Part shown: one piece after another, positions 1 to 64,000 of the stretch
Layout of the letters: each line of letters starts with the position of its first letter
Position numbering within the stretch: the stretch's first letter is position 1
Assembly (NCBI RefSeq): GCF_900116765.1
Contig: NZ_UETC01000001.1
Location: 310,001-374,000, forward strand
DNA: 64,000 bases
Direction: 5' to 3'
From: Jannaschia seohaensis
Lineage (GTDB): Bacteria; Pseudomonadota; Alphaproteobacteria; Rhodobacterales; Rhodobacteraceae
Notes under the pieces: model-generated
The model's input: only the letters and a program-made list of their open reading frames with translations
Databases searched by the model: none
Told to the model about the DNA's origin: nothing
Made by a program: the position numbers and the translations under genes

Positions 1-1002
1 GCCGTAGCCGACATTCGAACGGTCCCGGTATTCCCGGAAGATGAAGCTGGTAACGGTGTCCGTCGCGCCGCCGGGCCCGCCCGAGGTGATGTTGATGACG
101 ATGTCGGCCAGCTTCAGCTTGAAGATGACGCGGATCAGGATCGCCGTGATCGAGACCGGCAGCATCAGCGGAAACGTCACCTCCCAAAAGCGGCGCCAGG
201 GCGAGGCGCCGTCGACCTCGGCGGCTTCGTGCAACTCCCGCGGGATGGCCTGGAGGCCCGCGAGCAGCATGATCATCATGAAGGGGATGTAGGTCCAGGC
301 ATCCATCATCATCATCATCAGCCGCGCGATCTCGGGCGAGCCGTAGAAGGACGGGTTCTCCCAGCCGAGTTCGCGGGCCAGCCGCGCCATCGGGCCGAAG
401 CGGGGCTCGAACATCGACTTGCCGATCATCCAGGAGACCGCGACGGGGCTGAGCATGAGCGGCAGCAGGAACGCCACGCGGAAGAATTTGCGCGCCCGGA
501 TATCGGCGTTGAGCAGCAGCGCGAGGCCGAAGGCGATGACGTATTCGACCAGGATCGCCGCCGTATAGAGCACCATGTTCCAGAGCGCGTTGAGGTAGAA
601 CGGGTCCTCCATCGCCTGCCAGAAATTGTCGAACCCATTGAATTTCCTGCCATCCGGCGAGGCGAGGTTCCAGTCGCTCATCGCGATGCCCGCGCCGAAG
701 ATCAGCGGGAAGATGACCAGCGCCCCGACGAAGAGCGCGGCGGGCAGCACGAAGAGCGTCCGCTTGCCCTGCTCGCCATAAAGGACGACCTGCGCCCAGC
801 AGAGCAGGGTCGAGAAGACGCAGAAGGCGTAGAGCGTGGGCCGCCATGTCTCCAGGCCCAGAGACAGCAGGCCGGTCTGGTCGGCGGTCTGGACCAGGGC
901 GGTCACGACCAGAAGCCCAAAGCCGCCCCAGATCATCATCTTGCCGCGCCGCTCGCGTGCCGGTGAAATCTCGTCGTCGGTGACGATGTGAAGTTCTGAC
1001 AT
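1..1002 (-). CDS. Sugar ABC transporter permease, MalF/UgpA type (partial, 3' end off window)
   Basis: Inner-membrane subunit of a carbohydrate ABC importer. The frame is open from the ATG at 1002 to the window edge, about 334 codons, starting MSELHIVTDDEIS. Several hydrophobic segments are visible. The cytoplasmic EAA loop that docks on the ATPase is recognisable as HEAAEVDGASPWRRFWEVTFP, followed by PLMLPVSITAILIR. The C-terminus lies outside the window. It sits downstream of the binding-protein gene on the same strand, but a terminator lies between them and a perfect inverted repeat covers its own start codon. The transported sugar cannot be read from the sequence. Confidence 0.88.
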   Translation of the reverse strand, partial: MSELHIVTDDEISPARERRGKMMIWGGFGLLVVTALVQTADQTGLLSLGLETWRPTLYAFCVFSTLLCWAQVVLYGEQGKRTLFVLPAALFVGALVIFPLIFGAGIAMSDWNLASPDGRKFNGFDNFWQAMEDPFYLNALWNMVLYTAAILVEYVIAFGLALLLNADIRARKFFRVAFLLPLMLSPVAVSWMIGKSMFEPRFGPMARLARELGWENPSFYGSPEIARLMMMMMDAWTYIPFMMIMLLAGLQAIPRELHEAAEVDGASPWRRFWEVTFPLMLPVSITAILIRVIFKLKLADIVINITSGGPGGATDTVTSFIFREYRDRSNVGYG

Positions 1003-1025
1003 GACTGACATGCTAGTCATGTCAG
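996..1025. promoter_or_regulatory. Inverted repeat over the permease start codon (candidate operator)
   Basis: Perfect 11-bp arms at 996-1006 and 1015-1025 around an 8-nt centre. The inner core is TGACATG-N5-CATGTCA. The ATG of the permease (1002-1000) lies inside the left arm. A related sequence lies at 3012-3034 between the binding protein and ATPase genes. The shape suits a dimeric repressor of the GntR or LacI type, but no such regulator is encoded nearby, so the regulator is inferred. Confidence 0.5.
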
Positions 1026-1192
1026 TGCGCCATTGGGAAGAGGGATCGACGTGCGATGCCCATGAAATCGGACATGTGATCCGGGGGGCGGACGGGGGAC
1101 CGCAGCGGATGGTCGGGGGCTTGGCGCATCCCGAGGTTTCCCGCTCGAAAGGACGGGGACATCACCGGGCCAGCCCCCGCGCCCCGAAGACG

Positions 1193-1224
1193 AAAAAAGC
1201 CCCGGCGGAGCGATCCGCCGGGGC
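1193..1224 (-). terminator. Rho-independent terminator after the binding-protein gene
   Basis: Perfect 11-bp GC-rich arms at 1199-1209 and 1214-1224 with a 4-nt loop. On the minus strand they are followed by a run of six T (1198-1193). It begins about 20 nt after the binding-protein stop and lies before the permease gene, so it should reduce read-through and favour binding protein over permease. Confidence 0.88.
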
Positions 1225-1244
1225 CGTCGCGCGGGGTCAGCCGG

Positions 1245-2930
1245 TCACAGACCCAGCGACGCCTTGTAGAGCGCGATCTGGCTGTCGCGCCCGATCTGGT
1301 CGGTGATTTCCTCCCAGGCGGCGGCGATGGCGTCCGCCGTCTCTTGCGCGCTGCCGTATTGCCCGGCGAGGCCGCGCACCAGCAGATCCTCGGCGATCGA
1401 GTAGTACTGGAAAATGCCGGGGATGCGCGGCTCGATGGCGGCGTTCGGGTGGTTGTAGCTGTCCAGGTTGGAGCCGAGATAATCCTCGATGAAGTCGCGA
1501 TCGTAGCCCGCGGCCTCCCACTCCTCGTACTGGAACTGGCTGTTCCGGTAGGGCTGGTAGCCGGACGGATAGGCCGACATCCACAGCGCGATGTCCTTGC
1601 CGCCCAGATGCGCCGCCGCTGACCAGGCCGCCTGACGGCGCAGGTCGTCATCCTGGACGCGGTTGGTCACATAGATGCCCCAGCCGATATAGGCGTTGTT
1701 GGGCGCCTCGTTGGGCGTGTTCTCCCAGGCGCCGGCGGCGGCGTTGTAGACCCGCTCCGAGCCGGGGATCGTCGAGAAGCCGACCACGTCGCCCACGACC
1801 GAGGTGTCCGAGGTGCGCGCGTTCGAGCCCACATCGCCCCACCACGCGATCAGACCGCCGGTGCCGGCCAGGAACTGCTGGAAGGCGGTCGTGTTCGGAT
1901 CGGCGTTGATCTGATCGGTCGGATAGGCGCCCTCGACCTGCATCAGGTCCATGACGTCCTGGATCGCCTGCACCCAGCCCGGATTGTTGATACGCGGCTT
2001 CATCGTGTCGGGGTCGAAGAGCCAGGCGGGATCGTCGGAATGCTTGACGTAAGGCGCCGCCCGGTCGGCCAGGAAGTAGAAGCCGAAGCCGCCCCAGGTG
2101 TATTTCAGCGGATCGAGGAAGCCGTGGGCGGGCAGCCCGGTCAGCGGGTCGGTCTTGCCGGCGAGGAAGCGCGACTGGGCGTTCACCTGCTCCCAGGTGG
2201 TGGGCGGCGCCCAGTCGGAGCCGTCGCCTTCCGCGGCCCAAGCCTCGGCGAAGTCGGCGTTCTCGTAATAGTCGTTGCGGTAGACCAGGGTATGGCAGTC
2301 GCCGTCGATGGAGACGCGGTAGGTCTGCCCGTCCCAAGTGCCCACTGGCGCCTTCAGGTAGTCGACATAGTCGTCCATCTCGATGTCCTGCGCGACCCAG
2401 TCGGGCATCGGGTCGAGCAGGCCGCGGCCGGCGGTGTCGCCCTCGAACGGCGCGCCCATGGCGAAGACGTCGAAATCGACCGTGCCGGTGGCGATGGCCT
2501 GCTGGAGGCGCGGGTTGTAATCGGCCTGGGCGAGGTCGATCCAGTTGATCCTGGCGCCGGTATATTCCTCCCAGGAGCGCAGGAAGCCGCGGAACAGGAT
2601 GTTGTGCTGGCCCTGGTTGTTGAGGCCCATGAAGGTCAGTTCGACACCCTCGAAGGCGCCCGGCTCGAACCGCTCCCGCGTGGTCCCGAGGCAGAGCTCG
2701 CCCACCCGCTGCCAATCGGCATCGGTGGGGCTGCCCATGCCGACGCCGGGGATCTGCAGGATCTGGGCGCGCAGTGCGGCATGGGCGTCCGCATGGGCGG
2801 CCCCCGCGCCAAGTCCCGCCGAGAGGCCGCCAAGCGCGGCAAGCCCGCCCGTCGCCGTCGCGCCGCGCAGCACGCCGCGGCGGCTGATTTTCCCATGCCG
2901 CAGCATGTGCTCGTAAATATGCGTCTTCAT
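1245..2930 (-). CDS. Extracellular solute-binding protein, family 1 (sugar ABC transporter)
   Basis: Periplasmic receptor of the sugar importer; 561 aa, at the long end for this family. The N-terminus carries a twin-arginine signal, SRRGVLR at residues 16-22, then an Ala/Gly-rich hydrophobic stretch and a likely cut after AHA near residue 47, so Tat export of a folded protein is expected. The mature part has the expected family-1 fold features (ARINWIDLAQADYNPRLQQA; aromatic-rich WGGFGFYF; GGLIAWWGDVG). It is divergent from the ATPase gene across a 158-bp regulatory gap and is followed by its own terminator. Substrate is unknown; the neighbouring mutarotase and ribokinase suggest a monosaccharide. 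Confidence 0.9.
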   Translation of the reverse strand: MKTHIYEHMLRHGKISRRGVLRGATATGGLAALGGLSAGLGAGAAHADAHAALRAQILQIPGVGMGSPTDADWQRVGELCLGTTRERFEPGAFEGVELTFMGLNNQGQHNILFRGFLRSWEEYTGARINWIDLAQADYNPRLQQAIATGTVDFDVFAMGAPFEGDTAGRGLLDPMPDWVAQDIEMDDYVDYLKAPVGTWDGQTYRVSIDGDCHTLVYRNDYYENADFAEAWAAEGDGSDWAPPTTWEQVNAQSRFLAGKTDPLTGLPAHGFLDPLKYTWGGFGFYFLADRAAPYVKHSDDPAWLFDPDTMKPRINNPGWVQAIQDVMDLMQVEGAYPTDQINADPNTTAFQQFLAGTGGLIAWWGDVGSNARTSDTSVVGDVVGFSTIPGSERVYNAAAGAWENTPNEAPNNAYIGWGIYVTNRVQDDDLRRQAAWSAAAHLGGKDIALWMSAYPSGYQPYRNSQFQYEEWEAAGYDRDFIEDYLGSNLDSYNHPNAAIEPRIPGIFQYYSIAEDLLVRGLAGQYGSAQETADAIAAAWEEITDQIGRDSQIALYKASLGL

Positions 2931-3004
2931 CGTCGCTGGTCCTCCCTTCGGGCCACCCCTCCCCGGGCGCCCTTAATGCCTGGACAGTCGCCGCCCGTGC
3001 CCCG

Positions 3005-3043
3005 ACCTGTCAACTGGCATGTTAGCATGTCGGTGGTGACAGG
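3005..3043. promoter_or_regulatory. Palindromic operator candidate in the divergent promoter region
   Basis: The core GCATGTTAGCATGTC (3018-3032) resembles the dyad at 1003-1026: both share ACTG-CATG-TAG-CATGTC with one base of spacing difference. An outer 7-bp inverted repeat, CCTGTCA (3006-3012) and TGACAGG (3037-3043), encloses it. Its place between the divergent binding-protein and ATPase genes fits one regulator controlling both transcripts. The regulator is not identified. Confidence 0.5.
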
Positions 3044-3088
3044 CGCCTCCGACCCGGCTAGCTTCCGCCAGAGGAAGAAGGGGAGCCC

Positions 3089-4129
<1,041 letters not shown>

Positions 4130-4435
4130 CGCCTGCCGCCCGGCGGCAGCGCGAAAGGCGAGGGGCCGGGGCCGCGGGCGGTCGTCTGCGGTCACGTCCA
4201 GGCGCGTCGCGCGCGACCCCGCGGCGCCCCTCTGCACCGGTGCCGACCCTACATGTCTCGGACGGCCCCGATCCCCGGCCCCGGACACGCCGCGTCGTCT
4301 GAGATCGTCCGCGGGTCGTGACGCGCGGCGCAGGACCGCGCTAGGCTGCGGATGCGGGACCGGGCGCTGATTCGGTGCCGCTCCGCTTCCCGGTGTCGGG
4401 GGCGGGACGACGCTTCGACCATCTGGACCCATCCC
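4130..4435. other. Intergenic region between ATPase and mutarotase genes
   Basis: About 306 bp without a supported gene. A short hairpin right after the ATPase stop (CTGCCG at 4133-4138 and CGGCAG at 4144-4149) lacks a T-run, so I do not call a terminator. A reading frame extends upstream of the mutarotase to 4352, but its first 28 codons are Arg/Ser-rich and unlike the family. No convincing promoter was seen. Confidence 0.5.
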
Positions 4436-4882
4436 ATGCTCAAGGGCATCGACCCCATCCTCAACGCCGACGTGCTCTATGCCCTCCGGGCCATGGGCCA
4501 CGGCGACATGCTGATCCTGGCCGACACCAACTTCCCCTCCGACGCCATCGCGCAGGAGACGGTGCATGGCGAGCTTTTGCGCATCGACCGCCCCATGGGC
4601 GAGGTCGCGCAAGCGGTGCTTTCGGTGATGCCGCTCGATACCTTTGTGGAGGATTTCGCCGGCCGAATGGAGATCGTGGGCGACCCCGATACCGTGCCCC
4701 CCGTCCAGCAGGAGGTGCAGGACGCCATCGCCGCCACCGGCGAGGCCCGGCCCATGGTCGGGATCGAGCGCTTCGCCTTCTACGACCTCGCCCGCGAGGC
4801 CTATGCCGTGATCCAGACCGGGGAGCGACGCTTCTACGGTTGCATCATGCTGCGCAAGGGGGTGATCGGTCCCGATGAGTGA
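4436..4882 (+). CDS. FucU/RbsD-family sugar mutarotase
   Basis: Small enzyme, 148 aa from the ATG at 4436, that interconverts anomers or ring forms of a monosaccharide so that the kinase receives the right form. Family hallmarks are MLKGIDPILNADVLYALRAMGHGD at the N-terminus (with the conserved HGD), ILADTNFP, and the C-terminal ERRFYGCIMLRKG. The ending is closer to FucU (fucose mutarotase) than to ribose pyranase. The ATG at 4436 is preferred because the family begins with this LKGI motif; the frame could extend to 4352. It overlaps the ribokinase start by 8 nt, so the two are probably co-translated. Confidence 0.85.
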   Translation: MLKGIDPILNADVLYALRAMGHGDMLILADTNFPSDAIAQETVHGELLRIDRPMGEVAQAVLSVMPLDTFVEDFAGRMEIVGDPDTVPPVQQEVQDAIAATGEARPMVGIERFAFYDLAREAYAVIQTGERRFYGCIMLRKGVIGPDE

Positions 4883-5798
4883 TGTCGTCATCCTCGGCGT
4901 CTTCGTCGCCGACACCGCCTATCGCGCCGACCGCCAGCCCCGGATGGGCGAGACGATCCTGGGGCGCAGCTTCGCGCTGGGACCGGGGGGCAAGGGCTCC
5001 AACCAGGCGGTCGCCTGCGCCAAGGCCGGTGCCGATATTGCCTTCGTCAGCCGCATCGGGCGCGACCCGTTCGGCGACATGGCCATGGCTGCTTGGGAGG
5101 GGGCCGGGGTCGATGCCTCCGCCGTCGAGCGCTCCGACGAGGCGACGGGCGCGGCCTATATCTTCATCGACGATGCCACCGGCGACAACGCCATCATCAT
5201 CGCGCCGGGGGCCGCGGGCGGGATCGACGCGGGCTTCGTCGAGGCGCAGGCCGACCTGATCCGCGGGGCCAAGGTCTTCGTCACCCAACTGGAGCAGCCG
5301 ATGCCGGCGGCGGTCCGCGCACTGGAGATCGCGCGGGATGGCGGGGTAACGACCGTGCTCAATCCCGCCCCGGCAGCGAAATTGCCCGAGGGCATGCTGG
5401 CCCTGTGCGACTGGGTCACGCCGAACGAGAGCGAGGCGGAAGCGTTGACCGGCGTGTCCGTGGCCGATTTGGACGGCGCGCGGGCGGCAGGGGACGCGCT
5501 GTTGGCGGCGGGCGTAGCGAAGGGGGCCGTCCTGACGCTGGGCGGGCAAGGCGCGCTTTTACACATGGCGGATCGCTCGATCCACGTGCCGGTCTTTCCG
5601 GCCGGGCCGGTGGTCGAGACGACGGGCGCGGGCGACGCGTTCAACGGCGGCTTCGTCGCGGCCCTGGCCGAGGGGCGCGACCCGGAAGAGGCGGTCCGCT
5701 TCGGCTGCGCCACCGCCTCGATCAGCGTGACGCGGGCGGGGACGGCGCCGTCCATGCCGTCGCGCGCGGAGATCGACGCGCTCTTGGCCGGGAGCTAG
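4875..5798 (+). CDS. rbsK: Ribokinase-like PfkB sugar kinase
   Basis: Phosphorylates a monosaccharide, most likely ribose, at the primary hydroxyl with ATP. It is 307 aa, typical for RbsK. The N-terminal PfkB signature GPGGKGSNQAVACAKAG binds the sugar. The C-terminal signature ETTGAGDAFNGGF contains the anion-hole GAGD and the catalytic Asp. NPAPA and VTPNESEAEALTG are further ribokinase-type blocks. It overlaps the mutarotase by 8 nt. Together with the ABC transporter this gives uptake, anomer conversion and phosphorylation. The exact sugar is an inference; other PfkB kinases share these motifs. Confidence 0.85.
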   Translation: MSDVVILGVFVADTAYRADRQPRMGETILGRSFALGPGGKGSNQAVACAKAGADIAFVSRIGRDPFGDMAMAAWEGAGVDASAVERSDEATGAAYIFIDDATGDNAIIIAPGAAGGIDAGFVEAQADLIRGAKVFVTQLEQPMPAAVRALEIARDGGVTTVLNPAPAAKLPEGMLALCDWVTPNESEAEALTGVSVADLDGARAAGDALLAAGVAKGAVLTLGGQGALLHMADRSIHVPVFPAGPVVETTGAGDAFNGGFVAALAEGRDPEEAVRFGCATASISVTRAGTAPSMPSRAEIDALLAGS

Positions 5799-5870
5799 GA
5801 GAAGCCTGGCTGCGCGCGGGTCGGAGGTGCTCCGTCCTGCGCGTCGTGGTTCTGGCCTGCGTCGTGTCGT

Positions 5871-5900
5871 GAGTATTTGGAAACCCGTGATGAGGGGGTA
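5871..5900 (+). repeat. Degenerate copy of the dispersed GAGTATTT...GATGAGGGG repeat core
   Basis: GAGTATTTGG followed about 10 nt later by GATGAGGGGG resembles the repeat core found at 34024, 58500 and elsewhere (GGAGTATTT ... AGAAGAAGG). There is no clear G-rich hairpin next to it, so the assignment is weak. It lies in the gap after the ribokinase gene. Confidence 0.3.
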
Positions 5901-5944
5901 GGTGCCTCGATCCATCTGGTTCGGGGTGCGGCCGCTTGAGGGTG

Positions 5945-6178
5945 TCAGAGCAGCGCGTCGATGGCGGCGGCCAGGGCGCGGTCCTTGTCGGTCAGGCCGC
6001 CCGCGTCATGGGTCGTCAGGCGGATGGAGACCTTGTTGTAGACGTTCGACCATTCGGGATGGTGATCCGCCTTTTCGGCCAGCAGGGCCACGCGGGACAT
6101 GAAGCCCCAGGCCTCGATGAAATCCTTGAAGGCGAAGTCCCGCTCAAGGCCCCCGTCGCGTTCCGTCCAGTCGCTCAT
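5945..6178 (-). CDS. phhB: Pterin-4a-carbinolamine dehydratase, short form
   Basis: Recycles the 4a-hydroxy-tetrahydrobiopterin made by aromatic amino acid hydroxylases. The 77-aa product carries the family core: [20 protein letters not shown], the [12 protein letters not shown] active-site block and the conserved [13 protein letters not shown]. Compared with the usual 95-110 aa, about 20 N-terminal residues are missing; the protein starts at the Trp of the usual GW. The ATG overlaps the upstream gene's stop by 4 nt (ATGA), which supports this start. It is the last gene of a minus-strand group. Confidence 0.87.
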
Positions 6179-7377
6179 TCCTGCTCCTCAAGCTGTCCGC
6201 GTTTGAACGGCCCATAGGCCGTCAGGATCTCGATATCTTCCTCGACGGCCTCCGCCTCGGCCTCCAGGAACTGGGCGATGGCGGCGCGAAAGCCCTCGTT
6301 CGGGATGTGGTGCAGCGAGTGGCAGGTGACGGGCAGGTAGCCGCGCGCCAGCTTGTGTTGGCCCTGCGCGCCCGCCTCCACGCGGCTCAGACCGCGCGCG
6401 ATGGCGTGGTCGATGGCCTGGTAGTAGCAGAGCTCGAAATGGAGGTTGGAGTGGTGCTCGGTGCAGCCCCAGTAGCGGCCATAGAGCACATCGCGCCCGA
6501 TGAAGTTCAGCGCGCCCGCGACCGGCACCCCGTCGCGCTCGGCCAGGACCAGCAGCACATCGTCGCGCATACGTTCCTGCACGAGGTCGAAGAAGGCGCG
6601 GGTCAGGTAGGGCTGGCCCCATTTGCGCCGCCCGGTATCCTGGTAGAAGCGCCAGAAGGCGTCCCAGTGCTCGGGGCGCAGATCGTCGCCGGTATAGGCG
6701 CGGATCTCGCCGCCGAAGCCCTGCGCCTCGCGCCGTTCCTTGCGGATATTCTTGCGCTTGCGCGAGGAGAGCGCGGCGAGGAAGCCCTCGAAATCGGCAT
6801 AACTGTCGTTGAACCAGTGGAATTGCTGGCTGGAGCGGTCGAGCAGGCCCATGGCCGCGCCCTCCCGGCGCTCTTCCTCGGTGCAGAAGGTGATGTGCAG
6901 CGAGGACAGCCCGTTCTGCTCCGTCACCTGCACGGCGGCCTGGACAAGGGCCTGCATGCCCAGGCCTTCCCAGCCGGGCTTGACCAGGAAGCGGCGGCCG
7001 GTGGCGGGGGTGAAGGGTACGGCGAGTTGTAGTTTGGGGTAGTAGTCGCCCCCCGCCCGCTCCCAGGCATGGGCCCAGTTATGGTCAAAGATGTATTCGC
7101 CTTGGCTGTGCCCCTTGGCGTAAAGCGGTGCGCAGGCGATGGCCTCGCCCCCCGCGCGGGCGACCAGGTATTGCGGCTGCCAGCCGGTGCGCGGGCCGAC
7201 GGAATGACTGTCCTCCAGCGCGCGCAGGAAGCGGTAGGTGGTGAACGGGTCGGCGGGCGGACCGCCATCGGCGGCCTCCGGGCAGGCGCAGGCATCCCAC
7301 TCGGCGGCCTCGATCTGGTCGAGGCTCGGCAGGACGTGGATCTCGATGGACTGGTCGGCGGCGGTCGCGGCGGTCAT
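6175..7377 (-). CDS. FemAB/GNAT-like acyltransferase, DUF482 (PF04339) family
   Basis: About 400 aa from the ATG at 7377. The fold is the GNAT-type FemAB-like domain: [16 protein letters not shown] in the middle, followed by [21 protein letters not shown] and the acyl-CoA-type strand [19 protein letters not shown], with the conserved [16 protein letters not shown] near the end. The substrate is not known; the family is often called peptidoglycan biosynthesis-like by resemblance only. A longer start at 7434 would overlap the GDPD gene and adds a Pro-rich tail unlike the family, so I prefer 7377. It overlaps phhB by 4 nt. Confidence 0.83.
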
Positions 7378-7402
7378 GGCCCATAGGTGGGGCCTGACCG
7401 GG

Positions 7403-8158
7403 TCAGGGCAAGTAGCCCTCGAAGGTGACGGCATCGGCCACGGTCCGCGCGATGCGTTCCTGTTCCTTGCTGCGGATCGTCCAACACAGGATGGGCAGGC
7501 CCTGCGCCTTGATCTCGGCCACGCGGGGCATCGTCAGCGCGTCGCCCTGGTGGCTGATGAAGGCGGCCCCGACGCGGTCGAGGTCGGGGATGCGGGCCAG
7601 CCGCTCCCGCGTCTCAGCAGGCAGGTCGGGCCAGTCCTCTGCGTCGAAGGCGGAGGTGGTCAGGCCGCGGGGCAGATGCGGCGCCTTGGTGGCCATATGG
7701 GCCACGGAATGCGGGTTGAAGGACATCAGCGCGACATCCCCCTCGTAGCCGTCGAGCGCGGCGAGCACCGCATCCTCCAGCGGGCCGACATTCGGCCCCA
7801 TCGCGCCGTCCTGGTCCTTTACCTCGATCAGGACGGGGACCCGGCCGGCGATTTCGGCGAGGGCCTGGGCGAGGGTGGGCACGCCTTCGTCCCCGCCCAG
7901 CAGCGGAACCTCCGCCAGCGCGGCGGCGTCCAGATCCGCGATCTGACCCGCGCGCCCGGTCAGCCGCTCCAGCTTGTAGTCGTGGAAGGCCATCGCGACG
8001 CCATCGGCCGAGCGCTGGACGTCCAACTCGATGCCGACGCCGAGTTCGATGGCCGCGCGGAACGCGGCCAGGGAGTTTTCGGGCCGCCCCTTCTCGCGGT
8101 CGTGCAAACCGCGATGGGCGAGGTGACCCTTTAGGAAGGAGGCGGGCAGCGGTATCAT
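7403..8158 (-). CDS. Glycerophosphodiester phosphodiesterase (GDPD family)
   Basis: Hydrolyses glycerophosphodiesters to glycerol-3-phosphate and an alcohol. It is 251 aa with no signal peptide, so it is probably cytoplasmic. Catalytic residues of the TIM-barrel family are visible: H15-R16 (AHRG), E27 (RPENS), E44 and D46 (IELDV), H59 (FHD), and the later LIEVKD. The start overlaps the stop of the ridA-like gene by 4 nt. The order RidA, GDPD, FemAB-like, pterin dehydratase suggests one transcript from the minus strand. Confidence 0.88.
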   Translation of the reverse strand: MIPLPASFLKGHLAHRGLHDREKGRPENSLAAFRAAIELGVGIELDVQRSADGVAMAFHDYKLERLTGRAGQIADLDAAALAEVPLLGGDEGVPTLAQALAEIAGRVPVLIEVKDQDGAMGPNVGPLEDAVLAALDGYEGDVALMSFNPHSVAHMATKAPHLPRGLTTSAFDAEDWPDLPAETRERLARIPDLDRVGAAFISHQGDALTMPRVAEIKAQGLPILCWTIRSKEQERIARTVADAVTFEGYLP

Positions 8159-8613
8159 TTGACGCGGAAGATGCCTTCGATCTCTACCATGACGCCGAAG
8201 GGCAGCGACCCCGCCGAGACGGCCGAGCGGGAATGCTTGCCCGCGTCGCCCAGGATTTCGACCAGCAGGTCGGAGGCGCCGTTGACCACCTTGGGCTGGT
8301 CGCCGAAATCGGGAGTCGAGTTGACGAAACCGGTCAGCTTCACGACCTGCTCCAGCCGGTCGAGGTCGCCGTCGCAGGCGGCGCGCACCTGGGCGAGCAG
8401 GCTCAGCGCGCAGGTGCGGGCGGCGGCGACGCCTTGTTCGAGCGTGGCATCAGCGCCGAGCTTTCCGACCATCAGGCCGTCGGCATCGGCGCTGACCTGA
8501 CCCGAGACGAAGAGCAGATCGCCCGAGCGCACGGCGGGCACGTAATTGGCGGCGGGCATCGGCGCGTCGGGCAGGGTGATGCCAAGCTCGGTCAGGCGGG
8601 CGGTATGGGACAT
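8155..8613 (-). CDS. RidA/YjgF/Endoribonuclease L-PSP family protein
   Basis: 152 aa, of the longer RidA-like branch (subfamily with the LFVSGQV block near residue 35). RidA proteins deaminate reactive enamine/imine intermediates. Motifs include GDLLFVSGQVSADADG, GVAAARTCALSLLAQ, VVKLTGFVNSTPDF and the C-terminal SLPFGVMVEIEGIF. The catalytic Arg of true RidA lies in a PARSAV-like context; here the matching segment reads HSRSAVSAGSLP, so the arginine is kept. It heads the overlapping minus-strand group. Confidence 0.85.
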   Translation of the reverse strand: MSHTARLTELGITLPDAPMPAANYVPAVRSGDLLFVSGQVSADADGLMVGKLGADATLEQGVAAARTCALSLLAQVRAACDGDLDRLEQVVKLTGFVNSTPDFGDQPKVVNGASDLLVEILGDAGKHSRSAVSAGSLPFGVMVEIEGIFRVK

Positions 8614-8705
8614 GGGGCGGACTCCGTCGAATGGTTGCGGTTGACGTTGTCATGCCCGGGCCGCGCGGGAAAGGGAAGGGAAGCCCCGCTTGACGCGTCC
8701 GCGCC

Positions 8706-9548
8706 TCAGGCGGCCTTGGGGGCCGCGCCCGCCCCGGCGACCTCGGCCCAGAGCGCGCCATCGAAGAGCGCGTAATGTCGGGCGCCCAAAGCCCGATGCG
8801 CGGCCGTCGCGGCTTGGGTGAGCGCGCGGGCGAGATCGTCATCCAGCTCGGCCGGGCAGATCGGCTGGGCCTCGTCCCGGGTCGATTGCCGCAGCGCGCC
8901 GCCCGCGCCCTCCAGCTTGTCGGCGACGTCGCGGATGGGGCGGTCCTCGCTGACCGGAGTTTCGATGAAGGGGGGCACGATCAGATCCCCCTCGCGTTCG
9001 ATCACGGCGGCGCGGATCTCGCGGCCGGGGATGAAGGCCTCGGCCATGGCGGCGGGCGTGTCCGCCGGGTCGCGGATGATGGAGATCCCACGCGAGTTGT
9101 TCTCAGTATCGGGCCTGACGACATAGGGAGCCGGCAGGTCGCGTCGGAGGCCCCCCTCGATCCGCCGGGCCTCGGCGACGGGCACGCCACCCGAGGCGGG
9201 GACGTCGCGGGTCCAGAGCTTGGAGGTGGCGAGTCCCGTGACCGGCGCGGGCGAGCCGACCAGCGGCAAGCCCAGCACGTCCTCGACCAGGGCGCGGTAG
9301 GCGGTCATCCCGGCGGGGTAGAACATGTGCCGCACGATCACGTCTGGCGTGCCGATCTCGTCCAGCGGTTCGGGCAACGTGCGGTCGGAGCCCATCTCGT
9401 CCGGCGCGGCACCGAAGCACCAGGCCCCGCCAGGGGTCACTTCGGCGAATCGGTGGTGTGTGCCTGCGAGGCGCGGGACCGTCGCCGCGCATATCCGCGA
9501 CAGGTCGGCGTAGAACGGCTCCTTGGTGGATCCGAACCGGTGCCGCAC
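8706..9548 (-). CDS. ATP-grasp protein, D-Ala-D-Ala-ligase-like, apparently short at the C-terminus
   Basis: 280 aa with a GTG start at 9548 (RHRFGSTKEPFYADL). The middle and end match the D-Ala-D-Ala ligase-like ATP-grasp fold: PYVVRPDTENNSRGISIIRD, EAFIPGREIRAAVIERE and ALGARHYALFDG. The last block is where ATP-grasp enzymes continue into the Glu/Asn metal-binding segment (LExN). Here the frame ends 17 residues after ALFDG in an Ala-rich tail with no such motif, and I saw no continuation in another frame. It may therefore be inactive or act on an unusual substrate. Its stop lies 92 bp before the RidA gene on the same strand. Confidence 0.7.
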   Translation of the reverse strand: MRHRFGSTKEPFYADLSRICAATVPRLAGTHHRFAEVTPGGAWCFGAAPDEMGSDRTLPEPLDEIGTPDVIVRHMFYPAGMTAYRALVEDVLGLPLVGSPAPVTGLATSKLWTRDVPASGGVPVAEARRIEGGLRRDLPAPYVVRPDTENNSRGISIIRDPADTPAAMAEAFIPGREIRAAVIEREGDLIVPPFIETPVSEDRPIRDVADKLEGAGGALRQSTRDEAQPICPAELDDDLARALTQAATAAHRALGARHYALFDGALWAEVAGAGAAPKAA

Positions 9549-10089
9549 GTCCAGGCGTCTCTCCTACCTGATGTGGAGGGGAGGTGAGCCAGACGTCGCA
9601 TGGGACGAGGAACCGCCTCCGCCTGCTCGGATCGGTCGCGCGGCGGCTTTGCTGCGGAGACGCGGCGCAGCTGGTGGGCCGGTTCGGGGGAGGGCGCCGC
9701 GACAGCCGGTGCACCGAGAAGCGGAACCGATCCGCCCCGGAGCCGGTGGCACGAATGGAGAGGCGGTCGATGTCACAGAGGCGGGGCTTGAGGCGCGCGG
9801 GTCTCCGAAGCTGCGAAGGATGGAGCGCGTGGGTCCGACGATACCCGGGACGCGGTTCCGCCCTGGCGCGGAGGCCAGGGCAGCGATGCTCCCATCCCCT
9901 TGGGTTGGGACGTTCAGAAGGCCAGCTGACCTAGAACTGTCCCCAGGGCGGGGCTTTGCGTCGACCGTGTCCGTCCTGACGCCGGGCCCCGCGGAGTGCG
10001 GCCGCGGGGCGCAGGCCGCCGCAGGCGTGCCGCGCGGTTCCGAGCGGCCCCGGCTCCCCGGAGGCCGACGGACCCCGCCTGGCCTTCAC
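9549..10089. other. Intergenic region between the ATP-grasp gene and dapD
   Basis: 541 bp without a supported gene. Open frames on both strands are Arg/Pro-rich and match nothing I recognise. A 9-bp perfect hairpin (9986-9994 and 10002-10010, loop 7) lies downstream of dapD but has no T-run on either strand. The promoter of the ATP-grasp gene should lie here, though no clear -35/-10 pair was seen. Confidence 0.5.
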
Positions 10090-10938
<849 letters not shown>

Positions 10939-11046
10939 GGGGCGCGGCCTCTGGCGGTGTGTCGGTTCCGCGCTCCTCTAACGGCGGGGGGGCAAGGGGG
11001 CAATGCCGGGGCTTGCCCGGGGCCCCGCCTCTGGTAGCGGTGGCGC

Positions 11047-12249
11047 ATGTCCGCGCGCCCCCAGATCGACCTCCGCACCGCCCGCGCCCTGTTCCTGCAT
11101 CGCCACGGTCTGTCGGATGCGCCGTCTGGGCCGGGGCGGGGGACGGATCTGGCGGAGGTGATCGACGGACTGGGCTTCGTCCAACTCGACAGCATCGCCA
11201 CGGTCGCCCGGGCCCAGCACATGATCCTGCACGCCCGCCGCACCTCCTATCGCGCCCCCGCGCTGGCGGCGCTGCACGACCGTGACCGGCTGCTCTTCGA
11301 GCACTGGACCCACGATGCGAGTGTCCTTCCGATCCGCTTCTTCCCCTATTGGCGGCTGAAGTTCGCCCGCTATGCCGACCCCGAGAACCGCCGCTGGCGG
11401 CACTGGCATGACGGGTTCGAGCACAAGTTGGAGGAGGTGACGGAGCGGATCGCGCGGGACGGCCCCTGTTCCTCCTCGGATGTGGGAGAGGACGAGGGGC
11501 GCAGCGCGGGCGGCTGGTGGGAGTGGCATCCCTCGAAGGCGGCGCTGGAGTATTTGTGGCGCTGCGGTCGGATCACGGTGCTGCGGCGGCAGGGGTTCCG
11601 CAAGGTCTACGACCTGACCGAGAACGTGGTCCCGGCGGAACATCTCAACGCCTTCGTCCCGGACGAGGCGGTGATCGACTGGGCCTGCGGCGCGGCGCTG
11701 GACCGGCTGGGCCTGGCCACCTCCGGAGAGCTGGCGGCGTTCTGGGACTTGGTGACGCCCGCCGAGGCAAGGGACTGGGTCACCGCGAAGGCCGGACGCG
11801 GCGAGATCGTCGAGGTCGAATTTCTCTGCGCCGACGGCCGCCTCCGCCGCTGCTGGATGCGGTCCGCGACGCTGGAGGAGACGCCGCCCGACCCGCCCGG
11901 CCGGATGCGCGTGCTGTCGCCCTTCGATCCCGCCTTGCGCGACCGCAAGCGGGCGGAGCGGCTGTTCGGCTTCTCCTACCGGATCGAGATCTTCGTCCCC
12001 GAGGCGCAGCGCCGCTACGGCTACTACGTCTTTCCGCTGCTGGAGGGCGACCGGATCGTCGGGCGCATCGACATGAAGGCCGAGCGCGACGCCGATCGAC
12101 TCGCCATCCGCGCGCTATGGCCGGAGCGGGGCCTCCGCTGGGGCGCGGGGCGGCAAGGCCGTCTGGAGGCGGCGCTTGACCGGACGGCGCGGCTTGCGGG
12201 CGTGTCGGAGGTGGATTTCGCGGCGGGATGGCTGCGGGAGGCGGGGTGA
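11047..12249 (+). CDS. YcaQ-type DNA glycosylase (winged-helix, AlkX branch)
   Basis: Member of the HTH_42/YcaQ family whose studied members (AlkZ, AlkX) remove alkylated bases and unhook interstrand crosslinks. It is 400 aa, full length. The catalytic QxD/QxQ motif appears as VQLDSIATVARAQHMILHAR near residue 46; the Q-L-D form is that of the AlkX/YcaQ branch. Further blocks are LFEHWTHDASVLPI, a long mid region with winged helices (SKAALEYLWRCGRITVLRRQGFRKVYDL), and LSPFDPALRDRKRAERLFGFSYRIEIFVPEAQRRYGYYVFPLLEG. It is a single gene ending in a hairpin. Confidence 0.87.
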   Translation: MSARPQIDLRTARALFLHRHGLSDAPSGPGRGTDLAEVIDGLGFVQLDSIATVARAQHMILHARRTSYRAPALAALHDRDRLLFEHWTHDASVLPIRFFPYWRLKFARYADPENRRWRHWHDGFEHKLEEVTERIARDGPCSSSDVGEDEGRSAGGWWEWHPSKAALEYLWRCGRITVLRRQGFRKVYDLTENVVPAEHLNAFVPDEAVIDWACGAALDRLGLATSGELAAFWDLVTPAEARDWVTAKAGRGEIVEVEFLCADGRLRRCWMRSATLEETPPDPPGRMRVLSPFDPALRDRKRAERLFGFSYRIEIFVPEAQRRYGYYVFPLLEGDRIVGRIDMKAERDADRLAIRALWPERGLRWGAGRQGRLEAALDRTARLAGVSEVDFAAGWLREAG

Positions 12250-12250
12250 C

Positions 12251-12297
12251 CCCCGCCCTACGGATCGAGCCGGCGTAGGGCGGGGATGTCCCCGCCT
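12251..12297. repeat. Twin alternative hairpins (GTAGGGCGGGG element) after the glycosylase gene
   Basis: A 12-bp perfect stem (12251-12262 with 12274-12285) shares its right arm with a second stem, GGCGGGG-atgt-CCCCGCC (about 12279-12296), so the two folds exclude each other. No T-run follows. It may serve as a transcript end or processing site, or be a palindromic repeat; I cannot see a second copy in this window. Confidence 0.5.
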
Positions 12298-12349
12298 CTC
12301 CATTGTGTTACAAATATTAGATCGACATCGCATTTCGTAACATATCGTT
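12298..12349. promoter_or_regulatory. AT-rich stretch with a TGTTAC / GTAACA dyad
   Basis: A rare AT-rich block in this GC-rich window. TGTTAC (12306-12311) and GTAACA (12337-12342) form an inverted pair separated by 25 nt, with partly matching flanks. It precedes the thiolase remnant and paaA, so it is the likely promoter/operator zone of the paaABCDE transcript. The binding factor is unknown; it differs from the probable PaaR site at 19861. Confidence 0.35.
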
Positions 12350-13052
12350 GTGACGGACATCTCGGCATGGTATGATCCACTCCGTTTTCGGGAGGGTTCC
12401 TTGGACGCGTTCATCTGCGACGGCCTGCGCATGCCCATCGCCCGCTTCGGCGGCGTCTTGTCCCCGATGCATGCGGACGCTCTCGTCGCCCATCCGGTCC
12501 GCGCGCTCCTGGCGCGGCGGGCCTTCGGGCCTGCGGCCATGGAGGAGGGCGGTCCGGGGGATGTCGGCCAATCCCTCGTGCGTCATGCCGTGGCCGCTGG
12601 GGCGGGGGGAGTGGAAGGAGAGAGCGCACCGGTCGAGATCTCGCAGCGCAAGGGCCCGGAATTGATCTTCGACAGGAATGCGGACACACCGGCCAGGCTT
12701 CGCGGGGGCAACGGGCTCGACCTGACGGTGACGGCGGGCCAGGACTCGGGCGTGAATGCCGAGGCGGCGGCGCACATCGCCTCTGGCGAGGCTCTGCGCC
12801 AGCAGGATCTGACCCCGATGCCGCGCCTAGACGGCACCGTCTCGGTGGGGCGCACCATCGCCGAGATGGGCGTGATCGCGTTCAGCGAGTCCTTGGCCCC
12901 GCGGGCCTCTGTCGGTGGCTCGCGCGCTCGGCCTGCCCGACGATGCCCCCCATCTGAACGGCCACGGCGGCGCCATCGCGACGGGCCAGCAGCCGGGCAT
13001 GTCGGGCGCGCGGCTCTGTCTCGCGGCGCCGCGACGGTCCTGGAGTGGAGCT
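12350..13052 (+). pseudogene. Thiolase remnant (acetyl-CoA acyltransferase, paaJ/pcaF-like)
   Basis: Clear thiolase pieces survive: DAFICDGLRMPIARFGG (N-terminus), VEISQRKGPELIFDRNAD and VTAGQDSGVNAEAAAHIASGEAL (middle), [18 protein letters not shown]-like sequence, then after a frameshift near 12905 [33 protein letters not shown]. About 150 residues that should hold the nucleophilic Cys (the VNRLCGSG block) are missing, as is the C-terminal Cys block. Conserved residues are also changed, for example the usual ALGHPLGMSG reads [10 protein letters not shown]. An intact copy would do the last beta-ketoadipyl-CoA cleavage of the phenylacetate route. It lies directly before paaA. Confidence 0.8.
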
Positions 13053-13055
13053 GAC

Positions 13056-14033
13056 ATGTACGCGCAGATGATCAAGTCGGAGGCGACCCGGGACGACCCC
13101 GAAAAGCTCGCCGCCTTTCAGGCCCGCATCGACCGGGGCGAGAAGATCGAACCCAAGGACTGGATGCCCGAGGGCTACCGCAAGACGCTGATCCGCCAGA
13201 TCGGCCAGCACGCCCATTCCGAGATCGTGGGCCAACTGCCCGAGGGCAACTGGGTCACCCGCGCGCCCACCCTGGAGCGCAAGGCCATCCTGCTCGCCAA
13301 GGTGCAGGACGAGGCGGGGCACGGGCTGTATCTCTATTGCGCGGCCGAGACACTGGGGGTCAGCCGCGACGCGCTAACGGAGATGCTGCTGGACGGGCGG
13401 ATGAAATACTCGTCGATCTTCAATTACCCCACGCTGACCTGGGCCGACATGGGCGCGGTGGGTTGGCTGGTCGACGGCGCCGCGATCATGAACCAGGTGC
13501 CGTTGCAGCGCACATCCTACGGGCCCTATGCCCGCGCCATGGTCCGCATCTGCAAGGAAGAATCGTTCCACCAGCGCCAGGGCTTCGACATCATGATGAA
13601 GATGGCGAACGGCACCGAGGCGCAGCGGCGCATGGCGCAGGATGCGCTGAACCGCTTCTGGTATCCGTCGCTGATGATGTTCGGTCCGTCGGACAAGGAC
13701 AGCACGCATTCCGCGCAGTCGATGAAATGGCGGATCAAGATGAACACCAATGACGAGCTTCGGCAGAAATTCGTCGACCAGACCGTGCCGCAGGCCGAGT
13801 ATCTGGGCCTCACCGTGCCAGACCCGGACCTGCGCTGGAACGAGGAAACCGGGCATTACGACTTCACCGAGCCGGATTGGTCTGAATTCATGGAGGTGAT
13901 CGCCGGCAACGGGCCTTGCAACCGCGACCGTCTGGAGGCGCGCAACCGCGCCTGGGACGAGGGCGCCTGGGTCCGCGAGGGGCTGATGGCCCATGCCGAG
14001 AAGCGCCGCGCGGCGCAGGTCGCGGCGGAGTGA
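13056..14033 (+). CDS. paaA: 1,2-phenylacetyl-CoA epoxidase, catalytic subunit PaaA
   Basis: Di-iron oxygenase subunit that converts phenylacetyl-CoA to the ring 1,2-epoxide in the cytoplasm, together with PaaB, PaaC and PaaE. It is 325 aa, normal length. Metal ligands are visible as E86-x-x-H89 (VQDEAGH) and a second E-x-x-H in [11 protein letters not shown]. The [28 protein letters not shown] block is typical. The start at 13056 (MYAQMIKSE) follows a GGAGTGGAG ribosome site; the frame extends upstream to 12915 into the thiolase remnant. A spacer of about 740 bp separates it from paaB, which is unusual. Confidence 0.95.
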
Positions 14034-14041
14034 GCCTGCGG

Positions 14042-14200
14042 ATGCCCTTGTGCGCGGAAGTTCCAGGGGGCAGGGACATCCGCCTGATCGTCGTGACCGA
14101 GATCGAGCGGATGTCGGGCAACCTGGGCGATGTGCCGGACGGGGGCGATCTGGTCGCCCTGATCTCCGAGCCGCCCCCTCCCGGCTGGAAGGAGTGCTGA
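14042..14200 (+). CDS. Hypothetical 52-aa ORF between paaA and the DUF3291-like frame
   Basis: Starts 8 bp after the paaA stop and ends at 14200. The product reads MPLCAEVPGGRDIRLIVV followed by TEIERMSGNLGDVPDGGDLV and a Pro-rich end. The hydrophobic strand and regular codon use look protein-like, but I do not recognise a family. It could be a remnant of a larger gene that once lay between paaA and paaB. Confidence 0.3.
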   Translation: MPLCAEVPGGRDIRLIVVTEIERMSGNLGDVPDGGDLVALISEPPPPGWKEC

Positions 14201-14201
14201 C

Positions 14202-14780
14202 ATGCGTTCTCCGAGCCCTTCCATCTCCGCTAGAGCCCAGGGTGAGGCGCATCGGTCGGCGCGCCCCGCCTTCCTGCTCCCGCAAGGCCGCAGTCAAGAC
14301 AGGCCCGGCTCGACCCTCGCGGAGCCGGCTGTCGGCGATACCCGCCCCCCGCTCGACGACGCGCGGATGGCGGGGTTCATGGAAACTCCCGACCGGACCA
14401 ATGCCCTGGCCGAGCGAAACCCCGGCTTCGTTTGGCGCATGCGGCCGGAGGGCGGGAGCGCCGCCGAGATCGCGCTGCCGGGCGATGCGGAGGTGATTCC
14501 CAACCTGTCGGTCCGGACCGGTATCGGCTCCCCCGCCGCCTCTGTCTTCAATGCCCTCCCTGCCCGTTCCTCCGAGATGCGCGCGGCTTGCTTCGACCCC
14601 ATGGCGCCGCCGCCTCTCCTACTGTGGTCTCTCCCCGAGAGGCATGTCCCGACGCGTGAGGACGCGATGGACCGTCTTTCGCAGCCGCGCGCCCCCGGCG
14701 CGACTGATCACGCCTTCGGTCGGGACGCGGTCGAGACGAGCGCCTGCCGGATCTGCACCTTCGAGGAGGTTGCCCCATGA
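14202..14780 (+). pseudogene. Degenerate DUF3291-family reading frame
   Basis: The frame resembles DUF3291 (small haem-degrading-monooxygenase-like proteins): RPPLDDARMAGFMETPDRTN, LAERNPGFVWRMRPEGG, GDAEVIPNLSV, then a blurred middle, then LLLWSLPERHVPTREDAMDRL and TDHAFG. The N-terminal methionine expected just before LAE is absent; the only ATG is about 38 codons upstream in unrelated Arg/Ser-rich sequence. The central YRS-H-R-W region is scrambled. The stop overlaps the paaB ATG by 3 nt (ATGA), so it could still be translated into paaB. I judge it decayed, but an expressed divergent protein is possible. Confidence 0.5.
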
Positions 14781-15112
14781 GCGATCACGCCAGCCAGCCC
14801 GGCCCCGAAGCACCCGAAGGCCGGACGGCCCGCCGCGAATGGCCCCTCTGGGAGGTCTTCATCCGCGGCCAGCACGGGATGAGCCACCGCCATGTCGGCT
14901 CGCTCCACGCACCGGACGCGGAGCGGGCGATGCGCGCGGCCCGCGACGTCTATACCCGCCGCCATGAGGGGGTCTCGATCTGGGTGGTGCCCTCGGTGCA
15001 GATCACCGCGTCGGCCCCCTCCGAAAAGGGGCCGATGTTCGACCCGGCGGATAGCAAAACCTACCGGCACCCGACCTTCTTCGACATTCCCGACGATGTG
15101 GGGGCGATGTGA
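14777..15112 (+). CDS. paaB: 1,2-phenylacetyl-CoA epoxidase subunit PaaB
   Basis: Small structural subunit of the PaaABCE epoxidase; 111 aa against about 95 in enterobacteria, with a few extra N-terminal residues. Recognisable blocks are WPLWEVFIRGQHGMSHRHVGSLHAPDAERAM, ARDVYTRRHEGVSIWVVPS and the C-terminal DSKTYRHPTFFDIPDDV. It overlaps paaC by 4 nt. The first codon overlaps the stop of the preceding DUF3291-like frame. Confidence 0.95.
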   Translation: MSDHASQPGPEAPEGRTARREWPLWEVFIRGQHGMSHRHVGSLHAPDAERAMRAARDVYTRRHEGVSIWVVPSVQITASAPSEKGPMFDPADSKTYRHPTFFDIPDDVGAM

Positions 15113-15900
15113 GCGCGACCGACCCCCGTCCCCCCGCGTCGCAGCCTGCGGCAGAGCTCTTCGAGTTCCTCTGCCGCATGGGCGACAATACGCTCGTCCT
15201 GGGCCATCGCCTGTCGGAATGGTGCGGCACCGCGCCCGCGCTGGAGGAGGATATCGCGACGGCCAACACCGCGCTGGACCTGATCGGACAGACGCAGATG
15301 TGGCTGGGCCTCGCGGCCGAGACCGAGGGCGCGGGTCGCAGTGCGGACGATCTGGCGATGACGCGCGATGCCTGGGATTTCCGCAACCTCCTGCTGGTCG
15401 AGCAGCCCAACGGGGATTTCGGCCGCACGCTGATGCGCAGCTTTCTGTTCGACGCCTGGCACCGGCTGATGCTGGAGCGGCTCACCTTGTCCGGAGATCC
15501 GCGCGTCGCCGCCATCGCGGCCAAGGCGGTGAAGGAAGTCGCCTATCATGCCGACCGCTCCGCCGAGCTGGTGGTGGCGCTGGGCGACGGCACCGAGGAA
15601 AGTCACGGGCGGATGCAGGCCGCGCTGGACCGGCTCTGGCCCTATGCGGGCGAGATGCTGGCCGATGACGCCATCGACCGCGCCATGGCGGAGGCCGGGA
15701 TCGCGCCGCTCCCCTCCGCGCTGGCGGATCCCTGGGAGGAGAGCGTGCGGACCACGCTGACCCGGGCCACGCTGACCGTGCCGGAGGGCGCGTTCGCCCA
15801 TCGCGGCGGCAAGGATGGGGCGCGGCATTCGGAACATCTGGGCCATATGCTGACGACGATGCAGTGGCTTCAGCGCGCCTATCCGGGGGCCAGATGGTAG
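15109..15900 (+). CDS. paaC: 1,2-phenylacetyl-CoA epoxidase subunit PaaC
   Basis: Non-catalytic ferritin-fold partner of PaaA; 263 aa, with a GTG start that overlaps paaB's TGA (GTGA). The FLCRMGDNTLVLGHRLSEWCG, DLIGQTQMWLGLA, LVEQPNGDFGRTLMRSFLFDAWH and VKEVAYHADRSAELVVALGDGTEESHGRMQ segments are family signatures. The usual YH-containing helix is kept (AYHADRSAEL). It overlaps paaD by 7 nt. Confidence 0.94.
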   Translation: MSATDPRPPASQPAAELFEFLCRMGDNTLVLGHRLSEWCGTAPALEEDIATANTALDLIGQTQMWLGLAAETEGAGRSADDLAMTRDAWDFRNLLLVEQPNGDFGRTLMRSFLFDAWHRLMLERLTLSGDPRVAAIAAKAVKEVAYHADRSAELVVALGDGTEESHGRMQAALDRLWPYAGEMLADDAIDRAMAEAGIAPLPSALADPWEESVRTTLTRATLTVPEGAFAHRGGKDGARHSEHLGHMLTTMQWLQRAYPGARW

Positions 15901-16418
15901 CCCGGCCCGCCCCCGCCCCCGTCCCCGGTGCGCTGGCCGACCGGCCCGTGCGCCGTGACGGCCCGCCGCCCGCCACGGAGGGGGACGTCTGGGCCTTGCT
16001 GTCGCAGATCCCGGACCCCGAGATCCCGGTGATCTCGATCACCGATCTGGGGATCGTGCGGGAGGTCGCGCTGGACGGCCGCGCCGTGCGCGTCGCCATC
16101 ACCCCGACCTATTCCGGCTGCCCCGCCACCTTCGTCATCGCCATCGCCGTCGAGGCCGCGCTGCTCGACGCTGGGCTGACACCCACCGTCACCTCCCGCA
16201 TTGACCCGCCCTGGACGACCGACTGGCTGACCGAGGCCGCGCGCGAGAAGCTGCGCCGCTACGGCATCGCCCCGCCCGCCACCCGCGGCCCCGAGGCCTG
16301 CCCCCATTGCGGCGCCACGACGGTCACGCAAGTCAGCCGCCATGGCTCCACCCCGTGCAAGGCACAATGGCGGTGCGACGCCTGCGCCGAGCCCTTCGAC
16401 TATTTCAAGTGCCACTGA
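15894..16418 (+). CDS. paaD: PaaD, iron-sulfur assembly-type accessory protein
   Basis: Maturation factor for the epoxidase; 174 aa from the ATG at 15894, which overlaps the paaC stop. The N-terminal DUF59/MIP18 domain is seen as LLSQIPDPEIPVISITDLGI and ITPTYSGCPATFVI with the conserved Cys. The C-terminus is a zinc-ribbon-like Cys-rich tail: CPHCGATT, STPCKAQWRCDACAEPFDYFKCH. The first 25 residues are Pro/Ala-rich. The stop overlaps the paaE ATG by one base (TGATG). Confidence 0.92.
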   Translation: MVARPAPAPVPGALADRPVRRDGPPPATEGDVWALLSQIPDPEIPVISITDLGIVREVALDGRAVRVAITPTYSGCPATFVIAIAVEAALLDAGLTPTVTSRIDPPWTTDWLTEAAREKLRRYGIAPPATRGPEACPHCGATTVTQVSRHGSTPCKAQWRCDACAEPFDYFKCH

Positions 16419-17467
16419 TGCCGTTCCAGCCTCTCACCGTCGCCGCTGTCGAGCGCCTGACCCGCGACGCGGTGGCCGTCATCTTCGAGGACGCGCCCGG
16501 TTTCGACTTCGTGCAGGGCCAGTATCTGACCCTGCGCCGCGACTTCGACGGGACCGAGATCCGCCGCAGCTATTCGATCTGCGCCGCCCCGGGGGAGCCT
16601 CTGCGCGTCGGCATCAAGAGGGTCGAGGGCGGGGCGTTCAGCACTTGGGCGCAGAATCTCGCCCCCGGCGACACGGTCGAGGCGATGCCGCCCATGGGCC
16701 GCTTCCATAGCGCAATCGCCCCCGATGCGGAGCGCCATTACCTGCTGGTGGCGGCCGGGTCCGGGATCACCCCGATCCTGTCCATCGCCCGCACCGTGCT
16801 GGAGCGGGAGCCGCGCTCTCGCGTGACGCTGCTCTATGCCAATCGGGCGGTGAACACGATCATGTTCCAGACCGAGCTCGACGATCTGAAGTCCCGCTTC
16901 CTGGCCCGGCTGGCCATCGTTCACATCCTCAAGCAGGACGCGCAGGACATCCCGCTTTTCACCGGGCGGATCGACGCGGCGAAGTTGGATGCCCTCTTCG
17001 ACAGCTGGGTGCAGGTCGACACGGTGGACGAGGCGTTCATCTGCGGGCCGGAGGGGCTGATGGAGACCGTGCGGGAGCGGCTCGGCGCCCATGGGCTGCC
17101 CAAGGACCGCATCCATGTGGAACTCTTCGCCGCGGCCCAGCCGGGCCGTTTGCCCCAGCGACCGCGGGACGCCGCGGAGGCCAAGCCCACCGTCGCCACG
17201 ATCCGCATCGACGGCGCGGCCCATGAGATCACCATGGAGCGCGACCAATCCCTGCTCGACGCCGCCCTGGAGAACGCCATCGATGCCCCCTATGCCTGCC
17301 GGGCGGGGGTCTGCTCCACCTGCATGTGCCGTGTGGTCGAGGGCGAGGTCGAGATGGTGCAGAACCACGCGCTGGAGGATTACGAGGTCGAGCGGGGCTA
17401 TGTCCTGGGCTGCCAGTCCTACCCGGTGAGCGCGCGGGTCGTGATCGAATACGATACCGGCCACTGA
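16418..17467 (+). CDS. paaE: 1,2-phenylacetyl-CoA epoxidase reductase subunit PaaE
   Basis: Passes electrons from NADPH through FAD and a 2Fe-2S cluster to PaaA; 349 aa. The FAD-binding RRSYSICAAP, NAD(P)-binding LLVAAGSGITPILSI and LICGPEGLM-like block, and a C-terminal plant-type ferredoxin domain with ACRAGVCSTCMCR and the last Cys in LGCQSYP are all present. The true start MPFQPLTV is coupled to the paaD stop. The gene ends 18 bp from the convergent paaR stop, closing the paaABCDE transcript. Confidence 0.95.
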   Translation: MPFQPLTVAAVERLTRDAVAVIFEDAPGFDFVQGQYLTLRRDFDGTEIRRSYSICAAPGEPLRVGIKRVEGGAFSTWAQNLAPGDTVEAMPPMGRFHSAIAPDAERHYLLVAAGSGITPILSIARTVLEREPRSRVTLLYANRAVNTIMFQTELDDLKSRFLARLAIVHILKQDAQDIPLFTGRIDAAKLDALFDSWVQVDTVDEAFICGPEGLMETVRERLGAHGLPKDRIHVELFAAAQPGRLPQRPRDAAEAKPTVATIRIDGAAHEITMERDQSLLDAALENAIDAPYACRAGVCSTCMCRVVEGEVEMVQNHALEDYEVERGYVLGCQSYPVSARVVIEYDTGH

Positions 17468-17485
17468 CGATGCGCTCGTCTGTCG

Positions 17486-18097
17486 CTATGCGCCCTCGTC
17501 GCCGCACGATGTCCCGAGCGCGCCGACGCCGCCCAGCGCGAGGTCGGTCACCGTGCGGGCGTAAGCGTGGCGCGCGGCCGCATCCGCGCCGGGCGACCAC
17601 ATGTAGAACCAGTTGAGCATCCCGAACACGCTCATCACCGCTTCGCGCAGCCGCTGTCCCTCCAGCGCTGGCGCTGCGCGGCGCAGCACATCGGCCATGC
17701 GTGCGACCATGTCCCGCTGGTAGCCCTTCAGCACCCCGGCCTGGGCGGGCGGCAGCACCGCCATCCCTTCGGTCTGGATCCGGTGTTCGTCGTCCATCCC
17801 CTCATAGGCCAGCAGGGCCTCGGTCGTCAGCGCCAGCAACGCGCCGCGCGGGTCTGCCGGAAGGGGCAGATCGCAGAGCCGGTCGCGCAGAGAGGACAGA
17901 TACCCGTCCAGGATCGCAAAGAGCAGCGCGTCCTTGCTGTCGTGGTAGTGGTAGAGGTTCGCCTTCGACACCCCGCATTCCCGTGCCACTCCCGACATGG
18001 AGGCGCGGGCGATCCCCTCGCGCGCGAAGACGCGGGCGGCGCCTTTCAGGATCGCGGCGCGCTTGGCGTCGTGGTCATGGGCGCGGGGGCGGGCCAT
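17486..18097 (-). CDS. paaR: TetR-family regulator PaaR
   Basis: 203 aa TetR-family protein with the N-terminal helix-turn-helix AAILKGAARVFAREGIARASMSGVARECGVSKANLYHYHDSKDALL. It is encoded directly after paaK (adjacent TGA-ATG) and reads away from the probable operator at 19861. In related bacteria PaaR represses paa genes and is released by phenylacetyl-CoA; that role here is inferred from position and family. Confidence 0.85.
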   Translation of the reverse strand: MARPRAHDHDAKRAAILKGAARVFAREGIARASMSGVARECGVSKANLYHYHDSKDALLFAILDGYLSSLRDRLCDLPLPADPRGALLALTTEALLAYEGMDDEHRIQTEGMAVLPPAQAGVLKGYQRDMVARMADVLRRAAPALEGQRLREAVMSVFGMLNWFYMWSPGADAAARHAYARTVTDLALGGVGALGTSCGDEGA

Positions 18098-19405
18098 TCA
18101 GGCGCCCGGCCCGGTCCCGCGATTGTCGACGACGCGGCGGGCCTTGCCCTGGCTGCGCTCCACCCCGCCCACTTCGGCCAGGACGATCTCGCAGGTGATC
18201 CCGATCCGCTCCTTGATCTCCAGCGCGAGCGCGTCGCCACAGGCCGCGCCATCGGCGCCCGGCAGCGCCTCCACATGGACGCGCATCGCGTCCATATGGC
18301 CGGACCGAACCAGTTCGATCTGAAAATACGGGGCGAGGCCCGTCACGCCCAGCACCCGCTCCTCGATCTGGGTGGGGAAGACGTTGACGCCGCGCAGGAT
18401 GATCATGTCGTCGGACCGCCCCGTCACCTTGGCCATCCGGCGATGCGTCCGCGCGGTCCCCGGCATCAGCGTCGTCAGGTCCCGCGTGCGGTAGCGGATC
18501 ACCGGCATCCCGCGCTTGGTCAGGGTGGTAAAGACCAGCTCTCCCTCCTGCCCGTCGGGCAGCACGTCGCCGGTCTCGGGATCGATGATCTCGGGCAGGA
18601 AGTGATCCTCCCAGACATGCAGCCCGCCCTTCGCATCGACGCATTCCTGCGCGACGCCGGGGCCCATCACCTCACTGAGGCCGTAGATGTCGACGGCATG
18701 CATGTCGAAGGCCGTCTCGATCTCGGCGCGCATGGCCGGGGTCCAGGGCTCGGCGCCGAAGATGCCGACCTCCAGCGGGCAGGCGCGCGGGTCGCGCCCC
18801 TGGCGGTGATATTCCTCCAGGATGTTCAGCATGTAGCTGGGCGTCACGCAAATCGCCTTGGGGCGGAAATCCTCGATCAGCTGGACCTGCCGCGCGGTCA
18901 TGCCGCCGGAGACGGGGACGACCGTGGCGCCCAGTTTCTCGATCCCCGCATGGGCGCCCAGCCCGCCGGTGAAGAGGCCATAGCCATAGGCGTTGTGCAC
19001 CATGTCGCCCGGGCGCACGCCCGCCGCCCGGAGGCAGCGCGCGACCAGATCGCCCCAGATCTCCAGGTCTTCGGCAGTGTAACCGACGACCGTGGGTTTG
19101 CCCGTCGTGCCGGAGGAGGCATGGATGCGCGCGATCTTTTCGCGCGGCACGGCGAACATGCCGAACGGGTAGGCCTGGCGCAGATCGTCCTTCACGGTGA
19201 AGGGAAATCTGGCCAGGTCGGCCAGGGTCTCCAGCATATCGGGCGTGACCCCCGCCGCATCGAACTTCGCGCGATAGGTGGGCACGTTCGCGTAGGCATG
19301 GCGCAGCGTCTCGCGCAGGCGGTCCAGTTGCAGCGCCTCCAGCCGGTCCCGGGGCATCGTCTCCGCCGGGTCGAGGGTCGCGGGGTCCGGGGTCAGGTCC
19401 TTCAT
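18098..19405 (-). CDS. paaK: Phenylacetate-CoA ligase
   Basis: Activates phenylacetate to phenylacetyl-CoA with ATP, the entry step of the pathway. It is 435 aa, standard length. The AMP-binding P-loop is SSGTTGKPT at residues 97-105. Other blocks are the VTPSYMLNI segment, DIYGLSEVMGPGVAQEC, RTRDLTTLMPG and GRSDDMIILRGVNVFPTQIE. The ATG at 19405 overlaps the paaI stop by 4 nt and has a GGAGGAGA ribosome site. Longer open frames upstream belong to other genes' frames. Confidence 0.96.
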   Translation of the reverse strand: MKDLTPDPATLDPAETMPRDRLEALQLDRLRETLRHAYANVPTYRAKFDAAGVTPDMLETLADLARFPFTVKDDLRQAYPFGMFAVPREKIARIHASSGTTGKPTVVGYTAEDLEIWGDLVARCLRAAGVRPGDMVHNAYGYGLFTGGLGAHAGIEKLGATVVPVSGGMTARQVQLIEDFRPKAICVTPSYMLNILEEYHRQGRDPRACPLEVGIFGAEPWTPAMRAEIETAFDMHAVDIYGLSEVMGPGVAQECVDAKGGLHVWEDHFLPEIIDPETGDVLPDGQEGELVFTTLTKRGMPVIRYRTRDLTTLMPGTARTHRRMAKVTGRSDDMIILRGVNVFPTQIEERVLGVTGLAPYFQIELVRSGHMDAMRVHVEALPGADGAACGDALALEIKERIGITCEIVLAEVGGVERSQGKARRVVDNRGTGPGA

Positions 19406-19830
19406 GTCTCCTCCTCGAAGAGCTGTCCGCGCACCTGGCGCGACATGCCGCGGAACTCCGCGACGGTGCCCGCCGGGCCGGTGACGCACACGTCGTAGAT
19501 GCCGTTCCGGCCCTGTTGGTGGACCTCGCGCGCCTCGGCGGTCAGAAGGTCGCCCGCGCGGGCGGGCGCGGTGAAGCTGACCTGCGCGTGCTGCGCCACC
19601 GTGGCCGCGTTGCGGGAGTTGCAGGCGAAGGCGAACGCGCTGTCGGCCAGAGCGAAGATCACCCCGCCATGGCAGGTGCCGTGGCCGTTGCAGTGATGGG
19701 CCGCGACCCGGAGCGTCAGCACGGCGCGCCCCTCGGTGACGGCGCCCAACTCCATCCCCAGCCATTTCGACGCTTCATCCGTCGCCCACATGGCGGCGGC
19801 GGCGCGCGCGGCGCGTTCATCCGGTGTCAT
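19402..19830 (-). CDS. paaI: Hydroxyphenylacetyl-CoA thioesterase PaaI
   Basis: Hot-dog-fold thioesterase thought to rescue CoA from stalled ring-hydroxylated intermediates; 142 aa. The active-site region is NGHGTCHGGVIFALADSAFAFACNS with the conserved Asp, followed by the CoA-contacting strands. The start at 19830 (MTPDERAAR) has a GGAGGATT ribosome site; a longer frame to 19878 would run through the operator. It is first in the paaI-paaK-paaR transcript. Confidence 0.92.
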   Translation of the reverse strand: MTPDERAARAAAAMWATDEASKWLGMELGAVTEGRAVLTLRVAAHHCNGHGTCHGGVIFALADSAFAFACNSRNAATVAQHAQVSFTAPARAGDLLTAEAREVHQQGRNGIYDVCVTGPAGTVAEFRGMSRQVRGQLFEEET

Positions 19831-19860
19831 CGGAATCCTCCCGGACCGGACGCTTGCATA

Positions 19861-19880
19861 AACCGACCGGGCGGTCAATT
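19861..19880. promoter_or_regulatory. Probable PaaR operator between paaI and paaZ
   Basis: 20-bp dyad AA-CC-GACCG-GG-CGGTC-AA-TT with 5-bp perfect inner arms and matching outer AA/TT pairs. The size and shape are those of TetR-family operators. It sits 30 bp before the paaI start and 22 bp before the paaZ start, so one dimer could block both divergent promoters. No second copy was seen before paaA. Confidence 0.6.
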
Positions 19881-19902
19881 AATCAGCGAGGGAGGATCGC
19901 CG

Positions 19903-21924
19903 ATGACCCTGATGCAGGTGCATAGCTTCGCCGAAGGCCGCTGGGTGCCGCCGGGCGCCGAGGCCCGCGAGATCGAGAGCGCCGTCACCGGAGACATCAT
20001 CGCCCGGGCCGGGGGAGCGGCGCTGGACGCGCAGGGGATGCTGGACCACGCGCGCCGGGTCGGCGGCCCGGCTCTGAGGGCGCTGACCTTCCACGACCGG
20101 GCGCGGATGCTGAAGGCGCTTGCCCTGCACCTGACCGAGCATAAGCAGGCGCTCTACGACATCAGCTATGCCACCGGAGCCACCACACGCGACCATGCCT
20201 TCGACATCGATGGCGGCATCGGGACGACCTTCGTCTACGCCTCCAAGGGCCGCCGCGAGATGCCGGACGCGCGGGTCTATCTCGACGGCGCGCCCGAACA
20301 GCTGAGCCGGACCGGAACCTTCCTGGGCCAACATGTCTGCGTGCCGCTGCAGGGGGTCGCTGTCCATATCAACGCTTTCAACTTCCCCGTCTGGGGCATG
20401 CTGGAAAAGCTGGCGCCGACCCTTCTGGCCGGGGTCCCGGCCATCGTGAAGCCCGCCACGGCCACCAGCTATGTCACCGAACTGGCGGTGCGGCTGATCC
20501 TCGACTCGGGCATCCTTCCCCCGGGCGCGCTGCAATTCGTGGCGGGCGGCTTGGGCGATATGCTCGACCGGCTGGGGCCTCAGGACGCGGTGGGGTTCAC
20601 CGGCTCGGCGGCGACGGCGCTGACGCTCCGGTCCAACCCCAACCTGCTGGCGAACGCGGTCCGCTTCGTGGCCGAGCAGGACAGTCTGAACGCCTCGATT
20701 CTGGGACCGGACGCCGCGCCGGGCACGCCTGAATTCGACCTGTTCGTAAAAGAGGCCGTCCGCGAGATCACCACCAAGGCCGGCCAGAAATGCACCGCGA
20801 CCCGGCGGCTGATCGTGCCCGGGGCACTGGCCCAGGCGACCATCGAGGCGCTGTCCGGGCAGCTGGCGAAGACAAGGGTCGGAGAACCGCAGGATGAGCG
20901 CACGCGGATGGGGGCGCTGGTCAGCCGGGAACAGAGGCAGGACGTGCGCGCCAAGATCGCCACGCTCGAAACCGAGGCGGAGCGCGTCCACGGCGACCCG
21001 GACGCCTTCGCGGACCGGCCGGGTGCCTTCCTCCCCCCGATCCTGCTGCATTGCGCCGACCCGGACGCCGCGCGGCGCCTGCACGACACCGAAGCCTTCG
21101 GCCCCGTCTCGACCGTCCTGCCCTATCGCGACCTCGACCACGCCGTCGCGCTGGCCAATCGCGGCGAGGGCAGCCTCGTCGCCTCGATCATCACCCACGA
21201 CCCGGAGGTCGCGATGCAGGCGGTCGCGGGCATGGCCGCCTGGCACGGGCGGCTTTACTTCAACGACCGCGAGTCGATGAGCGAAAGCACCGGCCACGGC
21301 GCGCCGATGCCGCATATGGTCCATGGCGGGCCGGGCCGCGCCGGGGGCGGGGAGGAGCTGGGCGGCGTGCGGGGCGTGCTGCACTACATGCAGCGCACGG
21401 CGGTGCAGGGCAGCCCGACGATGCTCCAGGCCATCGGCGGGCGTCACGTTGCCGGGGCGGCCACGAGGCCCGGCCCGGTCCACCCGTTCCGCCGGACCTT
21501 CGACGACCTCGCCATCGGTGACACGCTCACGACCGAGGAGCGGGTTATCCGCTCCGAGGACATCGCCCATTTCGCGGAGTTCACCGGCGACACGTTCTAC
21601 GCCCACATGGACGACGCGGCGGCCGCGCGGAACCCGTTCTTCCCCGGCCGGGTCGCTCATGGCTACCTGATCCTGAGCTTCGCGGCCGGTCTCTTCGTCG
21701 CGCCCGAGGAGGGCCCGGTTCTGGCCAATACCGGGCTGGACGATCTGCGCTTCCTCAAGCCCGCGCCGCCGGGCACGGCCATCCGCGTGCATCTGACCGT
21801 CAAGGGCAAGACCCCCCGCACGTCCGACTACGGAGAGATCCGTTGGGCGGTGCGCGTGGTCGATGGGGCGGGCGAGGCCGTCGCCGAATACGACCTGCTC
21901 ACCATGGTCGCGCGCGGGGGGTAG
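19903..21924 (+). CDS. paaZ: Bifunctional oxepin-CoA hydrolase / 3-oxo-5,6-dehydrosuberyl-CoA semialdehyde dehydrogenase
   Basis: Opens the oxepin ring and oxidises the resulting aldehyde; 673 aa, the usual length. Residues 1 to about 520 form an aldehyde dehydrogenase with general base E258 (VAEQDS) and nucleophile C297 ([10 protein letters not shown]). From about 530 on there is a MaoC-type (R)-hydratase domain with [14 protein letters not shown] and GRVAHGYL. The start at 19903 follows a GGGAGGA ribosome site; upstream in-frame codons run antisense through paaI. It is divergent from paaI and under the shared operator. Confidence 0.95.
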
Positions 21925-21968
21925 CGAGGGTCGTTCCGCTTCCCGCCGGCCCGCGCTAGAGCGAAGGC

Positions 21969-22691
21969 ATGACCGCGCCGCATCCCCATGTCCTGATCCT
22001 GACCGATGGCACGCCGCCGCGGACTTGGTCGGTGATCGTGACGATCTTCGGCGACCTTGCCCGGGCCGAAGGCCAGGAGATCGACAGCGCGACGCTCGCC
22101 CGGCTCTGTGAGGCGATGGGGCTCAGGCCCGAGGCTTTGCGCACGGCGCTGCACCGGCTCCACAAGGAAGGCTGGCTGGAGCGGCGACGGGCCGGGCGGC
22201 ATTCCGTCTACCGGCTCAGCGCGCAGGGTCGCGCGGAGTCTGAGGCCGCGCAGCCCCGCATCTACGGACCCCAGCCCGTCACGCGCGCCTATGTCGTCCT
22301 GGGACCGGACGCAGAGGGCCACGCCGTGGCCCCCGGGATCCGCGTGGCCGCTTCGCCGGTCGAGGGGCCCGAGACGCTCACCTATCCGCTGGACCGGGCG
22401 CCCGATTGGCTGCGGTCCGCGCTGCTGCCGCCCGAGACGGTGGCGCTGATCGGGGCCACCCGGGCGCGGTTCGACCGGCTGGCCCAGGCGCTGGAGGCGG
22501 ACCTGCCCCAGGACGCGCTGACACGCGCCGTGCTCCGCGTGCTCTGCGTCCATGCCTGGCGGCGCATCGCCCTGCGCCTGCCCGACCTGCCCGACCTGAT
22601 CCTGCCCGCCGGGGCCGATCTGGCCCGCACGCGCGCCCGTTTTGCCGATCTGCGGGAGGCCTTGCCCGCTCCGTCCCTGGAGGCCTTATGA
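21969..22691 (+). CDS. paaX: PaaX-family transcriptional regulator
   Basis: 240 aa. The N-terminal winged helix is typical of PaaX: RTWSVIVTIFGDLAR, then LRTALHRLHKEGWLERRRAGRHSVYRLS. A central ligand-type domain follows and the C-terminal VHAWRRIALRLPDLPDLILP block is also family-like. PaaX of E. coli represses paa genes and responds to phenylacetyl-CoA. Here it comes 44 bp after paaZ, so the cluster carries two different regulators, PaaR and PaaX. Its exact target is inferred. Confidence 0.85.
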   Translation: MTAPHPHVLILTDGTPPRTWSVIVTIFGDLARAEGQEIDSATLARLCEAMGLRPEALRTALHRLHKEGWLERRRAGRHSVYRLSAQGRAESEAAQPRIYGPQPVTRAYVVLGPDAEGHAVAPGIRVAASPVEGPETLTYPLDRAPDWLRSALLPPETVALIGATRARFDRLAQALEADLPQDALTRAVLRVLCVHAWRRIALRLPDLPDLILPAGADLARTRARFADLREALPAPSLEAL

Positions 22692-22915
22692 TCCCCGCGC
22701 GCTTTGCGCCGATCCTGTTCGGCCTGATCCTCTCGGGCCTGATGTCGCTCCTGGTGTCGGGGATCGCCATGATCCGCGCCGTGGGGCTGACCGAGGGCGC
22801 GCAGATCCTCTGGAGCGGCAATTGGCCGTCGAGCTGGCTCGTGGCTTTTCCCGCAGTGCTGTTGGTTGCGCCCCTGACCCGCCGCGTGGTGGCACGGCTG
22901 GTGCGGTCGGAGTAG
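22688..22915 (+). CDS. DUF2798 small membrane protein
   Basis: 75 aa with two hydrophobic segments (FAPILFGLILSGLMSLLVSG and a second around WLVAFPAVLLVAPL) and a C-terminal RRVV. This is the DUF2798 pattern of short two-helix inner-membrane proteins of unknown function. The ATG overlaps the paaX stop by 4 nt. Nothing ties it to phenylacetate apart from position. Confidence 0.75.
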   Translation: MIPARFAPILFGLILSGLMSLLVSGIAMIRAVGLTEGAQILWSGNWPSSWLVAFPAVLLVAPLTRRVVARLVRSE

Positions 22916-23148
22916 CGCCGGACCGGCCAGGGGGCAGCCCTCGGCCATCCTGATCCTTGCGCGCGGCCCGCGCGTGACCGCGCGGGCCAGCCAGCCAGGA
23001 CGGGTCGGCGGACCACGGCCAAGACCTGGGACAGATCGTCAGGCACGCATCGGGCCGAGAAACACCCGCGGTCCGTTTGCCTGTGCCACCGCGATGGCGG
23101 CCTCCCCCGGGTGTCGCATTCGGTCGTTCTCGGCGCGGGGGCGCCATC

Positions 23149-23691
23149 CTAGCCTGCCGGGGAGACCTCGCGCCATTCCCCGGGGGCGAGCCCGTTCAGG
23201 GACCAGGGGCCGATGGCCACGCGGATCAGGCGCAGGGTCGGCAGCCCGACATGGGCGGTCATGCGCCGGAGCTGACGGTTGCGCCCCTCGGTGATCGTAA
23301 GCTTGAGCCAAGCATCCGGCACGGTCTTGCGCACCCGCACCGGCGGGTCGCGGGGCCAGAGCCAGGCGGGGGCGGGCACCTCCTCCACCCTGGCGGGTCT
23401 CGTCGGCCCGTCCTTGAGCGTCACACCCCGGCGCAAGGCATCGAGGGCCTCGGCGGTGGGCGTGCCTTCCACCTGGGCGAGATAGGTCTTGGGCATCTTG
23501 GCCTTGGGGCTTGCGATGCGCGCCTGGAGCTTGCCGTCATCGGTCAGCAGCAGCAGCCCCTCGCTGTCCCGGTCCAGCCGTCCGGCGGCATAGACGCCGG
23601 GCATATCGATATGGTGCTTGAGGCCGGGCCAGCGCCCCTCGTCGGTGAACTGGCTGAGCACGTTCATCGGCTTGTTGAACGCGATGAGCAT
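23149..23691 (-). CDS. rluE: 23S rRNA pseudouridine synthase, RluE/RsuA family
   Basis: Isomerises a uridine in 23S rRNA (U2457 in E. coli). It is 180 aa from the ATG at 23691 ([15 protein letters not shown]). The catalytic Asp is in [28 protein letters not shown] and [24 protein letters not shown] are standard. No S4 domain, as in RluE. A frame extension to 23781 adds Arg/Pro-rich sequence and overlaps polA, so I reject it. It follows polA by about 52 bp on the same strand. Confidence 0.88.
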
Positions 23692-23743
23692 CGGCGTCAG
23701 CCGGGCGGTCCGACGCGGACGCGGCGGCGGGCCCGGGCGTGCA

Positions 23744-26533
23744 TCAATGCGCCTCGGCCCAGTTCGCGCCGCGCCCGTCATCCACCGTCAGCGGCACCGA
23801 GAGGTCGACCACGGGCATGTTCGCGCCCTCCATCACCTCGCGGGCGCGCACGACCAGAGCGTCCACATCGTCCTCGGCCACCTCGAAGATCAGTTCGTCA
23901 TGGACCTGGAGCAGCATCTTTGCGTCCAGGTCCGCGATGGCATCGTCCATGCGGATCATCGCGCGGCGGATGACGTCCGCCGCCGTGCCCTGGATCGGGG
24001 CGTTGATCGCCGCCCGCCGGGCAAAGCCCGCGCCGGGGCCCTTGGCGTTGATCTCGGGCGTGTGGATGCGGCGGCCGAACAGGGTTTCGACGCGGCCATG
24101 CTCCTTCGCGAAGGCCACGGTGTCGTCCATATAGGCGCGGATGCCGGGGAAGCGCTCGAAATAGGTGTCGATGAAGGCCTGCGCCTCCTCGCGGGGGATG
24201 CGCAGGTTGCGGGCGAGGCCGAAGCCCGAGATGCCGTAGATCACGCCGAAATTGATCGCCTTGGCCTGACGGCGCACCTCGGGCGTCATCTGGTCCAGCG
24301 GCACGCCGAACATCTGGGACGCGGTGATCGCATGGATGTCCTGGCCGTCCTTGAACGCCTGCTTCAGCGCGTCGATCCCGGCGATATGGGCCAGGATGCG
24401 CAGCTCGATCTGGGAGTAGTCGAGCGAGACGATCACCCGCCCCTCCGGCGCGACGAAGGCCTCGCGGATGCGACGGCCCTCCTCGGTGCGCACCGGGATG
24501 TTCTGGAGGTTGGGGTCGGTCGAGGCGAGGCGCCCCGTATTCGCCCCGGCGATGGAATAGGAGGTGTGCACCCGGCCCGTGTCCGGGTTGATATGCTCCT
24601 GGAGCGCGTCGGTATAAGTCGATTTCAGCTTGCTGATCTGGCGCCAGTCCAGGACCAGCCGAGGTAGCGTGTGCTCGGTCGCGAGATCCTCCAGCGCGTC
24701 GGCGCTGGTCGACCACTTGCCGGCCTTGGTCTTCTTGCCGCCGGGCAGGCCCATCTCGCCGAACAGGATCTCGCCCAGCTGGGAGGGCGAGCCGACATTG
24801 AACGGCTGACCGGCTGCTGCGTGGATCTCCTCCTCCAGCGCGGCCATCTTCTGCGCGAAGGCGCCGGACATGCGGCTGAGCACCCCGCGGTCGACCTGGA
24901 TGCCGTGCCGCTCCATCCGGGCGAGGACGGGGACCATCGGGCGCTCCAGCGTCTCGTAGACCCGTGTGACCTTGTTGAGGTGCAGCCGCGGCTTGAACAG
25001 GCGGTGGAGGCGCAGCGTCACATCCGCGTCCTCGGCGGCATAGGGCGCGGCCTTGTCGATGGCGACCCGGTCGAAGGTGATCTGCGACTTGCCGGAGCCG
25101 ATCAGCTCCTTGATGGGGATCGGTTGGTGGTTGAGGTAGCGGTCGGACAGCTGGTCCATCCCGTGCCCGTGCAGGCCGGCATTCTGCGCGTAGCTCAAGA
25201 GCATCGTGTCGTCGATCGGGGCGACGTCGATCCCTTCGGACGCGAAGATCTTCACGTCGTATTTCATGTTCTGCCCGATCTTGAGGACGGCAGGATCCTC
25301 CAGCAGGGGCTTGAGCAGCGCCAGCGCCTCGGCCTTGTCGACCTGCCCCTCGGCCAGTGCGTCCGCGTCGAACAGGTCGCCGCCGCCCGCGCGGTGGGCG
25401 AGCGGGATGTAGCAGGCGACACCCGGTTCCGTGGCGAAGCTGATGCCGACGAGATCGGCGCGCATCTCGTCGAGGGAGGTCGTCTCGGTGTCGACGGCCA
25501 CCTGCCCGGCTGCGTTGATGCGGTCGATCCAGGCTCTCAGCGCGTCGAGGTCGCGCACGATCTCATAGCCGGCCGGGTCGATCGGCGGATCCTTGGGCGT
25601 GTCGGGCGCGGCGGGGGCCGCGGCCTCGGGCATCGGCGGCGGTTCCCGGTCGAGACGCTCCGCGATCTTCCGGGTGAGGGTGCGAAACTCCATCTCCGTC
25701 AGGAAGGTCAGCAGCCGGTCGGGGTCGGCGTCCCGGATCTCCAGGTCGTCCAGGGTGAAGTCGAGCGGGGTCTCGCAGTCGAGCTGCACGAGACGCTTCG
25801 ACAGCTCGATCTGGGTGCGATGCTCGATCAGCGTCTGGCGGCGTTTGGGCTGCTTGATTTCTTCCGCGCGGTCGAGCAGCTCCTCCAGTGAGCCGTATTC
25901 GTTGATGAGTTGGGCGGCGGTCTTGATGCCGATCCCCGGCGCGCCCGGCACGTTGTCGACCGAATCTCCCGCCAGCGCCTGCACATCGACGACACGCTCG
26001 GGGGGCACGCCGAATTTCTCGCGCACGCCATCGGCGTCGATGCGGACGTTCTTCATCGGGTCGAGCATCTCGACCCCGTCGCCGACCAGCTGCATCAGAT
26101 CCTTGTCGGAGCTCAGGATCGTCACGCGCCCGCCCGCGTCGCGCGCCTGGCAGGCGAGGGTGGCGATGATGTCGTCGGCCTCCCAGCCCTCGATCTCCTC
26201 GCAGGCGATGTTGAAGGCGCGGGTGGCGTCGCGGGTCAGCGGGATCTGGGGGCGCAGATCCTCGGGCATCTCCGAGCGGTTGGCCTTGTACTGGTCATAG
26301 AGATCGTTGCGGAAGGTGTGGCTGCCCTTGTCGAAGATCACCGCGACATGGGTGGCCGCGTTCGCCCCCGAATTGTCCCGCACATAGCGGTCGAGCATGT
26401 TGCAAAAGCCCGAGACCGCGCCGATCGGCAGGCCGTCCGACTTGCGGGTCAACGGCGGCAGCGCGTGGAAGGCGCGAAAGATGAAGGCCGAGCCGTCGAT
26501 CAGATGCAGATGATGGCCCTTGCCGAACGCCAT
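23744..26533 (-). CDS. polA: DNA polymerase I
   Basis: Repair and Okazaki-fragment polymerase; 929 aa. All three parts are present. The 5'-3' exonuclease is seen in [30 protein letters not shown] and [12 protein letters not shown]. The 3'-5' exonuclease keeps its acidic residues ([21 protein letters not shown]), so it should proofread. The family A polymerase shows motif A ([18 protein letters not shown]), motif B ([20 protein letters not shown]) and motif C ([12 protein letters not shown]). It is a single gene with rluE downstream. Confidence 0.97.
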
Positions 26534-26681
26534 TGCCCGCTCCCTCTTTTCGTTGACCGGGCACAGCTAGCCTTCTGCGGACCAACGGTCCAGAGCGGCG
26601 TCTTCATAAACCCGCCTGGCCCGACCGACCGCGAATTACGCGGGGACGGTCGCGCCGGGGGCGTGTGCCGGGGGGCGCGTG

Positions 26682-27272
26682 TCAGGCGGCGGATTTGCGT
26701 CGTGCGCCGGTAAGCCCGAGACCGGCGAGAGCGGTCATGAGCAGCACGACGCCGGCCGGCAGCGGCACGACGGCGGTCGAGAAATTCAGGTTGATGGCGT
26801 TGGCACCCGCCGTGATCGTCACGTCGGTCGGCGTGATGCCGAGGCTGGCGAAGCTGCTGCCCGGCGCCTCCAGCGTGAAGGCCAGCGGCGTGCCGGTCGT
26901 GTAGTTCTCGGGCACCAACAGAACCGGGTCGCGACTGTTGAAGGCGATGCCGAAAGGATCGCCCGTTCCCGGCGCAAGGAGCGTGGAGACGCTCGTCCCA
27001 AAGCTGGTCGTCGCCGCGAACTCATATGCGTCGATGGAAGCGACCGCCCCCATGCCGAAGCCGCCGGCCGCTGGGTTGACGAAGTGCAGCCCGCTGTTGC
27101 TCGTCGTGAACAGTAAACTCAGCCCGCTGCCCAGCGTTATGTCGCCGGAGCCGGACATGGACACGCCGCCCGCGCTCTCGACGAAGTCGATATCGACGGT
27201 CCCGGCATTCGCCGCGACCACACCGGAGGCAACGAGGGCAATCCCGAGACATAAACTTTTGATTCTGGACAT
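26682..27272 (-). CDS. Exported VPLPA-CTERM protein
   Basis: 196 aa from MSRIKSLCLG at 27272 (a start at 27287 is also open). It has an N-terminal Sec signal (LCLGIALVASGVVAANAG), a Gly/Ser/Thr-rich beta-type body, and a C-terminal sorting signal: VPLPAGVVLLMTALAGLGLTG followed by ARRKSA. VPLPA plus a hydrophobic helix plus basic tail is the VPLPA-CTERM variant of PEP-CTERM, processed by an exosortase-type enzyme. No exosortase gene is in the window. The body is not assigned to a family. Confidence 0.82.
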   Translation of the reverse strand: MSRIKSLCLGIALVASGVVAANAGTVDIDFVESAGGVSMSGSGDITLGSGLSLLFTTSNSGLHFVNPAAGGFGMGAVASIDAYEFAATTSFGTSVSTLLAPGTGDPFGIAFNSRDPVLLVPENYTTGTPLAFTLEAPGSSFASLGITPTDVTITAGANAINLNFSTAVVPLPAGVVLLMTALAGLGLTGARRKSAA

Positions 27273-27423
27273 GACCGGGGACCTCAAGGCTTATTCAACA
27301 AAAACCGTATCTGACCTTACGTCGAATTCCTAGCCGCCCGCTCTGGATTTGTCCCCCTATACGACATCCACGCTGCGAGAGCGGAATTCCACTGCGCCGG
27401 CTTCACGACTGAGGGACGAAGCC

Positions 27424-28107
27424 TCAGACCAGACTCGTCGCCGCCAGATGCCAGAAGATCGCCACGCAGAACGCGACGGAGGCAAGCACGACGAAGCCGT
27501 GCCAGATCGCGTTGTGGAAGCGCAGCTTGTCCAGCAGCAGAAACGGTGTGCCCAGCGAATAAAGCAGTCCCCCCGCCAGCATCAGCCCGAAGACCGGCCA
27601 GGTCGTGGTCGCGATCACGTCGCCGCCCCCGACCAGCACCGCCCAGCCCATCGCCAGCGCGATGCATACGCTCAGCCCGCTGGTGCGGCGGCGGCGCAGG
27701 AAGACGGTTGCCGTGGCCAGGGCCGCCCCGCTCCACATCGAGGCCAGAAATACGGCGCCCGTGTCCGACAGCAGGGCGAAGGGCGTCACGGTCCCCGCGA
27801 TCTTGAGATAGATCGCCGACATGTCGATCCGGCGCAGCAGGTCCGACCAGTCGGGGTGGGGGACGTGATTATAGGCCAGCGACGCCGACAGCATCGCGAT
27901 GAGCGTCGCGCCATAGACGGACACGCCGACGATGTCCGTCACATCGTCGCGCCAGACCGCCGTCAGGGTGATCAGCACCGGCACGGCGGCCACCGCCAGG
28001 GCGAGCCCCGCGAGATGGATCATCGCATCGCTGACACGCTCCGCCCGGTCGTAGATCCGCGGCGGCGCGGCAGGCAGAGAAGAGGCAGGAACTGAGGGCA
28101 TGGTCAC
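27424..28107 (-). CDS. Hemolysin III / PAQR-family membrane protein
   Basis: 227 aa, about seven hydrophobic segments. The HlyIII/PAQR marks are present: AERVSDAMIHLAGLAL, SASLAYNHV, RRIDMSAIYLKIAGTVTPF and the C-terminal FHNAIWHGFVVLAS with the metal-type histidines. Members are inner-membrane proteins, some related to adiponectin-receptor-type hydrolases; bacterial function is not settled. The start could be 28107 or two codons later (MPSVP). It is divergent from the histidine kinase. Confidence 0.82.
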   Translation of the reverse strand: MTMPSVPASSLPAAPPRIYDRAERVSDAMIHLAGLALAVAAVPVLITLTAVWRDDVTDIVGVSVYGATLIAMLSASLAYNHVPHPDWSDLLRRIDMSAIYLKIAGTVTPFALLSDTGAVFLASMWSGAALATATVFLRRRRTSGLSVCIALAMGWAVLVGGGDVIATTTWPVFGLMLAGGLLYSLGTPFLLLDKLRFHNAIWHGFVVLASVAFCVAIFWHLAATSLV

Positions 28108-28291
28108 AATAACATAGGATCGCAGCGCATCCGTCCAACGTTTGGTGCCGATCCGATCGCGACACTGTGTTGACGTGGCGTCCTTACCCGCACTGTAGGC
28201 AGATGATGTTGACGAAGCCTTAAGGTCTCTCGGCTAGCTGATTCGGCACGGGCGGCGTGCCCCGCCCCTTCGACAGGATGGAGCGCCGAAG

Positions 28292-30394
28292 GTGATCGAA
28301 CAGCTGATGACGATGATCGAGAGCGCGTCGGTCATGTTGCTTCCGGTGCTGCTCTTGTCCGAGATCCGCCGCCATTTCGATGGCCAGCCGGTGCTGCGGG
28401 ATGTCTGCCTCGGCTTCGTCTTCGCCGTGATCGGCACGATCGTCATCAGCAACTCGGTGGAGCTTTTGCCGGGCATCCGCACCGATCCGCGCGCGGCCGT
28501 CATCGTGCTCGCGTTCCTCTTCGGGGGGCCTATCGGAGGCCTTCTGACGGTTTCGACCCTGATCGCCATGCGGGTGTCGCAGGGCGGTGCCGGGGTCGTG
28601 CCCGGCCTCTCCTTCATGGTCGGTGTCTCAGTCGCGGCCCTGGCCTATACGCTGTGGCGGCGCCGGGGCGACCGGGGGCCGCCCAGCCTGCGCACGGTCG
28701 TCATGGGCGCGGGGATCGCGGGGCTGGTCCCGCCGGCGATTCTCGTCTTCCTGACCGCGCTGCCCTTGCCGATATTCCTGACATCGACCGCCCTCTCGAC
28801 GCCGACCAATGTCCTGGCCGTCATCCTGGTCGGCGCGCTTCTGATCCGCGACAGGGAGCGGGAGACGGCGATCCGCCGACAGCTGGACAAGCAGGCGCAA
28901 ATCAACGCCATTGCCGAGAACGCGCCGGCGGTGATCTTCCAGGCGCGCGCCGACACGGAGGGGGCGCCGCGGCTGACCTATGTCTCCGCCGCGGCCGGGC
29001 GTATCCTGGGCCTCGCGCCGAGCGGGCTCCTGCAGGCCCAGCCGCCTTTCGCCGTCCTGCTCTGCGCCGAGGATGCGGCGCGGCTGGCGGGCCAGTTCGA
29101 CCCGACCGCCCAGACCGGAGAGAGCTGGTCACTGGAGCTGTCCTATCGGCATCCGACCGGACCGCGATGGATGCGCATCGCCGCCGGGTTGCGGCGGAAT
29201 GAGCTGGGCTGCCCGATCTGGGACGGCACGGTCACGGACATCACCGAGCAGCGCCTCGCCGAGGAGACCAAGGATAATTTCATCTCCGTCATCAGCCATG
29301 AATTGCGCACGCCGCTTACCTCCATCCGGGGCGCGCTGGGCCTCTTGCTGGCCAGTCCGGCGGACGCGTTACCGCCCGCAAAGGCAAGAATGCTCCGCAT
29401 CGCTAGCCAGAATGCCGAACGTCTGGTGCGTCTCGTCAACGAAATCCTCGACACGCAAAAGATCCGCGCGGGCGGGATGACATACGACATTGCGGCTCAG
29501 CCGCTGCGTCCGATCATCCTGTCGGCGATCGCCGCCATCCGGGACTACGCGCCCGAGAAGAACCTGGATATCCCTTTCGAGAACGACGCCGGCGAGGCGC
29601 AGGCCGAGATCGACGCGCATCGCCTGTCGCTGGTCCTGCAAAACCTGCTCTCCAACGCGATCAAGTTCGCGCCGCCGGACAGCGACATCGTCGTGCGCAG
29701 CGAGGTCCTGGGGGAGAGCCTTCACGTCTCCGTCTCGGATCGCGGGCCCGGTATTCCGGAAGAGTTTCAGGACTATGTCTTCGACCGCTTCCGGCAGGCC
29801 CAGGCCGCGCATGATCGCGGGGCGGGGGGAACCGGCTTGGGGCTCAGCATCGCCAAGTCCTTCGTGACGGCGATGGGCGGGCGCATCTGGTTCCAGACGG
29901 ATCCGGCGACAGGCACTACCTTCACCATCGCGTTTCCTTTGGCCGCCGGGGAGCGCGCCCTTGCGACCCCGGGGGCGGAAGAGGTCGCGACTTCGGGCGG
30001 GGACGCGCCGCCTGGGTCGCGGGATCTGCCGCTGCTGCTCTATGTCGAGGACGACGATTCCCTCCAGCAAGTCGTGCGGGAGCGGGCCGAGGGGCGCGCG
30101 CGGGTCGTCTCGGCCACGACGCTCGCCCAGGCGCGGACCATTCACGCCCGTTCGCCCGCCGATATCATCCTGCTCGATCTGGATCTGCCCGACGGGACGG
30201 GGGCCGGCCTGATCGATGAGCTGGCCGACAGCGTGCCGGTCGTCGTCTTCACCGCCTATGAACTCGATCCGGCGGTCGCGCGACGGGTGGCCGGCGTCCT
30301 GGTGAAATCGCGCGTCCCGGAGGAGGAGGTCATCGAAGAAGTTCTGAACCTTCTGGCCGAGATCGGCCCTGCTCCGGACCGAAGCGCCGCGTGA
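28292..30394 (+). CDS. Hybrid histidine kinase with LytS-type 5TM sensor
   Basis: 700 aa membrane sensor. Residues about 1-190 form a 5TMR_LYT-like module (GIRTDPRAAVIVLAFLFGGPIGG and following helices). A PAS domain lies at about 205-320 and ends in WDGTVTDITEQR. HisKA has phosphorylated H336 in FISVISHELRTPL. HATPase shows N, G1 and G2 boxes (LQNLLSNAIKFAP, SDRGPGIPEE, GTGLGLSI). A C-terminal receiver (LLLYVEDDDSLQQ) has D629 in IILLDLDLPDGTG. No output DNA-binding domain or separate regulator is next to it, so its target is unknown. Confidence 0.9.
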   Translation: MIEQLMTMIESASVMLLPVLLLSEIRRHFDGQPVLRDVCLGFVFAVIGTIVISNSVELLPGIRTDPRAAVIVLAFLFGGPIGGLLTVSTLIAMRVSQGGAGVVPGLSFMVGVSVAALAYTLWRRRGDRGPPSLRTVVMGAGIAGLVPPAILVFLTALPLPIFLTSTALSTPTNVLAVILVGALLIRDRERETAIRRQLDKQAQINAIAENAPAVIFQARADTEGAPRLTYVSAAAGRILGLAPSGLLQAQPPFAVLLCAEDAARLAGQFDPTAQTGESWSLELSYRHPTGPRWMRIAAGLRRNELGCPIWDGTVTDITEQRLAEETKDNFISVISHELRTPLTSIRGALGLLLASPADALPPAKARMLRIASQNAERLVRLVNEILDTQKIRAGGMTYDIAAQPLRPIILSAIAAIRDYAPEKNLDIPFENDAGEAQAEIDAHRLSLVLQNLLSNAIKFAPPDSDIVVRSEVLGESLHVSVSDRGPGIPEEFQDYVFDRFRQAQAAHDRGAGGTGLGLSIAKSFVTAMGGRIWFQTDPATGTTFTIAFPLAAGERALATPGAEEVATSGGDAPPGSRDLPLLLYVEDDDSLQQVVRERAEGRARVVSATTLAQARTIHARSPADIILLDLDLPDGTGAGLIDELADSVPVVVFTAYELDPAVARRVAGVLVKSRVPEEEVIEEVLNLLAEIGPAPDRSAA

Positions 30395-30441
30395 CCGTCC
30401 CCAGCCCTCGCCGGATCGGACCCGGGGTGGTCAAACCGGCT

Positions 30442-30471
30442 CCGGGCGTGCCGGGACCGGGCGTGCCGGGA
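30442..30471 (+). repeat. Two exact 15-bp tandem repeats
   Basis: The unit CCGGGCGTGCCGGGA occurs twice without spacing, followed by a partial third (CCGAGAG). It lies in the 98-bp gap between the convergent kinase and ornithine cyclodeaminase genes. It could be a slipped-strand duplication; no function is evident. Confidence 0.75.
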
Positions 30472-30492
30472 CCGAGAGGCGGGCGCCCGAGC

Positions 30493-31554
30493 TTATCCGG
30501 CATCGGCGCGGGCGACCATGCCGAACAGGTCGCGCGGGTCGTTCGGGTCGGCGAGCATGTCGAGCCATTGGTAATGCCCGGTCCGCTGCATCGCTTCGTG
30601 GATGTGGCAGAGCGCGCTGAAATCCTCGGTCGCGAAGCCCACCGAATCGAACAGCGTGATCTGGCCCGCATCCCGCCGCCCCGGCACCTCGCCTGCGATC
30701 ACGCGCCAAAGCTCGGTCACCGGGTGGTCGGGGTCGAGCTGCTGGATCTCGCCCTCAACACGGGTCTGGGGCGGGTATTCCACGAAGATGTCGGAGCGGA
30801 GCAGGATGTCGCGATGCAGCTCCGTCTTGCCCGGGCAGTCTCCGCCGATCGCGTTCAGATGCACGCCCGCCCCCACCATGTTGTCGGTCAGGATCGTCGC
30901 CTGGCGCTTGTCGGCGGTGCAGGTGGTAACGATCTGCGCGCCCTCGATCGCCTCCTCGGCCGAGCCGCAGGGCACCACGCGCAGGCCCGTGCCGCGCAGG
31001 TTCCGCTCCGCCTTGGCGGTGGCGGCGGGGTCGATGTCCCACAGCCGCACCTCCTCGATGTCGAGGCAATGGTGAAAGCCCAGCGCCTGGAACTCGCATT
31101 GCGCGCCGTTGCCGATCATGGCCATGACCCGCGCGCCCTTGGGCGCGAGATGCCGCGCGGCCACCACCGACATTGCCGCCGTCCGCAGCGCCGTCAGCAC
31201 CGTCATCTCGCAGAGCATCACGGGATAGCCCGTGTCGACCCGCGCCAGCACGCCGAACGCCGTCACCGTCTGAAAGCCGCGGGCCATGTTCGCCGGATGC
31301 CCGTTCACGTATTTGAAGCCGTAATGCTCCCCGTCGGAGGTCGGCATCAGCTCGATGACGCCCTCGGCGGAGTGGGACGGCACGCGCGCGACCTTGTCGA
31401 ATTGCTCCCAGCGGAGGAAGTCTGCCTCGATGCGGTCGGCGATGGCGGCGATGGTCTGCGCCACGCCCGCGTCGTTCACGATCCGCATCATGTCGGCGAC
31501 CGAGACGAAGGGCACCATCGCCAGCTTGGAGGGGAGGGGGGCGAGATAGGTCAC
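30493..31554 (-). CDS. Ornithine cyclodeaminase
   Basis: Converts L-ornithine to L-proline and ammonia using bound NAD. 353 aa, GTG start at 31554 overlapping the arginase stop (GTGA). Family blocks include GFKYVNGHPANMARGFQTVTAFGVLARVDTGYP, TALRTAAMSVVAARHLA, the Rossmann loop MIGNGAQCEFQALGF and HLNAIGGDCPGKTEL. The length and C-terminus match the longer OCD type. With arginase it forms a two-gene arginine to proline route. Confidence 0.93.
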   Translation of the reverse strand: MTYLAPLPSKLAMVPFVSVADMMRIVNDAGVAQTIAAIADRIEADFLRWEQFDKVARVPSHSAEGVIELMPTSDGEHYGFKYVNGHPANMARGFQTVTAFGVLARVDTGYPVMLCEMTVLTALRTAAMSVVAARHLAPKGARVMAMIGNGAQCEFQALGFHHCLDIEEVRLWDIDPAATAKAERNLRGTGLRVVPCGSAEEAIEGAQIVTTCTADKRQATILTDNMVGAGVHLNAIGGDCPGKTELHRDILLRSDIFVEYPPQTRVEGEIQQLDPDHPVTELWRVIAGEVPGRRDAGQITLFDSVGFATEDFSALCHIHEAMQRTGHYQWLDMLADPNDPRDLFGMVARADAG

Positions 31555-32462
31555 AGGCGGCTCCGGGTTGGGCGGTCGAGCACGGTCTTGCCGAAGAGCG
31601 AGGACACGAGGTCCACCAGCAGCGTGGCCGTGCGGCCGCGATCGTCGAGAAAGGGGTTCAGCTCGGCCAGGTCGAGCGAGGTCACGAGGCCGGACTCGGC
31701 CAAAAGCTCCATCGCCAGATGCGCCTCGCGGAAGGTGGCGCCGCCGGGCACGGTGGTGCCGACGGCGGGGGCGATGGCGGGGTCCAGGAAGTCCACGTCG
31801 AAGCTGACATGCAGCGCGCCATCCGCGTCGCGCACCCGGTCGAGGAAGGCGCGCAACGGCGCGGCGATGCCGTGCTCGTCGATATGGCGCATGTCGGCCG
31901 TGTCGATCCCCGCTTCGGCCAGAGCCTGCTTTTCATAGCCATCGACGGAGCGCAGGCCGATCATGCAGACGTTCTTCGGGTCGACCGTGGCCGCGGGGGC
32001 GGGGAAATGCGGCGTGAAATCGGCCCGGCCCGTGACATAGCTGATCGGCGTGCCGTGGAGGTTCCCGCTCTCGGAGCTGTCGAGCGTGTGGATGTCGCTA
32101 TGGGCGTCGAGCCAGAGGACAAAGAGCGGACGGTCCGTGCGCGCGGCCATGGCGGGCACGGTGCCCGCGGCCATCAGGTGATCGCCCCCCAGAAAGATCG
32201 GGAAGCGGTCGGGCGCGATCTCCGCGCGCTGAATGGTGTCGACCCAGCCCGCCGCTTCGGACAGGTCATGGATGGCCGGGTTCCGGTGGATGGCGTCGCG
32301 CGGGCGCGCCGCCAGATTGCCCAGGTCGCGCACGTCATGGCCGAGCGCGGTCAGCGCGCGGTCCAGCCCGGCCGTGCGCAGTGCATCCGGTCCCATGACG
32401 CAGCCCCGGCGCCCCGCGCCGCATTGCACGGGCACGCCGATGAGATCGATCTGTCGGTGCAT
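31551..32462 (-). CDS. rocF: Arginase
   Basis: Hydrolyses arginine to ornithine and urea with a binuclear manganese site; 303 aa. Metal ligands are in FLGGDHLMAAG, LWLDAHSDIHT and SFDVDFLDPAIAP. VGTTVPGGATFREAH and SLDLAELNP are also conserved. The start is divergent from an Lrp-type regulator gene 116 bp away, with a perfect palindrome between them, so substrate-dependent control by that regulator is likely. Confidence 0.95.
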   Translation of the reverse strand: MHRQIDLIGVPVQCGAGRRGCVMGPDALRTAGLDRALTALGHDVRDLGNLAARPRDAIHRNPAIHDLSEAAGWVDTIQRAEIAPDRFPIFLGGDHLMAAGTVPAMAARTDRPLFVLWLDAHSDIHTLDSSESGNLHGTPISYVTGRADFTPHFPAPAATVDPKNVCMIGLRSVDGYEKQALAEAGIDTADMRHIDEHGIAAPLRAFLDRVRDADGALHVSFDVDFLDPAIAPAVGTTVPGGATFREAHLAMELLAESGLVTSLDLAELNPFLDDRGRTATLLVDLVSSLFGKTVLDRPTRSRL

Positions 32463-32537
32463 TGAACGCTCCTGATTCTGTCACCGGGAGCGTCTCGCAT
32501 TGGACTGGCGGGAGTCATTGGGATAAGTGATCGAAAC

Positions 32538-32553
32538 GGGCAATAGGTTGCCC
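32538..32553. promoter_or_regulatory. Palindrome GGGCAA-N4-TTGCCC before the Lrp-type gene
   Basis: Perfect 6-4-6 inverted repeat between the divergent arginase and Lrp genes, 25 bp before the Lrp start. Flanks extend the symmetry loosely (TGATCGAAAC / AAATTGATCG). A likely site for the neighbouring AsnC/Lrp regulator. Confidence 0.5.
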
Positions 32554-32578
32554 AAATTGATCGAGGGAGTAGTCCAAA

Positions 32579-33001
32579 ATGGACGATCTCGATGAGCGGC
32601 TCCTGGCCGCGCTGGTGGCGGATGGGCGGGCGTCGGTTTCGGCGCTGGCGGCGGAATTGGGGGTCACGCGGGCCACGGTGCGGACGCGAATGGCGCGGCT
32701 GGTCGAGGAAGGCGAGATCCAGGGGTTTCGCGCGGTGCTGCGCGGCGATCTGGGGGAGCGGCCGGTGCGCGGCGTCGTCCTGATCGAGGTCGAGGGGACC
32801 GGCGCGCGGCGCATCACCCACACGCTGTTGACGATGCGCGACGTGGTTGCCGTGCACTCCACCCATGGCCGGTGGGACCTGGTGGCGGAGCTGGGTGCGG
32901 ACACGCTGGAGGCGCTGGACGCGACCTTGGACCGCATCCGGCGGATCGACGGTGTCAGCCGGTCCGAGACCAGCCTCTACCTGTCGACCCGGCGCGGCTA
33001 A
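32579..33001 (+). CDS. Lrp/AsnC-family regulator, linked to arginine catabolism
   Basis: 140 aa. N-terminal helix-turn-helix: LDERLLAALVADGRASVSALAAELGVTRATVRTRMARLVEEGEI; C-terminal RAM ligand domain with VIVHSTHGRWDLVAEL-like sequence (VVAVHSTHGRWDLVAELG). Divergent from arginase and ornithine cyclodeaminase, it probably activates them when arginine or ornithine is present, by analogy with related regulators. It ends before a strong hairpin. Confidence 0.87.
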   Translation: MDDLDERLLAALVADGRASVSALAAELGVTRATVRTRMARLVEEGEIQGFRAVLRGDLGERPVRGVVLIEVEGTGARRITHTLLTMRDVVAVHSTHGRWDLVAELGADTLEALDATLDRIRRIDGVSRSETSLYLSTRRG

Positions 33002-33068
33002 ATCGTTTCGCCGTTAACTTGCGTTAGCAGCTTAAGGCGAAACGCGTGCACCGCTCGACCGGAGCACC

Positions 33069-33113
33069 GCGCTTCGCGAAAGGCCGTGATTCAGGTCTTT
33101 CGCGAGGCGCTTT
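33069..33113 (+). terminator. Hairpin terminator after the Lrp-type gene
   Basis: 14-bp arms (33069-33082 and 33097-33110) with one mismatch, a 14-nt loop, then TTT. The stem is strong but the T-run is short. It lies between the convergent Lrp gene and the DUF6356 gene. Confidence 0.5.
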
Positions 33114-33121
33114 AGCCGGTC

Positions 33122-33340
33122 TCAGTGCCGGTTGTGGATGCGAGCGTGGAGCGCGCGGACCTTGCGGCTGGCGGTCGTCTCGAAGAGCGGCGGGATGAAG
33201 GCGTGGACCAGCGCGGCGCCGCCGGCGAGGAACAGGGCGCCGGCAAAGCCCAAGGCGAAGCGCATATGTCCGAAATAGGTCTCGTCCACGGAGGCGGGGT
33301 GATCGCGGAAGGCGGCGAGGAAGGCGTGGGCACGGTCCAT
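33122..33340 (-). CDS. DUF6356 small membrane protein
   Basis: 72 aa from the ATG at 33340, which has a GGAGAGACT ribosome site. The N-terminal half has HPASVDETYFGHMRFALGFAG, then a hydrophobic segment (ALFLAGGAALVHAFIPPLF) and a basic end (ALHARIHNRH). This is the pattern of the DUF6356 capsule-associated-type proteins common in Rhodobacterales; function is unknown. A frame to 33400 would run into the promoter of the next gene. Confidence 0.72.
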   Translation of the reverse strand: MDRAHAFLAAFRDHPASVDETYFGHMRFALGFAGALFLAGGAALVHAFIPPLFETTASRKVRALHARIHNRH

Positions 33341-33425
33341 GAGTCTCTCCCGATGTAATTTAGGGAAGATTATGCTGTCTTCCTGGTGTATATATCCCAA
33401 AATGCCCTCGCTTTCGGGTCAATGG

Positions 33426-33441
33426 TGAGACTATTGTCTCA
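33426..33441. promoter_or_regulatory. Palindrome TGAGAC-TATT-GTCTCA just before the second Lrp-type gene
   Basis: Perfect 6-4-6 dyad ending 3 bp before the ATG at 33445. No Shine-Dalgarno sequence fits between them, so the transcript may be leaderless, with the regulator binding over its own start. The gap also serves the divergent DUF6356 gene. Confidence 0.55.
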
Positions 33442-33444
33442 TCT

Positions 33445-33906
33445 ATGACGCTAGAGCTGGATGAAATGGACCGCCGCATTCTGCGGGCGCTCCAGTCGGA
33501 CGCGGCACAGGGCCTGGAGGCGCTGTCGGAGCGGGTGCATCTGTCGCGCAACGCGCTGTGGCGCCGGGTGAAGCGGCTGGAGGAGGCCGGCGTGATCCGT
33601 GGCCGGGTCGCGGTGCTGGATCCGGCGGCGCTAGGGCTCGGCCTGTCGGTCTTCGTGATGATCCGCGCGGGCAGCCATGAGCCGGGCTGGCTGGAGCGAT
33701 TTCAGGCCGCGGTGACCAGCCTGCCCGAGATCCAGGGCGCGCATCGCATGACCGGAGAGTTGGATTACGTGCTCCGCGTCCGGGTCCGCGACGTGGCCGA
33801 TTATGACCGGTTCTACAAGGCGCTGATCGCGCGCGTGCCGGTGGCCGACGTCTCGGCGAGCTTTGTGATGGAGGACATCGTGGACCGGACCACGCTGCCG
33901 ATCTGA
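33445..33906 (+). CDS. Lrp/AsnC-family regulator
   Basis: 153 aa with helix-turn-helix (DEMDRRILRALQSDAAQGLEALSERVHLSRNALWRRVKRLEEAGVI) and RAM domain (HRMTGELDYVLRVRVRDVADYDRFYKAL). This matches the Lrp branch that often sits near amino-acid catabolism genes. The effector is unknown. A perfect palindrome lies right before the start. It is convergent with the M20 amidohydrolase gene and separated from it by a repeat element. Confidence 0.88.
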   Translation: MTLELDEMDRRILRALQSDAAQGLEALSERVHLSRNALWRRVKRLEEAGVIRGRVAVLDPAALGLGLSVFVMIRAGSHEPGWLERFQAAVTSLPEIQGAHRMTGELDYVLRVRVRDVADYDRFYKALIARVPVADVSASFVMEDIVDRTTLPI

Positions 33907-33999
33907 GGGAAGCGGGCGCGCCGGGGCATCGAACCCCGGCGCGCCCGGGCCTGCGGCCGGTGCCTTGGCTCCGAGGATGGCGCCAGGTGGCGCGGGTGG

Positions 34000-34056
34000 A
34001 GGGGGGCTCTGCCCCCCGCTTCGCCCCCCCGGAGTATTTTTCGCCAGAAGAAGGGG
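34000..34056 (+). repeat. Dispersed hairpin-plus-core repeat, copy 1
   Basis: G-rich hairpin GGGGGGC-tct-GCCCCCC (34001-34017) followed by the core CCCCCCGGAGTATTTTT and GCCAGAAGAAGGGG (34024-34056). The AGAAGAAGG end touches the stop codon of the minus-strand M20 gene. Related copies are at 41710, 43760, 55364, 58461 and 63757. Confidence 0.8.
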
Positions 34057-35226
34057 TCAGGTGGTGAGGAGGTCGGCCGCCGCCATGGCGAGGATCCGGG
34101 TGGCGGCGATCAGGTCTGGCTCGGCCGTGTCTTCGGCGAAATCGTGGCTGATTCCGCCGATGCTGGGGGCGAAGAGCATGGCGGCGGGCATCAGCCGGGC
34201 GACGTTGGTGGCGTCGTGGAGGGCGCCCGAGGGCATCTCGCGCCAGCGGCCGGGAAGCTGGGCCTCGGCGGCGCGGGCGAGGGCGGCGCGCAGGCGCGGG
34301 TCCATCGCCGTGGGCGGTAGGGCAGAGGTTTCGGAGATCTCCAGCGCGAGGCCGGTGGCTGCGGCGGCTTCGGCCAGGGCGGTGCGGATCGCGGTCTCCA
34401 TCCGGTCGAGGCGGTCGGCCTCGCCGTCGCGCCATTGCACGGTGAAGCGGGCCCGGCCGGGCACGGCGGAGGGCGCGTTCGGGTGCAGGGCGACATGGCC
34501 GATGGTCCAGACGCTCTCGGGGCGGGCGACGTTGCGCAGGGCGTCCGCGATGGCGGCATGAGCGGCGGCGAGGCCGGTCATCGCGTCGCGGCGCATGGGC
34601 ATCGGCGTGGTGCCCGCGTGGTTCTGTGCGCCGGTCAGCGTGACGGTGATCTGGCGGAGGCCGACGATGGCGGTGACGACACCCGCCGCCTCGCCGGCCT
34701 GATCCAGGACCGGACCCTGCTCGATATGCAGTTCGAGATAGGCGGAGAAATCGGACGGGTCGGGGAAGGGGCCGGTGGACGGCAGGGCGCGGCGTGCCTC
34801 GGCGAAGGACAGGCCGTCCAGGTCGGTCAGCGCGTCGGCGGCCTCGAGCGTGAGCGCGCCGGACCAGATCTCGGAGCCGGTGGTGGCGCCGAAGCGGCCT
34901 TCTTCGTCCTGGAAGCTGACAACGGAGACTTCGGGGTTCGACCGGGCCACCTCCAGCCCGGCGATCACGCCCAAGGCGCCGTCGAGCCAGCCCCCCTCCG
35001 GTTGGGTATCGGTATGGGAGCCGATCAGCAGGGGACCGCGCAGGCCCCAGACATTGCCCGCCGGGTCGATGCGGGCGGTGAGCCCGGCCTCGGCGAAGCG
35101 CTCGGCGAGCCAGAGCCGGGCGCGAACGTCCTCCGCGTCGAAGGCGCGGCGGACGACGCCCCGGCCGCGCGTCCCGATGGCGCGGAGCGCGTGCAGGTCG
35201 GCGAGGAAGCGGGAGGGATCGATCAT
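34057..35226 (-). CDS. M20-family Zn amidohydrolase (N-carbamoyl-amino acid hydrolase / allantoate amidohydrolase type)
   Basis: 389 aa from [11 protein letters not shown] at 35226. Two-metal M20 ligands are recognisable: [49 protein letters not shown], and the later [11 protein letters not shown] and [13 protein letters not shown]. The dimerisation domain carries [15 protein letters not shown]. Substrate could be allantoate, ureidoglycolate or N-carbamoyl amino acids; the sequence alone does not decide. A longer start at 35262 would overlap the protease gene. Starts 4 bp after that gene's stop. Confidence 0.87.
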
Positions 35227-35230
35227 AGGG

Positions 35231-37351
35231 TCAGAGGAGCACCAGGTCGTCCGCAAGGTCAACCAGCCGGGCCGGCGGTGCGAGGAGCGTCAGCGAACTG
35301 TCGTCGGAGACTTGGAAGGTGATCGCGCCGTCCTCCGCGCGCGTCGCCCCCCGGGCGATCCGCCCGAGATGGAGCTCGGACAGCCCCAGGGCCGACATGT
35401 CCAGGCGGACGATCTCGCCGTCGGTCCAGTCGGCCAGGCTGTCATGGCCCCCGACGAAGACGAACATATCCACGCCCTCGCCTCCGATCAGGCGGTCATT
35501 GCCCTGGCCCCCCGCGAGCGTGTCCGGCCCGGCCCCGCCGGACAGGATGTCGTCCCCGGCCCCGCCGAGCAGCGTGTCACGCCCATCGCCGCCGATCAGC
35601 GTGTCCTCCGCCGCCCCGCCATCGAGCCAGTCGCGCCCGCCGCCGCCGCGCAGGTCGTCAGAGCCGGCCCCGCCTGTCAGCGCATCGCCGCCGGTCCCGC
35701 CTTCGAGCGTATCGTCCCCGGCTTCACCGTGGAGCACGTCGCTGCCCGCGCCGCCTTTCAGGCGGTCGGCATCTTCGCCGCCTTCCAACGTATCGTCGCC
35801 CGCCTCTCCGAGCAGCGCGTCGATGCCGGCCTTGCCGCGGAGGAGATCGTTGCCCAGGTCGCCCCGCACCGTGTCGTCGCCCGGCCCGCCGACGAGGATG
35901 TCTGGATAGTGCCGCCCCAGGATCAGGTCGTCTCCGGCGTCCCCGATCAAGACCTCACCTTGCTCCACGTCCGCCCAATCGTCGTCATTGCCTTCGTCGG
36001 ATTCGGAGGCGGTGAGCAGACCCGCGTCGAGCGTGTCATCGTCCGCGCCGCCACGTATACTATCGACGCCCGGCCCCCCGTTCAGGTTGTCGTTCCCGTC
36101 GCCGCCCTGGAGCGTGTCGAAATTGCTCCCGCCCAGGAGGGTGTCATCGCCCGCCCCGCCATCCAGATCGTCGCGCCCGTCATCGCCCAGCAGAAGGTCG
36201 CGCCCGTCCTCCCCTCGAAAGACCGCGCCCCAATCATATCCCGAGATCGTGTCGTTCCCCGCGCCGCCGAATACGGTGGCGCCGCCGTTCGCGCCGAAGA
36301 TCCTGTCGTTGCCGTCGTCGCCCCACAGGTGGTCCCAACCGCCGGAGCCATCCAACGTGTCGTTGCCAGGGCCTCCGAACAGCGTGTCCCACCCGTCGCT
36401 CCCCACGAGCCGGTCATCGCCCTCGTCGCCCTGCAGCCGGTCCCACCCGGCGACGCCGTAGAGCGTGTCGTTGCCCGGGCCGCCGGACAGGGTGTCGTTC
36501 GTCACGCTTCCTACGAGCCCATCATTCCCGCCGCGTCCCCCGGCTTTGCCGCCGAAGCCCCGCGTTAGAATGACGTCGTCGCCCGCCCCCCCCGCGATCC
36601 CGAGGGTCTCGGTCCTCCGGTCATAGGCAAAGGTCCAGTCTTCGGTGTCCTGCGGCGGGCCGTAGATGTGGCGCAGCGCCTCGACGTCCAGGTGTTGCGG
36701 CCGGGTCGGCAGGCTCGGGGCGAAGTTGTTGTAGGTCATCACCGTGTGGTCGAGCCCGTCGAGCCAGTTCGTGAGAACCTTCACCCCTTCATGCGGGTGG
36801 GACAGGCCCAGGGCATGGCCGAGTTCGTGCAGCAGGGTGAGATAGGCGGAAGAGCCCTCGACCCATTGGCCCTGCTCGGCCATGACAAGGTTGGCCGAGC
36901 CGAAATCCTCCCGTGTGGCATAGGGATAGCCGGAATAGCCGGAAAAGCCGAAATCCAGCGTGCCGACGTCGAAGGCCTCGATCATCGCGGGCCCGTCGAT
37001 CTCGACCAGGGTGATGCCCGCGACGGCGCCGAACGCATCGGCCGCCTTGTGGAACGCCTCGCGCTCGGAGCGGGTGAAGGGGCGCGGCTCCCTTGCGCCG
37101 AAGTGGAGCTCCGAGGGCGGCGGCAGGTCGTCGCCGTCCGGGAAGCGATAGGTGACCACGACGGGCGTGCCGAGGGGATATTCCGCGTTCCAGCGCTTCG
37201 CGTCGAAGTCCTGATAGGCGAGGATCGCGGTGTAGTCCGTGACGATCTCGACATCGCCGAAGGTATAGGGCGCTACGTCCTGCCCCTCGAGCGTGCCGTG
37301 GGCCACGACAGGCGACGTGGCGCGGTCGTGATGATCGTGTTGGTCACGCAT
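35231..37351 (-). CDS. RTX-type zinc metalloprotease (serralysin-like M10) with long calcium-binding repeat region
   Basis: 706 aa, no N-terminal signal, as expected for type I secretion. The catalytic motif [11 protein letters not shown] sits at residues 175-185, with Met-turn VMTYN near 204. From about 250 to 640 the protein is a long run of GGxGxDxLxG-type nonapeptides (for example [20 protein letters not shown]), which fold as a calcium-bound beta-roll. The end ([22 protein letters not shown]) is hydrophobic, like RTX secretion signals. No secretion ATPase, membrane fusion protein or TolC-like gene is nearby. Confidence 0.9.
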
Positions 37352-37454
37352 CGGCGGCCTCCGAGACTGAAGACCCGTTTAATTTCCATTGCCCACGCCG
37401 AAATGACAAAAGTCAACGTAGGCACGGATGCCCCCCGGCCGGTGTCCTCGGCTG

Positions 37455-40400
37455 CTAGACTTCCTCGACCATCGCCACCCCCGGCAGCGACCGGAGCGCG
37501 CCCTTGATCTGCGGGTTGACCGGATATTCGCCGGGCAGCAGCATCTCGACCTCGCCGGGCAGGTCTTCACCCAGGAGGCAGAGATGGACCGGGCCGCGCC
37601 CGCGGGCCTTCGTTTCCGACGAGACCCGCTCCAGCAGGCCCGAGAGCGGGGCCAGGGCGTCGGGGCCGCCTTCCACGAAGATGCGCAGGCCGATTTGGGG
37701 CGCGGCCTCGACGGCCTCGTCCATGGGCGTGACCGAGCGGGCCAGCAGCTTGAGCTGGTCGGCCTCCTGCGTGGCCTCGACCTGAAGCAACACGCGGCAG
37801 CCGGTCTCCAGATGCTGGCGCGAGGCGTCGAGCGTGTCGGAGAAGACCATGCATTCGTAACCGCCCGACGGGTCGCTGGCCTGAAGGAAGGCGAAGCGGT
37901 TGCCGCGCGCCGATTTCCGCTCCTGCCGGCTGGCGACGATGCCGGCCATCTTGACGAGGCGCGGGCCCTGGCGCGTCAGCTCCTGCACTTGGGCCAGGGT
38001 CAGCACGTCCTGGCGCTTGAGCGCGGGCATGTAGTCGTCGAGCGGGTGGCCTGAGAGGTAGAAGCCGATCGCCTTGAACTCCTCGGCGAGGCGCTCGGCG
38101 GGCAGCCAGTCGTCGCGGGTGGCCAGGCGCGGCTCGGGCAGATCCTCGCCCGCCTCTCCGAACAGGCTGACCTGATTGGAGGCGCGCTGTTCGTGGATCG
38201 CCGCCGAATAGCCGACCAACGCGTCCAGCGCATCGAGCACCCGCGCGCGGTTGCTGTCGATCTGGTCGAAGGCGCCCGCCCGCGCGAGCATCTCCAGCGG
38301 GCGCTTTCCGACGCGCTTGAGGTCCACGCGGCGGGCGAAGTCGTAGAGGGTCGAGAAGGGTTTCTCCGCCGTTTCCCGGGCTTGACCCGGGACCTCGCCG
38401 TCGGAGGAGGCCCCGGCTCGGGGGCCGGGGCGCGACGTGCCTCGCCGCGCCGTCACGATCAGCTCCATCGCGTCGACGCCCACGTTCTTCAGCGCGCCCA
38501 GGGCGTAGATCAGCTGGCCGTCCTTCACGGTGAACTTCGCCTCGGAGCGGTTGATGCAGGGCGGCACGATCTCCAGCCCCAGCCCTCCGCGCTCCTTCGA
38601 CTTGCGGACCTCCTCGGCATAGACGGCCAGCTTGTCGGTCAGGTGGATGTCGGAATTCATGATCCCGGCCATGAACTCCACCGGGTGGTTCGCCTTGAGC
38701 CAGGCCGTCTGGTAGCTGACCACGGCATAGGCGGCGGCGTGGGATTTGTTGAAGCCGTAATTGGCGAACTTGTCGAGCAACGCCCAGACCTCTTCGGCCT
38801 TCTTCTTGTCGACGCCGTTCTTGGCGCAGCCTTCCAGGAAGATCGGCTTCTGCGCGTCCATCTCGGCCTGGATCTTCTTGCCCATGGCGCGGCGCAAGAG
38901 GTCGGCCCCGCCCAAGCTGTAGCCCGCCAGCTTCCGGGCGATCTCCATCACCTGCTCCTGGTAGACGATGATGCCCTGGGTCTCGTCTAGGATGTCGTCG
39001 ATCAGCGGGTGGAGTTTGTCGCGGGCGCTGAGGCCGTTCTTGACCTCGCAATATTTCGGAATGTTCTCCATCGGGCCGGGACGGTAGAGCGCGACCAGCG
39101 CCACGATGTCTTCGATGCAGGTGGGCTTCATCCGGCGCAGCGCGTCCATCATGCCCGTCGATTCCACCTGGAACACGGCGACCGTCTGCGCGCTGGCATA
39201 GACGCGGTAGGCGCCGGGGTCGTCGAGCGGGATCGCGTTGATGTCGTTCTCGGTGCCCTCGAACGGCTCGTAGATGACGCGCCCGTCGGCGGCGACATGC
39301 AGGTCGCGTCCCTGCTCGCGGATCAGACGCACGGCGTCCACCACCTGGGTCAGGGTCTTCAGGCCCAGGAAGTCGAACTTCACCAGACCGGCTTTCTCGA
39401 CCCATTTCATGTTGAACTGGGTCGCCGGCATGTCCGAGCGCGGGTCTTTGTAGAGCGGCACCAGGCGGTCCAGCGGCCGGTCCCCGATGACGACGCCCGC
39501 CGCATGGGTCGAGGCGTTGCGCAGCAGGCCCTCAAGCTTCTCGGCGAAGTCCAGCAGGCGCGCGACCGGGTTGGTGCGGCCCTCCCGCCGGTCCTGGTCG
39601 CTCTCGCGCGCGGCCTCGCGCAGGCGGGGTTCCTCGGCGAGGGCCTTGGTGATCGAGACCGGCTTGACCCCCTCGACCGGGATCATCTTCGAGAGCTGGT
39701 CGCATTGGCCGTAGGGCATCCCCAGCACCCGGCCCACGTCCCGGACGGCGGCCTTCGACAGAAGCGCGCCGAAGGTGATGATCTGCCCCACCTTGTCGCG
39801 GCCGTATTTGCCCTGGACGTAGCGGATGACCTCTTCCCGGCGGTCCATGCAGAAGTCGATGTCGAAGTCCGGCATCGAGACCCGTTCGGGGTTGAGGAAC
39901 CGCTCGAACAGAAGGCCATAGCGCAGCGGGTCCAGGTCGGTGATCGTCAGCGCATAGGCCACCAGGGAGCCCGCGCCCGAGCCCCGGCCAGGGCCTACCG
40001 GAATGTCCTGCTCCTTGGCCCATTTGATGAAGTCGGCAACGATCAGGAAATAGCCGGGGAACCCCATCCCCTCGATGATCCCCAGCTCGTAGTCGAGCCG
40101 TTTTTCATACTCCTCGACCGGCGCGGCGTGCGGGATGACGGCGAGGCGCGCCTTCAGCCCCTCGACCGATTGGCGGCGCAACTCCGCCACCTCGTCATCG
40201 GCGAACTTGGGCAGGATCGGGGCGCGACCATAGGCCTTGAAGGCGCAGCGGCGCGCGATCTCGACGGTGTTTTCCAGCGCCTCGGGCAGGTCGGCGAACA
40301 GCGCGGCCATCTCCGACGGCGATTTGAACCGATGCTCCGGCGTGACCCGGCGGCGGGGCGCCTGCTGGTCGACATAAGCGCCCTCGGCGATGCAGAGCAG

Positions 40401-41060
40401 CGCGTCATGCGCTGCATGCATCCCGGCATCTTTGAAATACACGTCGTTGGTCGCGACCAGCGGCAGGCCCTTGGCATAGGCCGCCTCGACATGGAACCGC
40501 TCGGTCGGTTCGGGCTGCCGGTGGCGCTGTAACTCGACATAGAGCCGGTCGCCATAGATCCCGTGCAGCCGGTCGAGCAGCGCCTCCGCCTTCGCCTCCT
40601 GCCCCGCCGCGACCAACCGCCCGATGGGTCCGTCTGGCCCCCCGGTCAGGCAGATCAGGCCATCCGAAAACGCCTCGAGCTCCTCCACCGTCACCTGCGG
40701 CACCATGTCGGGCCGCTCCAGATAAAGGCAGGAGTTCAGTCGCATCAGGCATTCATAGCCTGCCTCGGTCTGCGCCAGCAGGACGATGGGCGCGGGCGCG
40801 CGCGGCTTCTCGCCGGGCGGCGCCGGGTCGAACATCAGGTCCACCTGGCAGCCCATGATCGGTTGCACGCCCTTGCCGGCAATCTTGGTCGCCGCTTCCA
40901 GGGCGCAGAACATGTTGTTCGTGTCCGTCACCGCGACGGCGGGCATGCCCAGCCCCGCCGCCAGACCGGGCAGCTCGCCCAGGCGCAGTGCGCCCTCCAG
41001 CAGCGAATATTCGGTGTGGACGCGCAGGTGGATGAATCGGGGATCGGCCATGCCGGACAT
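37455..41060 (-). CDS. dnaE: DNA polymerase III subunit alpha
   Basis: Replicative polymerase; 1201 aa. An N-terminal PHP domain (FIHLRVHTEYSLLEGAL) is followed by the C-family polymerase core with [17 protein letters not shown] and the catalytic acidic motif MPDFDIDFCMDRR. STHAAGVVI, the YRPGPMENIP and FNKSHAAAYAVVSYQTAWLKA blocks, and a C-terminal OB-fold follow. The start may be codon 1 or codon 4 (MADPRF). An extra peptide of about 25 residues (873-897), encoded by a palindromic DNA element, lies just after the ALGALKNVGVDAMELIV segment. Confidence 0.97.
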   Translation of the reverse strand: MSGMADPRFIHLRVHTEYSLLEGALRLGELPGLAAGLGMPAVAVTDTNNMFCALEAATKIAGKGVQPIMGCQVDLMFDPAPPGEKPRAPAPIVLLAQTEAGYECLMRLNSCLYLERPDMVPQVTVEELEAFSDGLICLTGGPDGPIGRLVAAGQEAKAEALLDRLHGIYGDRLYVELQRHRQPEPTERFHVEAAYAKGLPLVATNDVYFKDAGMHAAHDALLCIAEGAYVDQQAPRRRVTPEHRFKSPSEMAALFADLPEALENTVEIARRCAFKAYGRAPILPKFADDEVAELRRQSVEGLKARLAVIPHAAPVEEYEKRLDYELGIIEGMGFPGYFLIVADFIKWAKEQDIPVGPGRGSGAGSLVAYALTITDLDPLRYGLLFERFLNPERVSMPDFDIDFCMDRREEVIRYVQGKYGRDKVGQIITFGALLSKAAVRDVGRVLGMPYGQCDQLSKMIPVEGVKPVSITKALAEEPRLREAARESDQDRREGRTNPVARLLDFAEKLEGLLRNASTHAAGVVIGDRPLDRLVPLYKDPRSDMPATQFNMKWVEKAGLVKFDFLGLKTLTQVVDAVRLIREQGRDLHVAADGRVIYEPFEGTENDINAIPLDDPGAYRVYASAQTVAVFQVESTGMMDALRRMKPTCIEDIVALVALYRPGPMENIPKYCEVKNGLSARDKLHPLIDDILDETQGIIVYQEQVMEIARKLAGYSLGGADLLRRAMGKKIQAEMDAQKPIFLEGCAKNGVDKKKAEEVWALLDKFANYGFNKSHAAAYAVVSYQTAWLKANHPVEFMAGIMNSDIHLTDKLAVYAEEVRKSKERGGLGLEIVPPCINRSEAKFTVKDGQLIYALGALKNVGVDAMELIVTARRGTSRPGPRAGASSDGEVPGQARETAEKPFSTLYDFARRVDLKRVGKRPLEMLARAGAFDQIDSNRARVLDALDALVGYSAAIHEQRASNQVSLFGEAGEDLPEPRLATRDDWLPAERLAEEFKAIGFYLSGHPLDDYMPALKRQDVLTLAQVQELTRQGPRLVKMAGIVASRQERKSARGNRFAFLQASDPSGGYECMVFSDTLDASRQHLETGCRVLLQVEATQEADQLKLLARSVTPMDEAVEAAPQIGLRIFVEGGPDALAPLSGLLERVSSETKARGRGPVHLCLLGEDLPGEVEMLLPGEYPVNPQIKGALRSLPGVAMVEEV
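38373..38442. repeat. Double-palindrome element inserted in frame in dnaE
   Basis: Two perfect hairpins in a row: CCCGGG-cttga-CCCGGG (38375-38391) and CCCCGGC-N6-GCCGGGG (38411-38430). The block codes for a Gly/Arg/Pro/Ser-rich peptide (GTSRPGPRAGASSDGEVPGQ) where DnaE proteins normally have only a short loop. The composition and double palindrome suggest a mobile palindromic repeat that kept the frame. Confidence 0.65.
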
Positions 41061-41223
41061 CTAGCGCCCGCCCGCCCCCGCCGGAAGGGCCGCCAGCCGT
41101 GTCGCGGTCATCTGTGCCCTTGCCATTCCCGCCCGGGCTCGCCTCTATTGACGCGCCCGCCCCTCCTACGCCGCATCGGAGGGGACGCGACGGGCCGGAC
41201 AGGTAAGGCGGCGGATCATTTCG

Positions 41224-42609
41224 ATGGAGATTTCCTTCCGTCTCAACGGCGAAGACGTCACCGCCACGCCCGAGGCCCCGACCGAGACCCTGCTGGACTG
41301 GCTGCGCGCCCGCGGTCTGACCGGCACCAAGGAAGGCTGCAACGAGGGCGATTGCGGCGCCTGCTCGGTGGTCGTGACTGGGGCCGACGGCACACCCCGC
41401 GCGCTCAACGCCTGCATCCTGTTTCTGCCGCAGTTGGCCGGCAAGGCCGTCCGCACCGTCGAGGGCATCGCCGCCCCCGACGGCACCCTGCATCCCGTCC
41501 AGCAGGCGATGATCGACCGTCACGGCTCGCAATGCGGTTTCTGCACGCCCGGCTTCATCACCACCCTGGCCGCCGCCCATGCGCGCGGCGACACCGATCA
41601 CGCCGACCAGATCGCGGGCAACCTGTGCCGTTGCACCGGCTACGCCCCGATCCTGCGCGCCGCCCGCGACATCGAGACGGCTCCGGTTCCCCCCCACATG
41701 ATCGAGGCTCCTCTTCTTCTGGTCGCAAATACTCCGGGGGAGCGCGAGGGGGCTGGCCCCCTCGCTCCGACCTCGGCGGATGAACTGGCCGCCTGGTATC
41801 TCGCCCACCCCGATGCCACCCTGATCGCCGGCGCCACCGATGTGGGGCTTTGGGTCACCAAGCAGTTCCGCGACCTGGACAAGGTCGCTTTCCTGAACCG
41901 CTGCGAGGATCTCAAGGGCATCGAGATCGGCGCGGACGAGATCCGCATCGGCGCCATGACCGACATGGAGACCCTCCGCCACGCCATCGCGCCGCACCAT
42001 CCCAGCTTCGCCGAGCTTCTGCGCCGCTATGGCTCGGTCCAGGTGCGCAACGCCGCCACGATCGGCGGCAATATCGCCAACGGTTCGCCCATCGGCGACA
42101 GCCCGCCCGCGCTGATCGCCCTGGGCGCGACGCTGCATCTCAGACGGGACGATGAGAGACGGCATATGCCGATCGAAGAGTTCTTCCTCGACTACGGCAA
42201 GCAGGATCGCCGCCCGGGGGAGTTCGTCGAGGCGATCACGATCCCACGCCAGACAGACGCGCTCTATTGCCACAAGGTCTCAAAGCGGTTCGATCAGGAC
42301 ATCTCGGCGCTTTGCATGGGGGTCAATCTGCCGGTTGTGGATGGCGTCATCGCGCGCCCCCGCATCGCCTTCGGCGGCATGGCGGGAACGCCCAAGCGCG
42401 CGGCCCGGGCCGAGGCGGTGCTCGACGGCCAGGCACCCGGCGAGGCGGCGTTCGCCGCCGCCGTCGAGGCCCTGGCGGGGGATTTCACGCCGCTCTCGGA
42501 CATGCGCGCCTCCGCGACCTACCGGCTGGAGGCGGCGCGCGGCGCGCTGATGGGGGCGTTCCACGCGATGACCGGGACGGGTCCCGCGCTCCTGGAGGTG
42601 CGGCCATGA
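41224..42609 (+). CDS. xdhA: Xanthine dehydrogenase small subunit (2Fe-2S and FAD domains)
   Basis: Electron-transfer subunit of xanthine dehydrogenase; 461 aa. Residues 1-150 carry the two 2Fe-2S clusters with C39, C44, C47, C64 and C104, C107, C135, C137. The FAD domain follows (LIAGATDVGLWVTK, NAATIGGNIANGSPIGDSPPALIALGA). Between them, residues about 162-181 are an extra linker (APLLLVANTPGEREGAGPLA) encoded by a dispersed repeat. The stop overlaps the xdhB start by 4 nt. It heads an eight-gene overlapping run devoted to purines. Confidence 0.95.
   Translation: MEISFRLNGEDVTATPEAPTETLLDWLRARGLTGTKEGCNEGDCGACSVVVTGADGTPRALNACILFLPQLAGKAVRTVEGIAAPDGTLHPVQQAMIDRHGSQCGFCTPGFITTLAAAHARGDTDHADQIAGNLCRCTGYAPILRAARDIETAPVPPHMIEAPLLLVANTPGEREGAGPLAPTSADELAAWYLAHPDATLIAGATDVGLWVTKQFRDLDKVAFLNRCEDLKGIEIGADEIRIGAMTDMETLRHAIAPHHPSFAELLRRYGSVQVRNAATIGGNIANGSPIGDSPPALIALGATLHLRRDDERRHMPIEEFFLDYGKQDRRPGEFVEAITIPRQTDALYCHKVSKRFDQDISALCMGVNLPVVDGVIARPRIAFGGMAGTPKRAARAEAVLDGQAPGEAAFAAAVEALAGDFTPLSDMRASATYRLEAARGALMGAFHAMTGTGPALLEVRP
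41710..41763 (-). repeat. Dispersed hairpin-plus-core repeat, copy 2, in frame inside xdhA
   Basis: Read on the minus strand: hairpin GAGGGGG-N4-CCCCCTC (41746-41763) then core CCCCCGGAGTATTTGCGACCAGAAGAAG (41741-41711, written here in part). It is translated as the linker between the Fe-S and FAD domains of XdhA without breaking the frame. Confidence 0.72.
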
Positions 42610-44936
42610 CCGTCGCCAAGCCCCTTCCCCATGAGAGCGCCCGCCTGCACGTCACCGGCGCCGCGCGCTATACCGACGACGTGCCGGCGCCGGCGGGCTG
42701 CCTGCACCTCGCATTCGGCGTGGCGGAGGTCGCGCGCGGCCGCCTGGACGCTCTGGATGTCAGCGCGGTGCGGGCCGCGCCGGGCGTCGCCTTCGTGCTG
42801 ACGGCGGAGGATCTCGATCCGATGCCCGACTGCTCGCCATCGCTGCACGACGAGCCGCTGCTCTGCACCGGCGAGATCCAGTATGCGGGTCAGCCGCTTT
42901 ATATCGTCGCGGCCGACAGCCACCTGAACGCCCGCCGCGCCGCGCGCCTGCATCGGGCCGAGGTGACGGAGTTCGACCCCATCCTGACGGTAGAGGAGGC
43001 GTTGGCCGCCGAAGCCTGGTTCGATGACGGCCCGCGCGTCTGGTCCGACGGCGATGTCGCGGCCGGGCTGGTCGCCGCCCCCTGCCGGCTGGAGGGCCAG
43101 TTCGAGATCGGCGGGCAGGAGCATTTCTACCTGGAGGGCCAGGCCGCGCTCGCGCTGCCGGGCGAGGGCGGCGAGATGCATGTCGTCACCTCGACCCAGC
43201 ATCCGACCGAAATCCAGCACAAGGTTGCCGACGCGCTGGGCGTGCCGATGCACGCGGTCCGCTCGGAGGTGCGGCGGATGGGGGGCGGCTTCGGCGGCAA
43301 GGAGAGCCAGGGCAACGCGCTGGCCATCGCCTCGGCCCTCGTCGCGGCGCGGACGGGCCGCCCGGCGCGGATGCGCTACGACCGCGACGACGATTTCGTC
43401 ATCACCGGCAAGCGCCACGATTTCCGCATCGCCTATGAGGTCGGGCATGATGATGCGGGGCGCGTTATGGCGGTGCGCTTCCGTCATTGGGTGCGCTGCG
43501 GCTGGTCGCAAGACCTGTCCTTGCCCGTGGCCGACCGGGCGATGCTGCATGCCGACAACGCCTACGACATCCCGGCGCTGGAGGTGACCTCCTGGCGGCT
43601 GCGCACCAACACCCAGTCGGCCACCGCTTTTCGGGGCTTCGGCGGACCGCAGGGCATGGTGGGGATCGAGCGCGTCATGGATCACGTCGCGCAGGCCGTG
43701 GGGCGAGATCCGTTGGCTGTGCGGCGCCTCAATTTCTACGTCGATGCGGCCGAGCGGCCGGGGGGGCTGTCTGCCCCCCCGGACCCCCCCGAGGATATTT
43801 CCACAGGGAAGAAGGGACACACGCATTACGGGCAGCGGGTCGAGGATTTCTGCCTGGGCGCGATGGTCGGGCAGCTGGCGGAGCGCTGCGACTATGCGGG
43901 GCGGCGGGCGCGGGTGGCGGCGTGGAACGCGGACAGTTTTAGGCTAAAACGCGGGATCGCGCTGACGCCGGTGAAGTTCGGGATCTCGTTTACACTCACG
44001 CATCTCAACCAGGCGGGGGCGCTGGTGCATGTCTATGCCGATGGGTCGATCCACCTGAATCACGGTGGCACGGAGATGGGGCAGGGGCTTCATTCCAAGG
44101 TGGCGCAGGTGGCCGCGAGCCGCTTCGGCTGCGATCCGGCGCGGGTGCGGATCACGGCGACGGATACCGGCAAGGTGCCGAATACCTCGGCCACCGCCGC
44201 CTCCTCCGGCGCGGATCTGAACGGCATGGCCGTGGCCCGTGCCTGCGACGCGATCCGGGACCGGATGGCGGCCTTCCTGGCGGAGGAGCATCAGGCCGAC
44301 CCGGCCTCGGTCGTCTTCGCGGAGGACCGGGTGCGGGTCGCGGGCGCGGAGTATGGCTTCGAGGAGGCGGCGGCCAAGGTCTATATGGGCCGCGTGTCCC
44401 TGTCCGCGACGGGGTTCTACGCCACGCCCGACATCTCCTGGGACCGGCAGGCGGGGCGGGGGCGGCCGTTTTACTATTTCGCCTATGGTGCGTCCTGTTC
44501 CGAGGTGGTGGTCGACCGGCTGACCGGCGAGAACCGCATCCTTAGGACCGACATCCTGCATGACGCTGGGGCATCGCTCAATCCGGCGCTGGATATCGGC
44601 CAGATCGAGGGAGGTTTCGTCCAGGGCGCGGGCTGGCTGACCACCGAGGAACTGGTCTGGGACGGCAAGGGGCGGCTGAGAACCCATGCGCCCTCGACTT
44701 ACAAGATCCCCTGCGCTTCGGATGTGCCGGAGGCGTTCCACGTCCATCTCTGGGACGGGGCCAACCGGGAGGAGACGATCTATCGCTCCAAGGCCGTGGG
44801 GGAGCCGCCCTTCATGCATGGGATCAGCGTGTTTTCGGCCCTCTCGGACGCCGTCGCGGCGGCGGGAGGCGCGCCGCTGATCGATGCGCCTGCCACGGCG
44901 GAGCGGGTGCTGATGGCGATCCGCGCGGGCCGATGA
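42606..44936 (+). CDS. xdhB: Xanthine dehydrogenase large subunit (molybdenum-binding)
   Basis: Catalytic molybdopterin subunit oxidising hypoxanthine/xanthine to urate; 776 aa from the ATG at 42606. Blocks include GAARYTDDVPAPAGCLHLAFGV, EGQAALALPGEGGEM, GGGFGGKESQGN, FRGFGGPQGM and GTEMGQGLHSKVAQVAASRFG. The active-site Glu lies in VGEPPFMHGISVFSAL. Around residues 385-400 an extra Pro/Gly-rich peptide (GGLSAPPDPPEDISTGKKG) is encoded by another dispersed repeat copy. Start and stop overlap xdhA and xdhC by 4 nt. Confidence 0.95.
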   Translation: MTVAKPLPHESARLHVTGAARYTDDVPAPAGCLHLAFGVAEVARGRLDALDVSAVRAAPGVAFVLTAEDLDPMPDCSPSLHDEPLLCTGEIQYAGQPLYIVAADSHLNARRAARLHRAEVTEFDPILTVEEALAAEAWFDDGPRVWSDGDVAAGLVAAPCRLEGQFEIGGQEHFYLEGQAALALPGEGGEMHVVTSTQHPTEIQHKVADALGVPMHAVRSEVRRMGGGFGGKESQGNALAIASALVAARTGRPARMRYDRDDDFVITGKRHDFRIAYEVGHDDAGRVMAVRFRHWVRCGWSQDLSLPVADRAMLHADNAYDIPALEVTSWRLRTNTQSATAFRGFGGPQGMVGIERVMDHVAQAVGRDPLAVRRLNFYVDAAERPGGLSAPPDPPEDISTGKKGHTHYGQRVEDFCLGAMVGQLAERCDYAGRRARVAAWNADSFRLKRGIALTPVKFGISFTLTHLNQAGALVHVYADGSIHLNHGGTEMGQGLHSKVAQVAASRFGCDPARVRITATDTGKVPNTSATAASSGADLNGMAVARACDAIRDRMAAFLAEEHQADPASVVFAEDRVRVAGAEYGFEEAAAKVYMGRVSLSATGFYATPDISWDRQAGRGRPFYYFAYGASCSEVVVDRLTGENRILRTDILHDAGASLNPALDIGQIEGGFVQGAGWLTTEELVWDGKGRLRTHAPSTYKIPCASDVPEAFHVHLWDGANREETIYRSKAVGEPPFMHGISVFSALSDAVAAAGGAPLIDAPATAERVLMAIRAGR
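43760..43816 (+). repeat. Dispersed hairpin-plus-core repeat, copy 3, in frame inside xdhB
   Basis: G-rich hairpin GGGGGG-N7-CCCCCC (43761-43779), then CCCCCCCGAGGATATTTCC and ACAGGGAAGAAGG up to 43816. This variant has GAGGATATTT in place of GGAGTATTT. The reading frame of xdhB passes through it intact. Confidence 0.7.
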
Positions 44937-45799
44937 GTTTCAGCTCCCGGCGGATCTTCCATGCGCTGGAGGCGCATGGTCCTTTCGCGAGAATCGTCAT
45001 CGCCAAGACGCGCGGCTCGGCCCCCCGGGAGACGGGGACGGATATGTTCGTCTGGTCCGATCGGATCGACGGCACGATCGGGGGCGGCGCACTGGAATGG
45101 CGCGCGATGGCGGTCGCGCGCGAGGTACTGGAGAGCGGCGTGCCGAAGGTGCTGCGCCTGCCGCTGGGACCCGCGCTGAACCAGTGCTGCGGGGGCGCCG
45201 TGACGCTGGTCATCGAGCGGATCGACGCCGTTCCCCCCAAGGACTGGGTCCGCCGCATCGAGGGCGATGCGCCCGAGCCGTCGCGGCCTGCTCTGGGGCT
45301 GAAGTCTGGTTGGATGCGCGAAAAGTCGACCCGGACGGGGTGGCGCGTGAACGTCTGGGGCGCGGGGCATGTCGGGCGCGCCCTTGTCGACGTGCTGCAT
45401 CCGCTGCCCGACTTCGCCGTCGTCTGGTATGACATCGCCAAGGCGCGCTTCCCCGCCGCGCCGCCGGTCATGCATGTCGTCAGCACCGATCTTCCGCGGA
45501 ACATGGCGAGCTGCGCGACGACCGACGACCACCTGATCGTCACCCATTCCCACGATCTCGACCTCGCGCTCTGCCATGCGGCGTTGACGTGGGGCTTCGG
45601 GCGTTGCGGCCTCATTGGATCGGCGACGAAATGGGCGCGATTCCAGAGCCGTTTGCGCGATCTGGGGCATTCTGATGACGCGATCGCCCGCATTGACTGC
45701 CCGATCGGCGACCCCACCCTTGGCAAGCACCCCCAAGCCATTGCGGTCGGCGTTGCGGCACGGCTACTCTCGGCTGGGCCGCCGGAGGGGACCCCATGA
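44933..45799 (+). CDS. xdhC: Xanthine dehydrogenase accessory protein XdhC
   Basis: Binds molybdopterin and helps insert the sulfurated cofactor into XdhB. 288 aa. The N-terminal block IAKTRGSAPRETGTDMFV and GTIGGGALEW, the QCCGGAVTLVIE segment, and the C-terminal Rossmann-like VNVWGAGHVGRALVDVL are family marks, as is the end RIDCPIGDPTLGKHPQAIAVGVAARLL. It overlaps xdhB and the ABC ATPase gene by 4 nt each. Confidence 0.94.
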   Translation: MSFSSRRIFHALEAHGPFARIVIAKTRGSAPRETGTDMFVWSDRIDGTIGGGALEWRAMAVAREVLESGVPKVLRLPLGPALNQCCGGAVTLVIERIDAVPPKDWVRRIEGDAPEPSRPALGLKSGWMREKSTRTGWRVNVWGAGHVGRALVDVLHPLPDFAVVWYDIAKARFPAAPPVMHVVSTDLPRNMASCATTDDHLIVTHSHDLDLALCHAALTWGFGRCGLIGSATKWARFQSRLRDLGHSDDAIARIDCPIGDPTLGKHPQAIAVGVAARLLSAGPPEGTP

Positions 45800-47310
45800 G
45801 CGCACTCCTGACAATCGACGGGCTGACCAAGGCCTATCCCGGCGTCGTCGCCAATTCCGACGTCTCGATGTCGATCGCGCCCGGCGAGGTCCATGCCCTG
45901 CTCGGCGAGAACGGGGCCGGCAAGTCGACCCTGGTCAAGGCGATCTACGGGCTGGTCCGGCCCGATGCCGGGACCATGACGCTGTCCGGCCGGCCCTACG
46001 CTCCCTCCGAGCCGCGCGAGGCGCGGGCGGCGGGCGTCGCGATGGTGTTCCAGCATTTCAGCCTGTTCGAGGCGCTGACCGTGGCGGAGAATGTCGGCCT
46101 TGGCATGGAGAACCCGCCGCGGTTGCGGGATCTCGCCCGCCGCATCCGCGAGGTGTCGAAGACCTACGGCCTGCCCCTGGATCCCGGGCGCCGCGTCGGC
46201 GACCTCTCCGCCGGGGAGCGGCAGCGGGTCGAGATCGTGCGCTGCCTGCTCCAGGATCCGCGCCTGCTGATCATGGACGAGCCGACCAGCGTGCTGACGC
46301 CGCAGGAGGTCGACACGCTCTTTGCGACGCTGCGCAAGCTGGCCGCCGAGGGCACCGCGATCCTCTATATCTCCCACAAGCTGGAGGAGATCCGCGCGCT
46401 TTGCGACGCGGCGACGATCCTGCGGGGCGGCAAGGTCGTGGGCGAATGCGATCCGCGTCAGACCTCCGCCGCGGAGCTGGCGGAGCGGATGGTCGGCACC
46501 AAGCTGACCCAGCCCAAGGCGCGCGGGCCCGAGCCGGACGGCGTGTTGCTGCGGGTCAAGGATCTCTCGCTGCCGCCGGCGTCGCAATTCGGCACGCCGC
46601 TGCGCGAGGTCTCGCTGTATCTGCGGGCGGGCGAGGTGCTTGGTATCGGCGGGGTAGCGGGGAACGGGCAGGACGAATTGCTCGGCGCGCTCTCGGGGGA
46701 GCGGCTTTCGGTGCCCGGCAGCGTGACCCTGGGCGGCACGGATCTGTCGCGGGCGGGGCCCACCGCGCGCCGCGCCGCGGGCCTGCTAACCGGACCGGAG
46801 GAGCGGCTGGGTCATGCCGCCGCTCCGGACATGACCCTGGTCGAGAACGCGGCCCTGACCGGGGCCGCGCGCAAGGGAATGCTGCGCCGGGGCTTTCTGG
46901 ATTGGGGCCGCGCCCGGCTCTTTGCGCAGGACGTGATCGACGCCTTCGATGTGCGCACGCCCGGGACCCATGTCGCCGCGCGGGCGCTGTCGGGGGGGAA
47001 CCTTCAGAAGTTCGTCATCGGCCGCGAGGTCTTGCAGGAGCCCAAGGTCCTGGTGGTCAATCAGCCGACCTGGGGCGTGGATGCGGCCGCCGCCAGCGCG
47101 ATCCGGCAGGCGCTGCTGGACCTCGCCGCCGGGGGGGCGGGCGTGATCGTGATTTCTCAGGATCTCGACGAGCTGCTCCAGATCTCCGACCGCTTCGCCG
47201 CGTTGAACGAAGGCCGGCTGGGCGCACCCGTCCCGACCGCCGATCTGACTGTGGAGCGGATCGGCCTGATGCTGGGCGGCGCCCATGACATGGAGGTGGC
47301 GCATGTCTAG
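45796..47310 (+). CDS. Nucleoside/purine ABC transporter ATP-binding protein (double ATPase)
   Basis: 504 aa with two ABC domains, of the BMP/nucleoside (NupO, YufO) and Rbs-like family. Domain 1 has GENGAGKST (37-45), LSAGERQRVEIVRCL and LLIMDEPTSVL. Domain 2 has a degenerate Walker A (GGVAGNGQDELLGAL), signature LSGGNLQKFVIGRE and the altered Walker B VLVVNQPTWGVD, which is usual for this family. It overlaps xdhC by 4 nt, linking uptake to xanthine oxidation. Confidence 0.92.
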   Translation: MSALLTIDGLTKAYPGVVANSDVSMSIAPGEVHALLGENGAGKSTLVKAIYGLVRPDAGTMTLSGRPYAPSEPREARAAGVAMVFQHFSLFEALTVAENVGLGMENPPRLRDLARRIREVSKTYGLPLDPGRRVGDLSAGERQRVEIVRCLLQDPRLLIMDEPTSVLTPQEVDTLFATLRKLAAEGTAILYISHKLEEIRALCDAATILRGGKVVGECDPRQTSAAELAERMVGTKLTQPKARGPEPDGVLLRVKDLSLPPASQFGTPLREVSLYLRAGEVLGIGGVAGNGQDELLGALSGERLSVPGSVTLGGTDLSRAGPTARRAAGLLTGPEERLGHAAAPDMTLVENAALTGAARKGMLRRGFLDWGRARLFAQDVIDAFDVRTPGTHVAARALSGGNLQKFVIGREVLQEPKVLVVNQPTWGVDAAAASAIRQALLDLAAGGAGVIVISQDLDELLQISDRFAALNEGRLGAPVPTADLTVERIGLMLGGAHDMEVAHV

Positions 47311-47340
47311 GCGCCAGAACATTCGCGAAGGACTTGCCCC

Positions 47341-48453
47341 GTGATCGCGCTGGAACGCCGCCCCACGCCGTCGCGCGTCTGGGCCTGGGCCTCGCCATTG
47401 GTCGCGGTCGCGCTGACGCTGGTGGCGGGGGGCGTGATGTTCGCCGCGCTCGGGACCGACCCGCTGGAGGCGATGCGGACGATCTTCTGGGATCCGCTCT
47501 TTGGCGAGTTCGCCTTCTATTTCCGCGGCCAGCTTCTGGTGAAGGCCGGGCCGCTGATCCTGATCGCGGTGGGGTTGGCGCTGGGCTTCCGGGCGGGGAT
47601 CTGGAACATCGGGGCGGAGGGGCAATACATCGTCGGCGCGCTTTGCGGGGCGGCGGCGGGGCTTGCCTTCTACCCGGCGGAGACGCGGCTGATCTTTCCG
47701 CTGATGGTGGTCTGCGGCGCGTTGGGCGGGTTCCTCTGGGCGATGATCCCGGCCCTCCTGCGCATCCGCTTCGGAACCAACGAGATCCTGGTCTCGCTGA
47801 TGCTGGTCTATGTGGCCGAGAACCTGCTGGCCTCCGCCGCCGTCTCCTGGCTGCGCAACCCGGACGCGGTGGGCTTTCCCGGCTCGCGCAATCTCAGCCG
47901 CTGGGACGCCGCGTCCAATCCCGAGCTGATTGCCGGGACGGGGGCGCATTGGGGCGTGGTCGCCGCGCTGATCGCGGTCGTCTTCGCCCATATCCTTCTG
48001 ACCCGGCATCTGATGGGCTTTCACATCAAGCTCACCGGCGCCGCGCCCCGGGCGGCGGCCTTCGCGGGCGTTAGACCTGCGCGGCTCGTCGTGTTCTGCC
48101 TGGGGCTGGCGGGGGCCTTGGCCGGGATGGCCGGCCTCTTCGAAGTGACGGGGCCAGCGGGGCAGATCAGCATCGATTTCGCGTCGGGCTACGGGTTCAC
48201 GGCGATCATCGTGGCCTTCCTCGGGCGGTTGAACCCGGTGGGGATCCTGCTGGCGGGCCTGCTGATGGCGCTGACCTATGTCGGCGGCGATGCGGCGGCG
48301 ACCAATCTGGGCCTGCCTTCGGCGGCGATCTCGGCCTTCCAGGGGATGCTGCTGTTCTTCCTGCTGGCGGTGGATGTGCTGACGAATTTCCGTCTTCGGG
48401 TGAAGCGGCGGGAGCCGCGCGTGCCGCAGCCCGCGCCCGAGGCGGCGGAATGA
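47341..48453 (+). CDS. Nucleoside ABC transporter permease 1
   Basis: 370 aa inner-membrane permease of the BPD_transp_2 family (NupP type), GTG start at 47341 with GCGAAGGAC upstream. Conserved segments are FRAGIWNIGAEGQYIVGAL, IRFGTNEILVSLMLVYVAENLL and GFTAIIVAFLGRLNPVGIL. Ten or so hydrophobic segments are visible. It pairs with the next gene to form the translocation channel. Confidence 0.92.
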   Translation: MIALERRPTPSRVWAWASPLVAVALTLVAGGVMFAALGTDPLEAMRTIFWDPLFGEFAFYFRGQLLVKAGPLILIAVGLALGFRAGIWNIGAEGQYIVGALCGAAAGLAFYPAETRLIFPLMVVCGALGGFLWAMIPALLRIRFGTNEILVSLMLVYVAENLLASAAVSWLRNPDAVGFPGSRNLSRWDAASNPELIAGTGAHWGVVAALIAVVFAHILLTRHLMGFHIKLTGAAPRAAAFAGVRPARLVVFCLGLAGALAGMAGLFEVTGPAGQISIDFASGYGFTAIIVAFLGRLNPVGILLAGLLMALTYVGGDAAATNLGLPSAAISAFQGMLLFFLLAVDVLTNFRLRVKRREPRVPQPAPEAAE

Positions 48454-48505
48454 GACGGAGAACGGGGCGGCGCGTGCGCGCATGTCTCCCAAGGAAGACT
48501 GCGCC

Positions 48506-49435
48506 ATGGATCTGACCTCGATCTCCCCCACGTTGCTCATCGCCTCGCTGATGGTGGCCGCCACCCCGATTCTGCTCGCGGCCCTGGGCGAGCTGGTCGT
48601 CGAGAAGGCCGGTGTGCTGAACCTGGGCGTCGAGGGCATGATGATCATCGGCGCGGCCATCGGCTTCATCGCCGCCGTCGAGATCGGGTCGGTCTGGCTG
48701 GGCTTCGCCGCCGCGGCGCTGGGGGGCGCGGTCATGGCCTTGCTCTTCGGGGTGCTGACGCAGCTGCTGCTGTCGAACCAGGTGGCGACGGGGCTGGCGC
48801 TGACGCTGTTCGGGCTGGGCCTCGCGAGCCTGCTGGGCCAGGGCTATGTCGGCATCAAGGTCGATGCGCTGCCACGACTCGATATGGGGCCGCTGTCGGA
48901 CCTGCCCTTCGTCGGCCGGGTCCTCTTCGGCCATGATCCGATGGTCTATGTCTCGCTGGCGCTGGTCGCCGCGACCTGGGCGTTCCTGCGCTTCACGCGG
49001 GCGGGGCTGATCCTGCGCGCCGTGGGCGAGAGCCACGACGCCGCCCACGCACTGGGCTACCATGTCGTCCGCGTCCGCTTGCTGGCCATCGCCTTCGGTG
49101 GGGCCTGTGCGGGGCTCGGCGGGGCCTATCTGAGCCTCGTCCGTGTCCCGCAATGGACCGAGGGGATGACGGCGGGCGCGGGCTGGATCGCCCTGGCGCT
49201 GGTCGTCTTCGCCTCCTGGAAGCCTGCCCGCGTGCTGGTTGGCGCCTATCTCTTCGGCGGCATCACGGTGTTACAGCTGAACCTTCAGACGGCGGGCGCG
49301 ACGATCCCGGTGGAGCTGCTCTCGGCCGCGCCCTATCTCGTCACGATTCTTGTTCTCGTCCTGATCTCGCGCCGCGGCCGCCGGGGCGGGGACGCCCCCG
49401 CGGATCTGGGCCGAGCCTTCCATGCCTCTAGCTGA
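48506..49435 (+). CDS. Nucleoside ABC transporter permease 2
   Basis: 309 aa from MDLTSISPTLLIASL at 48506, preceded by an AAGGAA ribosome site (an in-frame ATG 24 bp earlier is less likely). Family blocks: LGELVVEKAGVLNLGVEGMMIIGA, the LLGQGYVG segment and RAVGESHDAAHALGYHV near the middle, with GGAYLSLVRVPQWTEGMTAGAGWIALALVVFA. NupQ type. Its 3' end overlaps the potassium-channel gene by 14 nt. Confidence 0.92.
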   Translation: MDLTSISPTLLIASLMVAATPILLAALGELVVEKAGVLNLGVEGMMIIGAAIGFIAAVEIGSVWLGFAAAALGGAVMALLFGVLTQLLLSNQVATGLALTLFGLGLASLLGQGYVGIKVDALPRLDMGPLSDLPFVGRVLFGHDPMVYVSLALVAATWAFLRFTRAGLILRAVGESHDAAHALGYHVVRVRLLAIAFGGACAGLGGAYLSLVRVPQWTEGMTAGAGWIALALVVFASWKPARVLVGAYLFGGITVLQLNLQTAGATIPVELLSAAPYLVTILVLVLISRRGRRGGDAPADLGRAFHASS

Positions 49436-50165
49436 CGCGCGGGCCCGGCTGCGCGATGCGCTCGACGGGGAGGGCCGTGCGGGCCGGGCCTTCGGCACGT
49501 TTCTCACCTGGCTGATCGTCGCCTCCGCCGTCGTCGTCGCATTGGAGACGGTGCCGGAATTGCCCGCCCTGCTGGCCAGCCTGCTCTCCCAGGCCGAGAT
49601 CCTCATCGTCGCCGTGTTCACGCTGGAATACGGCGCCCGTCTCTTCGCGGCGGAGCGACCCTGGCGCTACGCGATCTCCTTCTGGGGGATCGTCGATCTG
49701 CTCGCGATCCTGCCCGCGCTCCTTCTGCTGGCGCCGGACTGGGCGGTGCTGCGGGTGCTGCGCCTCCTGCGCCTGCTGCGGATCCTGAAGCTCTTCCGCG
49801 CCGACCGGGCGCTGGCACGGCTGGCCCGGGCGCTCCATTCCTGCCGGGGCGACCTCGCGGTCTTCGGCTTCATCGCGCTCTGCATGACCTATCTCGCGGC
49901 CGTCGGCATCTACCATTTCGAGAGCGCGGCGCAGCCCGACGCCTTCGGCTCGATCCCGGAGTCGCTCTGGTGGGCGATCGCGACGCTGACGACGGTCGGC
50001 TATGGCGATGTCTATCCCATCACCACGGGTGGACAGATATTCACCGCCTGCATCCTGGTCGTCGGGCTGGGCGTGGTGGCGGTGCCGGCGGGGCTTGTCA
50101 CCGCCGCGCTCCTGACGGAGTTTCAGGGCGATAACGAGAACACATCTAGGGGAGACCAGGAATGA
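49422..50165 (+). CDS. Voltage-gated-type potassium channel
   Basis: 247 aa with six hydrophobic segments. The S4-like helix has regularly spaced Arg (VLRVLRLLRLLRILKLFRADRAL), and the pore shows the selectivity filter TLTTVGYGDVYP. This is the Kv-like ion transport family, without a cytoplasmic RCK domain. It overlaps the permease gene by 14 nt and the binding-protein gene by 4 nt, so it is embedded in the purine transporter operon. A link between K+ flux and purine uptake has no obvious known basis. Confidence 0.9.
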   Translation: MPLADARARLRDALDGEGRAGRAFGTFLTWLIVASAVVVALETVPELPALLASLLSQAEILIVAVFTLEYGARLFAAERPWRYAISFWGIVDLLAILPALLLLAPDWAVLRVLRLLRLLRILKLFRADRALARLARALHSCRGDLAVFGFIALCMTYLAAVGIYHFESAAQPDAFGSIPESLWWAIATLTTVGYGDVYPITTGGQIFTACILVVGLGVVAVPAGLVTAALLTEFQGDNENTSRGDQE

Positions 50166-51250
50166 GACTCACGAACCTGCTGGCCGGCGCGCTGACGCTG
50201 GGTCTGGCCGGGGCCGCTTTCGCGCAGGACGAGCCGACGAAGGTCGGCTTCGTCTATGTCGGGCCGATCGGCGATGGCGGTTGGACGTTCCAGCACAACG
50301 AGGGCCGCCTCGCGCTGGAGGAAGAGTTCGGCGACCGCGTCGAGACCATCTATCAGGAGAGCGTGCCCGAGGGTGCCGATGCCGAGCGGGTCATCACCCA
50401 GATGGCGCTCCAGGGCGCCGACATTATCTTCACCACCAGCTTCGGCTACATGGACGCGACCAACAACGTCGCCGAGAAGTTCCCGAACGTCATGTTCGAG
50501 CACGCCACCGGCTACAAGCGCGACCATCCGAACGTCTCGACCTATGACGCGCGCTTCTACGAAGGCCGCGCGGTGATCGGCACCATCGCCGGGCACATGA
50601 CCGAGACGAACAAGATCGGCTACATCGCCTCCTTCCCGATCCCCGAGGTCATCCAGGGCATCAACTCGTCCTACATGCACGCCGCCAAGGTGAACCCGGA
50701 TGTCGAGATGGTCGTCACCTGGGTCTATACTTGGTTCGACCCCGCCAAGGAGGCCGACGCGGCGCGCGCCATGATCGACCAGGGCGTCGATGTCATCCTG
50801 CAGCACACCGACTCGACCGCGCCGCAGGCTGCCGCCGCCGAGGCCAACGAGAACGGGGGGCGCGTGTTCACCTTCGGGCAGGCCTCCGACATGGCCGCGT
50901 TCAAGCCGGTGCCGCGCATCGCGTCGATCATCGACGACTGGTCGCCCTACTACATCAAGCGCGTGGGCGCGCTGATGGACGGCACCTACGAGCAGACCGC
51001 CTCCTGGGGCGGCATGCCCGAGGGCGAGGTCGTGATCGGCGAGATCACCGATGCGGTTCCGGCCGAGGTCAAGGCCGAGGCCGAGGCGATGATCGCCGCC
51101 ATCACGGCGGGCGAGTACCATCCCTTCACCGGCCCGATCATGAAGCAGGACGGCACCGTCTTCCTGGCGGAGGGCGAGGTCGCCACTGACGGGCAGCTTG
51201 CCACGATGGACTTCTACGTCCAGGGCATCGAGGGCGAGATCCCCAACTGA
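50162..51250 (+). CDS. BMP-family nucleoside-binding protein
   Basis: Periplasmic receptor for the purine transporter; 362 aa. Signal peptide MRLTNLLAGALTLGLAGAAFA, cleaved before QDE. The BMP (basic membrane protein, PnrA-like) fold is indicated by VGFVYVGPIGDGGWTFQHNEGRLALEEEFG, TTSFGYMDATNNVAEKFPNVMFEHATGYK and FYEGRAVIGTIAG. It lacks a lipobox Cys, so it is soluble. It is the last gene of the operon and is followed by an intrinsic terminator. Proteins of this group often bind purine nucleosides, consistent with xdhABC upstream. Confidence 0.93.
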   Translation: MRLTNLLAGALTLGLAGAAFAQDEPTKVGFVYVGPIGDGGWTFQHNEGRLALEEEFGDRVETIYQESVPEGADAERVITQMALQGADIIFTTSFGYMDATNNVAEKFPNVMFEHATGYKRDHPNVSTYDARFYEGRAVIGTIAGHMTETNKIGYIASFPIPEVIQGINSSYMHAAKVNPDVEMVVTWVYTWFDPAKEADAARAMIDQGVDVILQHTDSTAPQAAAAEANENGGRVFTFGQASDMAAFKPVPRIASIIDDWSPYYIKRVGALMDGTYEQTASWGGMPEGEVVIGEITDAVPAEVKAEAEAMIAAITAGEYHPFTGPIMKQDGTVFLAEGEVATDGQLATMDFYVQGIEGEIPN

Positions 51251-51277
51251 TCCCGCGGTCCCGCGATCCCGCTGTCA

Positions 51278-51318
51278 AGGCGCCCGGTCGATCCACGGAC
51301 CGGGCGCCTCATTTTTTC
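51278..51318 (+). terminator. Rho-independent terminator of the purine operon
   Basis: 12-bp perfect GC-rich arms (51278-51289 and 51298-51309) with an 8-nt loop, then CATTTTTTCC. It lies 28 bp after the BMP gene stop and closes the xdhA-to-BMP transcript. Confidence 0.93.
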
Positions 51319-51371
51319 CGGGTCGCCGGATCGTCGCCCTGTCCGCGCCCCGGGCTCCGCCGGACCCGGCC

Positions 51372-51503
51372 TCAGGAGGGCAGGACGCCCGCATCGATCT
51401 CCGTCTCGGACAGCACGCCATCGCCATCCGAGTCCATGGCGCTCTGCGCGCCTGCCGGGGCGGCGAGGGTGAGGGCCAGAATCAGTGTCGCTTGGGGTCT
51501 CAT
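51372..51503 (-). CDS. Exported EF-hand mini-protein (43 aa)
   Basis: From the ATG at 51503, with a good ribosome site (AAAGGAGCAG). The product has a short signal peptide (MRPQATLILALTLAAPAGAQ), then one EF-hand calcium loop (DSDGDGVLSETE) and ends INAGVLPS-like (IDAGVLPS). After cleavage only about 23 residues remain, essentially a single calcium-binding loop. Longer frames upstream are Arg/Pro-rich shadows. Function unknown. Confidence 0.62.
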   Translation of the reverse strand: MRPQATLILALTLAAPAGAQSAMDSDGDGVLSETEIDAGVLPS

Positions 51504-51826
51504 GGTATCTGCTCCTTTCGGTCTCGGGGCCCGCGGTCCGCGCCCGGCCCGAGCCTCGCGCGGGCCGCGATCCGGCGCGCGCCCCGCCGTTCGGACTGCC
51601 CGGTTCGCCCGCTTGCCCGCCGCCCGCAGCCGTGGCGACGGACGCCCGCCCGCCCGGCCCAACGCCCCGCCTGTCCGGCGGCGGAAAAGGTCCGGCGCGG
51701 GCTGGGCGCGGCGACCGGCTTCCGCCGAGGGGCCAGGGTGGCCGGGATCGGCGGGGCGCCGCCGGGGGCGGGACGATCCGTGCGCCGCGATCTTGCCCTC
51801 GCGCGCCCATGCGCCAATCTTGCGCC
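51504..51826. other. GC-extreme divergent region between the EF-hand and aldo/keto reductase genes
   Basis: 323 bp of very GC-rich DNA rich in GCGCGC and CCCGCC runs. Frames through it are open but code for Arg/Pro/Gly-rich nonsense. Apart from the ribosome site of the mini-protein I see no clear promoter, hairpin or repeat. Confidence 0.5.
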
Positions 51827-52759
51827 ATGACCAAAATCAGTAGCCCCGACGGCACCCCGCCCTCCCGTCTCTGCTTCGGCGCCATGCAATTCGGCGGCAC
51901 GGCCGATGTCAGCGCCGCGAAAGAGATGTACGACGCCTGCCGCGCTGCGGGCGTCAACTTCTTCGACACCGCCCATGTCTATACCGGCGGCCAATCCGAG
52001 CGGATGCTGGGCAAGCTCATCGCGCCCGAGCGGGACAAGATCATCCTCGCCACCAAGGCTGCCTATGAGGGCGGCGCGTCCCGCGCGACGATCCTCGCCA
52101 GCGTCGAGGACAGCCGGTCGCGGATGCAGATCGACACGATCGACCTGCTCTATATGCACCGCTGGGATGCGGACACGCCGCTGGAAGAGACGTTCTACAC
52201 CCTGGCCGAGCTGGTCGAGGCCGGAACCGTCCGGGCGATCGGCGTCTCCAACTATGCCGCCTGGCAGGTGATGAAGGCCCAGGCCGTCGCCGCGCGGGTC
52301 GGCCTGCGGATCGCGGCGCTTCAGCCGATGTACAATCTGGTGAAGCGACAGGCGGAGGTCGAGCTGCTGCCGATGGCGCAGGACCAGTCCATCGCCGTCA
52401 TGCCCTATTCTCCGCTGGGTGGGGGGCTCCTGACCGGAAAATATGCGCGCGGCGGCGCCGGACGGCTGACCGACGACGCGCGCTATGCCGCGCGCTACGC
52501 GCCCGACTGGATGCATGCGGCAGGCCGCGGCTTGGCCGAGATCGCCGACGAGACCGGGATAGCGGCCGCGACGCTGGCCGTGGCCTGGGTGATGCGGCAC
52601 CCGGCCGTGACCGCGCCCATCGTCAGCGCGCGCTCGGCCGAGCAGCTGGCCCCGTCGCTCGCGGCGCTGGACCTGAGGCTCGATTCGGACCTGGCGGAGC
52701 GGATCACGGCCCTCTCCTCCGCCCCCGCGCCCGCGACAGATCGCCTCGAAGAGGCCTGA
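51827..52759 (+). CDS. Aldo/keto reductase
   Basis: NAD(P)H-dependent carbonyl reductase; 310 aa from MTKISSPDGTPPSRL. The catalytic tetrad is readable: Asp and Tyr in FFDTAHVYTGGQSE, Lys in LATKAAYEGG, and His in LLYMHRWD. The cofactor-binding end has the PIVSARSAEQL block. Substrate is unknown. The protein is followed 97 bp later by the FAD-oxidoreductase gene; no clear operon link. Confidence 0.9.
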   Translation: MTKISSPDGTPPSRLCFGAMQFGGTADVSAAKEMYDACRAAGVNFFDTAHVYTGGQSERMLGKLIAPERDKIILATKAAYEGGASRATILASVEDSRSRMQIDTIDLLYMHRWDADTPLEETFYTLAELVEAGTVRAIGVSNYAAWQVMKAQAVAARVGLRIAALQPMYNLVKRQAEVELLPMAQDQSIAVMPYSPLGGGLLTGKYARGGAGRLTDDARYAARYAPDWMHAAGRGLAEIADETGIAAATLAVAWVMRHPAVTAPIVSARSAEQLAPSLAALDLRLDSDLAERITALSSAPAPATDRLEEA

Positions 52760-52856
52760 ATCGACCCCGACCGCGTCCACAAAGCACATCCGGGAAACCG
52801 ATTGTCCCTCTCGCCGCGCTTGAGCGCGGGGGGCTGACGCCCCTATGGTCCCGTTC

Positions 52857-53924
52857 ATGGATACTGATTTCCTGGTTATTGGCGGTGGCATTGCGGGCGT
52901 CTCGGTCGGTGCAGCCCTCTCGGGGTTGGGCCGCGTCACCCTATGGGAGGCCGAGCGCCAGATGGGGCTCCATACCTCCGCGCGCTCCGCCGCGCTCTTC
53001 GAGGAGAGTTACGGCCTGCCCCCGGTGATCGCGCTCAACCGTGCCTCGCGCGCGGCCCATGCCGAAAACGGGGATCTGTCGCCCCGCGGGCTGCTTCTGG
53101 TCGGGATCGAGGGCGAGGAAGAGATCTTCGCCGCGGATCTGGTCAAGATGCAGCTCTCCGAGATGTCCCTGGCGGAGGCGCGCGGGCTGATCCCGATCCT
53201 TTCGGAGGACGTGACCCGCGCGGCCCACGATCCGGACGCCTTCGACCTGGATACCGACGCGATGCAGCAGCGCGCCGTCCGCGCGATCCGCGCGACGGGG
53301 GGCGCCGTCGAGACCGGCCGCCCTGTCACGGCGCTGACGCCGGCCGTGGGGGGCTGGCGCGCGGTCTCGGGGGATCACGCGATCACGGCGCGGCTGGTCG
53401 TCAACGCGGCCGGCGCCTGGGCTGATCGAGTCGCGTCCCTGGCCGGGGTGACGCCGCTGGGCCTCACGCCGCTGCGCCGGTCGGTCGCGCGGATCCCGGC
53501 GCCGGGTGGCGCGGATGTCTCGGCCTGGCCGATGATGCTGGGTGCCGGGGAAAGCTGGTATGCGAAGCCCGATGCCGGCGCGCTGATCGTCTCGCCCGCC
53601 GATGAGACCCCGTCCGAGCCGATGGATGCCTGGGCCGACGACATGGACCTGGCCGTTGGGCTGGACCGCTACAGCCAGGCCGTGACCGTGGCTCCGACCC
53701 GGCCGAGCAGCAGCTGGGCGGGCTTGCGGACCTTCACGCCGGACCGCTGCCTCGCCCTGGGCGCCTCGGAGGTGCCCGGGTTCTGGTGGGTGGCCGGGCA
53801 GGGGGGCTATGGGTTTCAGACGGCGCCCGCCGCGGCGGCGCTGGTGGCGGACCTGGTCGCCGGGCGTCCCCCCGCGCTCGATGCCGCGACCGTCACGGCC
53901 TGCGATCCGGTGCGGTTCCTTTGA
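52857..53924 (+). CDS. FAD-dependent oxidoreductase (DAO / D-amino acid dehydrogenase-like)
   Basis: 355 aa from MDTDFLVIGGGIAG (the ATG four codons earlier is also possible). The FAD-binding dinucleotide motif is VIGGGIAGVSVGAAL; further DAO blocks are HTSARSAALFEESYG, VVNAAGAWADRVASLAG and the C-terminal FWWVAGQGGYGFQTAPAAAALVADLVAG. It resembles the glycine/D-amino acid oxidase group. Substrate not readable. Its stop overlaps the methyltransferase start by one base. Confidence 0.88.
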   Translation: MDTDFLVIGGGIAGVSVGAALSGLGRVTLWEAERQMGLHTSARSAALFEESYGLPPVIALNRASRAAHAENGDLSPRGLLLVGIEGEEEIFAADLVKMQLSEMSLAEARGLIPILSEDVTRAAHDPDAFDLDTDAMQQRAVRAIRATGGAVETGRPVTALTPAVGGWRAVSGDHAITARLVVNAAGAWADRVASLAGVTPLGLTPLRRSVARIPAPGGADVSAWPMMLGAGESWYAKPDAGALIVSPADETPSEPMDAWADDMDLAVGLDRYSQAVTVAPTRPSSSWAGLRTFTPDRCLALGASEVPGFWWVAGQGGYGFQTAPAAAALVADLVAGRPPALDAATVTACDPVRFL

Positions 53925-54574
53925 TGCGCCGCCCGGTGGTGTCAGGGGCGCCCGGTCCGGCCGATGGGGACGGGCTGATGACCTCGCCTGCGGCCGAGCG
54001 CAATCTCGGGCCGATCCTCGACGTGGCGCTGCCGCATCTGCCGGCCAGGGGAACCGTGTTGGAGCTTGCCTCCGGGACCGGCCAGCACGTCGCCGCCTTC
54101 GCGGCGCACCGGCCCGATCTGATCTTTCAGCCGAGCGATATCGACCCCGCGCGCCGGGCGGCGACGGATGCCCGCTGCCGCGGTCTGCCGAACGTCGCGG
54201 CCTCGGTCGCGCTGGATGCGGGGGAGGCGGGCTGGGCCGCGCTCCATGGACCTGTCGAGGGGCTGATCGTGGTGAACCTGCTGCACCTCATCACCGACGG
54301 CACCATGGCCGTCCTCCTGGACGAGGCTGCGCGCGCGCTCAGCCCCGGCGGGCGCTTGGCGATCTACGGGCCCTTTCTGCGCGATGGCGTGGCGACCAGC
54401 GAGGGCGATGCCCGCTTCGACGCCGATCTCAGGGCGCAGGATATCGGCGTCGGCTACAAGGATATCGAGGTGCTGACCACGGTGCTCGGGGTGCTGGAGC
54501 TGTCGCCCCGGATCGTGGAGATGCCCGCCAACAACCTGATGGTGCTGGGCCGGAAGGGAACGCTGGGCCTCTGA
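53924..54574 (+). CDS. DUF938 class I SAM-dependent methyltransferase-like protein
   Basis: 216 aa. The SAM-binding loop is TVLELASGTGQHVAAFA, followed by FQPSDIDPARRAA and IVVNLLHLITDG, with LSPGGRLAIYGPFLRDG. This is the DUF938 family; the substrate is unknown. The start is coupled to the FAD-oxidoreductase stop (TGATG); a start 18 codons further in (MTSPAAERN) is also reasonable and closer to the family. It ends 9 bp from the convergent hisG stop. Confidence 0.83.
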   Translation: MRRPVVSGAPGPADGDGLMTSPAAERNLGPILDVALPHLPARGTVLELASGTGQHVAAFAAHRPDLIFQPSDIDPARRAATDARCRGLPNVAASVALDAGEAGWAALHGPVEGLIVVNLLHLITDGTMAVLLDEAARALSPGGRLAIYGPFLRDGVATSEGDARFDADLRAQDIGVGYKDIEVLTTVLGVLELSPRIVEMPANNLMVLGRKGTLGL

Positions 54575-54583
54575 CCCCCGCGC

Positions 54584-55276
54584 TCACGACATCGCGGTCA
54601 GCCGCGGCCGGAGCGCCGCGAGCACCGCGTCCTCCTGTTCGGTCCAGGGTGCCTGACGGGCGCGGAAGAGCGTCGCCTCGCTGGCATGGATCAGGCCGTC
54701 CCGCAGGATCTTCAGGTGGTTCGCGCGCAGGGTCTCGCCGGTGGAGGTGATGTCGGCGATCGCCTCGGCGGTGCAATTGCGCACCGTGCCCTCGGTCGCG
54801 CCCTGGCTGTCGACCAGGGCGTAATCGGCCACGCCATGGCGGCGCAGGAACTCCCGCACGAGGCGGTGGTATTTCGTGGCGATGCGCAGGCGGTGGCCAT
54901 GGGTCGCCCGGAACTGAGCGCAGACGGCGTCCAGGTCGTCGAGCGTGTCGACATCGGCCCAGAGCATCGGCACGGCCAGGATCAGGTCGGCATGGCCGAA
55001 GCCCATGGGCGCGAGCGTCTCGACCCGGGTCTCCCAGGCGGGCAGGGTCTCGCGGACGAGATCGCTGCCGGTGACACCCAGATGGATGCGGCCCGCGGCG
55101 AGCTCCCGCGGGATTTCGGAAGCCGAGAGCAGCACGAGCCGCATCTCCGCGCCTTCGACCTGTCCGGCATATTCCCGGTCCGATCCGCTGCGCGACAGCG
55201 TGAGGCCGCGGGCGCCGAACCAGTCGAAGGTCTTTTCCATCAGCCGCCCCTTGGACGGCACGCCGAGCGCGATCAT
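54584..55276 (-). CDS. hisG: ATP phosphoribosyltransferase, short form
   Basis: First step of histidine biosynthesis, ATP plus PRPP. 230 aa, the short form that lacks the C-terminal regulatory domain and needs HisZ. Blocks: GVPSKGRLMEKTFDWF, LGVTGSDLVRE, RIATKYHRLVREFL, ADITSTGETLRANHLKIL. The ATG at 55276 matches the family start; a frame to 55477 runs through a repeat element. It follows hisZ, from which a 133-bp gap carrying that repeat separates it. Confidence 0.94.
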   Translation of the reverse strand: MIALGVPSKGRLMEKTFDWFGARGLTLSRSGSDREYAGQVEGAEMRLVLLSASEIPRELAAGRIHLGVTGSDLVRETLPAWETRVETLAPMGFGHADLILAVPMLWADVDTLDDLDAVCAQFRATHGHRLRIATKYHRLVREFLRRHGVADYALVDSQGATEGTVRNCTAEAIADITSTGETLRANHLKILRDGLIHASEATLFRARQAPWTEQEDAVLAALRPRLTAMS

Positions 55277-55363
55277 GGGCGTGGTCCCTTGGCTGGGGGC
55301 GCAGACGCCGCATGGGCAGGGCGCGGCCAGATGCAGGCCTGGATCGGCGGATGGGATCGCCCG

Positions 55364-55409
55364 GCCGGAGCGTGCGCCTCCGGCGGGGATATTTGAGCAG
55401 GGAAGAAGA
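55364..55409 (+). repeat. Dispersed hairpin-plus-core repeat, copy 4 (hisZ-hisG gap)
   Basis: Hairpin GCCGGAG-N7-CTCCGGC (55364-55384) followed by GGGGATATTTGAGCAGGGAA and GAAGA. The AGAAGA end touches the hisZ stop codon at 55410. This copy has the GGGATATTT variant of the core. Confidence 0.72.
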
Positions 55410-56501
55410 TCACGGCCGCTCTCCCAGCAGGCCCGGTCGGATGACGCCGCCAACGGCGGGGATCGCGCCCTGGCCACCCAGCGCCGCGGTCAGGGCGTCG
55501 TAGCGCCCGCCGGTGGCGAGGGGCGGCTCGCCGGGGCGGTCCGGGGTGGTGAAGGTGAAGGTGAAGCCGTCGTAATATTCGAGGGTGGAGCGGCCCCGGG
55601 CAGGGGCGAAGGGCAGGGTGTCGACCGCGAGGCCGCGGCGGGCCATCGCCTCGGCCCGGGCCTCCAGGCGGTCGATGGCGGGCCGGAGCGCGGGCAGGTC
55701 CGTGGCGAGGTCGCGGAGCGGACCCAAGGCGCCGGTCATCGTGCCTTCCAGCGTCAGCAGGCGGTCCAGCACGTCGGCTTCGGCGGCCGGGATCGGCGGG
55801 GTCCGGGCGTCTTCGGCCAGGGCGGTGAGCCGCGCGGCGACCTCGTCCAGGCTGCGGAGTCCGGCTTCGGGACCGGCGGCGGCGGCGATGGCTTCGGGGG
55901 TCTCGTGCTCCAGTCGGGCGAGGAGGGCGGCGCGGTCCGGATCGGGCGCCACCCGCCCCGTGAAGCGGTCGGTCAGGCGGCGAAAGCGGGTGGGGCGCCA
56001 GATGTGGCGGCGCAGCGCGGCCCGGCGGCGGGGCGTGGTGGCCAGTCCCTCGACCGCCGCGATGAGCAGGCCCAGATCGCCGGTCGCGGGGACCGGGGAC
56101 CAGGGAGCCAGTGCTTCGCCGATCCGGGCGAAGACATCGGCATCCGCCGCTGCCGGGTCGCTGCCGTCGAAGATCTCGTAGCCGACCTGGAGGTATTCGC
56201 GGGCGCGGCTGGGGTCGTCCTCCTGCCTTCGGAAGACCTCGCCCAGGTAGCAATAGCGGGCCGGCGTAGCGCCGCTTTCGAGATGGGCGCGCACGACCGG
56301 CACGGTGAAATCGGGGCGCAGCATCATCTCGCCCAGGGCAGGGTCCTGGGTCTGGAAGGCGCGGGCGCGGATGTCCTCGCCATAGAGGTCGAGGAGCGGG
56401 CCGGCCTCCAGCAGGATGGGCGCGGAGACGGGGGTGGCGCCGGCGGCGCGCAGGCCCTCGAAAAGGGCCTCGCCCCGCGCGCGGTCGGCGGCGGAGATCA
56501 T
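55410..56501 (-). CDS. hisZ: ATP phosphoribosyltransferase regulatory subunit
   Basis: Histidyl-tRNA-synthetase paralogue that pairs with short HisG and gives histidine feedback. 363 aa. It shows the class II synthetase-like blocks [31 protein letters not shown] and [13 protein letters not shown], and the end [14 protein letters not shown] with a Gly-rich loop, but no full synthetase motif set. The ATG at 56501 overlaps the hisS stop by 4 nt. It is the middle gene of hisS-hisZ-hisG. Confidence 0.9.
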
Positions 56502-58120
56502 GCCAGGAGACGCTTCAGGTGATCGACCAGCCCGTCCAGCGGCACCTCGACCTGGGAGGGGTTCTCCTTCCACTCCTCGACCGTGGCCTGCTCGGCCAGC
56601 TTGGCGCCGAGGATCAGATCCTTGACCTGAACGACGCCGCGCGCGGCCTCGTCGGAGCCCTGGATGATGGCCGCCGGAGAGCCGCGCTTATCCGCGTATT
56701 TCAGTTGGTTGCCGAAGTTACGGGGATTGCCGAGATAGACCTCGGCCCGGATGCCTGCTTGCCGAAGCGTCGCGCAAATCGACTGGTAGTCGGCCATGCG
56801 GTCGCGGTCCATGACGGTGACGACGACGGGGCCCGGCGCCTCGGCCTGGAGCTTGCCCTTGGCGGTGAGCGCCGCGAGCAGGCGGTCGACGCCGACCGAG
56901 ACGCCGGTGGCGGGCACTTGCTGGCCGGTGAAGCGGGTGACGAGGTCGTCGTAGCGCCCACCGCCGGCGACGGAGCCGAACTGGCGGGGGCGGCCCTTCT
57001 CGTCGAGGATCTCGAAGGTCAGCTCGGCCTCGTAGACGGGGCCGGTATAGTAGCCGAGGCCACGGACGACGGAGGGGTCGATGACGATGCGGTCGGGGCC
57101 GTAGCCCTGGGCGTCGAGGAGTTCCTTGATGTCAGTGAGTTCTCGGACGCCTTCGGAGCCTACATCGGAGTCAGATACAAGAACTTGGAGATGTCGCAGC
57201 ATCTTCGTATTCCAGAGCGCACGATCACTGGAACGCTCAGTCCACTGGTCTCTAAAAACTGGAGACGCGGCATCCCTCGCGGCATGCAACCGCTCGCTGT
57301 ACTCATGATTGAACTCCTCAGCGTCAACAGCTTCGCGAGCTAAGGCTGAATCTACTTCGGAGTATGCATTAACGAATTTCATGATGACTTCGGCCTGCGC
57401 ATTCGACAGACCCGCGCCCTCGGTGAAGTCTCCGCTTTCGTCCTTCCGGCCCTCGCCGAGCAGCGCGCGCACGCCGTCGGATCCCAGTCGGTCCAGCTTG
57501 TCGATGGCGCGCAGGACGATGCCGCGCGCCTCGGCCCTGTCGTCGCCTGCGAGGCCCGCGACCTCCATCACGCCGTTGAGCACCTTGCGATTGTTGATCC
57601 GCACCACGTAGTCGCCGCGCGCGATGCCGACCCGCTCCAGCACGTCGGCGAGCATCGCGCAGATTTCCGCGTCCGCCGCGACCGAGGCGGTCCCGACCGT
57701 ATCCGCATCGCACTGATAGAACTGCCGGAAGCGCCCCGGCCCCGGCTTTTCGTTGCGCCAAACGGGCCCCATCGCGTAGCGGCGATAGGGGGTGGGCAGG
57801 GTGTTGCGGTGTTCGGCATAGACGCGGGCCAGAGGCGCGGTCAGGTCGTAGCGGAGGGCGAGCCAGGGGCCGTTCTCCTCGGGTTCTTCCTGCCAGGCGA
57901 AGACGCCCTCGTTGGGGCGGTCCACGTCGGGGAGGAACTTGCCCAGGGCCTCGACGGTCTCGACGGCCGAGGATTCCAGCGCCTCGAAGCCGTAGAGCGC
58001 ATAGACCTCGGCGATGGCGTCCAGCATGGCCTTGCGCTGTGTCACTTCCGCGCCGAAATAGTCGCGGAAGCCGCGGGGCGGGACGGGTTTGGGGCGCGGG
58101 GTTTTCTTGGGCTTGGCCAT
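56498..58120 (-). CDS. hisS: Histidyl-tRNA synthetase with a compositionally foreign middle segment
   Basis: Charges tRNA-His; 540 aa from [21 protein letters not shown], about 40 residues longer than common in Rhodobacterales. Motif 2 region: [42 protein letters not shown]; then [21 protein letters not shown] and [17 protein letters not shown], all intact. Residues about 243-331 are encoded by a low-GC, A/T-ending-codon stretch and read [20 protein letters not shown] and onward, unlike the usual Ala/Arg-rich loop. The frame is unbroken. It overlaps hisZ by 4 nt. Confidence 0.93.
57127..57390 (-). other. Low-GC mosaic segment inside hisS
   Basis: By hand count 57181-57360 is about 54% GC (98 of 180), against roughly 70% around it. 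Codons switch to A/T-ending forms (GTT, AAT, GCA, TTA, GAA, TCT, AGA) that neighbours avoid. Both edges fall within conserved HisS sequence ([10 protein letters not shown] and [11 protein letters not shown]). It looks like a recombined or inserted tract from a different genome. Confidence 0.8.
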
Positions 58121-58187
58121 CTCGGGTCCTCTCGTCGCCCGCCCGATACCGCCCGCCCGCGGGTCACGCAACCAGGAGGACCGCCCC

Positions 58188-58382
58188 ATGCAGGCCCATG
58201 AGGAACGCATCGCCCACCTGACCCGCGCCGTCGAAGACCTTTCGGACGTCGTCGCCGCGCAAGCCCGTGCCATCGAGGTGCTGGAGCGCCGCGTCGCCAT
58301 GCTGATGCAAAGGGCTGCCGAGGCCGAGTTGGACGCGGGTGGAACCGTGCCGCTTGCCGACCAGCGGCCGCCGCATTGGTGA
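58188..58382 (+). CDS. slyX: SlyX-family protein
   Basis: 64 aa, ATG at 58188 with AGGAGGA ribosome site. One amphipathic coiled coil ([20 protein letters not shown] then [19 protein letters not shown]) and the typical ending PPHW. Function of SlyX is unknown. It is divergent from hisS, with only 67 bp between the starts. Confidence 0.88.
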
Positions 58383-58460
58383 GGGGCGCGCAGACGTCGC
58401 CCTGACGGCGCGCGCGGGATGCAGGCCCTTGCCAGGGGGCGTGCCCGGCCGGTCGGTCGG

Positions 58461-58526
58461 AGGGGGCGCTGCCCCCGTCGCCCGGAGGGCGACTCCCCCG
58501 GAGTATTTTTGGCCAGAAGAAGGGGC
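58461..58526 (+). repeat. Dispersed hairpin-plus-core repeat, copy 5
   Basis: Hairpin GGGGGC-gct-GCCCCC (58462-58476), a second GGAGGGCGACTCCC-type stretch, then the core CCCCCGGAGTATTTTTGGCC and AGAAGAAGGGG (58494-58526). It lies in the 540-bp gap between slyX and the P450 gene, just before a decayed gene fragment. Confidence 0.8.
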
Positions 58527-58612
58527 CATTGACCCCTGGGGCATCCCGCAACCGGGGGAACATGGCGCCGGCCGTGCCCTGCCGGATCGGGTGCCTTTGG
58601 GGGGTGATCGCG

Positions 58613-58795
58613 CCATGGGGCCGATGGCGCAGGACTTCCACGACGCCTTCGGAACCGGGGCCGATCCGCGCGGGGCCGTCGCGCCTCGATCCAGGCCCTC
58701 GCGGTGGAGAACGCGTCGCAGCGGGCGCTCAACGGGACACGGATGGACCGGCTCGAGCGGCTGGAGCGCCGGCTGCCCTCGGCGTTGTCGCCTTC
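58613..58795 (+). pseudogene. Frameshifted remnant of an S74 (endosialidase-type) chaperone tail
   Basis: First frame: [20 protein letters not shown], the hallmark of the self-cleaving intramolecular chaperone at the end of tail-spike and similar proteins. After a frameshift near 58688 the second frame continues [20 protein letters not shown] and [13 protein letters not shown], the coiled coil that follows in intact members. The upstream part of the protein is missing. The rest of the 58383-58926 gap holds the repeat copy and no other supported gene. Confidence 0.7.
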
Positions 58796-58926
58796 CGCGT
58801 GCCGATGGAGCGATCGCACGCGCCCCGCACTCTCCTCCGCCGAAAGGCTGTTTCGGCCGACGACGAACGGCCGCGGCGAGGGCGGCTGCAATTGACCGCA
58901 TCTGCGGGGAGCCGCATCCTGTGCCC

Positions 58927-60069
58927 ATGATCCTGACCGACCTGCCCGACGGCTTCCACGACGATCCTTGGCCGCATTACGCCGCGCTGCGCGAGGCGGG
59001 GGCGGTGCGGCAGCCGGATGGCTCGGTTCTGCTGGGGCGGCACCGCGACCTGGAGGCGGTCTACAAGGATCCGGCGACCTTCCGATCCGACAAGCGGGAG
59101 GTGTTCGCGCCCAAGTTCGGGGACACGCCACTCTATGCGCATCACACCACGTCGCTGGTGTTCAATGATCCGCCTCTGCATGGGCGCGTGCGCCGGGTGC
59201 TGACCGGTGCGCTGACGCCCCGCGCCCTGGCGCAGCTCCAGCCGCGGTTGGAGGCGCTGGTGGACGGGCTGCTCGATCGGATGGGGGCGCAGCCGGACCT
59301 GATCGAGGATTATGCCGCGGCCATCCCGGTCGAGGTGATCGGCGACCTGCTGGACGTGCCGCGCGCGGAGCGGGGGCCGTTGCGGGGCTGGTCGCTCGCC
59401 ATCCTGGGGGCGTTGGAGCCGGCCCCGGGGGCGGCGCGGCTGGAGGCGGGGAACGCGGCGGTTGAGGCGTTCCTGGCCTATCTGCGGGATCTGGTGGCGC
59501 GCCGGCGGGCGCGGCCGGGCGATCCCGAGACGGATGTGCTGACGCGGCTGGCCGCCGATCCGGACCTGTCGGAAGCGGAGCTTCTGCATAACTGCATCTT
59601 CATCCTCAATGCCGGGCACGAGACGACAACCAACCTGATCGGCAGTGCGCTGTGGCTTTTGGACCGGCACAAGGCGGCGCGGGGCGCCGATCCCGCCGCG
59701 CTGATCGAGGAGACCTTGCGCCTGGAGAGCCCGAACCAGCTGGGCAACCGGCAGACGACCGCGCCGGTGACGCTCGCGGGGGTGGAGATCGCGGCCGGGA
59801 CCGATCTGCACCTTTGCATCGGGGCGGCGAACCGCGACGAGGCCGTTTTCGAAGACCCTGACCGCCTGCGCCCGGGCCGCCCGCCGCGCCATCTGGCCTT
59901 CGCCGCCGGGCCGCATGTCTGCATCGGACTGACGCTTGCCCGGATGGAGGGGCGCGTGGCGCTGGCGCGCTTCCTGGCGCGACATCCCGGCTATCGCATC
60001 GTCGATGCGGAGAGGGCCGGGCGCGTCCGATTCCGCGGCTTCTCCCGGCTGACGGCGCGGCTGGGCTGA
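58927..60069 (+). CDS. Cytochrome P450
   Basis: Haem monooxygenase, 380 aa from [16 protein letters not shown]-helix AGHETTTN (oxygen activation), ExxR in EETLRLESP, and the haem-Cys loop [18 protein letters not shown] are all present. It is soluble, bacterial class I type, and needs a ferredoxin and reductase that are not encoded in the window. Substrate unknown. No close operon partner: the HIT gene begins 45 bp later. Confidence 0.93.
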
Positions 60070-60114
60070 GGCGGCGAGGCGCGCTACATCCCTTGCGACT
60101 GAAGAGGAGCCTCC

Positions 60115-60495
60115 ATGGCCTACGACTACGACGACCAGAACGTGTTCGCCCGCATCCTGCGCGGCGAGATCCCCAACGACACGGTGATGGAGACCGAGCA
60201 CACGCTGGCCTTCAACGACATCACGCCCCAGGCGCCGGTCCATGTCCTGGTGATCCCCAAGGGGGCCTATGTCACCTATGACGATTTCTGCGCCAATGCC
60301 TCGGAGGCGGAGATCGTCGATTTCGCGCGCACCTGTGCCGCCATCTGCAAGGAGCGGGGCATCACCGCCGACGCCTCCCCCGGCTTCCGCGCTCTGACCA
60401 ATGCCGGGGAACATGCCGTTCAGGAGGTGCCGCATTTCCACATGCACATCATCGGCGGGCGTCCTCTGGGGCGGATCCTGTCGAAGATGGACTGA
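60115..60495 (+). CDS. HIT-family nucleotide hydrolase (HINT-like)
   Basis: 126 aa. The histidine triad is HFHMHIIGG near the C-terminus; the N-terminus NVFARILRGEIPNDTVMETEHTLAFNDI and PVHVLVIPKGAYV are HINT-type. Family members hydrolyse AMP-lysine or related adenylates. GAGGAGCC ribosome site before the ATG. Start is well supported. Confidence 0.92.
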   Translation: MAYDYDDQNVFARILRGEIPNDTVMETEHTLAFNDITPQAPVHVLVIPKGAYVTYDDFCANASEAEIVDFARTCAAICKERGITADASPGFRALTNAGEHAVQEVPHFHMHIIGGRPLGRILSKMD

Positions 60496-60652
60496 GGCGG
60501 CGGGCGAGAGGCTTGGGTCGGGGCGGATCGCAAGGTGGGTGCGAGAGGGCGACGCCCGGGACGGCCGTGGCGGATTCCGCTGATCGGGCCGGTCGGCGGC
60601 GGCGCGTGATGTCATCCGGCGCGACGCTTGGGCAGCCGCGGGAGGCCCCCAT

Positions 60653-61411
60653 ATGCGCCGTATGATCCGTGCCTTGCTTCTTTGGCCCATGGGCCTCTTC
60701 GCGGTGTTTTTTCTATTGCCGGCCCTGCTTGCCAGCCTGTGGTGGGCGGTGCAGGATCGGCCCTCCTCCTGGCGGGCGGCGGATTGGAGCGCGTCGGGAT
60801 TGCTGCCGGCGGCCGCGGAGATGCCGGAGGCCGCGATCCACGTCCTGGCCGCGCGCACGGGCGGCGCCAAGGGCGCCCTCTCGGTCCATTCCTGGATCGT
60901 CTACAAGGAGGCGGGCGCCGATCGCTGGACTCGTGCGGAAGTGGTGGGCTGGGGCACGCCCCTGCGCCGCGACGCCTATGCGCCGGACGCCCGTTGGTAC
61001 TCGAATGCTCCCGGTTTCGTAGGCTCGGTCACGGGGCCGGAGGCGGCCGCGCTGATTCCCCGGATAGAGGCCAGCATTCGCGACTACCCCTGGGCGCGGC
61101 GGGGCGATTACGGCATCTGGCCGGGGCCAAATTCCAACACCTTCGTGGCCCATATCCTGCGGGAGGTGCCCGAGATCGGACTGACCCTGCCGCCGCACGC
61201 GGTCGGGCGCGATTTCACCGGCCGCGGTCCGGTCGTGACCTGGGATGCGGGCGGCGATTGGCATCTCAGCTGGTCGGGGCTGGCGGGCCTGTCGGCGGGG
61301 CCGCGCACGGGCCTGGAGCTGCACCTGCTGGGCCAGGTCTTCGGTGTGGACGTGCTGCGCCCGGCGCTGAAGCTGCCGGGAATCGGGCGCGTCGGCGTGC
61401 CGTTCTCCTGA
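60653..61411 (+). CDS. DUF3750 protein
   Basis: 252 aa. One N-terminal membrane segment (ALLLWPMGLFAVFFLLPALL) then a mostly periplasmic domain. Family blocks: SVHSWIVYKEAGADRWTRAEVVGWG, RWYSNAPGFVGSVTG, YGIWPGPNSNTFVAHILREVPEIGLTLPPHAVGRDF. DUF3750 function is unknown; the N-S-N-T-F segment resembles a hydrolase-like core. It stands alone. Confidence 0.85.
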   Translation: MRRMIRALLLWPMGLFAVFFLLPALLASLWWAVQDRPSSWRAADWSASGLLPAAAEMPEAAIHVLAARTGGAKGALSVHSWIVYKEAGADRWTRAEVVGWGTPLRRDAYAPDARWYSNAPGFVGSVTGPEAAALIPRIEASIRDYPWARRGDYGIWPGPNSNTFVAHILREVPEIGLTLPPHAVGRDFTGRGPVVTWDAGGDWHLSWSGLAGLSAGPRTGLELHLLGQVFGVDVLRPALKLPGIGRVGVPFS

Positions 61412-61609
61412 CGGGGAACGTCGCGACGGAGGGGCGCAATACCGCAAACCCCGTTGCGCCCGCCCCCCGGCCCGGGCTAGCCCTGCCCGCGACGACGCCC
61501 CGGACGGGGCCGGACAGGTGGCCGCCAGATGCGCCGACCTAGGCAGGGGGCGCGCAGGCGGTATCGTCGCCGGATCGGTCCGCGGCCTCTGCCGATACGA
61601 GGTCCGATC

Positions 61610-61828
61610 ATGCTCCGCTTTCTTCCCCTCTTCCTTCTGGCCGTGCCGGCGCAGGCGCATACCGGCCATTTCGGCGAGCTTGCGGGCCACGACCACTGGG
61701 TTCTGGGCGCTGGTCTGGGGGCCATCGCCGGGGCGGCCGCCATCGCCTGGGTGAAGGGGCGGCGCAAGAAGGACGAACCCGAGGAGCCCTCCGAAGAGGC
61801 CGACACCCCCGAGGAGGCCCCCGCATGA
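61610..61828 (+). CDS. DUF6732 small membrane protein
   Basis: 72 aa: signal-like N-terminus MLRFLPLFLLAVPAQAHTGH, a second hydrophobic segment (WVLGAGLGAIAGAAAIAWV), then a basic and acidic tail. This pattern (AHxGH then GHxHW) is the DUF6732 family, usually next to cobalamin genes in Rhodobacterales. It overlaps cbiX by 4 nt, so it belongs to that operon. A metal-related role is an inference from the His residues. Confidence 0.75.
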   Translation: MLRFLPLFLLAVPAQAHTGHFGELAGHDHWVLGAGLGAIAGAAAIAWVKGRRKKDEPEEPSEEADTPEEAPA

Positions 61829-63030
61829 CCGAGAAGACCGGCGTCATGATTTGCGGGCATGGCAGCCGCTCCCAATCGGCGGTCGACGAGTTCGCGACCC
61901 TTGCGCAAAAGCTGCCCGCCCTGCTGCCCGCCGATTGGGAGGTGGATTACGGCTATCTGGAATTCGCCAACCCGGTGATCCGCGACGGGCTGGACCGGCT
62001 GCGGGAGAAGGGCTGCACCCGGATCCTGGCGGTGCCCGGGATGCTGTTCGCCGCGATGCACGCGAAGAACGACATCCCGACGGTGCTCAACGCCTATGCG
62101 GCGCAACACGGGCTCGACATCCGCTACGGGCGGGAGCTTGGCGTGGACCCGAAGATGCTCGCCGCCGCCGCGGGCCGGATCCGCGAGGCATTGGACGCGG
62201 CCCCGGACGACGTGCCGCTGCATGAGACCTGCCTTGTAGTCATCGGACGTGGCGCCTCGGACCCGGACGCGAACGGCAATGTCGCCAAGATCGCCCGGAT
62301 GCTGCACGAGGGTCTGGGGACCGGCTGGCTGGAGGTCGGCTTCAGCGGCGTGACCTTCCCGCTGGTCGAGCCCTGCCTGGAGCATGCGGCCAGGCTCGGC
62401 TACCGCCGGATCGTCGTCTTCCCCTATTTTCTGTTCAGCGGCATCCTGATCGACCGGATCTACGGCTTCACCGACCGCGTCGCCGCCGCCAACCCGCAGA
62501 TCGAGTTCCTCAAGGCCAGCTATCTGGGCGACCACGACCAGGTTCTCGCCACCTTCGCCGAGCGCATCCGCGAACAGGCGGGCGCGAACCCGCCGCCGAA
62601 TTGCGGCCTCTGCGCCTACCGGGAGCAGGTGCTGGCGCTGGAGGGCGGGCGCCATGTCCATATTCGCCCCGAGGATCGCCAGCATCCCGCCTTCGCCGAC
62701 ACGCCGCCGCCGACCTGCGTGCTCTGCAAATACCGCACCCAGGTGCTCGGCTTCGAGGCGGAGGTCGGCGCGATCCAGGAATCGCATCACCACCATGTCG
62801 AAGGGCAGGGCGCCTCGGCCCCTGGCTCCAACGTGGCGGATTGCACGCTCTGCGACACGTTCTGCACCGGGCTCTGCCGGCTGGAAGCGCAGGCGGACCA
62901 TCACCATCACCCGCATACTCATCACCATGGCGGCGGCCATACTCATCACCACGATCACCATCACCCGACCTATCCCCATGCCGCCCACCCGCACGGGCCG
63001 GAATCGGCACGCCGGACCGCGAAAGGCTGA
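61825..63030 (+). CDS. cbiX: Long CbiX-type sirohydrochlorin cobaltochelatase with His-rich tail
   Basis: Inserts cobalt into the early corrin precursor. 401 aa with two CbiX-fold halves: GVMICGHGSRSQSAVDEF and VVIGRGASDPDANGNV, each with the family's start block. The C-terminal part has three Cys clusters (CGLCAYREQVLALE, CVLCKYRTQVLGFE, then CTLCDTFCTGLC), of which the first two are near repeats, and ends in a His-rich tail (HHHHPHTHHHGGGHTHHHDH). The tail may store metal; a cluster-binding role for the Cys pairs is inferred from the CbiX family. Confidence 0.9.
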   Translation: MTEKTGVMICGHGSRSQSAVDEFATLAQKLPALLPADWEVDYGYLEFANPVIRDGLDRLREKGCTRILAVPGMLFAAMHAKNDIPTVLNAYAAQHGLDIRYGRELGVDPKMLAAAAGRIREALDAAPDDVPLHETCLVVIGRGASDPDANGNVAKIARMLHEGLGTGWLEVGFSGVTFPLVEPCLEHAARLGYRRIVVFPYFLFSGILIDRIYGFTDRVAAANPQIEFLKASYLGDHDQVLATFAERIREQAGANPPPNCGLCAYREQVLALEGGRHVHIRPEDRQHPAFADTPPPTCVLCKYRTQVLGFEAEVGAIQESHHHHVEGQGASAPGSNVADCTLCDTFCTGLCRLEAQADHHHHPHTHHHGGGHTHHHDHHHPTYPHAAHPHGPESARRTAKG

Positions 63031-63031
63031 C

Positions 63032-63097
63032 ATGACCGCCTGCGCCCTTCCCGCCTATCGGGCAAATGTTGCTAAAAAGTTCACGGTTCGCCTATGA
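63032..63097 (+). CDS. Possible 21-aa leader ORF before cobH
   Basis: ATG one base after the cbiX stop, ending TGA over the cobH ATG (ATGA). The product would be MTACALPAYRANVAKKF followed by TVRL. The stretch is more AT-rich than its flanks. It could be a coupling ORF, a remnant, or chance; no attenuator-like hairpin was seen. Confidence 0.3.
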   Translation: MTACALPAYRANVAKKFTVRL

Positions 63098-63726
63098 GGC
63101 CCTATGAGCGGGATCCGGCTGCAATCTATGCCGCGTCTTTCGCCACCGTGCGGGCAGAGGCGAATCTGGACCGTTTTCCCCCCGATGTGGCTGAGATCGC
63201 GGTTCGCGTGATCCATGCGTGCGGCATGGTCGAGGTCGCCGACAGGCTGGCCTATACGCCCGATGTGGCGGCCTCCGGCACCGCCGCGCTGCGGGCCGGG
63301 GTGCCGATCTATGCCGATTGCGAGATGGTCGCGGCGGGCCTGACCCGCCGCCTCTTGCCCGAGGCGTGCGAGGTTCGCTGCACGCTGAACGACCCCCGCA
63401 CGCCCGCCCTGGCCGACGCGCAGGCGACCACCCGCTCCGCCGCCGCCGTCGATCTGTGGGAAACCGAGGGCGCCGTGATCGCCATCGGCAACGCCCCCAC
63501 CGCGCTCTTCCGCCTGCTGGAGCGCCTGGACGAGGGCGCGCCCAAGCCGGCGGCCATCCTCGCCTTCCCGGTCGGCTTCGTCGGCGCCGCCGAATCGAAG
63601 GCCGAGCTCGCCGCCAATCCGCGGGCCACGCCCTTTCTGACCCTGCGCGGCCGCCGGGGCGGATCGGCCATGGCCTCCGCGGCGGTGAATGCGCTCGCTA
63701 TCCTCGCTGCGGGAGGGGTCCAATGA
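63094..63726 (+). CDS. cobH: Precorrin-8X methylmutase
   Basis: Moves a methyl group in the corrin ring to give hydrogenobyrinate. 210 aa, normal length. Blocks: YERDPAAIYAASFATVRAEA, IHACGMVEVADRL, IYADCEMVAAGLTRRLL, IGNAPTALFRLLERL and FPVGFVGAAESKAEL, and the catalytic His in VIHACG. It follows cbiX by 63 bp. The downstream gap carries a repeat copy. Confidence 0.95.
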   Translation: MRPYERDPAAIYAASFATVRAEANLDRFPPDVAEIAVRVIHACGMVEVADRLAYTPDVAASGTAALRAGVPIYADCEMVAAGLTRRLLPEACEVRCTLNDPRTPALADAQATTRSAAAVDLWETEGAVIAIGNAPTALFRLLERLDEGAPKPAAILAFPVGFVGAAESKAELAANPRATPFLTLRGRRGGSAMASAAVNALAILAAGGVQ

Positions 63727-63756
63727 ACTATCCCCTGCCGGACGGGCGCACGCCCC

Positions 63757-63815
63757 GTCCTTCTTCTGGCCGAAAATACTCCGGGGGGGCCCGCAGGGCC
63801 GGGGGCAGCGCCCCC
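63757..63815 (-). repeat. Dispersed hairpin-plus-core repeat, copy 6
   Basis: Core on the minus strand: CCCCCCCGGAGTATTTTCGG and CCAGAAGAAGG (63788-63758). The hairpin GGGGGC-agc-GCCCCC lies at 63801-63815. The AGAAGAAGG end faces the 3' end of cobH, 31 bp after its stop. Confidence 0.8.
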
Positions 63816-63879
63816 CTCCGCCCCCACCGCGAACACTGTCCCATCCGCGGCGCGCATCCCGAGCATCAAGGACTGACCC

Positions 63880-64000
63880 ATGTCTGACGCGCCCTGGCTC
63901 CATATCGTCGGCATCGGCGAGGACGGGCTGGCGGGCCTCAGCCCCGCCGCGCGCACCGTGGTTGAGACCGCCGAGATCATCGTCGGCGGCGACCGCCATC
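63880..64000 (+). CDS. cobL: Precorrin-6Y C5,15-methyltransferase (decarboxylating), 5' end only
   Basis: The first 40 codons are inside the window: MSDAPWLHIVGIGEDGLAGL then SPAARTVVETAEIIVGGDRH. The GIGEDG block and GGDRH are typical of the CobL/CbiE methylase start. Position after cobH fits. The rest lies beyond the right edge. Confidence 0.82.
   Translation, partial: MSDAPWLHIVGIGEDGLAGLSPAARTVVETAEIIVGGDRH

Follow-up and report, generated by a model that had tools for sequence, protein, structure and literature searches.

Repeat Copies in the Analysed Window

The window, i.e., the whole stretch of 64,000 nucleotides that was analysed, contains dispersed copies of a small repeat located between and within genes, the names of which were assigned by reading of the sequences. 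The copies are as follows:

Copy 1, 33998-34056, plus strand: core A at 34031-34053 with GC hairpins; between convergent genes
Copy 2, 41713-41765, minus strand: core A with one mismatch (ACCA) and hairpin GCGAGGGGGCCAGCCCCCTCGC; in frame within xdhA
Copy 3, 43758-43816, plus strand: core B (43793) with hairpin CCGGGGGGGCTGTCTGCCCCCCCGG; in frame within xdhB
Copy 4, 55364-55408, plus strand: core B (55387) with a CCTCCGGC-type hairpin; gap between a hisZ-like gene and hisG
Copy 5, 58459-58525, plus strand: core A with the double hairpin GGGGGCGCTGCCCCC plus GTCGCCC/GGGCGAC
Copy 6, 63759-63819, minus strand: core A with GC hairpins; antisense to the preceding plus-strand gene, which ends at 63726
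Copy 7, 5870-5897, plus strand: third family C, TGAGTATTT-GGA-AACCCGTGATGAGGGG (also TGAGTATTT-GGA-AACCCGTGATG), without a GC hairpin

The original prediction described a dispersed family of six copies, all of which were found, offset by no more than a few bases from the positions then given, and copy 7 now has to be added. The single core with a variant that had been assumed turned out to be two families, namely core A, which occurs in four copies of the window as GGAGTATTT-NNN-GCCAGAAGAAG, and core B, represented at 43793 and 55387 as GGATATTT-NNN-CAGGGAAGAAG. As had been proposed, the AGAAGAAGG end lies at a stop codon twice: in copy 1 (34031), the GAAGAAG end of which abuts the stop codon at 34057, where the minus-strand gene 34057-35262 ends, and in copy 4 (55387, beside 55410). 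It faces a gene 3' end in only three of the six copies (34031, 55387, 63759) instead of the claimed four, with copy 6 (63759) being 33 bp away from the stop at 63726. Copy 4 is antisense to both neighbours, the hisZ-like gene (stop 55410) and hisG (start 55276), and copy 5 has the divergent genes hisS (start 58120) and P450 (start 58927) on either side.

Core Families and Hairpins

A genome-wide count, as recommended with the original prediction, yields approximately 190 copies, including 99 of core A (GGAGTATTT-NNN-GCCAGAAGAAR) and 91 of core B (GGATATTT-NNN-CAGGGAAGAAR), which amounts to about 39 copies per Mb with a unit length of about 45-67 bp. Family C has 6 copies in the own-genome sequence searched. 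In the 4.84 Mb genome, the exact patterns matched in 58 rows for core A and at 58 distinct places (60 rows) for core B, compared to 0 matches for the backward-read control patterns; thus, the copies are not a product of chance. Mismatches of 0/1/2/3 were distributed over 55/40/4/1 rows for core A and 58/31/2/0 for core B. At the inner core positions, about 0.5% of the cells deviate according to our own count (>99% conservation), and very few decayed copies were found. The central NNN is free, with 13 triplets in 58 core-A copies and 22 in 58 core-B copies. A possible dependence of NNN on a triplet in its flanks, whether identical or complementary, was also considered and nothing convincing emerged, the strongest pooled signal (23 vs. 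8.3 expected) being located at offset 6, which itself overlaps NNN.

The GC hairpins belong to five recurring types, every one of which is paired with both cores, and some copies have no hairpin while the core is retained. Folding energy was discarded as proof of structure since it differs weakly from shuffled sequences, with a mean z of -0.4 to -1.3 depending on the hairpin type and values of -2.25 to +0.21 for the six window copies. No Rfam family reached its gathering score in the window.

Placement Relative to Genes and In-Frame Copies

The predicted preference for gene 3' ends is real, as 56 copies were found in convergent vs. 6 in divergent intergenic gaps (binomial p = 3e-11). In contrast, the single preferred orientation is refuted by 52 sense vs. 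52 antisense copies in codirectional gaps, and a directional terminator was rejected on these grounds. Among the classified intergenic copies, the gene 3' end is faced by the GAAGAAG end and by the hairpin end equally often (108/166 each), demonstrating that there is no polarity. Copies occur beside stop codons, within interdomain linkers and at protein ends, whereas divergent promoter gaps are avoided. The majority is single, with 8 of 10 close A/B pairs being arranged tail-to-tail.

In-frame elements were detected in XdhA, XdhB, BchB, a BchN-like C-terminal end, a MATE C-terminal end and Paracoccus PutA. Copy 2 encodes PLLLVANTPGEREGAGPLAP in the linker joining two XdhA domains. Copy 3 encodes GGLSAPPDPPEDISTGKKG, which was aligned to the GGLSAPPSPPEPIATKK loop of PDB 1jro_B; in this solved XdhB structure, the site is thus occupied by a similar peptide. 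In XdhA, XdhB, BchB, and PutA, full-length domains are kept around the element peptide. If this reading is true, peptide segments of three enzymes, namely xanthine dehydrogenase, protochlorophyllide reductase, and proline dehydrogenase, originate from the repeat.

Core Dialects and Same-Site Turnover in Relatives

Enrichment was observed in 35 of 120 genomes of the family (Rhodobacteraceae and kin, according to the named carriers) and in 0 of 150 genomes sampled elsewhere in the class. Using a single pattern to count all families was rejected, since a pattern that requires GAAGAAG undercounts genomes with CGTGATG, ATCGAAG, or GATGAGG 12-mers. Exact core A was found in 0 of 39 relatives. Each rich genome features 1-3 prevailing 12-mers after NNN, which are uniform within families, differ between most of the genomes compared and are partly reused across genera; two or three families with differing 12-mers can share one genome. 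Elsewhere, GAAGAAG is preceded by the tetramers CCGA, AAGC, AAAC, GACA, CAGA, CCAA, CTCT, and others. Such tetramers are not strictly genome-specific: GCCA accounts for 15 of the 79 GC-context copies with a named source, these 15 being spread over several genera, and also occurs in the congener G010. The congeners G005 and G012 have no copies by the GAAGAAG-type pattern, which other 12-mers would escape.

The xdhB site could be read in 19 species, including the own one, and is occupied in 15 of them; its mapping on the XdhA tree requires at least five changes of hairpin type and at least 11 changes of the 12-mer. Moreover, 8 of the 28 loci from congeners are also element loci in the own genome, where about two are expected. 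By our own reading, hairpin type and 12-mer switch together in 7 of 8 orthologous pairs, which indicates that whole elements are replaced.

Search for a Mobilising Enzyme

The matching transposase end that might have accompanied the elements was looked for and not found. The Y1/HUH transposase Y1_Tnp (PF01797) gave 0 matches in the own genome and is missing in 19 of 24 element-rich relatives, any being present in 5/24, and a Y1/RAYT transposase was rejected as the mobiliser. Likewise, a scan of six genes that adjoin copies or separate neighbouring ones revealed no transposase; five of these genes belong to ordinary enzyme or sugar-isomerase families and one, from L018, to no family. Neither an empty site with target duplication nor a recent insertion polymorphism was found. 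The original idea of a small mobile element is kept in part: in-frame insertions and turnover at orthologous sites fit it better than a role in 3'-end formation, but neither a transposase end nor Y1_Tnp was found in the genome.

Relation to Known Repeats and Possible Function

The repeat resembles the small palindromic repeats of the REP/RPE kind and differs from the known ones in its core. No description of it was recognised among the matches listed from the open PMC literature, and the core A and core B strings are absent from ten listed articles of 2,467 matches; subscription journals may contain one. According to PMC3767692, RPEs are 100-150 bp long, these small palindromes are inserted in frame in protein genes at the same locus in orthologues, and WPE of Wolbachia and RPE-4 of Rickettsia occupy one gene region. 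Comparably, the in-frame copies studied here are inserted without gene breakage, and elements share sites among orthologues and show different hairpin and 12-mer types at the one xdhB site. They differ from RPE, which was compared by description, in the shorter units, and from RPE/WPE in being asymmetric, with an invariant bipartite core beyond the palindrome, a mainly intergenic location at gene ends, and core dialects between genomes.

We consider it about an even chance that the element is a non-autonomous, small palindromic REP/RPE-like mobile repeat, the bipartite core of which is read by a putative protein. One unit consists of a GC hairpin of interchangeable type, sometimes absent, and, behind it, GA(G)TATTT-NNN-12-mer as the bipartite core. 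This core would be recognised by a protein that acts in trans and differs in specificity from family to family, and that either mobilises the element or replaces resident copies, so that new families could sweep the genome and occupy old sites. Such a protein is suggested by the near letter-perfect spelling of the tag in each species; as far as tested, it is not a Y1/RAYT transposase. The bias toward gene ends would mainly reflect tolerance, with insertions into promoters or into structured parts of proteins being removed by selection, while some copies in frame may have been fixed as protein segments. The free NNN is not accounted for by this mobile-repeat reading. The negative searches for a mobilising enzyme, an empty site and an insertion polymorphism, the scarcity of decayed copies, the tetramers shared between genomes, the weak folding energies and a GC-context match under a name outside the Rhodobacteraceae also count against it. 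If it is right, Rhodobacteraceae genomes encode a so far unrecognised protein that reads a bipartite DNA tag and shifts its specificity from one congener to the next, and the same-site turnover in coding genes would make the spread of transposase-less RPE-/REP-like repeats testable in culturable organisms.

A modest likelihood is assigned to the alternative that these are functional sites of the host, with a fast-evolving, sequence-specific protein binding GAGTATTT-N3-12-mer next to gene ends. These sites, about 200 in number, would serve as roadblock terminators, insulators, or nucleoid anchors. Purifying selection would then keep the sites, and their co-change with the protein would generate the dialects. 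The inner core conservation combined with a free spacer resembles a protein footprint, the symmetric orientation fits a DNA-bound object, and the 12-mers are uniform within families and distinct between most genomes. Cores without a hairpin persist at orthologous sites (L118/L042, L325/L041, L157/L095), and the scarcity of decayed copies, of which a neutral mobile family should leave a tail, suggests ongoing selection on each copy. However, the joint switch of hairpin type and 12-mer, the two or three families per genome, the apparent lack of copies in G005 and G012, and the in-frame copies inside enzymes, which are odd locations for binding sites, argue against it.

A further proposal, of similarly modest likelihood, is that 1-3 fast-evolving, sequence-specific proteins per genome read about 100-200 sites of this pattern at gene ends, preserve their spelling to the letter and, upon a change in specificity, rewrite whole sets including the hairpin. 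The dialects would then arise by targeted replacement, family-wide in Rhodobacteraceae.

The role in 3'-end formation put forward in the original prediction is improbable, although the underlying placement bias is strong. As a bidirectional terminator or an mRNA-stabilising 3' hairpin, with UAUUU serving either RNase E cleavage or as a weak U tract, the element would profit from GC hairpins immediately 5' of TATTT, and a second hairpin was found in 20 of 33 double-type copies vs. 10% in shuffles, its arms differing among copies yet remaining complementary. In addition, the RNase E sites of R. sphaeroides are AU-enriched according to PMC6238624. Of seven terminator-like sites in two scanned window stretches, three (34018-34035, 58492-58504, 63740-63760) overlap copies 1, 5, and 6; nevertheless, the totals per stretch are within chance (5 vs. 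4.0 and 2 vs. 4.6). The balanced orientation, the copies within translated genes, and the 12-mer dialects left unexplained speak against such a role, and the loss of the hairpin with retention of the core is the reverse of what is expected of a terminator. Intrinsic terminators likewise combine a GC hairpin with a nearby T-rich stretch at gene ends, whereas here polarity is lacking, TATTT is interrupted and lies behind a spacer, and the core is sequence-invariant.

Membership in the known GTAG/CGTC REP super-families, or a RAYT-driven REPIN, is very improbable. According to PMC3733652, GTAG/CGTC REPs, BIMEs and REPINs are small GC palindromes with many copies (>100 here), inverted dimers, heterodimers and intragenic units, CGTC types having no dedicated transposase, and the tail-to-tail pairs correspond to such dimers, though most copies here are single. 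Nonetheless, in the 10 nt before the stem, where the unpaired tag at the palindrome foot would be expected, GTAG was found in 0 of 91 and CGTC in 5 of 91 copies; 25 of 116 copies had been dropped since no matching stem lay within reach. PF01797 as the enzyme of RAYT-driven REP/REPIN is missing here, conservation is highest in the core next to the stem, which outlives the hairpin, and nothing like this long, invariant bipartite core beyond the palindrome is described in the passages of PMC3733652 consulted.

Dialects of uptake or packaging signals, as used by gene transfer agents or in natural uptake, are the least probable explanation. The DNA uptake sequences of Neisseriaceae share the species-typical spelling, inverted pairs, and 3'-end placement, but reach densities far above the approximately 39 per Mb counted here, and the long core with its free NNN, the patchy occurrence among congeners, several families per genome, modular hairpins, and in-frame coding copies do not resemble them.

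Viral spread was rejected as well: one pattern matched 13 IMG/VR contigs, two of which (L377, L381) have a GC-rich element context by our own reading. One GC-context match belongs to a record named Enemella evansiae (L274), which is not a Rhodobacteraceae name. In the plasmid record of Cereibacter sphaeroides MBTLJ-13, gap and fba are separated by a stretch with the core TATTT-CGG-CCAGAATGAAAGG.

Copies in the window and conservation of the core

All six repeat copies of the original prediction were found in the window. Two cores account for these copies, namely core A, GGAGTATTT-NNN-GCCAGAAGAAG, and core B, GGATATTT-NNN-CAGGGAAGAAG, and a relaxed expression added one copy of a third family.

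Repeat copies in the window (position, strand, feature)
5870-5897 (core match at 5871), +, third family, 12-mer AACCCGTGATG, relaxed expression
34031, +, core A, core pattern
41713, -, core A, reads ACCA
43793, +, core B, core pattern
55387, +, core B, core pattern
58500, +, core A, core pattern
63759, -, core A, core pattern

The start of the AACCCGTGATG 12-mer has six copies in the own-genome sequence examined, and related 12-mers are present in three congeners (G003, G014, G018). The window covers positions 310001-374000 of contig C16 in the Jannaschia seohaensis genome, a 4.84-Mb draft of 37 contigs. In this genome, censuses tolerating up to three mismatches returned 100 rows for core A (55, 40, 4 and 1 with 0, 1, 2 and 3 mismatches) and 91 for core B (58, 31, 2 and 0), with no match in either backward control. 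By our count, the 40 single mismatches of core A fell on the first base (24), the last base (9) or inside (7), and 26 of 31 in core B on the last base. Changes inside the cores numbered 10 in 99 core A copies, the three-mismatch row being left out as a probable chance match, and 8 in 91 core B copies, i.e., about 0.5% per position. The NNN is free compared with the rest of the core, with 13 triplets among 58 copies of core A (22 have CCG, and 51 have a triplet ending in G) and 22 among 58 of core B (the commonest occur seven times each, and 56 copies have a triplet ending in A or G); since these 116 copies were selected by exact pattern, only the mismatch-tolerant censuses bear on conservation.

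Hairpin architecture

The GC hairpins upstream of TATTT, sorted by our own regular expressions, belong to five recurring types, all found with both cores.

Hairpin types (copies with core A, core B)
Single: 19, 24
Double: 26, 16
CCTCCGGC: 3, 12
TTTCACAC: 2, 3
GCGAGGGG: 3, 3
Unsorted: 5, 0

In the double type, 33 of 42 copies have a middle segment of at least 8 nt, and 20 of these 33 contain a perfect arm of at least four, compared with 10% in shuffles; the arms of this second hairpin vary in sequence and remain complementary. Folding energies were unimpressive against dinucleotide shuffles. A further element class with TGAGTATTT is without a GC hairpin of the five types. Four contig ends (L423, L424, L425, L426) carry nearly the same TGAGTATTT element between long near-identical flanks, and this element belongs to a longer repeat where the assembly breaks. 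Pairs of cores A and B less than 300 bp apart in the stretches examined (n = 10) are tail-to-tail in eight cases, head-to-head in one and tandem in one.

Placement relative to genes

Genes were predicted with our order-3 frame model, which may extend starts and was therefore countered by a 150-bp rule. The placement set comprised 178 distinct copies in 174 own-genome stretches; 13 of 191 census rows were left out because they had more than two mismatches, lay close to the end of a stretch, repeated another row or belonged to a stretch that was not retrieved. Convergent gaps held 56 copies, divergent gaps 6 and codirectional gaps 52 in each orientation, with 11 copies inside predicted genes and one undefined. 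The convergent excess (p = 3e-11 on equal odds) is strong because background gaps were convergent or divergent in 7 vs 8 cases in the window and 7 vs 21 among other gaps of at least 50 bp in the loci. Accordingly, the predicted bias to gene 3' ends held, whereas the single orientation proposed with it did not. Given the equal codirectional counts, a directional 3'-end signal, i.e., a terminator, is unsupported, despite three terminator-like sites overlapping copies in the window.

A stop codon lies within 20 bp on the GAAGAAG side in 39 of 108 cases. At six loci (L006, L009, L042, L077, L088, L114), the GAAGAAG end stands 9-11 nt upstream of a predicted start codon and could act as its ribosome-binding site. 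GTTAACC- or GTTAATC-like stretches follow within about 10 bases of copies at L002, L018, L021, L036 and L107, perhaps a second intergenic motif or a regulator site.

Different elements at the same sites

Among 28 congener loci fetched by pattern, eight (L146, L147, L148, L152, L153, L157, L158, L164) aligned across an own-genome element locus, and the element has the same position in both; about two such cases would be expected, given that some 7% of the genome falls within own loci. The alignments of L151 and L167 end about 80-190 bp short. In our reading, the hairpin type differs in seven of the eight pairs, as does the 12-mer in seven of eight; L164 and L051 are one base apart. Two pairs involving other genera, L118/L042 and L325/L041, also have a site in common, there with the core only.

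Some copies lie within protein genes. XdhA and XdhB align over their full length to the solved xanthine dehydrogenase structures 2w3r/1jro of Rhodobacter capsulatus, and the element-encoded peptides occupy the interdomain linker of XdhA and a loop of XdhB. The segment GGLSAPPSPPEPIATKK of 1jro_B aligns beside our XdhB GGLSAPPDPPEDISTGKK and presumably derives from an element. The xdhB region was readable in 19 of 20 loci (G009 excluded); 15 of the 19 species, our own included, have an element or core at the site (degenerate in G003), and G007, G015, G019 and G005 have none. On an XdhA tree built with the linker removed, with strong support on just 4 of 17 inner branches, this site requires at least five changes of hairpin type (14 rows scored), at least 11 of the 12-mer (15 rows) and at least four of element presence (19 rows). 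The XdhA linker of several species holds reverse-oriented elements or core remnants. Likewise, elements lie between Oxidored_nitro (12-406) and PCP_red (467-511) in BchB and between Pro_dh and Aldedh in Paracoccus liaowanqingii PutA, encode the C-terminal residues of an Oxidored_nitro protein taken for BchN, and end a MATE protein whose stop codon is supplied by the NNN.

Besides, the DnaE-like gene at 37455-41060 carries an in-frame GC-palindromic insert, TSRPGPRAGASSDGEVPGQARETAE (38349-38453, minus strand), containing on the plus strand TCCCGGGCTTGACCCGGGA, which resembles alphaproteobacterial CGTC-type REPs; the own-genome sequence examined held no second copy.

At sites that persist over long times one complete element gives way to another, and within a genome the core stays exact; the simplest common cause of both would be a trans-acting reader that recognises the core with family-specific specificity. 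Such a putative reader may use the element for a host function, and the lack of decayed copies favours the continuing selection this implies; points in favour of mobility are the exchange of hairpins, the insertions in frame and the unevenness of copy numbers. We prefer a reader that would mobilise the element in a REP/RPE-like manner.

Distribution among relatives

Exact core A was confined to the own genome, with none in 39 others, 19 of them of the same genus. The pattern TATTT-gap-GAAGAAG gave 1815 matches vs 326 in the backward control across 120 family genomes (own included), 35 of which were enriched (at least 10 matches and at least five times the control); outside the family, none of 150 genomes had more than four. 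Among the matches listed, element-rich genomes show prevailing tetramers with a free NNN, and the named carriers, on which the family assignment rests, include Paracoccus, Roseovarius, Rhodovulum, Loktanella, Ruegeria, Shimia and Actibacterium. Tetramers are partly common to genomes: of 79 named copies preceded by GC-rich DNA, 15 have GCCA, 11 AACA and 9 TGAA. The 12-mers also differ over their full length, a search giving 22 matches in 20 stretches vs one in reversed sequence. Some other matches, among them those in Bacillus and Clostridium, appear to be due to chance. An Enemella evansiae record, a name outside Rhodobacteraceae, holds a true element context with a GC hairpin (L274, 1850-1872), by transfer or as mislabelled DNA. 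Plasmid matches comprised 47 records; Rhodobacterales genera account for 35 of the 40 listed, and the other five match the hairpin part only.
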